Origin: Cymbidium sinense
Lineage: Eukaryota; Streptophyta; Magnoliopsida; Asparagales; Orchidaceae
Assembly: GCA_021442155.1 (NCBI GenBank)
Contig: CM038214.1
Location: 144,990,488-145,054,487, forward strand
Direction of reading: 5' to 3'
DNA: 64,000 bases
In this document: piece after piece, positions 1 to 64,000 of the stretch
Layout of the letters: each line of letters begins with the position of its first letter
Position numbering within the stretch: position 1 is the first letter of the stretch
Notes under the pieces: generated by a model
What the model was told of the DNA's origin: nothing
Database searches by the model: none
The model's input: the letters and a program-made list of their open reading frames with translations, nothing else
Program-made: the position numbers and the translations under genes

Positions 1-1760
1 ATTGATCAGGTCAAGTATATTTGAGGTTTAGGATAAGTCTTCTAATGGATCCTTCCCTCTTGATTACTTCAAGTCCAGCCCTTTCAGGCTCTCCACTTAG
101 TAGTGCTCTAGGTCGATAGTATTTGTCATGACACTTTGGAAAGTTGTACTACATGCTTTTTTCCAAATTGATTATTGCACACCGAGGTACCTTAAGTTGG
201 TTGGTTCTCACTATCGGTGGATACACTCATGTTGATGGATACACCTTAGGTTTGTTGGTTCTTGCACCTTAGGATACATCACTCATGGTGTAAGTCTATG
301 CTTTCTCCTTGAGTTGGCCATCGCATACACCTATAAACTTTCTTTCCAGCTCAAGATAACTCCCCATCGCACCTCCCTTATGGGCACTATATTTAGATCA
401 CATCCTTTGTGACCTAGTTTATACACTACCTGGGTTACTATCAAATTGGATAGTTCCCCTTTCATAGTAACCACACTGGTTGGAGAATCCATCTTGTGGA
501 TGTGCGATTCTCCTTGGTCAAATTTGACATAGTCAAGGCTTACATACCTTTCTCGTGTGTTCCCTCACACCAACAAGGTCCACAATAATATAATATATTC
601 ACTTGTGGATTAGGAGGACACCCCTAGTGGTACCTTTTCCCAAGCAAGCATCCTATCTTTAGGGTAGTGTTAGGAAAACTCCCTATAGGAATCGCCTGAC
701 TACTCTTGAGTTGATATAAGTTCCCAGTGACATTCACTCAGTAGTCACTCCTAAGTCGGTTTAATTTATTGTGCTATGAACAGGTCACCCCAAGTTATTC
801 CCTGCATTAGAAGATGTAAGTTTGCTATTCTTCCTAGCACAACCATTGCACACCAAAAGGCAACCCCTTAGGTTGGCTAGCTCTACCCCATAGCCAGTAG
901 ACTATCCCTTTGGATTTGTAAATTTGAGATAGGTTTAGTCAATATAGCCCCTTCTCAGTGGGTCCATCGCACACCACATGGTCCATAAATTAAATCGATC
1001 AAATTTGATCGAGCTCACATCCCTAGTGGATATGCACTCAATTTAAAATCAAACTAAACCAAACAAACCATATCAAATCGCATAAAATTAAGATAAAATT
1101 AATGTGACTACTTTTGAGTTGACATAAGTCCCTAGCGGATTCATTCACTCGGTAGTTCAGTTGATTTGATGTGCATCCAATAGGTCACCCTAACTGTTGT
1201 TCCTCACTTTGGAAGATGTAGCTCTGCTATGCCTTCTTCTTAGAACAATAATTGTACACCGAAAGGAAACACCTTTGGTTGGCTAGCACTACCCCATAGC
1301 AAGTAGACTATCCCTTTGGATTTGTAAACTTGAGGTAGGTCAAGGCTGATATAGGCCCTTCTTCTTAATCGCACACCAACAGGTCCATGCACATAAATAT
1401 TAAATTAAACCCAATCGATTTTCCCAGTGAGTTAAATCACACCCTACTCCCCAATGGAGCCCCAAATCATATATAAATAGGTCAAGCAAACAAATCAAAT
1501 TCAAAACCAACCTCCTCAGTGGAGCAAAATTAAACCAAGTCACCCAACAAGGTCTAAATCAAAGAAATACAACCAAACTCTAAATTCCCAGTGGATACAT
1601 CCTCAAACAAATCTATAAAATCAAACTCAAATCCTAATCCCCAACGGATAGCCTGAACCTGCTTCCCTAGTGGAAGGTTCATATACTCGATCCTAGTGGA
1701 CTCGAGCCCATATCTCTAGCAGATATGCCTCCACATTAATTAAAATAAAAATATTAAAGT
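1..1760 (+). mobile_element. Ty3/gypsy (Tat-like) element 3' non-coding region, partial
   Basis: This stretch has no usable reading frame. It aligns by eye, with the same order of landmarks, to 33470-35060, which directly follows the integrase of the gypsy pol at 28.7-33.0 kb. I therefore read it as the post-integrase 3' untranslated region or LTR of a second element of that family, cut by the window edge. It contains two copies of a roughly 400-bp unit starting near 699 and 1106. Each unit has an ACTCTTGAGTTG-like start, an AAGATGTAAG segment, a TTAGGTTGGCTAGC segment and a GTGGGTCCATC-like segment. A short motif resembling CCCTAGTGGA recurs about every 30-60 bp. LTR termini, a primer-binding site and a target duplication were not found, so the element boundary is uncertain. 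Confidence 0.6.
699..1400 (+). repeat. Tandem repeat, two ~400-bp units
   Basis: The units near 699-1105 and 1106-1400 share the order TGACTAC..TTGAGTTGA..TAAG, GGTCACCC, GAAGATGTA, TTGGTTGGCTAGC or TTAGGTTGGCTAGC, CTATCCCTTTGGATTTG. The same pair recurs at about 34090 and 34490. Variable tandem repeats in 3' untranslated regions are known for Tat-lineage plant gypsy elements. Confidence 0.7.
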
Positions 1761-3477
1761 CATTTTGATCTTAATCCTCGATGGATTATAGGTTCTTATC
1801 TTAGCAGATCTTCTTTCCACAAATTATATAATCAAATCAAATTCAAACCTTATCCCAAGCAGATTTTCTTCTTCTATGCCCTCGACATTGACCCCTCACA
1901 TGTCATGTCCAATGCATTTGTGATCCACTAAAGGATCTCCCTCCATGTTCTTGACATGGAATTCTCATCAAATCTTATTTCTTCTCTTATGCACACCTTT
2001 AATACTTCAACCAAAATCCTAACAATGTATTCATTCAAATTACATTATCTTAACATTATAATCAACATTTTATGATTTATGATAGTGCAAGCTCAAACTA
2101 ACTATACAATATCATGCTAAACATATTATAGTGTGAATTAAAACATTGTATTATATTATAATATATGATGTATATTATAATTAGCTATAATATAATATAT
2201 TATCTAACATTACACCTCATTAGAATCACTTAGAAGGAACAAATAATAAGATTTTATCGAAATATGAATAATGTTCATTTTGGATGTAAAATTATTATTT
2301 TTCTATTAGAAATGGTACAAAATAGCATAATTTTGGTGTTGCTTCTTGGTGTGTACAATGAATTTGGCCAAATTTTTCCATCTCAACCATCAAATTAACA
2401 TTTTAATGAGTTTTGACCTAATGTATTATAACAAAGTAAAACACACTAAAATGTACAATAACATTTAGTAACACCACAATCATATATATATATATGAAGA
2501 TATATAGTTATGTACATTTAATTTTCATATGCTTTCATATAATATATTATCTTACATTACACCTTTAAATGAATCACTTTAAGCAAAAAATTTATGAAGT
2601 TTGGTTGAAAAATAAAAATTCATTTTGGATGCAAAATTCCATTCTTTGATTAAATGATGTTCCATAAAGCTTACCTTAAATTTGGCCAAATCCCATCATC
2701 TCAGCCTATAAATAAGTATTTTTATGAATTATACCATTACCAACTCTACTACATCAAACTATAACGGACTATAATATGTTAAACAACAAGTAGTAATAGA
2801 TAATAGTATGTTATAATGCATGATGCTACACTATGTTATGGAATTTTATATTATAATACACTATAACAAATTACATTATACTATATTATATTGCATTTCA
2901 CAAGTGATTTCTTAAGATAAAAAAATCATAAATTTAGTCTAAACAATAAAAAAACTATATAATTTAGTTGTATCACTTACATATTTTAATTTGAAATAAT
3001 ATATTATGATGCCATGCTCTACCTATTATGAATTTACAAATTCCACCATTTTAAAGTCTAAATCAACATTTTTATAAATAATGCTTTTGTAGGCTCATCT
3101 GCATGATCATAAAATACTAAAAGAATTTAAAATGCGCAGAACAATATATTATGATATATGATGCTATACTATGCTACAATATATAATATTTATTTTCAAC
3201 ATAAAATCTTACTTTTTAGACTACTAGTGGTGTAGCACACCTTTGGTACTACAAAATAATTCCCACTTAAAATTTAATAAATTTCATCATCTAATTTATT
3301 AATATATTTTATGATTTATATTAATATAGACTATAGGCATAATACCATAATATGCTAAAACATTTCAAAACATCTTATAACATCCAAAAACACATCACTA
3401 CATGCCCAAATATATGATTCTACATTATATTATCATATATGGTAATTTAATATGATTTAAGGTTAGGGTTTAGGGTA
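1761..3477. repeat. AT-rich satellite-like tract bordering telomere-like DNA
   Basis: Very AT-rich DNA with no genes. From about 2200 it contains degenerate units of roughly 320-350 bp marked by a CATTTTGGATGNAAAATT segment followed by a TTTGGCCAAAT segment (near 2362 and 2682, with a weaker version near 3030). The same units occur at 35.45-36.4 kb. Many short TATAATATA palindromes are present near 2150-2210 and 2800-2890. The tract ends at about 3460 directly against the first telomere-like motifs. Confidence 0.65.
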
Positions 3478-3592
3478 TTCAAATCTCTAATAGTCAAGGG
3501 AAAGTCTTTTGAAGATATTTTCATTAGCTACCATAACTACATTAGGATTAAGTCATTCTTTAGATCTACTCCTAATGACATATTTATTCAAG
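3478..3592. other. Unique-looking spacer between first and main telomere-like blocks
   Basis: About 115 bp of ordinary sequence (AATAGTCAAGGGAAAGTC and TAGATCTACTCCTAATG segments) lies between a tiny telomere-like block at 3460-3477 and the long array. The same spacer sits at about 36765-36860 beside the second AT-rich tract. The transition into the array is therefore duplicated as a unit. Confidence 0.7.
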
Positions 3593-3888
3593 GTTTATGG
3601 TTAGGTTAGTTAGGGGTTTAGGGTTAGTTTGGGTTTAGGTTTAGGTTTAGGTTTAGGGTTTAGGTGGTTTGTGGGTTTAGGAGTTTAGGTGGGGGTTTAT
3701 GGTGTGGGTTTAGGGTTTTAGGATTTAGGGTTTAGGTTTAGTTTAGGAGGTTTAGGGTTTAGGGTTTAATGTTTAGGGTTTTGAGTTTTATGGTTTAGGG
3801 TTTAGGGTTTATGGTTTAGGTTTTAGGTTTAGGGTTTATGTTTTAGTTTAGGATTTAGGGTTTAGGGTTTAGGGTTTAGGGTTTAAGG
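3593..3888 (+). repeat. Degenerate telomere-like array (TTTAGGG)n
   Basis: Nearly continuous TTTAGGG, TTTAGG and GGTTTAGG motifs with point variants, G-rich strand on +. The block runs directly into the poly-T of the first GRP module. Confidence 0.93.
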
Positions 3889-4374
3889 TTTTTTTTAATA
3901 GAGAATAAATTCAAATTCAACATTTCTTCCTTTGATTTGATCAACCAAGTAGCACCCCAAGTTTTCTAAGGCACAAGCAATGACAAGATAAAAAATGAGC
4001 ACCCATAGAGCAAATAAAAAAACCTTAGATAAGTAGAACCGTCTATACTGTAAAGACATAGTTCCAAAAGTAGTAGATCGACCATTCTTCAATTTCTCTA
4101 GTTCCCATCAGAACCACCCTCGCCTCTCGAGTAGCAGAATCCATCATCATATCCCAGATCTCTCCCTCCACCACAACCATGGATATAACCACCATCCCTC
4201 CTCCTGCCTCAATAACCACCTCTGCTTCGACCACCACTTCCATATCCACCAGCACCTCCAGATTCCCCACCACCACTATGATAACCGCTGCCTTCGGCTT
4301 CGCTTCCACCGCTAGATCTAGATTGAGCATAGTTGATAATGATGTTCCTTCTGCCAAGGTTCTGCCCATTCTTA
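3889..4374 (-). pseudogene. Glycine-rich RNA-binding protein (GRP) cDNA fragment, copy 1
   Basis: Read on the minus strand, this is the 3' end of a plant GRP mRNA. It begins at the last RRM residues (NGQNLGRRN, then AQSRSS) and continues through a Gly/Tyr/Ser/Arg-rich tail (SGYHSGGGE, SGGAGGYGSGG, RRRDGGY) to YSRGEGGSDGN near 4100. A 3' UTR of about 200 bp follows and ends in a short A-run (T-run on + at 3889-3896). GRP proteins of this class bind RNA through an N-terminal RRM. Here the start codon and most of the RRM are absent. The tail frame has one internal stop, and the penultimate Trp codon of the usual end is TAG. Telomere-like DNA lies on both sides with no promoter. The fragment is dead, and its identity comes from the RRM-end motif plus the Gly-rich tail. 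Confidence 0.82.
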
Positions 4375-4568
4375 GGGTTTAAGGTTTGTTTAAGGTTTAT
4401 GGTTTAGCATTTAGTGTTTAGGATTTAGAGTTTAGGGTTGTAAGCTTTAGGGTTTAGGGTTTAGGGTTTTAGGGATTAGGGTTTAGAATTTATGATTTAT
4501 TGTTTAGGGTTTACAACTTATGGTTCAAGGTTTAGGGTTTAGGATTTAGGGATAGTTTTAGGGTTTAG
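4375..4568 (+). repeat. Degenerate telomere-like array
   Basis: TTTAGGG-type motifs resume immediately after the GRP breakpoint (CCCATTCTTAGGGTTTAAGG). Unlike most later modules, copies 1 and 2 lack the TTTTTAATTTATTTAGTTAC flank. No gene is seen. Confidence 0.9.
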
Positions 4569-5395
4569 AGGTTTTTTTTAAAAAAAGAAAATCGATAGGT
4601 TTTGGTTTATTTAGTTTATTTTTTATTTATTTGAGTTTATTTTATTTCTATTTTTATTTAGGTTTATTTTTTATTTAGTTTAGTTTATTTATTATAGGTT
4701 TATTTATTTAAATTTAGGTTTTTTATTTTAGTTTATTTTTTTACATTTAAGTATATTTTTAGTAGAGTTTTATTTTTATTTTACTTTTTAGGTTTAGATT
4801 TTAGTTTTAATTTTTAGGTTTAGGTTTTAGTTTTTTATTTTAGGTTTATTTTTAGGTTTTACTTTTTAGTTTAGGTTTATGTTTATTTTTAGTTTATTAT
4901 ATTTAATTTTATTTAGGTTTAGGTTTAGGTTTAATTTATTTTAGGTTCAGGTTTAGGTTTTATTTATTCTAGTTTAGTTTATTTTAGTTTAGGTTTAAGT
5001 TTATTTTTATTATTATTTTTTCTTATTTTTTTTTATTTTAGGTTTAGGTTCTTTTTTTAGTTAAGGGTTTAGGTTTTATTTTTTATTTATTTTTAAGTTT
5101 TATTTTTAGGTTTATTTTTTAAGTGTAAGTTTTTATTTATTTTATTTTATTTTAATTTAGGTTAATTTTAATTTTATTTTAGGTTTAGTTTTTATTTTAT
5201 TTAGGTTTTTTATTCTTTAGTTTTGTTTAGGATTTTATTTATTTTATTTTAGTCTAATTTTTATTTTTTATTTTATTTTATTTAGGTTTAGGTATTAATT
5301 TAGGTTTTCTTTTATTTTATTTTTGTTTAGGTTTTTTTATTTTTTTTTTATTTTTAGCTTTTATTTAGTTTAGGTTTAGGTTTTTAACATTTTAT
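4569..5395 (+). repeat. T-rich telomere-derived block (TTTATTTTAGG-like)
   Basis: Low-complexity DNA made almost only of TTTA, TTTTA and TTTAGG words, with very little C. It is introduced by a TTTTTTTAAA..GATAGGTTTTGG segment, a weak version of the AAATTAAGTAAAC start found at other T-rich blocks. It resembles the plant telomere motif with G replaced or lost. No coding potential. Confidence 0.85.
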
Positions 5396-5494
5396 TATTT
5401 AGGGTTTAGTGTTTAGGGCTTAGGGTTTAGGGTTTGGGGTTTAGGGTTTAGGTTTAAGTTTTAGTTTGGGTTTAGTTTAGGGTTTAAGGTTTTT
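5396..5494 (+). repeat. Degenerate telomere-like array
   Basis: Short return to TTTAGGG and TTTAGTG motifs directly upstream (on +) of GRP copy 2. Confidence 0.85.
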
Positions 5495-5967
5495 ATTTTT
5501 AACAGATAACAAATTCATATTCAACATTTCTTCTTTTTAATTTCATCAACCAAGTAGCACCTCAAGTTCTCTAGTACATAAACGATGACATAGCTAAAAA
5601 ATGAGCACCTATAGAAGAAATTAAAAACCCTAGATAAGTTGAACTATCTCTACTATAAAGATAAAGTTCCATAAGCAGTAGATTGGATTGACCGTTCTTC
5701 AATTTCTATAGTTCCCATCCAACCTCTCAGTAGCGGATCCACCATCATACCCTTCAATCTTTTCCCTCTGCGCCATGGTGTAACCTCTTCTCGCTTCTCC
5801 CACCTCCATACCCTTTGCTCCGACACCACCTACTTATTCAGGCACCACCTCCAAATCCTCAACAACCACTTTGATAACCTCCGCCTCCATCTTAGCCTCC
5901 ACCAACAGATCTTGAATGAGCTTAGTTGACGGTGATGTTCATGCCGTCGAGGTTCTGCCTATCGTTA
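5495..5967 (-). pseudogene. GRP cDNA fragment, copy 2
   Basis: Same module as copy 1. On the minus strand the RRM end reads DRQNLDGMNITVN, then a stop where Gln is expected, then AHSRS. A degraded Gly-rich tail follows, then the shared 3' UTR (AAAAATGAGCACC..TAGAAG on +) and a T-rich run marking the poly(A) end. It lacks a start codon and the upstream RRM. The downstream flank goes straight to TTAGGGTTTAGGGATAG, as in copy 1, so copies 1 and 2 may form their own subtype. Confidence 0.78.
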
Positions 5968-6225
5968 GGGTTTAGGGATAGTTTAGGGTTTAGGGTTTAG
6001 GGTTTGGGGTTTAGAGTTTAGGGTTGTAAGATTTAGGGTTTAGGGTTTAGAGTTTAGGGTTTAGGGTTTAAGGTTTTAGGGTTTAGGGCTTAGGGTTTAG
6101 GGTTTAGGATTTTAGGGTTTAGGGTTTATGGTTTGGGATTAGGGTTTAGGGTTTAAGTTTTTATTATTTAGGGCTTAGTGTTTAGGGTTGTAGGTTTAAG
6201 GTTTAGAATTTAGGGTTTAGGGTTC
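5968..6225 (+). repeat. Telomere-like array
   Basis: One of the cleaner runs of TTTAGGG in the window, with only scattered GGGG, TGTAAG and TTTATGG variants. Confidence 0.92.
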
Positions 6226-6955
6226 TTTTTTAAATTAAGTAAACTGGTAGGTTAATGTTTATTTAGTTCATTTTATTTTTTATCTTTAATTAGGTTTATT
6301 TTTTTATTTAGTTTAGTTTACTTATTTAGGTTTATTTATTTTAGTTTATTTTTTAGGTTTAGGTTTATTTTTTAGTTGAGTTTTATTTTTATTTTCTTTT
6401 TAAGGTTTAAGTTTTATTTTGATTTTTAGGTTTGATTTAGGTTTTTATTTTATGTTTTTAGGTTTAGGTTTTAGGTATTTTTTATGTTTATTTTTATGTT
6501 TTATTTCTTAGTCTAGGTTTAGGCTTATTTTTAGTTTATTTTATTTTATTTAGTTTAGGCTTATGTTTAGTTTATTTTAAGTTTAGGTTTAGGTTTTGTA
6601 TATTTTAGTTTAGTTTATTTTGGTGTAGGTTTAGGTTTATTTTATTTTATTTTTATTTTAGGTTTAATTTTTTTTTATTTTTAGGTTTTATTCTTAGGTC
6701 AATTTTTTAGGCGTAGGTTTTTATTAATTTTCATTTTATTTTTATTTAATGTTTAGTTTTTATTTAATTTAGTTTTTTTATTCTTATGTTTATTTTACTT
6801 TTTAATTTAGTTTAGGTTTTATTTATTTTATTTTTTTATTTATTATTATTTTTATTTTATTTTATTTAGGTTAAGGATTTTTTTATTTATTTGATAGTAG
6901 GTTATTTTAGCTTAGGTTTAGCTTTTTTTGGGCTTAGGTTTAGCTTTTTCAATTT
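6226..6955 (+). repeat. T-rich telomere-derived block
   Basis: Begins with TTTTTAAATTAAGTAAACTGG and then TTTATTTTAGG-like words. The start motif recurs at about 7405, 8618 and 12355, giving a block period of roughly 0.9-1.2 kb where no GRP module intervenes. Confidence 0.85.
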
Positions 6956-7390
6956 TTAGTGTTTAGGGTTTAGGGTTTATAGTTTTAAGGTTTAGGGTAT
7001 TAGGGTTTATAGTTTAGGGTTAGGGTTTGGGGTTTAGTGTTTAAGGTTTTGAGGGTTTAAGTTTTAGGCTTTAGGGTTAGCTTAGTGTTTCGGCTTAGTT
7101 TGGAGTTTAGGGTTTTGGGTTTAGGGTTTAGGGTTTAGGTTTTAGGGTTTAGGGTTAGTTTAAGGTTTAGGGTTTAGGATTTTTGGGTTTAGGGTTTAGG
7201 GTTGAGGTTAGTTAGTAGGTTTGATATAGGTTTTAGGGTTTAGGCTTAGGGTTTAGAGTTAGTTTATTGTTTAGGGTTTAGGGTTTAGGGTTTTTAGGGT
7301 TTGCGATTTAGGGTTTAGGGTTTAGGGTTATAGGTTTTGGGTTTAAGGTTTAGGGTTGAGGATTTAGGGTTTAGGTTTAGGGTTTAGGGT
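6956..7390 (+). repeat. Telomere-like array
   Basis: TTTAGGG motifs with TTTAGTG, TTTGGGG and TTTCGGC variants. No GRP module here, so this higher-order unit lacks it. Confidence 0.9.
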
Positions 7391-8225
7391 TTAAGATTTT
7401 TTTCTTAAAAATTAAGTAAATTTGTATGTTTAGGTTAATTTAGTTTATTAACTTTATTTTTTATTTATTATAGTTTATTTTATTTTTTATTTTTATTTAG
7501 GTTTTTTTTATTTAGTTTAATTTATTTATTTTAGCTTTTTTTATTTTAATTTAGGTTTTTTATTTTATTTTATTTTTTTAGGTTTAGGTTTTGGTTTAGG
7601 TTTAGGTTTATTTTTTAGTTGAGTTTTATTTTTACTTATTTTTTAGGTTTAGGTTTTATTTTTATTTTTAGGTTTAGGTTTAGGTAGCTTTTGTAAGTTT
7701 AAGGTTTAAGTTTTTTATTTTAGGTTTATTTTTAGGTTTTAATTTTTAGTTTAGATACAGGTTTATTTTTAGTTTATTTTATTTTATTTAGTTTAGGTTT
7801 AGGTTTTATTGATTTTAGTTTAGTTTATTTTAGTTTAGTTTATTTTAGTTTAGGTTTAGGTTTATTTTATTTTGTTTATTTTATTTTTCTTTTAGGTTTA
7901 GGGTTTTTTTATTTTGGAATTAGGTTTTTTTTAGGTTTACTTTTTAGGATTAGGTTTTTATTTCATTTTTATTTTTTTTATCTTAAGTTTTTTTATTTTT
8001 ATTTTACATTTAGCTTTTATTTTATTTAGTTTTTTTTCCTTATCTCTATCTTATTTTTTTACTTTAGTTTTGGTTTTTATTTATTTTATTTAAGTTTTTT
8101 TTAAGTTATTTTTAAGTTTAGGTTTAGTTTTAGTTTAGGTTTTTATTTTATTTTATTTTATTCTTAAGGTTTAGGTTTTTTGATTTTTTTTTATTATTAG
8201 GTTTTCTTTAGTTTAGGTTTAGGTT
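7391..8225 (+). repeat. T-rich telomere-derived block
   Basis: Starts with TTCTTAAAAATTAAGTAAAT, then T-rich TTTAGG-derived words in the same order as the other T-rich blocks (for example TTTTATTTTGTTTATTTTA near 7870). Confidence 0.85.
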
Positions 8226-8612
8226 TTAAGGTTTTCATGGTTTAGGTTTAGGGTTTAGGCTTTAGGGTTTAGGCTTTAGTGTTTAGGCTTTAGGGTTTAG
8301 GGTTTGGAGGGTTTAGGGTTTAGGGTTTAGGGTTTAGGATTAGCTTAGGTTTAGGGTTAATTTAGGGTTTAGGGTTTAGGGTTTAGTGTTTAGGGTTTAA
8401 GGTTTACGATTTAGGCTTTAGGGTTTAGGATTTTAGGTTTGGGGTTTGGGTTAAGGTTTAGGGTTTAGGGTTTTTTTGGTTTTAAGCTTTAGGGTTTATG
8501 GTTTAGGGTTTAGGGTTTAGGATTTGGGGTTGTAGGTTTAGGGTTGTAGGTTTATGGTTTAGGGTTTAGGGTTTAGGGTTTAGGACTTAGTGCTTAGGGT
8601 TTAGGGTTTAGG
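8226..8612 (+). repeat. Telomere-like array
   Basis: TTTAGGG motifs, with near-perfect runs near 8300-8330 and 8560-8610. No other feature. Confidence 0.92.
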
Positions 8613-9112
8613 GTTTTTTTTAATTAAGTAAATTAGTAGGTTTTAAGTTTATTTAGTTGATTTTTTATTTTAATTTTTGTTTATTTTTTTTTTTTATGTT
8701 TAATTTTTATTTTTATTTAATTTAGTTTATTTATTTTAGGTTTATTTATTTTAGTTTTGGTTTTTTATTTTAGTTTACTTTTTAGGTTTAGGTTTAAGTT
8801 TAGGCTTATTTTTTAGTTTTGTTTTATTTTTATTTTATTTTAAGGTTTAAGTTTTATTTTTTATTTTTAGGTTTAGGTTTAGGTTTTTATTTTTCTTTTT
8901 TAGGTTTAGGTGTTAGGTTTTTATTTTAGGTTTATTTTTAAGTTTTATTTTTAATTTAGGTTTAGTTTATTTTAGTTTATTTTATTTTATTTAGTTTAGG
9001 GTTTAGTTTATTTTAGGTTTAGGTTTAGGTTTTACTTATTTTAGTTTAGTTTATTTTAGTTTAGATTTAGGCTTATTTTATTTTTTTTTATTTTAAGTTT
9101 AGGTTTTTTTTT
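8613..9112 (+). repeat. T-rich telomere-derived block
   Basis: Starts with TTTTTTTAATTAAGTAAATT and continues as TTTATTTTAGG-like DNA up to the short telomere-like lead-in of GRP copy 3. Confidence 0.85.
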
Positions 9113-9210
9113 CATTTAGGGTTTAGGGTTTTAGGGTTTAGGGTTTAGGGTTTAGGTTTTAGGTTGTACGTCTAGGGTTCATGTTTTTGTTTAGGGTTAA
9201 GGGTTTTTCC
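9113..9210 (+). repeat. Telomere-like lead-in of GRP copy 3
   Basis: Contains the GTCTAGGGTTCATG segment. A GGTCTAGGGTTCAGGTTTTA-like segment precedes many GRP copies and is part of the amplified unit. Confidence 0.85.
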
Positions 9211-9619
9211 CTTTTTTTTAATAGAGAACAAATTCAGATTCAACATTTCTTTTTTTTTTATTTCATCAACCAAGTAATGCACCAAGTTTTCTAAGACACG
9301 AGCAACAACATAGATAAAAAATGAGCACTCATAGAGCAAATCAAAAACCCTAGATAACTTGAATCTCTCTTTAAAGTCTGATTCAAGTAGATGGGTCATT
9401 GACGTTCTTCAATTTCTCCAATTCCTATTAGAACCACCGACCTCTCAGTGGCGGAATCCATCATATTCCGATCTCTCCTTACTACCACCAGTAACCTCCA
9501 TCCTCCATAACACCACCTTCCACCACCTCATAATCCCCACCATGATGCTCCTCCGCCTTGCCTCCACTTTTGATCTAGGAGCATGGTTGGGTGATGTTAT
9601 CAAGGTTACGCCATTCTTA
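9211..9619 (-). pseudogene. GRP cDNA fragment, copy 3
   Basis: A contracted version (about 410 bp) of the GRP module, minus strand. The RRM end survives as a degraded NLDNITQP-like stretch. The Gly-rich tail is shortened by deletions and out of frame. The terminal NWRN codons with the normal Trp are still readable at about 9405-9420. The 3' UTR is intact through the antisense CAACCAAGTAATGCACC segment and ends in a T-run on +. Start codon and RRM are absent. Confidence 0.72.
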
Positions 9620-10118
9620 GGGTTTAGGTTTATTAGGTTTAGGGTTTAAGTTAATTTTTAATTTATTTAGTTACTTTACTTTGGGTTTAGGTTTAAGGTT
9701 TGGGGTTTAGGTTTAGTTTAGGGTTTGGGTTTAGTTTAGGTTTAGAGTTTAGTTTTAGGGTTTATGCTTTTAGGGTTTAGGTTGGGGTTTAGGTTTAGGT
9801 TTAGGTAGGGTTTTATTTATATTTAGGGTTTGTTTAGGGTTTAGATTTAGTGTTTTCGCTTAAGAGTTTAGGGTTTTGAGGTTTAGGGTTTAAGGTTAGT
9901 TTAGGGTTTAGGCTTTAGGGATTTTAGGGTTTAGGGTTTAGGGTTTTTATGGTTTAGGGTTTAGGGTTTAGGGTTGAGGGTTAGTTTAGGCTTAGTTTAT
10001 GGTTTAGAGTTTAGGTTATAGTTAGGTTTAGGGTTTAAGGTTTATTTGGTTTAGGTTAGTTTATAGTTTAGGGTTTTTTAGGTTTAAATTTAGTGTTTAG
10101 GGTTTGTTTAGGGTTTAG
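9620..10118 (+). repeat. Telomere-like array with conserved module flank
   Basis: The first about 60 bp hold the TTTTTAATTTATTTAGTTAC flank that follows GRP copies 3-7 and most later ones. The rest is TTTAGGG-like with GC-poor variants. Confidence 0.88.
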
Positions 10119-10510
10119 GGTTTCTTTAAAAAAATAAATTAAACTATGTTTATTTAGTTTATTTTAATTTAGTTTTATTTATTTATTTTAATTTAATTTA
10201 TTTTAGTTTATTTTTAGGTTTAGGTTTATGTTTATACTTATTTTTTAGTTTGGTTTTACTTTTATTTTATTTTTCAAGTTTAGGTTTATTTTTATTTTTT
10301 AGTTTAGGTTTAGATTTTTTTTTATTTTTTAAGTTTAGATTTTAGTTTATTTTAGTTTATTTTTTAATTTAGGTTTATATTTTTTTTTTAGTTTAGGGTT
10401 TAGGATTAGTTTATTTTAGGTTTAGGTTTAGGTTTTATTTATTTTAGTTTAGTTTATTTAAGTTTAGGTTTAGGCATATTTTATTTTATTTATTTTAAGT
10501 TAAGGTTTTT
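10119..10510 (+). repeat. T-rich telomere-derived block
   Basis: Short T-rich block starting TTTCTTTAAAAAAATAAATT, otherwise like the other T-rich blocks. Confidence 0.83.
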
Positions 10511-10614
10511 TTTTTGTTCAGGGCTTAGGGTTTAGTTTAGGTTTAGGGTTTAGGGTTTAGGGTTTAGGGTTTAGGGATTAGAGGTCTAGGGTTCTTTTGT
10601 TTTTTTTAGGTTTT
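10511..10614 (+). repeat. Telomere-like lead-in of GRP copy 4
   Basis: TTTAGGG motifs plus a GGTCTAGGGTTC segment, directly before the T-run of the module. Confidence 0.85.
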
Positions 10615-11000
10615 GGTTTTTTTTAACAGAGAATAAAATTCAATATTTCTTCTTTTTGATTTCATCAACCAAGTAACACAAATAGTTTTCTAAGACATAA
10701 GCGACAACATAGTTAAAAAATGACCACGCATAGAGCGAATCAAAAACCTTAGATAACTTGAATTGTCTATTTATTTACATAGAAGATGTCAACCATTCTT
10801 TTCCAGTTTCCATTACCTCTCAAGTAGAGGGATCCACCATCATGTCCCATCTCACTTTATGGTTGTAACCTTCATTGCTCCTCCCATAACCACCACGGCT
10901 TACCACCATTTTCACCTTAACCATTTAATAATTTCACCTCTGCCTTGCCTTCACTAGATCTATGATTTTTTGATGTTTATTTATCAGGTTTCCCATTTAT
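10615..11000 (-). pseudogene. GRP cDNA fragment, copy 4 (strongly decayed)
   Basis: The 3' UTR is clear (TTTCATCAACCAAGTAACAC and AAAAAATGACCACGCATAGA on +). The Gly-rich tail is cut by deletions, leaving CCTCCCATAACCACC-like remnants. The RRM end is replaced by GATGTTTATTTATCAGGTTT, which still aligns with the GATGTTCTTGCCATCAAGGTT consensus. No frame remains. Confidence 0.65.
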
Positions 11001-11435
11001 TTATGTTTATTAGGTTTTAGGCTTAACTTTATTTTTTAATTTATTTAGTTACTTTAGTTTAGGTTAGTTTGGGGTTTAGGGTTAGGGTTTAGGTTTAGGG
11101 TTTAGGGTTTAGAGTTTAGGGTTTTAGGGTTTATGCTTTTAAGGTTTAGGGTTTAGGTTTAGGGTTAGGGTTTAGGGTTTAGGGTTTTAGGATTTAGGGT
11201 TTTAGGGTTTAGGGTTTAGGGTTAGGGATTAGTGTTAAGTCTCTAGGGTTTAGGGTTTAGATTGAGTTTAGTTTTGCTTTTATTTTAGTTTTAGGGTTTT
11301 ATTTTAGGGTTTATTTGTTTAGGGTTAGTTTAGTTTAGTGTTTAGGTTGATTAGGAGGTTTAAGGTTTAGGGTTTATGGTTTATGGTTAGATTTATTTAC
11401 TTTAGGGTTTAGGGTTTAGGTTTGTTTTATAGTGT
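11001..11435 (+). repeat. Telomere-like array with module flank
   Basis: Contains TTTTTTAATTTATTTAGTTAC at 11032-11052, then TTTAGGG-like motifs. Confidence 0.88.
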
Positions 11436-12110
11436 TTCTTTTCAAAATTAAGTAAAGTTTAGTTTATTTAGTTTTATTTAATTTAGTTTATTTATTTAGA
11501 TTTATTTATTTTAGATTTGGTTTTATTTAGTTTTAGTTTAGGTTTATTTTATTTTTTTAGGTTTATTTTTATTTTTAGGTTTAGGTTTAAGTTTTATTTT
11601 ATTTTTTATGTTTAGGTTTAGGTTTTATTTTAGGTTTTATTTTTTGGTTTAGGTTTAGATTTATTTTTGGTTTATTTTATTTTATTTAGTTTAGGGTTGA
11701 GCTTTAGTTTATTTTAAGTTTAGGTTTAGGTTTTATTTATTTTAGTTTAGTTTAGGTTTAGGTTTTTTTATTTTGTTTAATTTAGGTTTAGGTTTCTTTT
11801 AGCTTAGGGTTTACATTTTATTTTTTGTTTATTTTTAGGTTTTATTTTTAGTTTTATTTTTTAGGTTTAATTTTTATTTAGTTTTTATTTAATTTTATTT
11901 TTGGTTTATTTTATTTTTATTTTAAATTTTGTTTTTACTTTATTTAGGTTTTTTTAGGTTTATTTTATTTTTTAGTTTAGTTTAAAATTATTTATTTTAT
12001 TTTAGTTTAGTTTATATTTTTTATTTTATTTTATTTTTACATTTAGATTTAGGCTTAGGTTTAGGTTATTTTATATTTATTTTATTTTTAGGTTCTATTT
12101 AGTTTAGTTT
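11436..12110 (+). repeat. T-rich telomere-derived block
   Basis: Starts TTTTCAAAATTAAGTAAAG, then TTTATTTTAGG-like words. Confidence 0.85.
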
Positions 12111-12350
12111 TAGGTTTTTAGGTTTTTGGGGTTTTAGGTTTATGGTTTTGGGTCTAGGGTTTGGGTTTTAGGGTTTAGGGTTTAGGGTTGTAGGTTTTAG
12201 AGTTTAGGGTTTAGGGTTTAAGGTTTAAGGTTTAGGGTTTAGGGTTTGTGTTTAGGGTTTATTGTTAGTTTAGTGTTTAGGGTTTAGGGATTAGGGTTTA
12301 GGTTTTTAAGTTTAGGGTTCAGTTAGATTTTTTTATTTTTTATTTTATTT
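12111..12350 (+). repeat. Telomere-like array
   Basis: TTTAGGG motifs without a GRP module. Confidence 0.9.
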
Positions 12351-12889
12351 TATTTTTTTTCAAAATAAGTAAACTCGTAGGTTTAGGTTTATTTAGTTTA
12401 TTATTTATTTATTTTAGTTTAATTTATTTTTTTATTTTTATTTAGGTTTAGTTTAGTTTATTTATTTTAGGATTATTTATTTTAGTTTAGGTTTTTTATT
12501 TTAGGGTTTTCTTTTTTAGGTTTAGGTTTAGGTAGTTTATTTTTTAGTTTAGTTTTATTTTTATTTTATTTTTTAGGTTTAGGTTTTATTTCTTATTTTT
12601 AGGTTTAGGTTGAGTTTTTAATTTTATTTTTTTAGGTTTAGGTTGTAGGTTTTTATTTTTGGTTTATTTTTAGGTTTTATTTTTTAGTTTATGTTTAGGT
12701 TTATTTTTAGTTTATTTTATTTTATTTAAGGTTTAGGTTTATGTTTAGGTTTAGTTTTAGGTTTTATTTATTTTAGTTTAGTTTATTTTAGTTTAGGTTT
12801 ATTTTTAGGTTTAGGTTTTTATTTCATTTTTATTTTATTTTATTTTAAGTTTATTTTATTTTATTTTAAATAGAGATTTATTTTTTATT
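12351..12889 (+). repeat. T-rich telomere-derived block interrupted by the LINE
   Basis: Starts TTCAAAATAAGTAAACTCG. It stops at about 12889 where the LINE begins, and T-rich DNA resumes at 16031. This shows insertion of the LINE into a pre-existing T-rich block. Confidence 0.85.
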
Positions 12890-13329
12890 TGTTTAAGATT
12901 GTTGGCAATCATCTATTTTTTTTATGCTTTTAAATATAAATTAGGATTTAGCAAATTTGGTTTAATTGTAAGCATTTTATTGGGATTACAAAAGCAATTT
13001 GTAAAAATCATTTGGCTAGATTTAAGTTAAATGCATATCTTGCTAATCTTGTAGCAAATAGGCATAAAATTAAATAGAATTGTAGAGAGATGATGGTTTC
13101 AAAATAACACAAGAAGATTTAGATTTAGAAAGCGAAGTATTTAGTCATTATTTCATAGTAAATCAATTGATGGTTATGGGATTTAAGAATCAAAACACAT
13201 GAATTGGATTTAGAGAAGCAAAAAACACAATGAGGGTGGAAAAAAGGAGGGTTTTGAAACTAATACTTAAATCATATGTATCCGAATCGATTTCATCTTT
13301 GGGGTGTATATGTAATGAAACTAGAATTA

Positions 13330-13870
13330 GGTTAGGATCTTGGAATATAGTACTTCTAATAGAATTAATAAATTATGGTTCATAGAAGATAAATATTTTA
13401 TGTGTTCAAGAAAATAAATGGGTTGGGGAGAAAGCCAAAGAGATTGATAGTTTAGGTTTTAAACTTTGGTATTGGTAGAAGTCAATTAGAAATGGCATAG
13501 GTGTGATTATAGATAATAGTTTGAAGGATAATGTTATATTAATAGATTGAGATAGAATTATAGCTTTAAGATTATTATTAGATTATCAATGTTATAAGCA
13601 TTTATGCTCTAAAGTAGGTTTGGATGTAGGCTCAAAAGAAAATTTTGGAATGAATTAGAGGATTAATACAAAAGTTACCTCTTAAAGAAAACATATTTAT
13701 TGGAGGAGATTTAAATGGACATGTTGGTAGAGTGGCAAAAGATTTTAAAAGTATTCATGGTGGTTATAAATTTGGAGTGCCTAATGAAGAAGGTTGTAAT
13801 ATATTGGATTTTGCTTTAGCCTATGATTTTGTAGTTGCTAATATTTAAGAAAAATAGATCATATTACTTA
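13330..13870 (+). pseudogene. RTE LINE endonuclease domain, broken
   Basis: Shifting between frames recovers the endonuclease hallmarks. LGSWNI is near 13335, followed by a QENKWVGEKAKE stretch (family QETKWVG) near 13410. Then come IRNGIGVIIDNSL near 13480-13520, a GGDFNGH-like region near 13700-13725 (GGAGATTTAAATGGACATGT), and a SILDFAVAYD-like stretch near 13800. In this family the domain nicks target DNA to prime reverse transcription. Several stop codons and one-base shifts show decay. The first about 440 bp of the element, before this domain, have no recognisable product. Confidence 0.75.
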
Positions 13871-14288
13871 TAAAATGGATAAGGTCATTAAAGAAAGTTT
13901 AAATAAATATAAATTATTCCAAGTTTAGAATTTAAGATGAAAGATTGAAGATGATAAATAAATCAAATTATTATTCTAGGATTAGATGGGGGCACTTGAA
14001 AATACTAAATATTTTTAAGAGCAAGCTACAAGAGCTTAGAATTTAGGATGTTCATAAGGAAGCTAATGTTATGTTGGAAAATGTAGCAAGTGAAATTAAG
14101 CAAGCTGCTAAAAATGTGCTTGGAGAATCAAAAGGAAAAGCTTCTTTTAATAAAATAGTTGGTGGTGGAGTCAGAATGTGCAAGAAAAGATAAAAATAAG
14201 AAGTGTTGTTATAAAACTTGGTTTAGATGTAAAACTCAATGAATTGGAAAAATATAAAGTGGCATGTAGATATTAAAGAAAGCAATAT

Positions 14289-15515
14289 ATGATTAAAAAA
14301 TTAGCTTTTAGTGATTTATACAATAGATTAGATACCAAAGAAGGTGAAAGATGTATGTATAAGTTAGCTAACCAAAGAGATAGGAGAAGTAAAGATCTAG
14401 CTCAACTAAAGTGTATTAAGGATGAAAATCATAAAGTGCTTTTCTTAGAAAAGGATATTGAAAGTAGGTGGATGAGGTATTTTGATAAACTTTTCAATGA
14501 AGGATCTAAAAAAATGATTGATTTTAGCAACCTTAATACCTTAAACAAAAATAGAGAATTTTTTTTAATCATCATATTAGTAAATCTGAAGTTAGAGAAG
14601 CTTTAAAGAAAATGAAATGTGGAAAAATAGTAGGACCTGATGATATTCCAATAGAAGTGTGGAAATGTTTAGGAGATCAAGGAATTTCTTGGCTTACAAA
14701 TCTTTTTAATCTTATTTTAAAGACTAAAAAGATGCCAGATTAGTGGAGAAAGAGTTTGTTGATTCCTATATTTAAGAATAAAGGTGATGCACAAGAGTGT
14801 GCAAATTATAGAGGAATTAAGTTAATGTGTCACACATTAAAATTATGGGAGAGAGTAATTGAGCATAGGTTATGATGTGATACAAAAGTTTCTCAAATTT
14901 GGTTTCATGCAGTAGATCTACTATGGATGCTATACATTTGTTAAGAGGTTTATTGAAGAAGTATAGAGAAAGGAAGGAGGATCACATATAATATTTATTG
15001 ATTTAGAAAGCTTATGATAAAGTTTGAAGAGTTGTTCTTTAGAGAGTTCTAGAAAATAAAGAGTTAATATTGGTTATATTCAAGTCATTAAGAATATGTA
15101 TAGAACTATTACTTGTGTCCAAACATAGGAGGATTGACAAAATATTTTCTATTTCGGTTGGATTACATCAAGGATCGACTTTAAGCCCTTATCTTTTTTG
15201 CTTTAGATGGACGTTCTTACTAGGCATTTACAGGAAGATGTATCTTGGTGTATGCTTTTTGCTGATGACATTCTTCTTGTTGATAAGACTAGAAAGGGAG
15301 TCCAAAAGAAACTTGAATTATGGAGGTCAACCTTAGAGTCTAATGTTTTTTGTTTAAGTAGATCTAAAATTGAATATATGGAGTGTAATTTTAGTTGTAG
15401 AAGTTATAGTGGGAGTGTTGTGACATTAGGTGAACAAGTCATTAAAAAGAGTGAGCAATTCAGATATTTAGGCTCTATTATTCAAAATGATGGTGAAATA
15501 GATGATATTTATTAG
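14289..15515 (+). pseudogene. RTE LINE reverse transcriptase, broken by stops and frameshifts
   Basis: The pieces include a linker segment with RSKDLAQLKCIKDENHKVL (14370-14440) and KCGKIVGPDDIPIEVWKC (14610-14670). They continue with LLIPIFKNKGDAQ..NYRGIKLM (14755-14825), a GLHQGSTLSPYLF stretch (15160-15205) and MDVLTRHLQ (15207 on). The catalytic FADD box is at 15258-15269, followed by LELWRSTLES and LSRSKIEYMEC. These are the palm and fingers motifs of RTE-clade RT, which copies the element RNA at the nick. The order and spacing are complete, but the sequence needs at least three frame changes and contains stops. Confidence 0.82.
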
Positions 15516-16030
15516 TAGAATTCAAGTTGGATGGTTGAAGTGGAGGAATGCATCTAGCCCTGATAGAAAAGTACCACTTAAACTTAAGTGAAAATTTTAT
15601 AAGATGGTGGTAAGACCTGTAATGATTTATGGTGGAAAATGTTAGCCAGTAAAAGAGAATCATGATACTAAGTTAAGTGTTGCAGAAATGAGGATGCTCA
15701 GGTGGATGAGTGGGTTTACTCTTAGAGATAAAATGTTAAATGAGTATGATCAGGAAAAAGTTGGAGTTTCTGTGGTAGATAAGATTAGAGAGAGTCACTT
15801 AGATGGTTTGGCCACATAAACGGCCATCTAATGACCATTAGAGAGTAAATGCATTAGATTTGCCTTATGTTAAGAAAGGTAGATTTAAAAAACATGGTTA
15901 AGATGTATAAATAATAACCTTAGTATACTTGAATTAAATGAGAATTTGATGCATAATAGGACACAATGTAGATGAAGGATTCATGTAGCCAACCCCACGT
16001 AGTCGGATAAAGGCTTGTTGTCGTTGTTGG

Positions 16031-16205
16031 TTTCTTATTTTTTTAGTTTAGTTTAGGTTTTTGTTTATTTTATTTTATTTTAGTTTTTTATTTTATTTTA
16101 TTTTCTTTTTAGGTTTTAGTTTAAGTATTAATTTTATTTTATTTTCATTTTGATTTAGGTTTTATTTATTTTATTAGCTTAAGTTTAAGTTTTAGCTTTA
16201 GGGTC
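16031..16205 (+). repeat. T-rich block, right side of LINE insertion
   Basis: T-rich TTTATTTTAGT words resume directly after the LINE tail. Confidence 0.85.
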
Positions 16206-16395
16206 AAGTTTATTGAGGGTTTGAGGGGTTTAGGGTTTAGGTGGGTTTAGGGTTTAGGGTTTGGGGTTTAAATTTTAGGGTTTAGTGTTTAGGATTTAGG
16301 GTTTAGTATAAGCTTTTTATGGTTTAAGGTTTAGGGTTTAGGTTTTAGGTTTTAGGTCTAGGGTTCAGGTTTTAATTTAGGGTTTAGGGTTTCTG
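16206..16395 (+). repeat. Telomere-like lead-in of GRP copy 5
   Basis: TTTAGGG-like motifs followed by the shared GGTCTAGGGTTCAGGTTTTA segment and the T-run. Confidence 0.88.
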
Positions 16396-16860
16396 TTTTC
16401 TTTAACAGAGAATAAATTTAGATTCAACATTTCTTCTTTTGATTTCATCAACCAAGTAACACACCAAGTTTTCTAAGACACAAGTGATGAAGATAAATAA
16501 AAATTAGCATGCATAGAGAAAATCAAAACCCTAGATAACTAGAACCATCTCTACAACAATGACACAATTCGATAAGCAGATCGATCATGCTCTTCTAGTT
16601 CCCATCAAAACCACTCGAGTAAAGTAGTGAGATCCACCATCATATTTCTGATCTCTCCCTCCACCACCATGGTTGTAACCTCCATCACTCCTCTCACCTC
16701 CATAACCACCACTGCTCCAACCACCGCCTCCATATCCAACAACACCTTCAGATCCCCCACCACCACTATGATAACCGCACATTTTCCTTCACCTCCATCG
16801 CTAGATATAGACTGAGCCTAGTTGATGGATATTCTTGCCATCAAGGTTCTCCCATTCTTA
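16396..16860 (-). pseudogene. GRP cDNA fragment, copy 5
   Basis: The clearest Gly-rich tail in the window. One open frame of 65 codons (16585-16782) reads MCGYHSGGGGSEGVVGYGG, then GGWSSGGYGGERSDGGY, then NHGGGGRDQKYDGGSHY, all typical of plant class-IV GRP tails. Upstream, the RRM end is readable as NGRTLDG-like residues with frame damage. The 3' UTR and poly(A) end follow as in other copies. The apparent Met is inside the tail and is not a real start. No promoter or RRM, so this is a pseudogene fragment. Confidence 0.85.
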
Positions 16861-16930
16861 GGGTTTAGGTCATTAGGTTTTAGTTTATTAGAGGGCTTAG
16901 GCTTAATTTTTAATTTATTTAGTTTAGCCC
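16861..16930 (+). repeat. Conserved flank of GRP module
   Basis: Holds the TTTTTAATTTATTTAGTTTA flank seen beyond the 5' breakpoint of most copies. Confidence 0.8.
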
Positions 16931-17270
16931 AGTCAGGGTGGGGTATAGTTGTGGTCAGGTCAGGTTTAGGGCCCAGGGCCCAGCTTTAGGGATGCTTAGG
17001 GCCCAGTGCCTGCTTTAGGATCAGTGTGAGTGGCCTTTAGAGAGCCCAGGGTAGGGCCTGGTCACTAGGCCCAGAGCTAGCACCAAGCCCAGAGTTAGCC
17101 CAGATTTAGGGCCCAGGCCACAGAGAGCCCAGGGTCAGGGCCCAGGGGCCCAGGGGCTCAGGGCCCAGCCCAATGCCCAGGATCAGTCAGGGTCTAGGGC
17201 TCCAGGGCCTGTGAGCTTGAGCCTCAGGCCTGGACTCAGTGTGGCCTTAGGCCTGGCAAGTTTGTGGGTT
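16931..17270. repeat. GC-rich GGCCCAGG-like patch in the array
   Basis: An abrupt compositional change from T-rich to GC-rich. The words GGGCCCAGG, GCCCAGGG, AGGGCCTGG and GGGCTCAGGG recur with residual TTTAGGG. No open frame or known element. The CCAGGG words could be a true variant repeat, or miscalled telomeric C-strand in an assembly from nanopore reads. Confidence 0.7.
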
Positions 17271-17895
17271 TTTCTTTAAAGCCAGGTCAAACTTATTACC
17301 ATTATTTATTTTATCATTCATTTATTTTATTATTTTATTTAGGCATCTATTTAATTAGTTTATTTTTATATTTAGTCGCAGTTTATTTTTTTTTAGGTTT
17401 AGAGGGTTTATGTTAATTTTACTTTATTTTATATTATTGTTTGCTATATTTATTTTTTAGGTTTAGGTTTTTTTAGGTTTTAGGTTTATTTTCTTTATTG
17501 GTAGTTTTATTTTAGTATTATATTTTATTTAGTAGGTTTATTTTATTTTAGGTTTAGTTAGGTTTATTTATCTTAGTTTAGGGCCTAGGTAGATTTATTT
17601 TATTTTTATTTTAGGATTACATTTTTAGCCTAGGGTTTAGGTTTATTTTATCTTTAGGTTTTATATTTAAGATCATCTTTAGGTTTAGGTTTTATATAGC
17701 CTGAATTTATTTTAAGTTTATTTTTTAAGTTTAATTTTATTTTAGTTTAGTTTAGTAGTTTATTTATGTTATTTTAGTTTAGTTTTGATCTTCTCTTTAG
17801 GTTTAGGTTTAGGTGCAGTTTATGTTTGTATTTTATTTTTAGGTTTTATTTTTATTTTTTATTTATTTAGTTAGGTTAGTTTTGTGGTTTACATT
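17271..17895 (+). repeat. T-rich telomere-derived block
   Basis: TTTATTTTAGG-like DNA with slightly more C and G than the 4-12 kb blocks. No gene. Confidence 0.82.
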
Positions 17896-18071
17896 AGTTT
17901 TTTTGGTAGGTTTAGGGTTTAGGGAAGGTAGGGTTTAGGGTTTAGGATAAGGTTTAGGGTTTAGGATTTTGAGGGTTTAGGGTTGTGGATTTAGGTGTGG
18001 TTTAGGGTTTAGGGTTTTTAGGGTTTAGGATTTAGGGTTTAGGTTTTAGGTTTAGGGTTTAGGGTTTTTGG
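17896..18071 (+). repeat. Telomere-like lead-in of GRP copy 6
   Basis: TTTAGGG motifs ending in the module T-run. Confidence 0.88.
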
Positions 18072-18482
18072 TTTTTTTTCAAGAGAGAACAAATTCAGAT
18101 TCCACATTTCTTCTTTTTGATTTCATCAACCAAGTAACACACCAAGTTTTCTAAGAACGACATACATAAAATTGAGCACACATAGAACAAATCAAAACCA
18201 AAATAACTAGAACTGCTATAGTAAAGACACATAAAAGCAGTGGATCGATCGCTTCTTCTTTAGTTCCCATATAACCAACCCGGCCTCTAGAGTAGCGAGA
18301 TCCACCATCATATCCCCCATCTCCATGCCTACCACCACACAGTAACTCCTCCCTCCACCATAACCACGCTCACCACCACCTCCATATCCACCAAGACTAG
18401 ATCCCCATAACCATATAACTAGCCTCTCGCCTCTCAACTCAGCCGGATGGATGTTCTCTTGTCAAGGTTCAGCCCATTTTTA
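18072..18482 (-). pseudogene. GRP cDNA fragment, copy 6
   Basis: A contracted copy of about 410 bp. On the minus strand, pieces of the Gly-rich tail are visible (SLGGYGGGGERGYGGG at about 18330-18400). The RRM end is reduced to LDKRT-like residues. The 3' UTR is well preserved (CAACCAAGTAACACACCAAG on +). Several short deletions break the frame. Confidence 0.76.
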
Positions 18483-18690
18483 GGGTTTAGGTTTATTAGG
18501 TTTTAAGGTTTAGGTTTAATTTTTAATTTATGTAGTTACTTTAGGTTTGTGATTTAGGGTTTAGGGTTAGAGAGGATTTAAAGGGTGGTTTTTAAGGGTT
18601 TAGAGTTTATGGGTTTAGGCAGGTTTAGGGTTTAGGATTTTTTAGGGAGGTCAGGGTTTAGGTGGTTTAGGATTTAGGGTTTATGGTTTT
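18483..18690 (+). repeat. Telomere-like array with module flank
   Basis: Starts with TTTTTAATTTATGTAGTTAC and continues as TTTAGGG-like DNA with GGTGG and AGAG variants. Confidence 0.85.
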
Positions 18691-19375
18691 TCTTTTATTT
18701 TTAAAATGTAAATAAGTTTATGTTTATTTAGTTTTATTTATTTATTTTAATTTATTTTATATTTATTTTACTAGGTTTATTTTTTTTATTTAGTTTATTT
18801 ATTATTAGGTTATTTATTTTAGGTTAGGTTTATTTAATTTATATAGTTTAGTTTTATTTTTATTTTATTTAGGTTTATTTTATTTTGTATGTTATTATTT
18901 TATATTATAGTTTTAGGTTTTAGAGGTTTATTTATCAATTTTATTTTTAGTTTAGATTTAGGTTAATTTTAGTTTATTTTATTTAGTTTAGGTTTAGTTT
19001 AGTTTAGGTTTTATTTATTTTTAATTTATTTTATTTAGATTAGGACATATTTTTATGTAGGTTTTTTTGTTATGGTTTTAGGTTTATTTTATTTATTTTA
19101 GGTTTTATTTTAGGATTATTTAGGTGGGTTTACATAATTTATTTTATTTTATTTTAGGTTTATTTTATTTTTATTTTAGGTTTAGTTTTTATTTTATTTA
19201 GGTTTTCATTTTTAGTTTAGTTTATATTTTATTTATATTATTTTATTTAATTTTATTTTATTTGATTTTTTTAGGTTTAGATTTAGGTTTTAGTTTATGT
19301 GATTATTTTATTTTATTTTATTTTATTATTTTGGTTTATTTTATTTATTTTATTTAGGTTATAAGTTTAGCTTTA
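18691..19375 (+). repeat. T-rich telomere-derived block
   Basis: Starts at TTTTTAAAATGTAAATAAG and continues with TTTATTTTAGG-like words. Confidence 0.83.
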
Positions 19376-19520
19376 ACTTTAGGTTTAGGGTTTGGGTTTA
19401 GGATTTAGGGTATAAGGTTTGGGAGTGAGGGTGGATTTAGGTTTATTTGGGGTTTAGGGTTTAGGGTTTTGGTTTTAGTTTTATGGTTCAGGTTTTAGTT
19501 TAGGGTTTTGGGGTTTTGTT
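19376..19520 (+). repeat. Telomere-like lead-in of GRP copy 7
   Basis: TTTAGGG-like motifs plus TGGTTCAGGTTTTAGTTTAG, the shared segment before GRP modules. Confidence 0.86.
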
Positions 19521-20003
19521 ATTTTTTTTAACAGAGAACAAATTCAGATTCAACATCTCTTATTTTCAATTTCATCAACCAAGTAACACACCAAGTTTTC
19601 TGAGACACAAGCGATGACATAGATAAAAAATGAGCATGCATAAAGCAAATCAAAAACCTTGGATAACTAGAACCATCTCTACAATAAAGACACATTTCCA
19701 TAAGCAACATATCAAATCCACCATTCTTCAATTTCTCTAGTTCCCATCAGCCCTGGCCCCTTAAGTAGTGGGATCTACCATCATATCCTCGATCTCTCCC
19801 TTCGCCACCACCATAATTGTAGCTTTTATTGCTCTTCCCACCTCCATAACCACCACTGCTCTAACCACCACCTCCATATCCACTAGCATCTCCACATCCC
19901 CCACCACCACTATGATAATCACTGCATCTGCCTTCACCTCCACTCCTAGATCTAGACTGAGCCTGCTTAACGGTGATGTTCTTGCCAAGGTTCCCATTCT
20001 TAG
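19521..20003 (-). pseudogene. GRP cDNA fragment, copy 7
   Basis: One of the best-preserved copies. On the minus strand it reads NGNLGKNITVKQAQSRSRSG (six in-frame bases lost from NGQNLDGKN), then a tail including SGGGGCGDASGYGGGG. After a stop it continues SSGGYGGGKSNKSY and GRDRGYDGRSHY. The final Trp codon is TAG. The complete 3' UTR and an A-run follow. Only the stops and the missing RRM and start show it is not a gene. Confidence 0.84.
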
Positions 20004-20215
20004 GGGTTCTGTTTAGGTTTACTTAGGTTTTTTAGGGTTTAGTTTATTTTTTAATTTAGTTACTTTAGGTTTAGGTTTGTTGGGTTTAGGGTTGTGGGTT
20101 TAGGGTTTTAGGGTTTAGGTCTAGGGTTTTAGGTTTATGCTTTGTGGTTTGTGGGTTTAGGTTGTAGTTAGGATTTAGTGGTAGGTTTAGGGTTTAGGAT
20201 TAGGGTTTATGTTTT
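20004..20215 (+). repeat. Telomere-like array with module flank
   Basis: TTTTTTAATTTAGTTACTTT near 20047-20066, then TTTAGGG-like motifs. Confidence 0.86.
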
Positions 20216-20870
20216 TTTAAAAAAATTATGTAAAACCAGTAGGTTTAGTTTATTTAGATTATTTATTTATTTATAGTTTATTTTATTTTATTTAGGTTTA
20301 TTTTTATTTATTTAGTTTAGTTTATTTATTTAGGTTTAATTTTATTTTAGTTTAGGTTTTATTATTTTTTTAGGTTTAGTTTATTTATTAGTTGACTTTT
20401 ATTTTAATTTTATTTTAAGTTTAGGTTTTATTTTTTTTATTAGGTTTAGGTATTTTTTATTTTATTTTTAAGTTTAGTTTAGGTTATTATTTTAGTTTAT
20501 TTTACATTTTATTTTAGTTTAGGTTTATTTTTAGTTTATTTTATTTTATTTAGGTTTATTTTAGTTTATTTATATTGGTTTATTTATTTTAGTTTAGTTT
20601 AGTTTATATTTTATATTTTATTTATTTTATTTTAGGTCTTAGTTTAGTTTAGGTTTTATTTTTAGGTTTATTTGATTTTATTTTATTTTATTTTATATGT
20701 AGTTTTATTTTAGTTATCTTTTATTTTTTAGTTTAGGTTTATTTATTTTATAGTTTATTTTGTTGTTTTATCTTATTTTATTTATTTTTTTTTAGGTTTA
20801 GTTATTTTATCTTTATAGTTTATTTATTTAGGTTTAGGTTTTATATATATTTAGGTTTATTGATTAAAAG
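20216..20870 (+). repeat. T-rich telomere-derived block
   Basis: Starts TTTTTTAAAAAAATTATGTA and is otherwise TTTATTTTAGG-like. Confidence 0.83.
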
Positions 20871-21045
20871 TTTAGGTCTAGGCCATGGTCAGTTCTTAGG
20901 CCTAGGGTGGCTAGGGCTCAGGGTCTAGGTGGCCAGTAGGCCCAGGAGGGTTAAGGGTCAGGGTTAGGGCCTATGTAGGCTTTGTGGCCCAGGTAGTCAG
21001 AGCCCAGGGTTTTAGGTGAGTGGGCCTAGGATCTGGTGCAGGATT
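20871..21045. repeat. GC-rich GGCCCAGG-like patch
   Basis: AGGCCTAGGG, GGCCCAGG and GAGCCCAGGG words in an otherwise T-rich array, as at 16.93 kb. Confidence 0.68.
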
Positions 21046-21345
21046 AGAAATTAATTTTTAAAACAAAACCAGAGGTTTAGGTTTATTTACTTATTTAGTT
21101 TATTTATTTATTTATTTTAGTTTATTTTATTTTATTTTATAATTTTATTTAGTTTATTTTAGTTTAGTTTATTTTATTTTATTTTATTTTATTTAGAGTT
21201 ATTATTTTATTTTATTTTTAGGTTTATTTAGTTTAGGTTTAGGTTTAGCTTTTTGGGTTTAGGGTTTAGGGTTTAATGTTTGGGGTGGTGAGGTTTATGG
21301 GTTTATGGTTTAGGTTTAGGATTTAGGATTTAGGGTTTGGGTTTA
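21046..21345 (+). repeat. T-rich then telomere-like tail of the array
   Basis: T-rich DNA to about 21240, then TTTAGGG-like motifs that end abruptly at about 21345, where retrotransposon sequence begins. Confidence 0.83.
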
Positions 21346-22320
21346 GCCTCAAAATAGCTCAAACCTCAACACCAAGAAGGTCTTGCAAAGGATAACCTGG
21401 GAAGTGAGCAGAATTTCACCATACTTTCCTAGATAGTAAAGAGCTCGTCAGTCCAGTTCCACCACCATGCATACCATCTTCTACTAGCTCTACCAACAAG
21501 AGCATTGTATCTAAATGAGGCATTAAATTCTTATTTTATTTGATCTATCATGTTCCTCCACCCAAAAGGAAATTGATGACGATTCTACTTATATATTATT
21601 CTACTGATGCTCTGATTTTATTCCTATTGAAAGGTCCCAGTATAAATCTAGCTCTATTTCCTTTCTGATTCAGATTGGACTATCCTTCACTACCAGTTCA
21701 CCTCTTGAGATTGACATGGAGTCAACGACTCGAGATCCCATAGGAGAAGCGTCGATGAGAAGGTAGAACTTTCATCATTCCAAGAAGTCACCAACAGGAA
21801 AAGTTCTACCTCCTGTGGCAGCACCTCATAAGAGTAAGGGTCATTGGTTCAAGTGAGATAGCCCTCCAAGGATGCTCCATAGATGGATATGCTTATGGAC
21901 CAAGCCAAAGTCTATTACAAAATCCTAGCTCACCTTAGAAAGTTTCCAAAGTTAAGCATATATATGATGCCCTTGTCTTATCCAAAGAAATGAGGGAATC
22001 TTTAATCAAGGCCTTACTTGATCTAGAGATATGCTTAGCTCACCGACCACTAAAGAGGAGGCTTGCCACTCAAGGACATCTTAGAAGTTACATTCAACAT
22101 GAAGACTTACTTACCCTGGGAGCATACACAACCACCTCTTTTACATGTTGTAGATGTGATGTAAATCCATGGTTCCGCTGACCCATTCGGTCTAAAACCC
22201 TCTTTAAGAATCGACATCTCCAAACTCTAAAAAAATGAAAGGATGATGTTGAGAGGATTCAATGAACAAGGAGAGAGGGCCTTGTGGCATTTATTTTGGA
22301 TGTTGGGGGGGAGAGGGGAC
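21346..22320 (+). mobile_element. Tat-like gypsy gag/protease N-terminal fragment
   Basis: Non-array DNA begins abruptly with no LTR visible, so the element is truncated on its left. Near 21965-22020 the frames give a YDALVLSKEMRESLIKALLD-like stretch. Near 22253-22290 there is LRGFNEQGERALW. Both resemble the region just before the protease active domain in Tat-lineage plant gypsy polyproteins. One frame of 63 codons (21990-22181) spans part of it. The expected continuation (a VLPLEI stretch then GRPW) is not here but at 28.70 kb, on the other side of an insertion. Stops and shifts make it inactive. Confidence 0.65.
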
Positions 22321-23969
22321 ACTGTAATCGGTACTTTTGAGGTAATCGTACAACATTGAGGTATGATGTACTATCTCAAAGATAGAGGCATCACCCTACA
22401 ATGGACCTAATCATGAAAATAAGGACTCAGGCATGATGGATCTTTGAATGTACCAAAGATTTTTCCCTACTTTACATGGATGAATAAAGTAGGGTTTATA
22501 TTAAACCAGTTCTTAAGTTCACTATGGAGGAAGACTATAGTTAATTGCATCTTAGGAAATGAAATTTTAGGAATTCTCGATTAAAGTTGACAATTATCAT
22601 CTCCAAAGATTTCAAGGTTGACTATTAAAGGATTGGTTGTATTTGGAAAATCAATTGGGAAAGTTCAAGGAGAAGACTTATTTTTGGAGTCTAAATGAAA
22701 TAAGTAAGAAATGCTCATGATACTAGAAGCCTAGTGAGCATTCCAATATCCTATATTTTACTTTATAATTTTGAAGTTGAAGAGATTTATATGTTTTGAG
22801 TTGAAATTTAATTAAATTACTAAGGTTTATAATCCACCAACACAAGGTTGTGGGAATGCCTAAGAGGTGAGGATTTATGTTGGTAGCTCGAAGGAAATAA
22901 CTACCTCAGATCCTAAATCTAGAGAACTTTAGTACAAGCTAAAGCACAACCGAAATCTAAGGTGTGGACATATGGTTTACCTCCATATGAGAATAAATTG
23001 TCCGACTTGACTTATAATCGAGTTAATTTAACTCCTCCTATGATTTTAAAACCATGTAGTCCGGTCTTATGAATTGCAAGATAGCTAGGTAGTTATTTAA
23101 TTAGAAAGAGATTAAAGTCCTAAACACACTCCCTACATTTATGTAGGAAAAGTAAATCTAACTGCACCTAAAAAGTGGAGGTTAGCTAAATATACATATA
23201 ATCCCAAGCAATTATATTTATAATTTGGACTTAGCACTTTACACATGGGTAACTAAGCCCACCTGTCTAACTTTGATTATGCTTAAGGATTTAAGTAACC
23301 AACAGAAAGAGCATTCAATTTTATTTTTAAGCATCCCTTAAGCATAATCCCTGAAAAAACATGATTAGGCTAATATTGGCCTATCACGGAAGCATACCCT
23401 AACATCCAATCTAAAATAATGCATAAAACAAATCATCATACCATACACATCCCAAATTAGAGTTAGAAGTGGTGACTTAATTCAATGTGTATTAAGGCTT
23501 GTGTGGTAAGTCTTGAAGGCAATAGTGTTGTATTTTCTATGTGAAGAAGGATTCAATTTAACATGAAAGGTTGATTTCATGTGAGCGTTTAATTGATTTG
23601 AGAATTTTAATTTGTGTTTTCTTTTGTTTCATTTTATTACACTTAGCAACTAAGTGTTATAAAGAGAGGAAAAGAGGATTGCCCTATTTCATCCCTACCT
23701 TAAGTCACTCTAAAGTATATTAATTTGATTTAGTTCTCTTTAGTGAATGGCCTATTAAATGATTTAATTAATCCAAAGTTAAGGTTCACTTTAAATAATC
23801 ATATTCAAAATGAAAGGCATCTTAAGATTAATTTAATTGAATTTTTACCACATGACATATATTAAATAATTCCTTTCCATCACATGTAACATGCATATGA
23901 TTTAATCCTAAGTGTATCTATACATGCAACATATTTTAGCACACTTAAAAGATGAATGTATGTGTATGT

Positions 23970-24700
23970 TTAGAATTTATATTTTATTTGATTGAATTAT
24001 TTAAACATATTAATTTAAAACTTTATCCAAATTCTTATACAAAAATGACATAAGAATGAAATTAGATAGGCATGTGCCATTGTTAAACCAGGGAAGTGAG
24101 GTAATCAAATGACCTCCTTGAGCTAGCTAAAGCCTCATATTCTCGGGATGTCTAGACTATATACTCATTTGCATTCAAACATATGTAAATTCGTATACAT
24201 GAACATAGGAAGTAAGCTCTAATTCATGGGCTAATTAATTCAACCACTTAGTCAATTATGAATGCATTCAATTTTAATGTAAAATGGTATTTTCATTCAC
24301 TAATCACATATACATATACATGAAAAAGATATAGTGCAAGTATGTGTCATTGTTAAACCAGATGTGAGGAAATCAAATGACCTCCTTGGGCTAACTAAAG
24401 CCTCATATTCCCGGATGTCCAAACTATATACTTGGACACACATGGATGTATACATAAATGAGGGAAAGAAAACCATTCAAAGATTGTATATTTTATTTGA
24501 TTGAATCATTTATATATATTAATTAAATTTCTATCCAAATTCTAATGTTAAGAATGAATGGAATTGTTAAAGGAAGTGAGGTAATCAAATGACCTTGGGG
24601 CTAGCTAAAGCCCTCGTGGATGTCCGACTATATACCCATTACCATTCAATATTATATAAATCAACACATGAATAGAGGAAAGAGAACTCAACATTCAAAA
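23970..24700. repeat. Three degenerate tandem units of ~210-270 bp
   Basis: Each unit has a CATTGTTAAACCAG-like start, GAGGTAATCAAATGACCT, GGCTAGCTAAAGCC and GGATGTCC..CTATATAC. The GAGG(T/A)AATC landmarks fall near 24097, 24366 and 24578. TTTTATTTGATTGAAT(T/C)AT precedes units 1 and 3. Confidence 0.8.
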
Positions 24701-26899
24701 ATCATGTGATTCATTCAGCCAAACTAGTTGTTAAGCATGTGATTCATTCAAATATAAGCATATGATTCATTCAACCAAACTAGTTCTTAAGGACAATCAA
24801 ATCAAATAAGATTATTTAAAGCAAACCAAAGCTTCATTAATTAAGTTTTGGATTTGATTTGATTTAAAGAGGAGAATAGAAATCATAACTTATTTTAAAC
24901 CCATTCCCACATTAGTGATATTATTTAATTTAAAGAAATGTAATTAAGTTGATTTTATGGGTTAATTAAGTTGAACCCTTAATTAGATGAATTAATTATT
25001 CTTATCTATGTCACCTTAAAGTAATTAACAAAATAATTATGAGCCAACATGATATGCATGAAAAATAAACTTGCAATGATCCTAGGAAATAAAAGGGGCC
25101 TAATGCAATTGGCTCATGATTAATAGTTAATTAGATTAATGGACTTAATTAATTACTCTTATGGTTTTCACACCCATGTGGACTAACCATAATTTCATTA
25201 AACTCTTTATTAAACACCCAAAGATCTACCCCATGCTTTAATTAATTGAGGTGATGTGATTATGATTTCAATTTGATTAAGTGATTTAATTAATTAGTTA
25301 AATCTAATTTAATTTTATTTTAAAAAAGGGAGAAATGATCTTAGGAAAGGGGTCCCAACCCTATTCCTTACTATTGAATAAATGATTAATAAACTTAATT
25401 AACCAATTTATTACTGTTCATGGATTAATTAATCATTAATTAACTTAAAAGAGTAGTTAAGGTTTAGTCAATTAATTAAGTGAGCAATAAATCCCAAGAA
25501 AATCATGGGAGAGGTCATCCCATTAAATTAACCAATTTGGGATTAATTAAGCTCAAGTAATTAAGCTAATTAATTAATAATTAAACTTAAAACCTTAATT
25601 ACTATTCAAAATTAGTTAAGATTATTTTAATTAATTCTCGAAATACCTTTAAAATGAGTATTTATTTGCATTTTTTATTTCTATGATTTTATGATTTTTA
25701 TGATTTTGAAGTTTAAGCCATTAAAAATGATTAATTAAGCAATTAAAGCCTAATCCTAGTAACATGTGGCATTAATGTGGACGCTTTCCACGTGAATCGA
25801 TGATTTGCTACTTAAAACTTATCAAACCAAGACACGTATTTTCATCCACCATCCGATCTAAGATCGAATGACTATGATTAATCCTGCAGCTTAATAATAT
25901 TAAATCAGATCGATCTAGCGATCTAATCACGACTGTCCATTTCGATCATGTGGAATGGACAATGGATCTAACATCATGAGTGAAGGAGAATGGAGCCCAT
26001 TATCTCACTTGATCCAAGCTTACCAAGCTGATCAACTCCAAAAGGATCCCACACCTTCAATCATGAGGGGATCCAACAAGAGATCACATGAGATGCAAGT
26101 TTTTTTCAAAAGCTCCAACCCATTTTCCCTAAGGATCAATTTTGGAAGCAGCCTCAGTGAGCTCAAGATCGAGAATGATTGTGGAAGCTTCATCTAGTGA
26201 GATGAAGCCTCGGAGCGAATTAGATTAATTCCTCACGCCATGATGAAATGATTTGGAGCTTCTTTGATCAAGTCCCACCTTTGTGCTTGGGAAGCAAGAG
26301 ATGGCTCATTCTTGCTCGATGAGGCCTAGGGAAGGTGCAGTTAATTTGAGTTTGATGGAGAAATTGAAGTTAGGTTGGAAATGGGAGTGTCCTATGATGA
26401 CATAATTTTTTGATTAAGGAATGAGCTTGGGAGTTTATGGAATGGCTATAATGGCTCATCTTGGGTAGTTGGGTCCGAAATGATTTTTGTGTGTGTTTGA
26501 GTGGAAACAAGGGGGTGTATACCCCCCTTCTTCTTGATCGGATGGTGGGATGTTTGGCTTCTAGTGGTTGTATGGCCAACTCAACGAGTCATGGGTGGCA
26601 AGGAGGAGGTGAGTTGGCTCACTTTTGGTGTGGGTGGTGGTGCCAAGAGGAATCATGGGTGTCTATGGGTTTCAAATGCTCCAATGGGGAGGGTGAGGTG
26701 ATTTCACCTCCCATGGGCCAACCCAACCATGATTGGGTCGGGGGTCTAGTGCCTAGGTGGACCATTGGGAGAGTACCAAGTGGCCAAAGAATGGAAATGA
26801 CCACTTACATGGGTGATTTGTCTCATGTGATGCCTTTAACCTAAGGGTAAAATGATCATTTGGCATTGGATTTGATTTGGGCAGATTTGAAATGAGCCA

Positions 26900-28450
26900 A
26901 AAGTGGCTTAGCCCAAATTTCAAGTCAATTGGAGTCGATTTGGTTAGGTTTGGCTCAATTGGACTCATTTAGGTCAAATTGGGTTAGGTCAAGCTGACCA
27001 ATTGGTCAAATTGGGTCAAACCAAGGGTTGATTCAAGTTCATATGATCATTTGGGATGTTTTGGTTCAATTGGTTTGGTTTAGTTTGGCTTAGATTTGAT
27101 TTTGGCTCATTTGAATTCATTGAATAAGTTAACCAATTTGACCAAATTGGCCAAAATGGCTTGGGTTTGGTGTTGGTTTTGGTTTAGTTAACCAATTGAA
27201 GATGATTGTATTTTGGTAAATTAATTTGGATTTGGTTTTGGCCAACTTGAAACATTGGTCAATTTGGGCTAAGTAGCTCAATTGGGTTCAATTGGGTCCA
27301 ATCATGGCTTTGGTCAAGTTCAACAATCGATTTGGAATGAACTTGAGCCATTGATTGCAAAATAATTTGGTTTATATTTTGATTTGACCCAATTTGGTCT
27401 TTTAAGTCAATTTGGGTCAACTTGAGTCAAGAGAGCCAATTGGTTTGGTTTGACTCAAGGTCAAGTCATCAAATATTGATTTTGATTTGGTATGAATCAT
27501 TGGTTTCAAGGATTTGGCTTTGCACTAGTTTGGGTTCATATGGGTTAAGGGTTTGACTAGTCAAACGAGTTGACTTGGTTTGACCCAATTGGTGAAAATT
27601 GATCAACCTAGGGTGATCAAATAATGATGTCGATTTTGATGGGCTTGGTTCAATCCAATTTGGGTAGGATTAGAACTTAGCTCAAATAGGTCAAATTGGT
27701 GACTTTGGGTCAAGTGGACCAATTGGGTTTAGTTGGCTTAATTTTGGGTTGAGTTTGATTTAGTTGAGTTTATATGGATTTGGGATTGATATATAAATTC
27801 AATTGCAATTGGCTTGGTTTCAAATGGGTTTTAGTTCATTTGAACATTTCAAGTAAAAAGGGTTAAGTTGGGTTTGACTTGGGTTGATTTTGGTATGGCT
27901 TGATGATTGTAGATTTCATTTATATTTGTGAATATAATTGAAGGGTATGATTGATTCATGAGAAAATCAATTGAATTTGGGTTTGGAATGAAGGAATTTG
28001 GCTAAGTCTATGTGTCATGTGGCTTAGTTTGATTTTGATTTGGTTTGATTTAGTTTTGATGATTTAAATGTATATTTCATTTAAATTTGTAAAGATGATT
28101 GAAAATATGATTGATTTGTGAGAAAATAAATTGATTTTTGACTTGATTTGGATTAATATTTAGCTAAGTCCATGGGATAGTCATATGTGAAGGTTTTGAT
28201 TTAATTTGATTTAGTTTGATTTAGTTTTGATCATTTGAATGTACATTTGATTTATATTTAGAAAGATGATTGAAGATATAAATTGATTATGAGAAAATCA
28301 ATTGATTTTGGATTGATTTGTATTAAAATTTTGGTAAGTCCATGGGATAGATCATATGGCTTAAATGGTTTCAAGTTTGGATTTGATCATGGCTTCAATC
28401 ATTTGGTTTTGGAATTTGGGTTTGAATTTGGATTTGAATTTGATGTTTGA
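26900..28450 (+). repeat. TTGG/GGTCAA-rich low-complexity region
   Basis: Short imperfect words such as AATTGGGTCAA, TTTGGTTTGATT and GATTTGGATTTG repeat without a fixed period. Three looser units of about 110-160 bp recur in 27.9-28.35 kb, each with TGATTG(A)A..ATGATTGA and GAGAAAATCAATTGATTT. No coding frame is credible. Confidence 0.6.
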
Positions 28451-28700
28451 ATTGAACTTGAGGTTTGAGAAGGTGCACATGGATTGGATTTGGGTTGTAG
28501 GTAGGTTGATTATCTAATCCCTAAGGCATAACCTAATCCTATGGTTAACCCTTCTAAGTTGTAAGGCTTAGTTAGGTGTTTCCTAATTTTAGAAGTGTCT
28601 TATGACTAGGAAAGCCTTAGTGTCTGAAGACTCCTAAGTCTAAGATGGGAAGATTGAATCTTCACTCTAAAAGTGAGGTCAACAGGCTTTTGGCTCCATA

Positions 28701-28985
28701 GTGTTGCCCTTGGAGATAGATGATTGGAAGACCAAAGCCAAGTTTCACATTATAGACTTGGATACATCTTTCAACACTTTTCTTGGGAGACCATGGATAC
28801 ATGAGAACAATATAGTTCCATTCTCTCTACATCAGTGTATGAAGTTTGTGAGAGGTGGGATCATCTATTATGTGAAAAGAGATCTCAAGCCATTTATAGT
28901 TCAGGTCAAGATATATATACAGAGGATGCTTACTACCTCCCTCAAAACCAACAAGTCTATTCTCATGAACTTGGCCAAAGTTTAA
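28701..28985 (+). pseudogene. Gypsy protease C-terminal part
   Basis: A 94-codon frame reads LPLEIDDWKTKAKFHIIDLD, then TSFNTFLGRPWIHENNIVP, then LHQCMKFVRGG. This is the C-terminal half of the retropepsin-like domain of Tat-type elements, which cleaves the gag-pol polyprotein. The catalytic Asp part (a DxGS-like motif) would lie in the left fragment near 22.2 kb and is not clearly preserved. The frame opens only because the insertion boundary lies just upstream; its first Met is not a real start. Confidence 0.8.
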
Positions 28986-29052
28986 AAATAAAAAAAAGGA
29001 AAAAGAAAAAAAAGAAAGAGAAAAAGAAAAAGAAAAGAAAAAAGAAAATAAC
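28981..29052 (+). repeat. Polypurine (A/G) tract
   Basis: About 70 bp of almost uninterrupted A and G (AAAAAGGAAAAAG-like words) between the protease and RT regions. It probably grew by slippage in dead element DNA. It lies inside pol, so it is not the 3' polypurine primer site. Confidence 0.85.
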
Positions 29053-30063
29053 ACGGAGTGAAAATAGACTTGGAGGCAAAAGTGGAGCCTGACATTAGAT
29101 TCAACCCATAGTTCATACTCCATTCGAACATATGGGTAGGATGACCTGACCTCCACTAGAAAGAGGAAGAGGCACTTTAGAGGCAGTCCTAGGGGTGCAA
29201 AACCTCCTTATTGGCCACCCAATAAAAAGTATGTCCCAGCTACTAGGAGTACACTTTCTATCCATATAGACTTAGAATCTAGTTTATAAGATGAGTCTTA
29301 TATGGTTAGCACACCAACCAGCTCTTCTTAGTAGATTCCTTTGGAGGTGACACTTGAGCCGAGATAGCATGAAGACCCAAAGCAAAGCATAAGTGTATCC
29401 AAGTCTATAAGTGAAATAGTTAGCATCAATTGGGAACCTTAGCTATATAACCCCTTTCCTCTCAAAAGTTGAGGTTTGGTTAAGGAAGCCCCTAAGTCAT
29501 CCATGTGTGAAGACTGTGAGGTTCTTTCTGGGAGCATCATCCTCAAGAAGTTGATGTAGAACTAGAGGATGATTCATATAAAGATTTAATAGAATTACCT
29601 TTGATTGGTTTGCTTGTGTTCATAATTTAATAAAGAAAGGGTTAATCCCACATACTTGGTCAAAGCATAGGTCAGACTACTTAGAAAGAATATGGAGGAA
29701 CAAATGCAAAAGCTCTCAACCAAGACCAAGACTAGAATTAAGTACGGTGGGTCCAGTTGATGATGATGATTACTATCATCACAAATCATTTGGAATCTAA
29801 TAAGTTCTTTTCAAATCACATTAACTCATATGAAGAGCTAGCTTAGAAACTTTAGATGATCTAGATGATTTTGAAATCAAAGATGCACCGCAGAGTTCAA
29901 AGAAGAGATCAGTCAACCATCGATGAGCTCAAGGAAATCAATTAGAACTCAAGAAGATCCATGCTCATATACGTTCTTAATTAAATGAAATTAAAACCAA
30001 TGACTTAGTTAGGCAATTGATTTAGTTTAAGGATAGCTTTGCATGGAGTTATGAAGAGATGGA

Positions 30064-30800
30064 TTGGCTCCTGACGTAGTGGTCCATAAACTAGCAATAG
30101 AGCCTACTGCTAACCCTATCAAGCAAGCTCCTAGACGCATGCGATTAGACATAGAACAACATGTCATTTATGAAGTCAAGAAATTGATCAATGCTGGCTT
30201 CATCCGAGAAGAAAAATACCCTACCTGGTTAGCCAACATCATCCTTGTTAAGAAAAAGAATGGCCAAATTCACATATATGTCAATTTTATGGATTTAAAT
30301 AAGGCATGTCCAAAAAATGAATTTCCACTTCCAATCCCGATGAATGGTGGACATTGCTCATCTCATGCAATCTTCTCTTTCTTTCATGGATGGCTCATCT
30401 AGATATAACTAAATAAAGATGGCCCCTCAAGATGGAAGAAACACTTTTAGAACCTCGATCAATCTATTGCTATAAGGTCATGCCTTTCACCTTAAAATGT
30501 CGATGCTACATACCAATGACATGACTAATCTCAAATGAACTCATACATCATCAAGTCGAGTGCTATGTTGATGATCTCGGTAAAAAGTAGAAGACCATCT
30601 GACTTGAGAGTAGTTTTGAATAGTTAAGACCATTTAACCTCAAAATGAACCTAATTGTGCAGAGTTAAAAATTCCTTTGGTTTATTGTCCACACCAAGAA
30701 ATCAAAATCGATTCAGAAGATCAAGGTGATATTAGAATTGCCACCCCTAAAAGTTAAACTCAACTCGATCATTAAGGATGGTTATATGATCCAATTTATG
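30064..30800 (+). pseudogene. Gypsy reverse transcriptase, broken
   Basis: A 112-codon frame (30064-30402) gives VVHKLAIEPTANPIKQAPRR, then a FIREEKYPTWLANIILVKKK stretch and NFMDLNKACPKNEFPLPIP. After frame shifts it continues with GSSRYNQIKMAPQDEEKT (30387-30440), a CYKVMPFTLKC stretch (30470-30500) and the catalytic YVDD box at 30564-30575 (family YVDD). These are the ordered RT blocks that copy element RNA to cDNA. Several frame breaks between blocks make it non-functional. Confidence 0.88.
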
Positions 30801-31329
30801 TGAAGATGTATATTCTGACTTGTTAAAAGGATGCCAAGTTTTAGATGATAAGTGTGAGCATGCCTTCAAGACATCATTACCTGATGATGATGTCGATTCT
30901 AGCAGCCTTATCGCAAGTCCTCATACTTTACACTTGCATTAGATGACTTTGGTTTTGTTGGCCCAAGCAATGATGAAAGAAAAGACACTCTACTACCTCC
31001 ATCTTCTAATCACCGAATTATCCACCCATTGAGAAGCATTTTCTAGGTTTAATCTTTACATTCTAAAAGCTACAACACTACATGCTTTCTCATAAAGTGA
31101 ACTTAATCTCTAGAATCAATCCATTATAGTATCTCATGACATGGCCGATGCTATCTGGACAATTGGTTTGATGGTCGATGATCCTCTCATAGTTTGACAT
31201 TACCTTCGTACTTCTCTTTGCGGTGAAAGGACAACTATTAGCAGATTTCTTAGCAACACACCCACTTCTTACTGACTCTTTAGTGATGATCTCCCGATGA
31301 ATAAATTCATGAACTTTGGGGGATACTAG

Positions 31330-31520
31330 CATTCACCACTGGAGATGTACTTTGATGGTGTAGCTTCCTCTCAAAGAGAAGAAGCACAATCTACTATTCC
31401 AGGAATGGCAAGGGTAGGAATAGTTCTCTTAACTCTAGATGATGTGATGAGATTCTCATATCATTTGTCCAATCCTTGCACCAATAATGAAGTGAATATA
31501 AGGCTCTGATTGTCCTGAGT
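31330..31520 (+). pseudogene. Gypsy RNase H fragment
   Basis: The frame gives PLEMYFDGVASSQ, then ARVGIVLLTLDDVMRFSYH and LSNPCTNNE, matching the start of Tat-type RNase H (MYFDGAS, then a strand with G(A)G(V)VL, then CTNN(E/A)AEYEAL). The FDG Asp is present. The TNNEAEYEAL helix is broken right after NNE. Confidence 0.75.
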
Positions 31521-31959
31521 TATCCATTACTCTAAGCATCCAAAACATCAACATCTTTGGGGATTCTTAGCTAGTTATCAACTAAATTGTGGTCCTACAA
31601 GGTTATAAAGCCTAAGCTCCATCACTACAACAAGTACACCATAGAGTTGTTGGCCCAAATCCAAGAGGTTGCGTTATAAGATTTTAAGGAGAGAAGAGCA
31701 TATGCCAAGGAGTTGGCAGAGTCTGAAGATGAGTCCATATCAATAAAGGTCCAAAATAGACAAGTGTTATCCCTTATTGATATTGAACTCATCAAAAATA
31801 CTCTCTGATGGGGAGGTTGCCATTGCCAAGAAGGATGAGGAGTTAGATTTGAGGCAATCATTCATGGATTACCTAAATAAAGGCAAACTACCTCAAGAGA
31901 AGTCTCAAGCCCATCGATGAAGTAGAACTTTCCTATGCTTTTGATGGTGTCTTGTATCA

Positions 31960-33000
31960 ATCTTTCGATCATATGTGGTTACGCAGAAGCACAAGTATAA
32001 GATCATGACGAGGTACACTGGATTATGTGGAGCCAACCAATCCAAAAAAATGAAAGCCAAGATTAAGAGACTATACTACTAGTTGTCATGATCAAAGATT
32101 GCATGGATACGCTAGGAAATGCCACCAATGTCAAATAAAAGATGTGGTCCTACACCAACCATCCAACATTCTACATCCTACATTGGCCATTCAGTGTTGG
32201 GGTACCGACATAGTATCCGATTGATCCTCCTACTTTCAAGGGTCAAGGTCATCTTAGCTCTACTACTTTTCCAAATGGATGAAAGTGATTCCACTTAGAG
32301 AGGTCACAACTCAAAGATGTGCTCCAATTTTTTTAGGAATCATATCATATAGTTTGGAGTGCCTCATGAATTATATCGATAATGGTACCGCATTCAAGAG
32401 CACCGATCAACAACTTTCTGAGACATAGATAGATTGGAGATATTCTTCCATCAACTACTGAGGGAAAATTCTAGCTTCAAAAACTCTCATCCAAATACTA
32501 AAAAAGACACTCACAATACAATAAGGATAGCATGAGAATTAGTTCAGCCTTGTGGGCCTACCGCACCACATATAGAACTCCAACCTACTCCTTTCTTTAG
32601 TGTATGGGTCCAAAGCCATTCTACCATTAGAAGTCCAACTCCCATCACTAAGCATAGATGTGGGTAGCAAGATCACAATAAAGCATAATGCCAAGTTATG
32701 GTTAGAAGATCTCAAGGTTTGAGAAGAGAAGCCTGCATGCTAAAACCTTGAGTTGTACAAAGCTAAAATGATTCAAGCTCATAAAGTTGGTCCTCTTTTC
32801 AAAGCTTTTCAAGTAGAGAACTTATTTTAGTTTTAAGGAGACTAATTGTTGCCCATCGTAAGATGGGAGGCAAGTTTGAACCCACTTGGGAAGGCCCTTT
32901 GTAATAGAGAAGGCCTACCAAGAAGATCTTATCAACTTATTAATCATGCTCCCCAATGCTTCCAACCATTGGGCTCTACTTAAAGAAATATTATAAATCA
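31960..33000 (+). pseudogene. Gypsy integrase, broken
   Basis: Pieces in order: GANQSKKMKAKIKRLYY and the zinc-finger Cys pair in KCHQCQIKD (near 32110-32140). LHPTLAIQCWGTDIV with the first catalytic Asp is near 32170-32215. FKWMKVIPLREVTTQRC is near 32270-32320, followed by a DNGTAFKS-like stretch with the second Asp (32378-32402). ALWAYRTTYRTPT is near 32545-32590, and the GPY-like PTWEGPFVIEKAYQ with LKEIL is near 32880-32990. In the family this enzyme inserts element cDNA. Many frameshifts and stops are present. Confidence 0.82.
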
Positions 33001-33010
33001 TTTTTGAAAA

Positions 33011-35060
33011 TAATTATCATCAATGAAAATACCATTTGAATTCAATCTCTTCCATATTGAAAGTATTCTCTTTGTGAATCCACCACGATGTGTTTAGGGT
33101 AGGTGTAAGGAACCGAGTGGCATCCCATCCTTCATCAACACAATACAAACACAAACTACACATAAAAACATATAAAACAAACACATATCTTTGTGTCTAT
33201 TCGAAGTTGAGATAATGCCCAAGTGGCACTCACTCGCTTCTAGGTTAGCGATGTGCTACCCTACTAATGTGTCACCCTAGTGGTCTTTTTGCTTTGGAGG
33301 ATGTAAGTCTCCTATGTTTTCCTTCTTTATTTGTCCATTTCATACCGACAAGTGCTTGTTAGTTTGGTAGGCCTTACTGCATGGCCGGTAAGCTACCTCA
33401 TGTTGGCTTTGTTTAAGAAGATGTGAGTATGCTATGCTTTCTTCTTGGATTAGCCTTCGTGCACTGACTGGGTCAAGTATATTTGAGGTTTAGGATAAGT
33501 CCTCTAGTGGATTCTTCCCTCATGACTTCAAGTCTTGGTCCTTCCGGGGCTCCACGCTTATTAGTCAGGTCGATAAGACCATCCCATGATATAGACTATC
33601 TCGATGATGTGTTCTGCTTGGAAAGTTGTAAACTTACATGCTTTCTAGATTGATGGACACCCATGAACATTAGGTTGGTTGGTCTCACTATGATAGATAC
33701 ACACCATGTTGATCACACCTTAGGTTTTGGTTCTCGCATATACACCATATGTAAATTTCTAAAGATTGCCACCCCCCTGCTATTTTGATCACATCCTTTG
33801 CGCTCCCATTTACACTACCCGCTACTATCGGATTGACAGCTCTTTCATAGTAACCACATATGTGGTTGGAGAATCCATCCTATGGATGTGCATTCTCCCA
33901 TGGTCCAAAGAATGAGATAGGTCAAGGTCAACATAGCTCTTCTCTCTGGTCCCACACACCAACAGGTCCATGCAAACATATAAACAAAATATATATTCAC
34001 TTATGGATTAGGAGGACACCAGTAGACTTTTCTCAAGAAGACATTCTATGTTTAGGTAAGGTCAAGAAATCTCCTATAGAATCGCTCTACTCTTGAGTTG
34101 ATATAAGTCCCGCATTCACTCTATAATCTCTAAGTTAGATTTGATTTGTTGTGCTACCAATAGGTAACCTTGGTTTTTCCCTCCTTTAGAAGATGTAAGT
34201 CTGTTACGCCTTCTTTGTAGCACAGTCATTGCACACCGAAAGGAAACCCCTTAGGTTGGCTAGCTCTACCCCACAACTAATAGACTATCCATTTGGATTT
34301 GTAAATTTGAGATAGGACAAGCCCGATATAGCCCCTTCTCAATGGGTCCATCACACACTGACATGGTCCATAAATTAAATCTTTTAAATTTGATTGAGCT
34401 CACATCCCCAGCGGATATGCCCTCAATTCAAAATCAAACTAAACCAAATAACCATATCAAATCACATGAAATTAAGATAAAATTTTTCTGACTACTTTGA
34501 GTTGACATAAGTCCCCGAGATTCACTTAGTAGTCACCCTAGGTCGTTCACTTTTTATGTGCATCCAACAGTCACCCCAATTGTTCCTCACTTTGAAGATG
34601 TAAGTCTGCTATGCCTTCTTCCTAGCATATTGCACACAAAGGCAACCCTTAGGTTGGCTAGCTCTACCCACTGCAGAGACTATGCATTTGGATTTGTAAA
34701 CTTGAGGTGTCAAAGATGATATAGCTCCTTCTTAGTGGGTCCATTGCACACCAGGGTCCATACATTAACTCATTAAATTAAACCCAATCTTATTTCCAAA
34801 TTTCTCATATCCAAATAAACAAGTCAAAAAAATCAAATTCAAAACCAACCTCTAAAGCCAAATTAAACCAACTCCCCAATAGAGTCTAAATCAAAGAAAT
34901 CCAACCAAACTCTTATTCCAGTGGATACATCCCCAAATAACTATGAAATCAAACTCAAATCCCAATCCCCAAATAGCTCAAACTTCCCTAGTGGAAGGTT
35001 CATATACCGATCCCATGGACTCAAGCCATATCTATTAGATATGCCTCCACATCAATTAAA
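33011..35060 (+). mobile_element. Gypsy 3' untranslated/LTR region, copy of 1-1760
   Basis: Follows the integrase directly. From 33470 (CAAGTATATTTGAGGTTTAG) it runs parallel to the window start. It has roughly 400-bp tandem units near 34090 and 34490, an earlier related segment at 33220-33480, and recurrent AAGATGTAAGTCTGCTATGC-like words. Compared with 1-1760 it carries many small deletions. No LTR pair can be delimited inside the window. Confidence 0.65.
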
Positions 35061-36764
35061 ACAAATTAAATTCAATTACTTAATCCTGGATTATAGATTC
35101 TTTTCCCAATGGATCTTCTTTCCATAAGTCATAATCAAATCAAATTGAAATGTTATCCCAACAAATTTTTTTCTTCTATGACATAGATCTCCCTCACATG
35201 TCATGTCCAATGCATATGTGATCCCCTAGTGGATCTCCCTCCATGTCCATAACATGGAATTATCACCAAATCTTATTTCTTCTTTTATGAACACCTTTAA
35301 TACTTCAACCAAAAACCTAACAATGAATTCATTCAAATTACATCATCTCAACATTTTAATCAACATTTTATGATTTGTGATGGTGCAAGCTCAAACTAAC
35401 TATACAATATGCTAAACATATTATAGTGTGAATTAACACACTATATTATATTATAATATATGATGTTATATTATAATTTGTAATATAATATATTTTCTAA
35501 CATTACACCTCATTAGAATCACTTGAAAAAAACAAATAACAAAATTTTCTCAAAATATGAATAATGTTCATTTTGGATGTAAAATTGTTATTTTTTTATT
35601 AGAAATGGTACAAAATAGAATAATTTGGGGTTGATTTTTGGTGTGCCATGAATTTGGCCAAATTCTTCCATCTCAACCTTCAAATTAACATTTTTGTGAG
35701 TTTTGACCCAATGTATTATAACAAAAGTAAAATACTAAAATACAATAACATTTAGTAACACACCACCACATTCATATATATGTTAAGTTATATTGTTATG
35801 TACATTATATTTTAATATGCTTTCATATAATATATTATCTTACATTACACCTTAAATGAATCACTTTAAGCAAAAAAATTTATAAAATTTGGTTGAAAAT
35901 GAACATTTATTTTGGATGCAAAATTCCATTCTTTTGATTAAATGACACACCATAGCACACCCCAATGATGTTACCTAAAGCTTACATTAAATTTGGCCAA
36001 ATCCCCATCATGTCACCTCTATAAATCAATATTTTTATGAATTATAAAGATAACTCTACTACATCATACTATAAGAAACTAAAATATGCTAACAAATAAG
36101 TAATAATACATAATAGTATGCTATAATGCATGATGCTACACTATGTTATGGCATCCTATATTATATTACACTATAACATATTATATTATATTATATTGCA
36201 TATCACATCACAAGGGATTGCTTAAGATAAAAAATCATAAAATTAGTCTAAATAAAAAAATTATATAGTATATCGCCATATATATTTTAAATAATGATGC
36301 CAAGCTACCTATTATGAATTTGGCCAAATTCCACCATTTTAAAGTCTAAATCAACATTTTATAAACAATGCTAGTGTAGGCTTTGACTACATGATTGTAA
36401 AATACTAAAAGAATTTAAAATTTGAAAATATATTATGATATATGATGATATACTATGCAACAACATATAATATATATTTTGAACATAAAATCTTACTTTT
36501 TATACTACAAGTGGTATAGCACACCTTTGGTACTACAACCTAATTCCCACTTCAAATTTAACAAATTTCATCATCTGATTTATTAAATCAATATATTTAT
36601 GATTTATATTAATATAGACTATAGGCATATACCATAATATACTAAAACATTTCAAAACATCTTTAACACAAAAAACACATCACTACATGCTCAAATATAT
36701 GATGCTAAATTATACTATAATATTTGGTATTATAATATGATTTAGGGTTAGGTTTAGGTATTCA
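35061..36764. repeat. AT-rich satellite-like tract, copy of 1761-3477
   Basis: Degenerate units of about 325-340 bp marked by TTTGGCCAAAT near 35657, 35992 and 36320, plus TATAATATA palindromes. It ends at the first telomere-like motifs near 36740, at the same point as the first copy. Confidence 0.7.
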
Positions 36765-36915
36765 AATCTAATAGTCAAGGAAAGTCTCTAAGATATTTTT
36801 ACCATAAACTATGTTAGATTAGGTCACTCTTTAGATCTACTCCTAATGGTATCTTTGGCAAGGTTTAGGGTTTAGGTTTTAGGGTTAGTGGGTTTAGTGG
36901 GTTTAGGGTTTATGG
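36765..36915 (+). repeat. Spacer and telomere-like restart
   Basis: The AATAGTCAAGG..TAGATCTACTCCTAATGG spacer (matching 3478-3592), followed by TTTAGGG-like motifs. Confidence 0.75.
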
Positions 36916-37110
36916 GTTAGCCTGCAGAGGCTGTGGCTCAGGGCCTGGGGGGTCAGGCCTAGGGCTGTGCCTAAAGCCTGCAGCCTAGGATTTCATGGTG
37001 GCTCTGATTTGTGGGCCCAGGGCCCAGGCCTGCTGGGCCCAGGTGGCCCAGGGCTTCAGGGCCCATGGGCCTAGGGCTCAGGGGCCTAGGGTTAGTGGTA
37101 GGGTTTCAAG
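36916..37110. repeat. GC-rich GGCCCAGG-like patch
   Basis: GGGCCCAGG, GGCCTGGGG and GGGCTCAGGG words between telomere-like and T-rich DNA. No equivalent patch lies at the same position after the 3.5-kb junction. Confidence 0.7.
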
Positions 37111-37880
37111 TTAGTTATTTTTCTATTTTTTTAACTAATTTTTTAATTTTAAATTAAGTTAACTAAGTTGGTTTATTTAGTTTATTCTTAATTTACTTGA
37201 CTTTATTTTATTTCATATTTTTATTTAGTTTAGTTCATTTATTTTAAGTTTATTTATTTTAGTTTACTTTTTTAAGTTTAGGCTCATTTTTTAGTTGAGT
37301 TCTATTTTTATTTTTATCATTAGGTTTAGGTTTTATTTCTTATTTTTATCTTATTTCTTTAAGTTTAAGTTTTAGGTTTTTATTTTAGGTTTTGTTTTTT
37401 GGTTTTATTTTTTAAGTTTAAGTTTAGGTTTATTTTTAATTTATCTTATTTTATTTAGTTTAGGTTTAGATTTAGTTTAGTTATTTTAGGTTTAGGTTTA
37501 GGTTTTCTTTATTTTATTTTATTTTATTCTTTTAAGTTTAGGTTTATTTTATTTTATTTATTTTATTTTATTTTAGGTTTATTTTTTTAGTTTAAGGTTT
37601 AGGTTTTATTTTATTTATTTTTAAGTTTTATTTTTTAGGTTTATGTTTTTATTTAGTTTTTATTTTATTTTTTTATTTAAGGTTTATTTTTTAGTTTATT
37701 TTGGTTTTTTATTTTTTAGTTTAGTTTAGGTTTTTATTTATTTTATTTAGTTTAATTTTAATTTTTATTTTATTTTCTTTAATGTTTAGGTTTAGGTTTA
37801 GTTTAGGTTTTATTTTATTTTAGTTTATGTTTTTATTTTTTTATTTTAGGTTTTATTTAGTTTAGGTTTAGTTTTTAGCA
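37111..37880 (+). repeat. T-rich telomere-derived block
   Basis: Starts near TTTTAAATTAAGTTAACTAAG. TTTATTTTAGG-like words, no gene. Confidence 0.83.
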
Positions 37881-37985
37881 TTTTAGGGTTTAGGATTAAG
37901 GTTATTTAGGGTTTAGGTTTTCGTTTAGGCTTTAGTTTTAGGTTTATGATTTAGTTTAGGGTTTGATTTAGTTTAGTGGTTTAAG
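37881..37985 (+). repeat. Telomere-like lead-in of GRP copy 8
   Basis: TTTAGGG-like motifs to the T-run. Confidence 0.82.
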
Positions 37986-38104
37986 ATTTTTAATAAGAGA
38001 ACAAATTTAGATTCAACATTTATTCTTTTCAATTTCATCAACCAAGTAAACCCAAAATTTTCTAAGACAATGTTTAATTTACATAGATAAAAATGAGCAC
38101 TTAT
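37986..38104 (-). pseudogene. GRP cDNA fragment, copy 8: only the 3' UTR end remains
   Basis: Only the last about 120 bp of the GRP 3' UTR are present (ACAAATTTAGATTCAACATT to AAAATGAGCACTTATAGG on +). Then telomere-like DNA resumes, so the Gly-rich coding part is deleted. The break falls inside the module, a likely product of unequal recombination or of collapse in assembly. Confidence 0.8.
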
Positions 38105-38830
38105 AGGGGTAGGTTTAGGGATTTTTTTTAAATTAAGGTATTTAGATTTATTTTATTTATATTTTATTTTTAGTTTAGTATATTTATTTTAGGTTTATTT
38201 ATTTTAGTTTAGGTTTTATTTTAGTTTATTTTTTTAGGTTTTGGTTTATTTTTAGTTGAGTTTTATATTTATTTTATTTTTAGGTTTACATTTTATTTTT
38301 TATTTTAGTTTAGATTTTATTTTATTTTTTTTTAGGTTTTAGGTTTTTTATTTTACATTTATTTTAGGGTTTATTTTTAGTTTTAGGTTTATTTTAATTA
38401 TTATATTTTATTTAGTTTAGGTTTATTTATTTTAAGTGTTTAGGTTTGTTTTAGTTTAGTTTATTTTATAGGTTTAGGTTTATTTATTTATTTTAGTTTA
38501 AGTTTCTTTTTAGTTTAGGGTTTAGATTTTATTTTATTATTTATTTTAGGTTTTATTTGAGTTTTTTTTTTAGGTTTATTTAGTTTTATTTTATTTTAAT
38601 TTAGGTTTATTTTATTATTATTTTATGTTTTTATTTTAATTATGTTTTTTTTATAATTTAGGTTTATTTATTTTTTAATTTAGTTTAGGTTTATTTTATA
38701 TTTTATTTATTTATTTTTATTTTATTTTATTTTTTATTTAGGTTTAGGTTTCATTTTATTTTATTATTTTAGGTTTAAGTTTATTAATATTTTTTATTAG
38801 TTTAGTTTTGTTTAGATTTAGTTTTTTTTA
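38105..38830 (+). repeat. T-rich telomere-derived block
   Basis: About 20 bp of TTTAGGG-like DNA, then T-rich words starting TTTTTTTAAATTAAGGT. Confidence 0.82.
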
Positions 38831-39100
38831 GGGTTTAGAGCTCAGTAGTGTGGTAAGGTTCCTTATTTTTAGTTTAGTAGTTTTATGGTTTATGGTAAGT
38901 TTGGCTAGGATTTTATTCCAGAATCTGGTAGAGGGAGGTCTTTTGGAGTGGTTAGATCCAAGAACTAGGTAGTGGTTTGGGGTTAGGCATGTGGAGGATC
39001 TTTTAGGCCCAGGGTAAGTGGTTAGTTGTGGTCAGTTTAGGCTAGTGTGGTGTAATTTAGGGAGGAGTAGTTTAAAAAGTCAGTAGTTTGGGGTGGTTTA
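38831..39100. repeat. Mixed telomere-like/GC-enriched patch
   Basis: Irregular sequence with GGTTTAG, AGTAGTTT, GGCCCAGGG and GTGGT words. No frame or known element. Confidence 0.55.
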
Positions 39101-39918
39101 TGGTTTATTAAAATTAGCAAGGTTTAGGTTTATTTAGTTAATTTAGTTTATTTTATTTATTTAGTTTATTTTATTTTATTTTTATTTAGGTTTATTTTTT
39201 TATTTAGTTTAGTTTTTATTTTATTTATTTTTAGGTTTAGGTTTTATTATTATTTAGTTTAGTTTAATTATTTTATTTATTTAGGTTTAGGTATTTTTTT
39301 TAGATTTAGTTTTATTTTAGGTTTATTTTAGCTTTTATTTTTTTGTTTAGTTTAGTTTATTAAGTTTATTTTATTTTATTTAGTTTTATTTTAGGTTTAT
39401 TTTGGTTAGTTTATTTTAAGTTTGGTTTAGGTATTTAATTTAGTTTAGTTTATTTTAAGTTTAGGTTTAGTTTATTTTATTTTACGCTTAGGTTTTTTTT
39501 TTAACTTGGGTTTAGGTTTTATTTTATTTATTTTTAGGTTTTATTTTTAAGTTTAGGTTTTATTAAGTTTTTATTTTAGATTTATTTTATTTTATTTTAC
39601 ATCTAGTTTTATTTTATTTAGGTTTTTATTCTTAGTTTTATTTTATTTTTTTGGTTTAGTTTAAGTATTTATTTATTTTATTTTAATTAATTTTTATTTT
39701 TTATCTTATTTTTCTTTTATGTTTAGGGTTAAGTTTTCATTTATGTTTTTATTTTATTTATTTATTTTTTAGGTTTAGGTTTATTTATTTATTTTATTAT
39801 TAGGTTCTATTTAGTTTAGGATTAGGTTTTTAGGGTTTAAGGTTTAGTTTAGGTTTGGTGGGTTTAGGTTTAGGTTTGGGTTTTAGGTCTAGGTCTGTGT
39901 TTTAGTTTAGGGTTTAGG
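39101..39918 (+). repeat. T-rich block then telomere-like lead-in
   Basis: T-rich words to about 39820, then TTTAGGG-like motifs with GGTCTAGGTCTGTGTTTTAG, the degraded shared segment before GRP copies. Confidence 0.82.
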
Positions 39919-40339
39919 GTTTTTTTTTAAACAGAGAATAAATTCAGATTCAACATTTCTTCTTTTCAATTTCATCAACCAAGTAACACACCAAGTTTTT
40001 TAAGACACAAGCGATGACACAAATAAAAAATGAGCTCACATAGAGCATATTAAAAACACTAAATAGCTAGAACCATCTCTACTATAAAGACATAGTTCAA
40101 TAAGTAATAGACCAGATCAGTCATTCTTCAATTTCTCCAGTTCCCATCAGAACCATTCTTTCTAGTGATCCACCATCGTTTGTAACCTCGCCGCTCCTCC
40201 CCTCCATAACCCATCACTCCAAATCCACCAGACCTCTAGATCACCACCCACCACGATAACCAATGCCTCTCGCTTCCACCACACCGATCTGACAGCCTGT
40301 TGATGGTGATGTTCCTATCGCCAAGGTTCACCATTCTTA
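39919..40339 (-). pseudogene. GRP cDNA fragment, copy 9
   Basis: A complete 3' UTR (TTTCATCAACCAAGTAACAC on +) and the terminal GNWRN codons with the normal Trp (near 40125-40145). The Gly-rich tail is shortened by many small deletions. The RRM end is readable as NGEPWR, with GATGTTCCTATCGCCAAGG on +. Frame lost. Confidence 0.75.
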
Positions 40340-40425
40340 GGGTTTAAGTTTTTATGTTTTATGGTTTAGTTTATTTTTAATTTAAGTTTAGGTTTAGAGT
40401 TTGGTGTAGTTAGGTTTAGGGTTGG
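40340..40425 (+). repeat. Module flank
   Basis: TTTATTTTTAATTTAAGTTTAGG, a shortened version of the shared flank. Confidence 0.7.
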
Positions 40426-40795
40426 TGATTTATCCTGAGGGTTTGGGTGGTTTAGGGTGAGTAGTGGCAAGGATTTAGAGAGGAGTCAGATTAGTGGTTA
40501 GGGTTTAGGGAGGGTCAGGTTCATGGTCAGACAGGTTGTGTCAGTAGGAGCCTAGGTTTTAAAGTTTAGTCAGTGGCCTTAGAGCTCATGGTTTATAGAT
40601 TTTTAGGGTCAGCCTAGGTCAGGGCCAGAGCCTGTGGCCTTAGCCTTTAAGACTCAGGTCTGATCTGGGTTAGTGGGCCTAGGGCCTCAGGGTAGGGTTT
40701 AGGCCAGTAGCCAGGCTCAGTGGGCTCAGGGCCTGGGGATCAGGGCCTGGATCAGTTTAGCCTATTTAGGATTTAGTGGCCTTTAGGGAGTGGTT
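40426..40795. repeat. GC-enriched patch in the array
   Basis: GGGCCTAGGGCCTCAGGG, GGGCCAGAGCCTG and TTTAGTGGCC words. Same character as 16.93-17.27 kb and at the same place relative to a GRP module (just after its flank). Confidence 0.66.
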
Positions 40796-41600
40796 TCTTT
40801 TAACAAGTAAACAGGTTTTATCATTTATTTTTTATTTATTTATTTATTTTAGTTTCATTTTATTTTAGTTTATTTTATTTTATTTTATTTAGTTTATTTA
40901 TTTTAGTTTATTTATTTTAGTTTAGGTTTTTATTTTAGTTTATTTTTTAGGTTTATCTTTATTTTAGTTTAGATTTATTTTATTTTATTTTTATGTTTAG
41001 GTTTTATTTTATTTTTTTAGATTTAAGTTTAGGTTTTTATTTTATTTTTTTAGGTTTAGGTTTTTGGATTTTCTTTTAGGTTTATTTTTAGGTTTTATTT
41101 TTAAGTTTAGGTTTAGGTTTATTTTCATTTTATTTTATTTTACTTTGTTTAGGGTTTAAGTTTAGTTTATTTTAGGTTTAGTTTTATGTTTTGTTATTTT
41201 AGCTTAGTTTATTTTAGTTTAGGTTTAGGTTTATTTTTATTTTGTTTATTTTAGGTTTCGATTTTTTTAGTTTAAGTTTAGGTTTTATTTTCTATTTGTT
41301 TTTGAGGTTTATATTTTAAGTTTAGGTTTTTATTTAGATTTTATGTTGTTTAATTTATAGTTGATTTTGATTTTAATTTACATTTAGTTTTTTTATTATA
41401 TTTAGGTTTTTTTAGGTTTATTTTATTTTATTTGTTTAGTTTAGGTTTTTATTTATTTTATTTTACTTTAGTTTTTATTTTATTTTCCTTTATGTTTAGG
41501 TTTGGGTCTTTTTAGATTTTATTTTATTTTATTTTTATTTTATTTAGTTTAGTTTAGTTATTTATTTTATTTTAGGTTTTATTTAGTTTAGTTTTAATTT
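40796..41600 (+). repeat. T-rich telomere-derived block
   Basis: Starts TTTTAACAAGTAAACAGG. From 41349 to the right it is paralleled by 60553 onward. Confidence 0.83.
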
Positions 41601-43821
41601 TTTGACTTGGTTTGGGATTTGTTTGTAGGTTTATGGTGGTATGGTAGGGTTTGTGGTTGGGTTGGGTTTTTAGGTTTAGGGTTTAGGGTAGGTTTAGGGT
41701 CCGCTTTAGGGTTAGGCATTTTTATTTTTTTTTATTTTTTTAATTTTATTTATTTTAAATTAAGTAAACTTAGGGTTTATTTATTTATTTATTTATTTTT
41801 TTATTTATTTTATTTCTTATTTTTAATGTTATTTAGTTTAGTTTATTTTAGTTTATTTTAGTTTAGTTTATTTAGGTTTAGGTAGTTTAGGTTTAGGTTT
41901 ATAGTTTAGTTTTATTTTTATTTTAGTTTTAGTTTAGTTATTTATTTTAGATTTGTGGGTTATGTTTAGGGGGTAGGATTTAGGGTTTAGGGTTAGTAGG
42001 GATTAGAGTTTGGGGTTTAGGGTTTAGGGTTTAGGGGGGTTTTTTTCTAAATCAAGTAAACCCATAGGTTTAGGTTTATTTAATTTAATTATTTAATTTC
42101 AATTTTAATTTATTTTATTTTTTATTTAGCTTTTATTATTTATTTTATTTGGTTTAGTTTATTTAGTTTTTAGTTTAGGATTTTTTTTTAATTTATTTTT
42201 TAGGTTTAGGATTATGTTTATGTTTATTTTAGTTTAGTTTTATTTTATTTATTTTTTATGTTGGTTTTATTTTATTTGTTTGGTTTAGGTTTTATGTGTT
42301 TCTTTAGGTTTATTTTAGTTTTAATTTATTTTATTTTCTTTGTTTCTAGGTTTAGTTTATTTTAGTTTAGTTAGGTTTTATTTATTTTAGTTTATTTTAT
42401 TTTAGTTTAGTTTAGTTTATTTAATTTACTTATTTTGGGTTTAGGTTTTTATTTACATTTTATGTTTTATTTTTTTATTTATTTAGGTTTATTTTTTATT
42501 TAAAGTTTTTATTTATTATTTATTTTATTTTATTTATTTATTTTATTTTTTATTTTAGATTCTATTTTATTTATTTATTATTTTAGGTTTATTTTATTTT
42601 TAATTTAGTTTAAGTTTTATTTTATTTTAGTTTAGCTTTTATTTTTATTTTATTTTATTTTACATTTAGGTTTAGGTTTAGGTTTAGGTTTAGGTTTTAC
42701 AGGATTTATTTTATTTTATTTTTTATTTCATTTAGTTTTGGTATTTATTTATTTAAATTTTAAGTTTATTTATTTTTTTTTTAGGTTTTGGGTAGATTTA
42801 GGGTTTTATGGTTTAGGGTCATAAATAGGGTTTAAGGTTCAGGGCTTATGGTTTAGAGTTTATGGTTTGGGTTAGGGTTTAGGGTTTAGGTGTGGTAGTT
42901 TTAAGGTTTAGTGGTTTAGTGTAGGGTTTAGGGTTAGGTTTTTTTAATTTTATTTATTTAGTTTATTTAGGATTATTATTATTTTATTTTATTTATTTAT
43001 TTTATTTTTATTTTATTTATTTATTTATTTTAGTTTAGATTTTTTATTTTATTTATTTTAGGTTTAGGTTTATTTTTAAACTTAGTTTATTTTATTTTAT
43101 TTTTTAGGTTTAGGTTTTTATTTTAGGTTTAGTTTTAGGTTTTTTATTTTTAGGTTTAGGTTTTATGTTTTAATTTAGGTTTATTTTAGGTATTTTAGTT
43201 TTACTTTTAGTTTATTTTATTTTATTTAGCTTTAGGTTTAAGTTTTATTTTAGGTTTATTTATTTTAGTTTAGCTTATTTTAGTTTAGGTTTAGGTTTAT
43301 TTTATTTTATTTTAAGTTTAAGTTTTTTTTAGTTTAGGGTTTATTTTTTTATTTTATTTATTTTAGGTTTTATTTTTTGGGTTTATTTTTTAGGATTAAA
43401 TTTTTATTTAGTTTTTTTTTATTCAAGGTTTATTTTATTTTTATTTTAGATTTAGTTTTAATTTTATTTAGGTTTTTACTTTTTTTAGTTTAGTTTAGGT
43501 TTTTATTTATGTTATTTTAAGTTTAATTTTATTTTATTATTTTATTTTATTTTTAGGTTTAGGTTTAGAATTAAGTTTTAATTTAGGTTTTTATTTTATT
43601 TTGGTTTAGTTGTTTTTATATTTTATTTAGTTTAGGTTTAGGTTTTTTATCTTATAGGTTTGGGGTTTAGCTTGGGCTTAGGGTTAGTTGAGGTTTGGGA
43701 TTAGGGTTTGGGGTTTAGCATTTAGGTTGTGGGTTTGGGTTTAGTTTTAGGATTTAGGTTTTGGTTTAGGTTTAGGTTTTTTTTGATAGTAGGTGTTATA
43801 GTTTAGTGTTTAGGGTTTTTG
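41601..43821 (+). repeat. Alternating telomere-like and T-rich blocks
   Basis: Telomere-like at about 41601-41720, 41941-42040, 42786-42940 and 43651-43821; T-rich between. The AAATTAAGTAAAC or AAATCAAGTAAAC start motif is at about 41756 and 42051. An 84-codon frame at 41607-41861 is low-complexity (FFYFFNFIYF) and not a gene. Confidence 0.82.
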
Positions 43822-44291
43822 GTTTTTTTTTCACAGAGAAAATTCAAAATCAACATTTGTTCTTTTTGATTTCATCAACCAAGTAACAAACCAACTATTC
43901 TAAGACACAATCATTGACATAGATAAAAAATGAGCATGCATAGAGCAAATCACAAACCCTAGATAACTAGAACTGCCTCTAATGTAAAGATATTCATAAG
44001 CGCAGATCGATGGTCATTCTCGCTTAGTTCCCATCAACCACCCTATCAGTAGCGGATCCACCATCACATCACCGATCTCTCCCTTCGCCACTACCAAAGT
44101 ATTAAACTCTGTCCCTCCTCCTGCCTCAATAACCACCACTGCTCCAACCACCACCTCCATTTCCACTAGCAACTCTAGATCCCTGACCACCATTGCGATA
44201 ACCACCACCTTCGCCTTTGCCTCCATCGCCAGATCTAGGTTAAGCCTCGTTGATGGTCATGTTCCTACCGATAAGGTTTTGCCCATTCTCA
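43822..44291 (-). pseudogene. GRP cDNA fragment, copy 10 (paired with copy 17)
   Basis: Full-length module on the minus strand. It shows RRM-end remnants, a Gly-rich tail with frame damage, a 3' UTR containing the variant antisense CAAGTAACAAACCAACTATT, and the T-run. The tail holds CAAAGTATTAAACTCTGTCC on +, a variant shared only with copy 17 at 63.3 kb, so the two are recent duplicates. No RRM or start codon. Confidence 0.8.
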
Positions 44292-45914
44292 GCATTTAGT
44301 TTTAAGTTTTAGTTTATTCGATTTAGGGTTTAGATTTATTTTTTAATTTAGTTACATTAGGTTTAGGTTGGGTTTGGGGTCTGTGGTTGTTTAGGTTTAG
44401 GGTTTTAGGTTTGTTTTAGTTTGGGGTAGGGTTTGTAGGTTTATGGTTTAGGGCTAGTTTTGGGTTTAGGGTTTCTATTACAAAAAAATAAAAAAAAAAA
44501 GTAAACCCATAAGTTTAGGTTTATTTAGTTTAATTTATTTATATTTATTTTAGTTTATTTTATTATTTATTTTATTTAGGCTTTTATTTTTATTTAGTTT
44601 AGTTTATTCATTTTAGGTTTATTTATTTAAGTTTAGCTTTTATTTTAGTATTTTTTTAGGTTTAGTTTAGGTCTTTTTTATTTTAGTTGAGTTTATTTGT
44701 ATTTTAAATTTTTAGGTTTTAGGTCTTTAGGTCTTGTTAGTTTTACAAGTGGGGTGGCCTGGTGGCTCAGTTTAGGGTTTGGGTAGGGTTTTAGGGTTTA
44801 GGGTTTAGGTTTTATGGCTCAGGGTTGGGTTAGTCAGGGCCTAGGGTAGGGCCTAGGTTTAAGGTTTAGGGTTTAGGATTTAGGGGTTTAGGGTTGTGGT
44901 ATGTTTACTGCATTTTAATTAAGTAACCGTAGGTTTAGTTTATTTAAATTATATTTAATTTATTTTAGTTTATATTTTTTGGTTTATTTTTTATTTTATT
45001 TAGTTTAATTTATTTATTTTAGGTTTATTTATTTTAGTTTAGGTTTTTTATTTTAGTTTTTTTGTTTTAGGTTTAGGTATGCTTATTTTTAGTTAAGTTT
45101 TATTTTTTTATTTTAGGTTTAGGTTTTATATTTTTAGGTTAAGGTTTATATTTATATTTTAATCTTTACATTTAGATTTTATTTTTTTTAGTTTAGGTTT
45201 TAGGTTTTATTTTATTTTATTTTTTATTTTTTAGTTTATGTTTTCTTTAGTTTATTTTATTTTATTTAGTTTAGGTTTAGGTTTTGCTTTAATTTATTTT
45301 AGGTTTAGGTTTAAGTTGTATTAATTTTAGTTTAGTTTATTTTTAGTTTGGTTTAGGATTATTTTGTTTTATTTATTTTATTTTATTTTTATTTTATGTT
45401 TTTTTTTTAGTTTGGGGTTTAGGTTTTATTTTTATTTATTTTAGGTTTTATTTTAAGTTTATTTTAGGTTTAGGTTTTTATTTAGTTTTTTTTATATTTT
45501 ATTTTATTTTAGGTTTGTTTTCTTTTTTTTTACATTTAGTATTTATTTTTTTTTAGGTTTTTTATTCTTAGGTTTATTTTATTTTTTAGTTTAGTTTAGG
45601 TTTTTATTTATTTTATTTTATTTATTTTTATTTTATTTTATTTTTTAGGTTTAGGTTTAGGTTTTAGTTAAAATTTTTATTTTATATTATTTATTTTATT
45701 TTTTTAGGTTTAAGTTTATTTATTTATTTAATTATTAGGTTTTATTTAGTTTAGGTTTAACTTTTTAGGTTTTTAGGGCTTACGATTTAGGGTTTTGAGT
45801 TTTAGGTTTAATGTTTAGGGTTTAGGGTTTAGGGTTTGTGGTTTAGGTTTAGGGTGTAGGTTTAGGGTTTAGGTTTTGTGGTCTAGGGTTCAGTTTTAAT
45901 TTAGGGTTTAGGGT
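44292..45914 (+). repeat. Array between GRP copies 10 and 11
   Basis: Telomere-like with module flank to about 44480, T-rich to 44735, a mixed GC-enriched patch (GGCCTAGGGTAGGGCCTAGG) to 44910, T-rich to 45770, then a telomere-like lead-in with GTGGTCTAGGGTTCAG. No gene. Confidence 0.8.
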
Positions 45915-46371
45915 TTTGGTTTTAACACGTAAGAAATTTAGATTTAACATTTCTTTTGAATTTCATCATCCAATTAACACACCAAGTTTTCTAAGACACA
46001 AGCGATGACATAGATAAAAAAATGAGCAGGCATAAGGAAAATCAAAAACCCTAGATTGCAAGAACCGTCTCTACTATAAAGACATAGTTGCACAAGTAGC
46101 AGATCAGACCGACCATTCTTTAATTTCTCCAGTTCCCATTAGAACCACCCAGACTCTGTAGTAGCGTGATTCACCATCATCTCCCTAATCTCTCCTCCGC
46201 CACTACCACTGTAACCTCCATCGCTCCTGCCCATAACCACCACTAACCACCACCTCCATATCCACCAGAACTCCTAGATTCCCACCACCACCGCCATAAC
46301 CATAAGACTGCCTTCAACTCTATCGCCAGTGACCGGCTTGATGTGATGTTCTTGCCGCCACCCAATTCTTA
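45915..46371 (-). pseudogene. GRP cDNA fragment, copy 11
   Basis: The 3' UTR is intact, apart from a damaged start (TTTAACACGTAAG where other copies have TTTAACAGAGAA). NWRN with the normal Trp is readable near 46120-46140. The Gly-rich tail has several short deletions. The RRM end is reduced (GATGTTCTTGCCGCC on +). Confidence 0.77.
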
Positions 46372-46775
46372 GGGTTTAGTTTTATTAGGTTTTATGGTTT
46401 AGGTTATTATTTAATTTATCAAGTTACTTTAGGTTTGTGTTTAGGGTTTCACTTGGTTAGGATTTAAGGTTTAGGGTTTAAGAAGGGTTTAGGGATTAAT
46501 GTTTAGAGTTAAGTTTTGAGGTTTATGCTTTAGGGTTTAGAGTTTAGGTTTTATTTAGGGTTTGTGGGTTTGTGGTTTAGGGTTTATGGTTTAGGGTTAA
46601 TTTTTGTGGGTTAGGTTTAGGGTTTAGTGTTAGGGTTTGGGGTTTAGAGTTTGAGGGTTTAAGATTTGTGGGCTCAGTTTTAGGCTTTAGGGTTTGAGGT
46701 TTGTGGTTAGGGTTTAGGGTTTAGGGTTAGGGTTAGTGGGTTTAGGTTTAGAGTTTAGGGTTTAGATTTTAGGGT
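46372..46775 (+). repeat. Telomere-like array with module flank
   Basis: TTATTTAATTTATCAAGTTAC flank at the start, then TTTAGGG-like motifs with irregular losses. Confidence 0.84.
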
Positions 46776-47935
46776 TTTCTTAAAGTTATATAAGGCATGT
46801 TTAGCTTATTTAGTTTATTTAGTTCATTTTTATTTATTTATACATTTTTTTATTTTATTTAGTTTATTTTCCTTTTTTTAATTTGTTTATTTATTTTATT
46901 TATTTTTTATTTTTTATTTTAGTTTATTTTTAGTTTACATTAAGGTTTATATATTTTTTTAGTTTAGTTTTTATTTTATGTTTAGGTTTTATTTTTTTAT
47001 TTTAGGTTTAGGTTTAGGTATTTATTTTATTTTAGGTTTAGGTTTTAGGTTTTCTTTAGGTTTATTTTTAGGTTTAAATTTTTTTTTATTTTATTTTATT
47101 TATTTAGGTTTAGGTTTAGGTTTATTTTATTTAGTTTAGTTTATTTTAGTTTAGGTTTATATTTATTTTACTTTTATTTATTTTAGGTTTAGGTTTTGTT
47201 TAGGGTTTACATTTTATTTTTATTTATTTTAGTTTTTTTAGGTTTAAGTTTTTTATTTACTTTTTATTTTATTTTATTTTAGGTTTATTTTATTTTTATT
47301 TTACATTTAGTTTTTATTTTATTTAGGTTTTGTATTTTTAGACTTATTTTATTATTTAGTTTAGCTTAGATTTTTATTTATTTTATTTTTTTTAGGATTA
47401 GGTTTTAGGTTTTTCTTTTAAGTTTATTTTTAGGTTTAGGTTTATTTTTACTTTATTTTATTTCATTTTGTTTAGGGTTTAGATTTAATTTTTTTTTAGG
47501 TTTATGTTTTATTTAGTTTAGTTGAGTTTATTTTAGTTTAGGTTTATGTTTATTTTACTTTATTTATTTTAGGTTTAGGTTTTTTTATTTTAGGGTTTAC
47601 ATTTTATTTTTAGGTTTATTTATTAGGTTTAAGATTTTATTTAGTTTTTATTTTATTTTATTTTAGGTTTATTTTATTTTTATTTTATGTTTAGTTTTTA
47701 TTTTATTTACATTTTGTATTTTTAGGCTTATTTTATTTTTTTTATTTTAATTTAGATTATTATTTATTTTATTTTAGTTTAATTTTTTTTATTTTTTTAT
47801 TTTATTTTATTTTACATTTAAGTTTAGGTTTAGGTTTAGGTTTAGTTCGTATAGGTTTTAGTTTAGGTTTTATTTTATTTTATTTAAGGTTTATTTATTT
47901 TATTTTAGGTTTTTATTTAGTTTAGGTTTTAGGTT
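46776..47935 (+). repeat. T-rich telomere-derived block, internally duplicated
   Basis: T-rich words. A stretch at about 47150-47390 recurs at about 47520-47770 (ATTTTAGGTTTAGGTTTTG, GGGTTTACATTTTATTTTTA and TTTTGTATTTTTAG landmarks), suggesting a local tandem duplication of about 370 bp. Confidence 0.75.
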
Positions 47936-48180
47936 TTAGGATCAATATGGTTTAAGGGCCTGGGTTTGGAGTTTAGGTTGTGGTTATGGCATATGGCCTA
48001 GGTAGGTTTATGGTAGGGTTTAGAGGTCAGATTTAGGGTTTATGGATGGAGGTGGCCTTACAGTTTAAGGGAGGTCATTAGGGTTGATCAGGGTAGTGGC
48101 CTAGGGTTAGAGTGGGGGTCATGTTAGTCAGGTTGGGGTAAGATTTAGATCCGTATTTAGGATTTTACTTAATGGTTTAT
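47936..48180. repeat. GC-enriched patch
   Basis: GGCCTAGGTAGG, GGTGGCC and GGGTAGTGGCCTAGGG words. No frame or known element. Confidence 0.6.
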
Positions 48181-49340
48181 AGTATCTAGTTTATTTATAT
48201 ATTTTAGTTTATTTTATTTTAATTTATTTAGTTTATTTATTTAGGATTTAGTTTAGGTTTATCTAATTTATTAGGTTTATGCTTATTTTATGAGTTTATT
48301 TTATTTTATTTTTAGTTTGTTTATTTTGAGTTTGGTAGGATTTAGGGTGGTTAGGGTTTATGGTTTTAAGATTTAGGGTGGGTGATTTTAGGATTAGTGT
48401 TGCTAGTGTTTGGGAGTTTAAGGATCAGGGTAGAGTTTAGGGTTTAGTGCTGGCCTGGGGTTTAGGGTTTTAGGGTTTGGGTTTATGGTTTAGGGTTGTA
48501 GTCCAGGGTTTAGGTTATTTTAGTTTAGGTTTTTTATTTTAGTTTATGTTTTTTTAGTTGTTTATGTTTGGGTTTAGTTTAGTTTATTTTTTATTTTATT
48601 ATTTTGGTTTAAGTTTTTTTTTTAATTTTTAGGTTTAGTTTTAGGTTTTGATTTAATTTTTTTAGGTTTAGGTTTTAGGTTTTATTTTAGTTTATATTTT
48701 AATTTAGGTTAAGGTTTATTTTTTGGTTTATCTTATTTTATTTAGTTTATCATTTAGGTTTAGTTTATTTTGGTTTAGGTTTTTTCTTTATTTTAGTTTA
48801 GGTTTATTTTATTTTGTTTATGTTAGGTTTAGGTTTGTTTTTTAGTTTAAGGTTTAGGTTTTATTTTTTATTTATTTTGCAGGTTTATTTTAATTTAGTT
48901 TTTATTTTATTTTATTTTGATTTATTTATTTTTTTATTTTCATTTAGTTTTTATTTTATTTAGGTTTTTTTAGGTTTATTTTATTATTTTAATTTATGTT
49001 TTAATTTATTTTATTTTAGTTTAGTTTTATTTTTATATTATTTTATTTTATGTTTAGGTTAAGGATTAGGTTTTAGTTTAGGTTTTTATTTTATTTTATT
49101 TAGGCTTAGTGTTTTATTTATTTTATTTTTAGGTTTTATTTAATTTAGGTTAAGGTTTTTAGGTTTTTATGGTTTAGTATTTATGGTTTAGGGTTTAGGG
49201 TTTAGGGTTATAGGTTTTAGGGTTTAAGGTTAGGTTTTATATATATATATATATATAGATTTTGGGTTTAGGGTTTATGGATTAGGGTTTAGGTTTTAGG
49301 TTTCGGGTTTAGGTTTTAGTTTAGTGTTCAGGGTTTTTGG
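48181..49340 (+). repeat. T-rich and telomere-like blocks with an (AT)n microsatellite
   Basis: T-rich to 48320, telomere-like to 48515, T-rich to 49165, telomere-like to 49340. An uninterrupted AT dinucleotide run of about 20 bp lies at 49238-49257. A TTTCGGGTTTAGGTTTTAG segment precedes the T-run of copy 12. Confidence 0.8.
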
Positions 49341-49818
49341 ATTTTTTTTAATAAAGAATAAATTCATATTCAATATTTCTTCCTTTTCTTTTCATCAACC
49401 AAGTAACACACCAGGTTTTCTATGACTCAAGCAACGACATAGATAAAAAATGAGCATGCATAGAGCAAATCAAAAACCCTAGATAACTAGACCTGCCTCT
49501 GCTGTAAAGACAAAGTTGCTTAAGCAATATATCGGATCAGCTGTTCTTCAGTTTCTTTAGTTCCCATCAGGACCACCTCAACCTCTCGAGTAGTGGGATC
49601 CACCATCAGATCCCCGATCTCTCCCTCCGCCACCACCATGGCTGTAACCTCCGTCGCTCCTCCCCCCTACCTAACCACCACCTCGATATCCACCAGCACC
49701 TCCAGATCCCACACCACCTGTGTGATAACCGCCACCTCCGCCTTCACCTTCATTGCTAGATCTAGACTGAACCTGGTTGCCGGTGATATTCTAGCCATCA
49801 AGGTTATGCCCATTATTA
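49341..49818 (-). pseudogene. GRP cDNA fragment, copy 12
   Basis: Among the best preserved. It reads NGHNLDG, stop, NITGNQVQSRSSNEGE, then GGGGYHTGGVGSGGAGGY, then RGGG, stop. In another frame it continues RSDGGYSHGGGGGRDRG and DGGSHYSRG. The consensus Arg/Lys codon after LDG is a stop. The usual terminal Trp codon is TAA. The complete 3' UTR ends in an A-run. It forms a close pair with copy 13, about 0.8 kb apart. Confidence 0.86.
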
Positions 49819-50135
49819 GGGTTTATGTTTAGGTTTAGGTTTAGGTTTATTAAATTTTAAGGTTTAGTTTTTTTTATAATTATATAGTTACTTTAAGTTT
49901 AGGTTTAGGGTTTAATGTTTAGGGTTTGGTTTTAGGGTTTAGGGTTTAGGGTTTAGGATTTGGGGTTTGCTTTTAGGTTTTAGGGTTTTGGGTTAGGGTT
50001 TAGGGTTTAGGGGTATAGGTTTAGTGTTATAGGTTTAGGGTTTAGGGTTAGGGTTTTTTTATTTTTATTTTTTATTTTTAGGGTTTATGCTTGAGGTTTA
50101 GGGTTCAAGTTTTAGTTTAGTGTTTAGGGTTTTGG
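49819..50135 (+). repeat. Telomere-like spacer inside GRP pair 12/13
   Basis: TTTAGGG-like motifs with the module flank but without the long T-rich block. Matches the spacer at 52751-53139. Confidence 0.86.
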
Positions 50136-50606
50136 TTTTTATGTAAGAGAGAATAAATTCAGATTCAACATTTCTTATTTTCAATTTCATCAACCAAGTA
50201 ACACACCAAGTTTTCTAAGACCTAAGTGACGAAATAGATAAAAAATGAGCACGCATAGAGAAAATTAAAAACCCTTGATAACTAGAACCGTCTCTAATGT
50301 AAAGGCATAGTTCCATAAACAGCAAGTCGTATCGGTCATTCTTCCATTTCCTTCAATTCCCATCAAAACCACCCCAACCTCTCGAGTAGTAGGATCCACC
50401 ATCATATCCCTATTCTCACCCTCTACCACCACCACCATTATAACCTCCATCACTCCTCCCACCTCCATAACCACCACTACTGGACCACCACCTCCATATC
50501 CACCACCTCATCCCACACCACCACTATGATTACTTGCCCTCGCCTCCACCGCTAGATCTAGACTGGTTGGATGATGTTCCTACCATCAAGGTTCTGCCCA
50601 TTCTTA
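50136..50606 (-). pseudogene. GRP cDNA fragment, copy 13
   Basis: The RRM end reads NGQNLDGRN, then a 7-9 base loss before QSRSSGG. The Gly-rich tail has several frames and a YDGGSYYSRG-like end. It has a full 3' UTR, and its poly(A) run is interrupted (GTTTTTATGTAAGAGAG on +). Partner of copy 12. Confidence 0.82.
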
Positions 50607-52303
50607 TGGTCTAGGTTTAGGTTTAGGTTTATTAGGTTTTAGGGTGTTGGTATATTTTTTAATTTATTTAGTTGCTTAGGTTTAAGTTTAGGGTTTGTGC
50701 TTTAGGCTTGGGTTTAGGGTTAGGGTTTTAAGGTTTATGCTTTTAGGGTTTAAGGTTTAGGGCTTGGGTTGGGTTTAGGTTTTGGGTTAGAGTTTATGGT
50801 TTTGGGTTTTGGGTTGTCATGTTTACTATTTATTTAGGTTAGGGTTTTATTTTATTTATTTTTTATTTTAGGGTTTAAAATTTAGGGTTTATGGTTTTTT
50901 AAAAAAATTAGCAAACCCCAGTTAGTTTACTTAGTTTATTTTTTATTATTATTTAGGTTTATTTTATTTTATTTAGTTGAGTTTATTTATTTTAGGTTTA
51001 TTTCTTTTAGTTTAGGTTTTATCTTTAGTTTATTTTAAGATTAGGTTTATTTTAGTTGCATTTATTTTATTTTATTTTAGGTTTAGTTTTTGGTTTTAGT
51101 AGGGTTTAGGTTTAGTTTAGTCAGGGAGTTGTGTTGGGGGGTTTAGGGTTTAGGATTAGGGCCCAGGATCAGGGTAGGGTTTAGTGTTTAGAGTCAGCCA
51201 GTTTAGGGTGTGGTTAGGGTAGGTTGGTTTGGTGGTTTAGGTTTAGTGTTTAGGGTCATGTAGGGGTTTAGTTTAGGGTTTAGGGTTAAGGATTTTATTT
51301 TATTTTTATTTTTAGGGTTTATGTTTAGGGTTTAGGGTTTGGGCTCAGGATTTATTTAGGTTTATTTAAATTAAGCAAACAGCAGCAGGTCTTTTATTAT
51401 TTTTTTAGTTTAGTTTATTTATTTATTTTTTGGTTTAATTATTTTTTTAGGTTTTTATTTTAGTTTTTTTTAGGCCTTTAGGTTTATGTTTATGTTTCTT
51501 AGTTTATTTTATTTTAATTTTAATTTTAGGTTTAGGTTTTTTATTTTATTTTTAGGTTTAGGTTTAGGTTTTTATTATTTTATTTTTGGTTTAGGTTTAT
51601 TTTTAGTTTATTCTATTTTATTTTATTTAGGGTTTAGGTTTAGTTTATTTTAGGTTTAGGTTTTATTTATTTTTATTTCAATTTAGGTTTATTTTATTTT
51701 GTTTATTTTAGGTTTAGGTTTTTTTTAAGTTTAAGGCTTAGGTTTTATTATTTATTTATTTTTTAGGTTTTCTTTTTAGGTTTAGGTCTTTAGTTAGTTT
51801 ATAATTTTTTTATTTTAGGTTTTTTATTTTAGTTTTTTGTTTAGTCTTTATTTTATTTAGGTTTTTTATTTTTAGTTTAATTTTATTTTTTAGTTTAGTT
51901 TATATTTTTATTTATTTTATTTTAGTTTAATTTTTATTTTTTATTTTATTTTATTTTTAGGCTTAGGTTTAGGTTTAAGGGTTTAATTTAGGTTATAATT
52001 TTATTTTAGCTTTTATTTTATTTATTTTTAGGTTTTTTTTATTTATATTATTTTTAGGTTTTATTTAGTTTAGGATTAAGTTTTTAGGGTTTAGGGTGTA
52101 TGGTTTAGAGTTTTGGGTTTAGGGTTGTATGTTTTAGGGTTTAGGGTTTAGGGTTTTAGGTTTATGGTTTAGGGTTAGTTTTTTTTTAATTTTTTTTTTA
52201 TTTTTAGTGTTTAGGTTTTAGGATTTAGGTTTTAGGGTTTCAGGTTTAGGTTTTAGGTTTAAGGTTTAAGGTTCAGTTTTAATTTAGGGTCTAAGGTTAT
52301 AGG
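50607..52303 (+). repeat. Array between GRP copies 13 and 14
   Basis: Telomere-like with flank to 50900, T-rich to 51085, mixed GC-enriched telomere-like (AGGGCCCAGGATCAGGG) to 51370. Then T-rich from AAATTAAGCAAAC to 52080, and telomere-like to 52303 with an AAGGTTCAGTTTTAATTTAG lead-in. No gene. Confidence 0.8.
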
Positions 52304-52750
52304 TTTTTTTCTTAACAGAGCATAAATTCAGATACAACATTTCCTCTTCTCAATTTCATCAACCAAGTAACACACCAAGTTTTCTAAGACACAAGTTTAC
52401 AGATAAAAAATGAGCTTGCATAGAGAAAATCAAAAGCCTAGATAACTAGAACCACCTCACTATAAAGACACATTCAATAAACCATAAATCGATCGTTCTT
52501 CAATTTCTTCGCCCATCAGACCACCACCTCTCGAGTGGATCCACCATCATATCTCCAATCTCTCCGTCCGCTAGTACCACATTTGTAACCTCCATCGTTC
52601 CTTCTTCCTACATAACCACAACTGCTCGGACCACCACCTCGATATCTACTAGCACCTCTTGATCCCCACCACCATGATAATCACCGCTTTTTCCTCCCAG
52701 ATCTATACGAGGTTGACGTATGTTCCTACTATCAAGGTTCCCCATTCTTG
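52304..52750 (-). pseudogene. GRP cDNA fragment, copy 14
   Basis: A moderately contracted copy. The tail contains ATATCGAGGTGGTGG and GGTGGGGATCAAGAGG stretches on the minus strand. The 3' UTR is almost complete, with two short losses. The RRM end is shortened (ATAGTAGGAAC on the minus strand). First member of the second close pair (with copy 15). Confidence 0.77.
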
Positions 52751-53139
52751 GTTTAGGTTTATGTTTAGGTTTATTAAGTTTTAAGGTTTAGTTTATTTTT
52801 AATTTATTTAGTTACATTAAGTTTAGGTTTAGGGTTTGGAGTTTAGTGTTTAGGGTTTAGGGTTAGGGTTTAGGGTTTAGGGTTTAGAGTTTGGGATTTA
52901 GGGTTTAGAGTTTTAGGGTTTATGCTTTTAAGGTTAAGGGTTTAGGGTTATGGTTTATGGTTTAGGGTATAGGGTTTAGGGTTTAGGGTTTCTTAGGGTT
53001 TAGGGTTTAGGGTTTAGGGCAAAGGGTTGTAGGTTTAGGGTTTAGGGTCAGGATATTTTTTTTAATTTTTAAGGTTTAGGGTTTATGGTTTATGTTTGAG
53101 GTTTAGGGTTCAGCTTTTAGTTTAGGGTTAAAGGTTTTA
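52751..53139 (+). repeat. Telomere-like spacer inside GRP pair 14/15
   Basis: Includes the TTTTTAATTTATTTAGTTAC flank and long TTTAGGG runs near 52975-53020. Parallels 49819-50135. Confidence 0.88.
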
Positions 53140-53590
53140 GTTTTTTTTGATAGAGAATAAATTTACATTCAACATTTCTTCTTTTCAATTTCATCAAAAA
53201 AGTAACACATCAAGAATTCTAAGACCTAAGCGATGACATAGATAAAAAATGAGCACAAATAGAGCAAATCAGAAACCCTAGATAACTAGAACCATCTCTA
53301 CTGTAAAGACACAGTTCCATAAGTAGCAAATTGTATCGACTATTCTTCAATTCCCTCCAGTTTCCATCAGAACCTCCCCGACCTCTCGGGTAGCGGGATC
53401 CACCATCATATCCTTGATCTCTCCCTCTACTACCACCATGACTATAACCTTTGTCGCTCCTCCCTCTATAACCACCAATGCTCTGACCACCACCTTTGTA
53501 TCCACCAACACTACGACATCCGCTTCGGCCCTCCAGCCAACTGACAGCCTTGGAGTGATGTTCTTGCCATCAAGGTTCTTCCCATTCTTA
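53140..53590 (-). pseudogene. GRP cDNA fragment, copy 15
   Basis: The best-preserved C-terminus. The RRM end reads NGKNLDGKNIT. A deletion removes most of the first Gly-rich part, then SVGGYKGGGQSIGGYRG, RSDKGYSHGGSRGRDQGY and DGGSRYPRGRGGSDGNW follow, with the normal terminal Trp. The 3' UTR is complete with an A-run. No RRM or start. Confidence 0.86.
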
Positions 53591-55363
53591 GAGTTTAGGT
53601 TTATGTTCAGGTTTAGTAGGTTTTAGGTTTTTTTTTAAATTTATTTAGTTACGTAGGTTTAAATTTAGGGTCTGGGGTTTTGGGGTTGGGATTTAGGGTT
53701 TATGGTTTATGATTTTGGGAGGGTGGTGAGGGTTGTGGGTTAGAATTAGGATTAGGATTTAGAGTTTAGGGTTTAGGGTTTGGGTTTACTTGTTTAGGGA
53801 GGTTGTAGGTTTAGTGCAGCTTAGGGTTTAGGGTTTAGGATTTTTAGGGTTTAAAGTCCAGGGAGGTTTTTTTTTATTTTTTTATTTTTAGGGTTTAGGT
53901 TAGTTTGGGTTTAAGGTTTAGGGTTATAGATTTAGGGTTTAGAGTTATTTTTAAATTAAGTCTTAGGTAGTTTCTAGTTTACTTAGTTTACTTTATTTAT
54001 TTTATTTATTATTTTATTTAGGTTTATTCTTTCTTTATTTAGTTTATATATATTAGGTTTATTTCTTTTATTTTAAGTTTTATTTTAATTTATTTTTAGG
54101 TTTACAGGTTTATTTTATTTGAGTTTATCTTTTGTGTTTTGTTTTTTGGTTTAGGGTCAGTAGGGTTTAGGGTTTTATGATTTAGGGTTTTAGGGTCTGT
54201 TTAGGGTTAGAGTTTAGGGTTTAGTTTACCTTTAAGGTTTAGGGCTCAGGGTCAGGGGTTTAGGGTTTAGGGTTTTAGGATTTAGCCCAGGTGGGGGTTT
54301 AGCAGGTTTAGGGTTTAAGGTTTAAGGTGGTAGGGCTAGTATTTAGGGTAGGTCAAGGGTTAAAGATCTTATTATTATTAGAGTTTAGGGATTTGGTTTT
54401 GGTTAGGTTTTAGGTTTAGGGTCCCAGCCTTTAGTTTAGATTAATTTTAAATTAAGCAAACCAGTTTTAGGTTTTTAGTTTATTTGGTTTATTTTATATA
54501 TATTTCATTTATTTTAGGTTTATTTATTTTAGTTTAGTTATTTTATTTTAGTATATTTTTTAGGTTTATGTTTATTTTTTATTATTTTAGGTTTAGGTTT
54601 TATTTTTTTAGGTTTAGGTTTTGGTTTTATTTTACTTTTTTAGGTTTTTTTTATTTTAGGTTCTTTTAAGTATTATTTTAGTTTAGGTTTAGGTTTTTTT
54701 TAGTTTATTTTATTTTATTTAGTTTATAGTTTAGTTTAGTTTAGGTTTAGGTTTATAATTAATTTATTTTAGTTTTGTTTATTTTAGTTTAGGTTTAGGT
54801 ATATTTTATTTTGTTTATTTTAGGTTTAGGCATTTTTTAGTTTAAGGTTTAGGTTTTTTTATTATTTATTTTTAGGTTTTATTTTTATTTTTTATTTTTT
54901 AGGTTTAAGTTTTTATTTAGTTTTTATTTTAATTTAGCTTAGGTTTATTTAACTTATAATTTTGGTTTAGTTTTTATTTTATTTATGTTTTTTATTTTAA
55001 GGTTTATTTTATTTTTTAGTTTTGTTTATGTTTTTATTTATTATATTTTCGTTTAATTTTTCTTTTTCATTTTATTTGTCGATTTAGGTTTTAGTTTAGT
55101 AATTTTATTTTATTTTATTTGTTTATTTTATTTAGGTTTAGGTTTATTTATTTATTTATTTATTCTAAGTTTAATTTAGTTTATTCTAGGTTTCAGGTTT
55201 AAAGTTTAGGTTTAGGGTTTAAGATTTAGAGGTTTTAGGGTTTAAGTTTTGGATTTGGGTTTAGGGTTAGGTTTATTTTATTTTTCTATTATTTTTTTTT
55301 TTTATTTAGGGTTTAGGTTTAGGGTTTAGGTTTGAGGTGCAAGTTTTAGTTTTTTTGGTTTTG
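53591..55363 (+). repeat. Array between GRP copies 15 and 16
   Basis: Telomere-like with flank to 53945, T-rich to 54150, mixed telomere-like with GGCCCAG and GGTCAGGG words to 54430, T-rich to 55195, telomere-like to 55363. No gene. Confidence 0.8.
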
Positions 55364-55850
55364 GTTTTTTTAATAGAGAACAAATTCAAATTCAATATTT
55401 CTTCTTTTGATTTCATCAACCAACTAATACACCAAAGTTTTCTAAGACACAAGTGACAACATAGATATAAAATGAGCACGCATAGAGCCAATCAAAATCC
55501 TTAGATAACTAGAACTGTCTGTACTATAAAGAGAGTTTCATAAGCACAAGATCAGATCGATCATTCTTCAGTTTCTCCAGTTCGTATCAGAACCACCCGG
55601 TCCTCTTGAGTAGCAGGATCCACCATCATACCCTCAATCGCTCCCTCTGCCACCACTACGGCTGGAATCTCAGTCGCTCCACCTCCATAACCACCAATGA
55701 TCCGACCACTACCTCTGTATCCAATAACACCTCTAGATTGCCCACCACCACAACGATAACTACCACCTCTCCCTTTGCTTCGACTGCCAGATCTAGACTA
55801 ATTATGGTTGATGGTGATGTTCCTACCGTCAAGGTTCTACCCATTCCTAG
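55364..55850 (-). pseudogene. GRP cDNA fragment, copy 16
   Basis: Nearly full-length module. It reads NG, stop, NLDGRNITINHN, stop, SRSG. Two Gln codons (CAG) have become TAG. A Gly-rich tail follows with GRGGDCGG- and GGYGG-like stretches, with shifts. Terminal NWRN with Trp is present near 55570-55580. Full 3' UTR and A-run. Confidence 0.82.
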
Positions 55851-57323
55851 GGTTTAGGTTTAGGTTTAGGTTTATTTAGTTTTAGGGTTTAGTTTTACTT
55901 TTTAATTTATTTAGTTACTTTTGGTTTATGTTTAGGGTCTGGAGTTTAGGGTTTAGGGTTTAGGGTTAGGGTTTATGTTTTTAGGATTAAGGGTTTAGAG
56001 TTAGGTTTAGCATTCAGGCTTTTGGATTTAGGGTTTATGGTTTAGGGTTAGTTTAGAGTTTAGCATTTAGGGTTAGGGTTAGGGTTTAGGGTATATGGTT
56101 TAGGGTTTAGGGTTTAGAGTTGTAGGTTTAAAGTTTTCAGTTTAGGGTTAGTTTTAGTGTTTAGTGTTCAGGGTTTAGGGTTTAGAATTTAGGTAGGTTG
56201 GGGTTTAGGGGTATTTTTTTTAAATTAAACCCAGTATGTTTATTTATTTTATTTTTATTTATTTTAGTTAAGTTTATTTTTTTAGGTTTATTTATTTTAG
56301 TTTTGGTTTTCATTGTTTATTTTTAGGTTTTTAGCTTTGTGTTTGTTTTTTATTTTTTTTTAGGTTTAGGTTTTATTTTTTATTGTTAGGTTTAGCTTTA
56401 GGTTATTATTTTACCTTTTTAGGTTTAGGTTTTAGGTTTTTATTTTAAATTTGTTGTTAAGTTATATTTTCTCGTCTAGGTTTAGGTTTGTTTTTAGTTT
56501 ATTTTATTTTATTTAGTTTAGGGGGTTTTAGTTTATTTTTGGTTTAGGTTTAGGTTTTATTTATTTTAGTTTAGTTTATTTTAGTTAAGGTTTAGGTTTA
56601 TTTTATTTTATTTATTTTATGTTAAGCTTTTTTTTTAGTTTAGGGTTTAGGTTATATTTATTATTTATTTTTAGGTTTATTTTTTAGATTTAGGTTTTTG
56701 TTTTATTTATATTTTTCGTTTGGGTTTTATTTTATTTAAGTTTTCCACTTTTAGGTTTATTTAATTTTATATTTAGTTTAGGTTTTATTTATTTTATTTT
56801 ATTTTCTTTATATTTTTATTTTATTTTATTTTTAAGTTTAGGTTTATGTTTAGGTTTTAGTTTTTCTATTTTATTTTATTTTATTTTATTTTAAGTTCAA
56901 TTATTTTTTATTTTTTAGTTTTATTTAATTTAGGTTTAAGTTTTAGGTTTTAGTGTTTAGGGTTTAGGGTATAGCATGAGGTATGTTTTAAGGTTTAGGG
57001 TTTAGGGTTTAGGGTTTAGAGTTTTTAGGTTTAGGGTTTAGGGTTTAGGGTTTTAGGGTTTGGGGTTTTGGGTTGTAGGCTTAGGGTTTAGGGTTTAAGG
57101 TTAGGGTTATTTTTATTTTATTTTATTTTTTTATATAGGGTTTAGTGTTTAGGGTTATTTAGGGTTTAGGATTTAAGGTTTAAGGTTAAGGTTGTATGTT
57201 TAGGGTCAGTTTTTGAGCATAGGGTTTAGGGTTTATGATTTGGATTTAGTGTTTAGGGTTTAGGCTTTAGGGTTTAGGGTTAGTTTTAGGATTTAGGGTT
57301 TAGGATTTAGGGTTAGTTTAGAG
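55851..57323 (+). repeat. Telomere-like, T-rich and telomere-like blocks
   Basis: Telomere-like with module flank to 56220, T-rich from TTTTTTTAAATTAAACCC to 56935, then a long, fairly clean TTTAGGG-like block to the poly-T at 57324. Confidence 0.86.
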
Positions 57324-57435
57324 TTTTTTTTTTTAGGGGAAGCCCCATGTAGGGGTATTTTATTTCCACAAAAAGAGGGTTACAAAGTCCTTAAAAGGGG
57401 ATAAACTTTAACCAACTCAAAGAGCTACAATTAGC

Positions 57436-58280
57436 CTAAGGAGTAAATCCCCATCTAAGTACATCCAAGAGTAAAAGAAAGCATAAAACAATCAAAAGAT
57501 ACAAGATGATTAACATAATAAGCAAAGTAAGAATAAAGCCAATGCTCTGGAGGATGTGGGAATGCATGATAATCTGGAGCAGACCTGCAAAAGAAGGAGA
57601 GAGAATCACCTGCAAAGTTATAATAAGATGGAGATTAGAATAGTTAAGGTAATACAGACAAAAAGTTAGAGGAAAATAGCATAATATGATGATGTTAGTA
57701 AGGAATTGTGATAGAGAAGGCTCAGGCTCAATCACATCCTGTTGGGGTGAATGCAAGTATGAGCATCCAAACTTCAGCAGAAGGGTTACATCACATGAGC
57801 TACTACCGAACCAATAGGGAGTGAGATCATCACAGCCATCATAGCCAACAAACCTGTTAGAAGGTAGCACCCAGTTGTTGATATTCTTGTGAGCTTTATT
57901 ACTGCAAACCTAAGCAAAATCATATCTAAAATATATAGGTAATTGCTAAGAGCTGAAGGATAAGGAGTCTCATTTAAGAAAAATATCATCAATTTAGCCA
58001 TCTTGATATGAGAATACATAAACATAAGTGAGTGAACCATCTTAGCCAGAATCTCATGAATAGCCATATTTAGGAAAGAAAATAGTTCATCATATAATCC
58101 CTCCATAAGAAAATTACAGAGGAGACAACTTGTTGAAAACCTGTTAAATAAGTCAATGAGCCTATAATTAACACCATCCCAATCACATGATATGTAAATG
58201 AATCTTTCAAGAAAACAACCTGTGAAATAATCCCTTATTAATGTCCTATAGAAAGCAATAGTAAGGACGACATAGCTCAA
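57436..58280 (-). pseudogene. Overlapping unidentified frames in retroposon A
   Basis: Two minus-strand frames of 144 codons (57436-57870) and 164 codons (57786-58280) overlap and could be one frame-shifted sequence. They are rich in Leu, Ile and Phe and look like antisense-type low-information frames rather than a known protein. I recognise no domain. Their length in AT-rich DNA is slightly notable. Another 86-codon frame lies at 58469-58729. They may be chance frames in the element body. Confidence 0.25.
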
Positions 58281-58404
58281 CAGTGGAATGAATTACAACC
58301 AACCAAAATAAGCACCCAAAAAAATAGTTAGAGCGCCCAATAGAAAGATTCAAGGCCTCCATTCGATAATCCATCAACAATCAATCCGGAGAACAAGACA
58401 GCAA

Positions 58405-58730
58405 AAGGCAACAACATCCAAGAGAGGAAGGGACTAAATTGGCCATAAAACCATTCTTTCAAAATAAACTACTCATAAGATTGCACCAACCAGTCAGAAA
58501 CGAGGTAGCAGGTGATGCAGATCGGAAAAAATAGGAGGTAAATTGCACGGGCAATCAGAAAGCCAACCCCAACAGCCAAACATCTAATACAACATTGGCA
58601 CCCGCCATAAAGAAAAACAACAAGTGAATTGAAATGAGTCTCAACATTAAAATCCAAAAAAATAAAGCTTAAGACACAACATCCAAGATAAGAAGATATA
58701 GCAAATTGGCCATAAAACTCCTCAATCATA
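58405..58730. repeat. Internal direct repeat in retroposon A
   Basis: ACATCCAAGA..AAATTGGCCATAAAAC occurs at about 58408-58452 and again at about 58679-58720, about 270 bp apart. Confidence 0.7.
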
Positions 58731-58808
58731 GAAGGCTTGGCAATAATAGATAAACAAATAAATAAAGCATAAAAATAGTTATCTCAAAGAAATTAGAAAT
58801 CACCAAAA

Positions 58809-58845
58809 CCCTCTTGATCCCCACCACCATGCGATAACGCTACCT
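58809..58845 (-). pseudogene. GRP remnant at retroposon A boundary
   Basis: CTCTTGATCCCCACCACCAT matches the Gly-rich tail of GRP copy 14 at about 52654-52676, followed by a looser GCGATAACGCTACC match. The rest of the module is missing. It is too short to be certain. Confidence 0.45.
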
Positions 58846-59776
58846 GCTTCGATTGGTCTGCCTTTATGGCCGTTAAAAGAATGGTTTTTTAGTTTAGTTT
58901 ATTTATTTTAGGTATATTTAATTTAGTTTAGGGTCTTTATTTTAGTTTATTTTTTAGGTTTAGGTTTAAGTCTTTTTTTTACATTTAGGTTTAGGTTTTT
59001 ATTTAATTTTTTTAGGTTTAAGTTTTAGGTTTTCATTTAAGGGTAATTTTTAGGTTTTATTTTTTAGTTTAGGTTTAGGTTTATGTTTAGTATATTTCTT
59101 TTATTATGTTTAGGTTTAGGTTTAGTTTATTATAAGTTTAGGTTCAGGTTTTATTTATTTTAGTTTAGGTTTAAGTTTATTTTATTTTGTTTAGTTTATT
59201 TTTATTTTAGGTTTAGGTTTTTTTTAGTTTAGTTTTATGATTTATTTTTTTAGGTTTATTATTTAAGTTTAGAGGTTTAGTTTATTATAAGTTTAGGTTT
59301 TATTTATTTTAGTTTAGGTTTAAGTTTATTTTATTTTGTTTAGTTTATTTTTTATTTTAGGTTTAGGTTTTAGTTTAGTTTATGCTTTATTTTTTTAGGT
59401 TTATTATTTAGGTTTAGGTTTTTACTTCTTTTATTTTAGGTTTATTTCATTTTATTTTACATTTAGTTTTTTTTTTTTAGGTTTTATTCTTAGGCTTATT
59501 ATAGTTTAGTTTATTTTATTTATTTATTTTATTTTATTATTTTATTTATTTAGTTTTATTTTATTTAGTTTAGGTTTTTTATTTATTTTACTTTTTAGGA
59601 TTTAGGTTTTAGGTTTTAGAGGTTTTGGTTTTAGTTTGGGTTTTGTTTATGGTTTAGGTTTATAATTTTGGTTTAGGGTTATTTAGAATTGGTTTAGGGG
59701 TTTAGGGTTTAGGGTTTAGGAATTTAAGTTTAGGGGGTTTAGGATTTAGGGTTTAGGGTTTGGGTTTTTTGGGTTT
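58846..59776 (+). repeat. T-rich block then telomere-like block
   Basis: About 30 bp of unassigned sequence, T-rich words to 59590 with one local tandem duplication (a TTATTATAAGTTTAGGTT-type stretch near 59120 recurs at 59282), then TTTAGGG-like motifs to 59776. Confidence 0.82.
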
Positions 59777-60452
59777 TAGAGAATTAGGAAAATTTTATTG
59801 CCACAAGAAAAGGTACAAGAATGCAGAGGGCTAAATCTCTAGTTAATGCTCGAGCGTTAAAGTCCAAAGAGATAAACCCCTAGCCATTACAATAATTAGG
59901 GAAAGAAAGCAAAAGAACAAAATGACCAAGTAACCAATAGCGAAAATCTATGTAAGACATATGGTCCTTAGGTGCCAACAAGATCCACTTGCAAGGTGTC
60001 TAACCTATAAAAGAAATCTTCAACATACTTTTGAAAAGGTAGTACAATTAATCAACATAAAGTAAGAGATAAAAGGAGTAAAGTAAAGAAAAGGCTCATG
60101 CTCAATTACAATCATCTCAAGGAGCAACATGTATGTAAGCATCAAAACTTCAGGAGAAGGGTTTGATTACATATACTTATATAAACCAAAAAGAAGAAAG
60201 AGTGGGAAACATCAAGGCCATCATTGCCGACATACTTTTGTGTAGCACATTATCAAAGATGGTCCTCCAGCGCAAAACCCTCAAATAGCAGAATGCAGAT
60301 CAACCACCAAGCCTCAGAACAAGCTTAATAAGATAGATAAGCAAGCAACCCAGAGGATATAGCAAAACAAAGGAGCACCACAAAAGCCACCACCAAAAGG
60401 AATACCAAAATCAAGAGGACCAAACATCATGATATGAGTAACAACACTAAGC
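59777..60452 (-). mobile_element. LINE-like retroposon fragment B, cut by the assembly gap
   Basis: Related to fragment A. Both have TTATT(G/T)CCACAA at the same end, AAGGCTCA(T/G)GCTCAAT, GCATC(A/C)AAACTTCAG and GAAGGGTT in order. Here no T-run of note lies at the junction (TTAGAGAATTAGGAAAATTT). The sequence stops at the N-gap, so its right end is unknown. No long frame and no recognisable domain. Confidence 0.6.
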
Positions 60453-60552
60453 NNNNNNNNNNNNNNNNNNNNNNNNNNNNNNNNNNNNNNNNNNNNNNNN
60501 NNNNNNNNNNNNNNNNNNNNNNNNNNNNNNNNNNNNNNNNNNNNNNNNNNNN
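60453..60552. other. Assembly gap of exactly 100 N
   Basis: A run of 100 unknown bases, a size scaffolding software commonly uses for a join of unknown length. The contig on its right starts with DNA that duplicates 41349 onward. Confidence 0.97.
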
Positions 60553-63293
60553 TTTAATTTATATGTTGATTTTGATTTTAATTTACATTTAGTTTTTATT
60601 ATATTTAAGTTTTTTTAGGTTTATTTTATTTTATTCATTTAGTTTAGGTTTTTATTTATTTTATTTTACTTTAGTTTTTATTTTTTATTTTATTTTCCTT
60701 TTATGTTTAGGTTTGGGTCTTGGTTTTAGATAAGGTTTTATTTTATTTTATTTTTTATTTTATTTAGGTTTAGGTTTAGTTATTTATTTTATTTTTAGGT
60801 TTTATTTAGTTTAGTTTTAGATTTTTTTGACTTTTAGGGTTTAGGATTTAGGGTTGTAGGTTGTAGGTTTTAGGGTGTAGGGTTTATGGTTTAGGGTTTC
60901 AGGGTTTAGGGTTTAGGGTTTTTAGGTTTAGGGTTTAGGGTTGTAGGTTTAGGGTTCAAGCTTTAGGGTTAGGGTATTTTTTATTTTTTTTTAATTTTTT
61001 AATTTTATTTATTTTTTTAAATTAAGTAAACTTATAGGTTTAGGTTTATTTAGTTTATTTAGTATTTATTTTTGTTTATTTTATTTCTTATTTTTAATGT
61101 TATTTAGTTTAGTTTTTTTATTTTAGTTTATTTTTTAGGTTTAGGTTTATTTAGGTTTAGGTTTAGGTTTAGGTTTAGGTTTAGGTTATAGTTTAGTTTT
61201 ATTTTTATTTTAGTTTTTAGGTTTAGGTTATTTATTATTTTAGATTTAGGGTTATAGGTTTAGGGTGCAGGTTTAGGATTTAGGGTTTAGGGTTAGTTTT
61301 AGGGATTAGAGCTTGGGGTTTAGGGTTTAGGGTTTAGGGGGGTTTTTTTCTAAATCAAGTAAACTCATAGGTTTAGGTTTATTTAATTTAATTAGTTTAA
61401 TTTTCATTTATTTTAGTTTATTTTATTTTTTTTATTTAGCTTTATTATTTATTTTTATTTGGTTTAGTTTATTTAGCTTAGTTTAGGATTTTTTTTAATT
61501 TTATTTTTTAGGTTTAGGATTATGTTTATGTTTATTTTTTAGTTTAGTTTTATTTTATTTATTTTTTATGTTTCGGGTTTTATTTTATTTGTTTGGTTTA
61601 GGTTTTATGTGTTTCTTTTAGGTTTATTTTTAGGTTTTTAATTTATTTTATTTTCTTTTGTTTACAGTTTAGGTTTAGTTTATTTTAGGTTTAGGGTTAG
61701 GTTTTATTTATTTTAGTTTATTTTATTTTAGTTTAGGTTTAGGTTTATTTAATTTTACTTATTTTGGGTTTAGGTTTTTTCGTAGTTTACATTTTATGTT
61801 TTATTTTTTATTTATTTTTAGGTTTATTTTTTATGTTAGTTTTATTTATTATTTATTTTATTTTATTTTAGGTTTATTTTATTTTTATTTTATGTTTAGA
61901 TTCTATTTTATTTAGGTTTATTATTTTTAGGTTTATTTTATTTTTTTAGTTTAGTTTAAGTTTTAATTTATTTTATTTTAGTTTAGCTTTTATTTTTTAT
62001 TTTATTTTATTTTTACATTTAGGTTTAGGTTTAGGTTTAGGTTTAGGTTTTAGTTTAGGATTTTATTTTATTTTATTTTTTATTTCATTTAGTTTTAGGT
62101 TTATTTATTTATTTAAATTTTAAGTTTTATTTTGTTTAGGTTTAGGTTTTAGGTTTTTAGGGTTTAGGATTTAGGGTTTAGGGTTTAGGGTTATAAATTT
62201 TAGGGTTTAAGGTTTAGGGTTTAGGGTTTAGAGTTTATGGTTTGGGTTTTAGGGTTTAGGGTTTAGGTTTAGGGTTTAGTGTTTTAAGGTTTAGGGTTTA
62301 GGGTTTAGGGTTTAGGGTTAGGTTTTTTTTTAAATTTTTTTAATTTTTATGTTTATTTAGTTTATTTAGGATTATTAGTTATTTATTTTTTATTTTTATT
62401 ATTATTTAGTTTAGTTTATTTATTTTAGGTTTATTTATTTTAGTTTAGATTTTTTATTTTAGTTTATTTTAGGTTTAGGTTTAGGTTTATTTTTTAAACT
62501 TAGTTTTATTTTTATTTTATTTTTTAGGTTTAGGTTTTATTTTTTATTTTTAGGTTTAGCTTTAGGTTTTTATTTATTTTTTTAGGTTTAGGTTTATGTT
62601 TTTTTTAAGGTTTATTTTTAGGTTTATTTTAGTTTCTTACATTTTTAGTTTATTTTATTTTATTTAGGCTTTAGGTTTAGGTTTTGTTTTAGGTTTTATT
62701 TATTTTAGTTTAGCTTATTTTAGTTTAGGTTTAGGTTTATTTTATTTTTATTTTAAGTTTAAGTTTTTTTTTAGTTTAGGGTTTAGGTTTTATTTTTTAT
62801 TTATTTTTAGGTTTTATTTTTGGGTTTATTTTTTAGGTTTAAATTTTTATTTATTTTTTTTTATTCAAGGTTTATTTTATTTTTATTTTAGGTTTAGTTT
62901 TTATTTTATGTAAGTTTTTATTATTTTAGTTTTGTTTATGGTTTATTTATGTTATTTTAATTTTAATTTATTTTTTTATTTTTTTATTTTTTAGGTTTAG
63001 GTTTAGAATTAAGTTTTAGTTTAGGTTTTTATTTTATTTTGGTTTAGTTTTTTTTATATTTTATTTAGTTTAGGTTTAGGTTTTTATCTTATAGGGTTTG
63101 GGGTTTAGCGTTTAGGGCTTAGGGTTAGTTGAGGGTTTTGGGATTAGGGTTTGGGGTTTAGCATTTAGGGTTTAAGGTCTAGGGTTTAGGGTTTAGGGTT
63201 TAGGATTTAGGATTTTTATGGTTTAGGGTTTAGGGTTTAAGGTTTTGATTATAGGTCTAGGGTTCAGGTTATAGTTTAGTGTTTAGGGTTTTG
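60553..63293 (+). repeat. Alternating telomere-like and T-rich blocks, second copy of 41.35-43.82 kb
   Basis: T-rich to 60830, telomere-like to 60975, T-rich to 61245, telomere-like to 61345, T-rich to 62150, telomere-like to 62325, T-rich to 63090, telomere-like to 63293. The TTTAGGG motifs are cleaner than in the 41-44 kb copy. The lead-in AGGTCTAGGGTTCAGGTTAT is intact. Confidence 0.87.
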
Positions 63294-63749
63294 GTTTTTT
63301 TTAGAGAGAAAATTCAGATTCAACATTTGTTCTTTTTGATTTCATCAACCAAGTAACAAACCAACTATTCTAAGACACAAGCGATGACATAGATAAAAAA
63401 TGAGCATGCATAGAGCAAATCAAAACCATAGATAACTAGAAGCGCCTCTATAAAACATAGTTCATAAGCGGATCAGTTGGTCATTCCTCGGTTTCTCTAG
63501 TTCCCATCGAACCACCCCACCTCAGTGGCGGGATCCACCATCACATCCCCGATCTCTCCCTCGCCACACCAAAGTATTAAACTCTGTCCTCCCTCACCCT
63601 CAATAACCACCCTGCTCCAACCACCACCTCCATTTCCACAGCACCTAGATCCACGACCACCATGATAACCACCACCTTCTTTGCCTCCATGCCAGATCTA
63701 GGAGCACGGTTGATGGTCATGTTCTACAGAGGTTTTGCCCATTCTTAGG
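63294..63749 (-). pseudogene. GRP cDNA fragment, copy 17 (paired with copy 10)
   Basis: Same variant 3' UTR (CAAGTAACAAACCAACTATT on +) and the same CAAAGTATTAAACTCTGTCC variant in the tail as copy 10. The Gly-rich tail, RRM end and TTTTGCCCATTCTTAGGATT breakpoint are readable with deletions. No RRM or start. Confidence 0.8.
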
Positions 63750-64000
63750 ATTTAGTTTTAAGTTTTAGTTTATTCGATTTAGGGTTTAGATTTATTTTTT
63801 AATTTAGTTACATTAGGTTTAGGTTTAGGGTTTGGGGTTCAGGGTTAGGGTTTAGGGTTTAGGGTTTTAGGATTTATGTTTTTAGGGTTTAGGGTTTAGG
63901 GTCGTAGGTTTATGGTTTAGGGCTAGTTTTTGGGTTTAGGGTTTTCTATTACAAAAAATATAAAAAATAAAGTAAACCTATAAGTTTAGGTTTATTTAGT
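63750..64000 (+). repeat. Telomere-like array with module flank, to window end
   Basis: TTTTTTAATTTAGTTACATT flank, TTTAGGG-like motifs to about 63950, then the start of the next T-rich block. Same order as 44292-44540. Confidence 0.87.

Follow-up and report, generated by a model that had tools for sequence, protein, structure and literature searches.

Processed pseudogenes of the L1 type are truncated at the 5' end, carry a 3' A-run and decay, and are usually found as single dispersed copies accompanied by a target duplication. The GRP-tail modules described here share the 5' truncation, the A-run and the decay, but differ in having been amplified within a satellite and in that a duplication is suggested at one copy only. 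Satellites seeded by rDNA spacers or by parts of transposons have been described (PMC5615363), and in the sections of that paper drawn on here they resemble the present case in that an unrelated seed is amplified into an array with higher-order repeats, whereas our seed is the tail of a protein-coding gene with its 3'UTR, set in telomere-like DNA.

Plant ITR arrays consist of interstitial TTTAGGG-type tracts (PMC8621592, PMC9498494, PMC9827991), and repeats of this type also make up the array in our window, the 64-kb stretch of DNA that was analysed as a whole. In the portions of these papers considered, Dendrobium appears among the genera with ITR polymorphism, telomeres of the Arabidopsis type are given for both Dendrobium and Phalaenopsis (PMC9498494), and the ITRs of Cycas are methylated mixtures of several variants with TTCAGGG as the main extra variant (PMC9827991), whereas TTCAGGG is absent among the 14 commonest heptamer variants listed for our window. 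The same portions describe plant ITR arrays as telomeric variants alone, while the window array adds a recurring gene tail and a T-rich partner block. According to the parts of PMC7265360 consulted, the Bombyx elements SART1 and TRAS1 provide reverse transcripts in telomeric repeats with fixed orientation; the TRAS1 endonuclease nicks TT/AGG, and trans-mobilisation has been achieved, in that SART1 proteins acting in trans brought into telomeric repeats a foreign mRNA that carried the SART1 3'UTR as a fusion. In contrast, no telomere-specific element was identified in the window, and its two LINE-like ends do not imply telomere targeting. None of the matches listed for open-licence full-text literature concerned a telomere-like repeat in which a gene tail recurs. 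Such an insert is a datable non-telomeric tag, so its copies could trace the spread of interstitial telomeric arrays, a task for which telomere repeats alone are poorly suited. The module also offers a testable case for cellular mRNA copies entering telomere-type DNA, and shows how gene scrap can join a satellite.

The GRP-tail module and its borders

An iterated nhmmer search of the window (--max, E≤1e-3, with the profile built from its own hits) returned 17 matches, every one of them on the minus strand. The weakest is a 3'UTR-only remnant at 37988-38109 (E 8.9e-26); the first-pass annotation had counted at least 17 minus-strand copies, one of them the 3'UTR end only. The copies constitute one family and show 85-93% identity to a 485-nt consensus. 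The first seven, modules 1 to 7, comprise the longest copy at 3890-4370, flanked on either side by plain telomere-like DNA, a copy at 5495-5963, one with internal deletions at 9213-9615, one at 10618-10997 whose start lies outside the profile match and is visible in the flank (this copy was run to 11010, not 10997, in the tree, flank, decay and codon tests), one at 16397-16856 with a GC-rich GGGCCCAGG-type stretch starting about 70-110 bp past its 5' end, and those at 18074-18478 and 19523-19998. Beyond the remnant lie copies at 39923-40335, 43823-44287, 45918-46367 and 55365-55845, two close pairs (49343-49814 with 50138-50602, and 52307-52746 with 53142-53586, the last having a tail open to SDGNWR), and a copy at 63295-63743 with 95% identity to that at 43823.

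Translation of the consensus gives GQNLDGRNITINQAQSR, a Gly-rich tail and GRDRGYDGGSRYSRG, by which the module is recognised as the tail of a plant glycine-rich RNA-binding protein (GRP7-like) gene; the end of an RRM and the Gly-rich tail of the GRP family were both matched, as had been proposed earlier. The strict consensus is identical to Dendrobium chrysotoxum P0074 at 69 of 82 residues, and the best three among 241 fetched GRP homologues are orchids. This one gene, together with the Arabidopsis-type telomeres of Dendrobium and Phalaenopsis, suggests an orchid host; Cycas was set aside as host, TTCAGGG being not enriched in the window and orchid GRPs giving the best matches. With the RRM of the Dendrobium protein as tblastn query, credible module matches start at about residue 70, one match reaching residue 62 by way of flank sequence; two matches on the plus strand are unrelated (E 4.9 and 7.9), and a complete RRM was not found in the window by this search. 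Judged by these comparisons, the modules are gene fragments, not GRP genes. The W codon expected in the C-terminus SDGNWRN is TGG in six copies and TAG in four, with the pattern unmatched in seven, and the consensus itself carries TAG at this place; about 200 nt of 3'UTR-like sequence then precede the A-run. Rfam returned no match to the module at gathering score; a Pfam search with the 93-residue tail gave no family at E≤1, and the PDB matches were all weak (best E 0.006).

A homologous start, G|AATGGGCAG, is present in 16 of the 17 copies, being absent only from the remnant at 37988, and the 3' end is likewise common to the copies. The shared start reported in the first-pass annotation holds as a homologous point, although the exact 9-mer AATGGGCAG is retained in two copies only, one of them that at 50138; independent breakpoints, which would have spoken against a single origin, were not found within the window, nor was intron sequence recognised in the module there. 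CCCTAA-type telomere-like DNA precedes the common start in most copies. A 5' flank motif scores at or above the 95th percentile of array background in nine of the 16 copies covered, with background-level matches at a similar place in five more and none at 3890 and 5495, and a 3' flank motif does so in 11 of 17; since both motifs were derived from the copies that they score, the test is partly circular. Common flanks are thus found at many copies but not at all, and the motif put forward earlier, GGTCTAGGGTTCAGGTTTTA, is not specific, occurring at about 200 places at ≤4 mismatches.

The A-run, noted before as a short poly(A) run, measures 7-9 nt in 12 of 17 copies and 4-5 nt in the remainder; a run of this length is short and could be genomic. 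At copy 3890 a 16-bp direct repeat, TTAGGGTTTAAGGTTT, stands on either side of the module (at 3876 and 4372). Repeats of this length were seen at one of 16 copies and in one of 240 mismatched flank pairs, and in a second control the probability that two random TTAGGG sites have a 16-mer in common was 0.04. Averaged over the 16 copies, these repeats measure 6.75 nt against 6.14 nt in mismatched pairs, hardly any difference. A target-site duplication was not accepted as proof of retroposition, as 16 bp at one of 16 copies is not a general feature. Inspection by eye recognised no ends of Helitron, LTR or other transposons at the common module borders.

A composite telomere-like array

Telomere-type repeats are present in the window in bulk and in one strand orientation, positions 1-3580 being not telomere-like. 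At ≤1 mismatch TTTAGGGTTTAGGG occurs 352 times against 1.24 expected, and TTTAGGG with its single-change heptamers (plus TTCAAGG) is found 1640 times on the plus strand and 65 times on the minus strand. In 12 sampled telomere-like (A) blocks, of which 6955-7393 on the plus strand is an example, TTTAGGG makes up 35% of 468 T+A+G* words. T-rich (T) blocks follow a junction, J (for example at 7409-8200, plus strand), for which 21 matches above 12 bits were found in the window, all on the plus strand. The T blocks beyond J are homologous: of 78 pairs, 50 align better in the true register than in any of six rotations, where about 11 would be expected (13 of the 21 J were used, two of the 13 blocks enter the next J, and the pairs are not independent). 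Self-BLAST (best 45 of 2501 pairs, run with no low-complexity control) also revealed a block duplication between 41349-44529, which holds the copy at 43823, and 60553-64000, with 85.7% identity.

The J junctions, homologous T blocks and block duplication together indicate composite units of common descent, and a position of the modules inside a telomere-derived composite repeat is borne out by the first two of these and by the telomere-like surroundings. Unit length is irregular, with module spacing ranging from about 0.8 to 18 kb and some A-T units lacking a module. Within a satellite array, now decayed, the gene tail has been multiplied as one of the components. It was also considered whether J might be the A-tail of a second reverse-transcribed component; a T-run of at least 5 lies near 14 of the 21 J, but also near 49% of random array places.

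Other elements interrupt the array. Two related LINE-like 3' ends, with borders placed by eye, are oriented as the GRP modules: one at 57325-58885 on the minus strand, with AATAAA and A11, and a second at 59780-60452 on the same strand, where an assembly gap (60453-60552) cuts it short. The opposite orientation is seen in an RTE-like LINE at about 12900-16020.

Descent and decay of the copies

The module alignment and tree proposed as a check in the first-pass annotation gave a star-like topology, which fits one origin followed by amplification; the tree, which includes 16 of the 17 copies, is unrooted and mostly unresolved, with one of 13 inner branches firmly supported and a bootstrap that had not settled. 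Change rates at the three codon positions (0.135/0.117/0.114), compared with 0.103 in the UTR, show no codon constraint. C>T plus G>A changes amount to 0.248 in CG, 0.192 in CHG and 0.066 in CHH contexts, a CG/CHG decay pattern that, read from the sequence, is typical of methylated plant DNA. Frame-breaking gaps occur in all 16 copies with coding sequence (first 300 alignment columns; gap counts are alignment-dependent), and 12 of these 16 hold at least one in-frame stop, the consensus frame being counted only to about nt 245. A coding function of the modules was rejected on the basis of these gaps, the stops and the missing codon-position constraint, and the amplified gene tail is probably inert.

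Origin and spread of the insert

The common breakpoints, the constant orientation, the star-like tree and the repeated surroundings with their own junction J give good support to a single insertion with subsequent amplification. The first-pass annotation had specified a retroposition; its single origin and subsequent amplification stand, while the cDNA nature of the module is likely only. An RNA origin is favoured by the A-run (7-9 nt long in 12 of the 17 copies), the 5' truncation, the orientation in common with two LINE-like 3' ends and the one 16-bp repeat. Intron positions in the parent family had been expected to bear on this question. Five fetched gene models (P0006, P0027, P0041, P0060 and P0066, two of them from flax and none named as orchid) depart from the family directly ahead of (I/V)INDRETG, a point read here as the intron position, 31 codons upstream of the breakpoint; if orchids share this intron the fragment would lie inside one exon, so the comparison cannot discriminate and is uninformative on cDNA. 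The idea of a splice junction at the common start, with the upstream telomere-like DNA as an intron, was dropped for these plants, since all five of the N-terminally odd models place the intron 31 codons upstream.

We regard it as reasonably probable that LINE-type machinery copied the 3' part of a GRP mRNA into telomere-like DNA by a single reverse transcription, and that the insert was then amplified in the composite repeat. A nick in the TTTAGGG strand would have provided a T-rich 3' end able to pair with the poly(A) tail, and the reverse transcript would have started at the poly(A) end and broken off once it had reached the last RRM codons, giving the order observed on that strand, namely TTTAGGG, T-run, antisense GRP, TTAGGG. 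The insert and the telomere-like block around it may then have multiplied along with junction J and the T-rich block, all being units of one composite repeat, through unequal exchange or copying from circles, with block duplications following later; the array would have been methylated, and it has decayed, having no coding function. Several points count against this reading: the short, perhaps genomic A-run, the flanking repeats that hardly exceed those of mismatched pairs, the 0.04 chance of a common 16-mer at random TTAGGG sites, the opposite orientation of the RTE-like LINE, and the two copies that lack the 5' flank motif, which make the order of events around the insert tentative.

A piece of the last exon and 3' end of a GRP gene could also have been captured at the DNA level, joined to telomere-like DNA by double-strand-break repair or carried there by a transposon and then amplified, with a genomic A-run and no RNA involved. 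The probable location of the fragment within one exon, the shortness of the A-run and the lack of a general target-duplication signal are all in keeping with this, but the 3' end, like that of an mRNA, falls about 200 nt past the stop and at an A-run, the 5' truncation and orientation fit retroposition, and no transposon ends were recognised by eye at the common borders, so that we consider capture rather unlikely. If the same GRP tail had inserted repeatedly and independently at a preferred site, perhaps within a non-autonomous retroelement, the two kinds of 5' flank would be accounted for; such insertions are, however, highly improbable, as they would require repeated coincidence to yield an identical 5' truncation in 16 of 17 copies as well as common flank DNA in many.

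A further variant places reverse transcription at a broken or eroded chromosome end, where the 3' end of the TTTAGGG strand would itself have primed the reaction on the poly(A) of GRP mRNA, telomerase would later have capped the cDNA end (with new TTAGGG directly after CCCATTC), and the capped end would have been copied to other ends or circles and become interstitial. This variant predicts the order TTTAGGG, T-run, antisense cDNA, TTAGGG, although internal nicking yields the same order, and the copies at 3890 and 5495, in plain telomere-like DNA on both sides, could be its older form, although a tree of this kind cannot tell which copies are oldest. The 16-bp repeat at 3890, if a real duplication, favours internal nicking, and the interruption of the array by other elements also counts against a terminal event, which we hold to be improbable; were it true, the satellite would preserve, as a fossil, the repair of an orchid telomere by a cellular messenger. 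The single orientation of the GRP copies was taken as one event in weighing the evidence.

Layout of the array and its GRP-tail modules

Much of the window from about 3.6 kb to its right end is an array in which telomere-like blocks (word TTTAGGG), T-rich blocks (TTTA, TTTTA, TTTAGG and similar words) and GRP-tail modules recur in a single orientation. TTTAGGG-type heptamers number 1640 on the plus strand of the window versus 65 on the minus strand. The array is broken by other DNA, mainly at 12.9-16.0 kb, 21.3-36.9 kb, 57.3-58.9 kb and 59.8-60.5 kb, and contains an assembly gap of exactly 100 N (60453-60552). T-rich blocks (e.g. 4640-5350) alternate with telomere-like blocks and start at a conserved junction, J, which reads AAATTAAGTAAAC, then TAGGTTTAGG. 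GC-rich blocks of GGGCCCAGG-type words (16930-17270, 20880-21050, 36925-37090 and 40420-40790, borders placed by eye) sit repeatedly between telomere-like and T-rich DNA. One 3.3-kb sequence is found at both 390-3663 and 33781-36920 (80.8% identical), each time immediately left of an array stretch; either the border of the array was copied as part of a larger duplicated block, or an element has its end at both places.

An iterated profile search of the window recovered 17 GRP-tail modules, every one on the minus strand, in agreement with the first-pass annotation, which had counted at least 17. Their 485-nt consensus comprises GQNLDGRNITINQAQSR, a Gly-rich tail, GRDRGYDGGSRYSRG, a frame slip, a 3'UTR-like stretch of approximately 200 nt and an A-run. 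Individual copies match this consensus at 85-93% identity, and mean pairwise identity among 16 of them is 85%, gaps aside. The family C-terminus SDGNWRN is only partly readable, the W position being TGG in 6 copies and TAG in 4, and a tblastn search of the window with the RRM gave no credible match upstream of about residue 70. The common start previously claimed for intact copies holds as a homologous base kept in 16 of 17, although the exact string AATGGGCAG survives in just two; 12 of these 16 have G as the preceding base, and most copies show CCCTAA or a variant ahead of the start. Modules end in TTCTCTGTT-like sequence and an A-run, the short poly(A) run of the earlier annotation; twelve of the 17 copies have 7-9 nt of it and the other five 4-5 nt.

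Rates of change are 0.135, 0.117 and 0.114 at codon positions 1, 2 and 3 and 0.103 in the 3'UTR, showing no protein constraint on the modules. C>T plus G>A changes (CG 0.248, CHG 0.192, CHH 0.066), taken against the consensus, in which changes common to the copies may be hidden, follow the pattern expected for methylated plant DNA. Interstitial telomeric arrays, and satellites derived from rDNA or transposons, are treated in the accessible portions of PMC8621592, PMC9498494, PMC9827991 and PMC5615363, none of which presents a gene tail as a regular constituent. Nor was such a component found in titles and abstract openings among the open-licence full-text matches listed for gene tails in such arrays, GRP introns, orchids and LINEs in telomeric repeats.

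The composite unit and its probable amplification

A profile of J (three rounds, seeds picked by eye) gave 21 matches above 12 bits in the window, all on the plus strand. A T-run of five or more lies near 14 of the 21 versus near 49% of random array places, so nothing is concluded from it. T blocks are homologous past J: among 13 blocks the true register exceeded all six partner rotations in 50 of 78 pairs (about 11 expected), these pairs not being 78 independent tests, with blocks reused and those at 44495 and 61017 continuing into the next J. The claim of shared flanks stands in part. For the 5' motif, 9 of 16 copies score at the 95th percentile of background or higher and five more match less well at a similar offset; modules 3890 and 5495 (named by start coordinate) lack it. 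For the 3' motif, 11 of 17 copies attain that percentile.

A tree of the modules, a check that the first-pass annotation had proposed, is star-like for 16 copies; its bootstrap is not settled, and firm support falls on one of 13 inner branches, uniting 43823 and 63295. Modules 3890 and 5495 group together at 80/80. The block right of the assembly gap (60553-64000) is similar to 41349-44529 (85.7% alike), and 48515-53108 and 51400-56210 are 72.8% alike, a figure with no simple-sequence control. We read the tree and the block likeness as an old amplification burst with later block copies.

Source of the GRP fragment and its route into the array

The module translation was aligned to all 241 homologues fetched by word-based searches, among which Dendrobium chrysotoxum P0074 matches the strict 82-residue consensus best (69/82); closer relatives may exist. 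Phalaenopsis equestris P0117 (68/82) and D. thyrsiflorum P0172 (66/82) complete the top three of those listed, ahead of P0079 (64/76) and P0003 (61/73). When the frame is closed, giving 93 residues, P0074, P0172 and P0117 still lead the 241 (79, 76 and 78 of 93), and a Vanilla protein ranks 221. On the evidence of this one gene the window, which is plant DNA, probably comes from an orchid, perhaps of the Epidendroideae, to which Dendrobium and Phalaenopsis belong. The P0172 gene model fuses a gag-like N-terminus, judged by eye, with a GRP tail; it may represent a further GRP copy, truncated and lying next to a retroelement.

Five of the 241 gene models (P0006, P0027, P0041, P0060 and P0066) have fewer than 25 residues ahead of NDRETGRSRG, in all five unrelated right up to IINDRETG or VINDRETG. 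We read this divergence point as a probable intron position, none of the five being orchid by name; it agrees with the gene structure of GRP7. The putative intron would precede the module start by 31 codons, placing the fragment within one exon, so that a DNA or an RNA source is possible. Parental introns had been suggested as a test of the fragment being cDNA; the putative intron would fall outside it. The 5' truncation and the A-run behind 3'UTR-like sequence point to RNA, which we favour, and capture of the GRP piece at the DNA level is a distinctly weaker candidate. The first copy (3890) is bounded by a 16-bp direct repeat, for which two controls disagree: two random TTAGGG sites have a 16-mer in common with probability 0.04, and 1 of 240 mismatched left/right flank pairs reached 16 nt. 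We treat this repeat as a hint only, leaving the odds of the readings as they were. Across 16 copies there is no clear general flanking-repeat signal (mean 6.75 nt versus 6.14 nt mismatched).

The plus-strand order at modules is TTTAGGG, T-run, antisense GRP, TTAGGG. Inserts at 57325 and 59780 abut telomere-like DNA as the modules do and carry AATAAA close to their minus-strand ends, the former also having an A11 run. They are akin (460/609 aligned bases, score 116.5 versus at most 70 in 30 shuffles) and are presumably L1-type LINE 3' ends; no Pfam family was found in two open frames of the insert at 57325. The nick made by TRAS1 primes the copy. The TRAS1 endonuclease of Bombyx is described, in the accessible part of the source, as cutting TTAGG between T and A (PMC7265360). 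The best fit, and the course we think reasonably probable, is a single LINE-driven retroposition: GRP mRNA would have entered telomere-like DNA once, the composite of that DNA and the insert would then have been amplified, and the amplified composite would have decayed. Priming at a chromosome end is an unlikely alternative, and repeated insertion of the piece a very improbable one.

Other elements are also present in the window. An open frame at 30055-30402 looks by eye like a Ty3/gypsy reverse transcriptase, with no such Pfam match. A decayed LINE at 12900-16020 on the plus strand, presumably of the RTE clade, has an RVT_1 match in Pfam (E 9.3e-07, 29.2 bits, cut-off 29.6), ends near TTGTTGTCGTTGTTGG and is oriented opposite to the inserts at 57325 and 59780.
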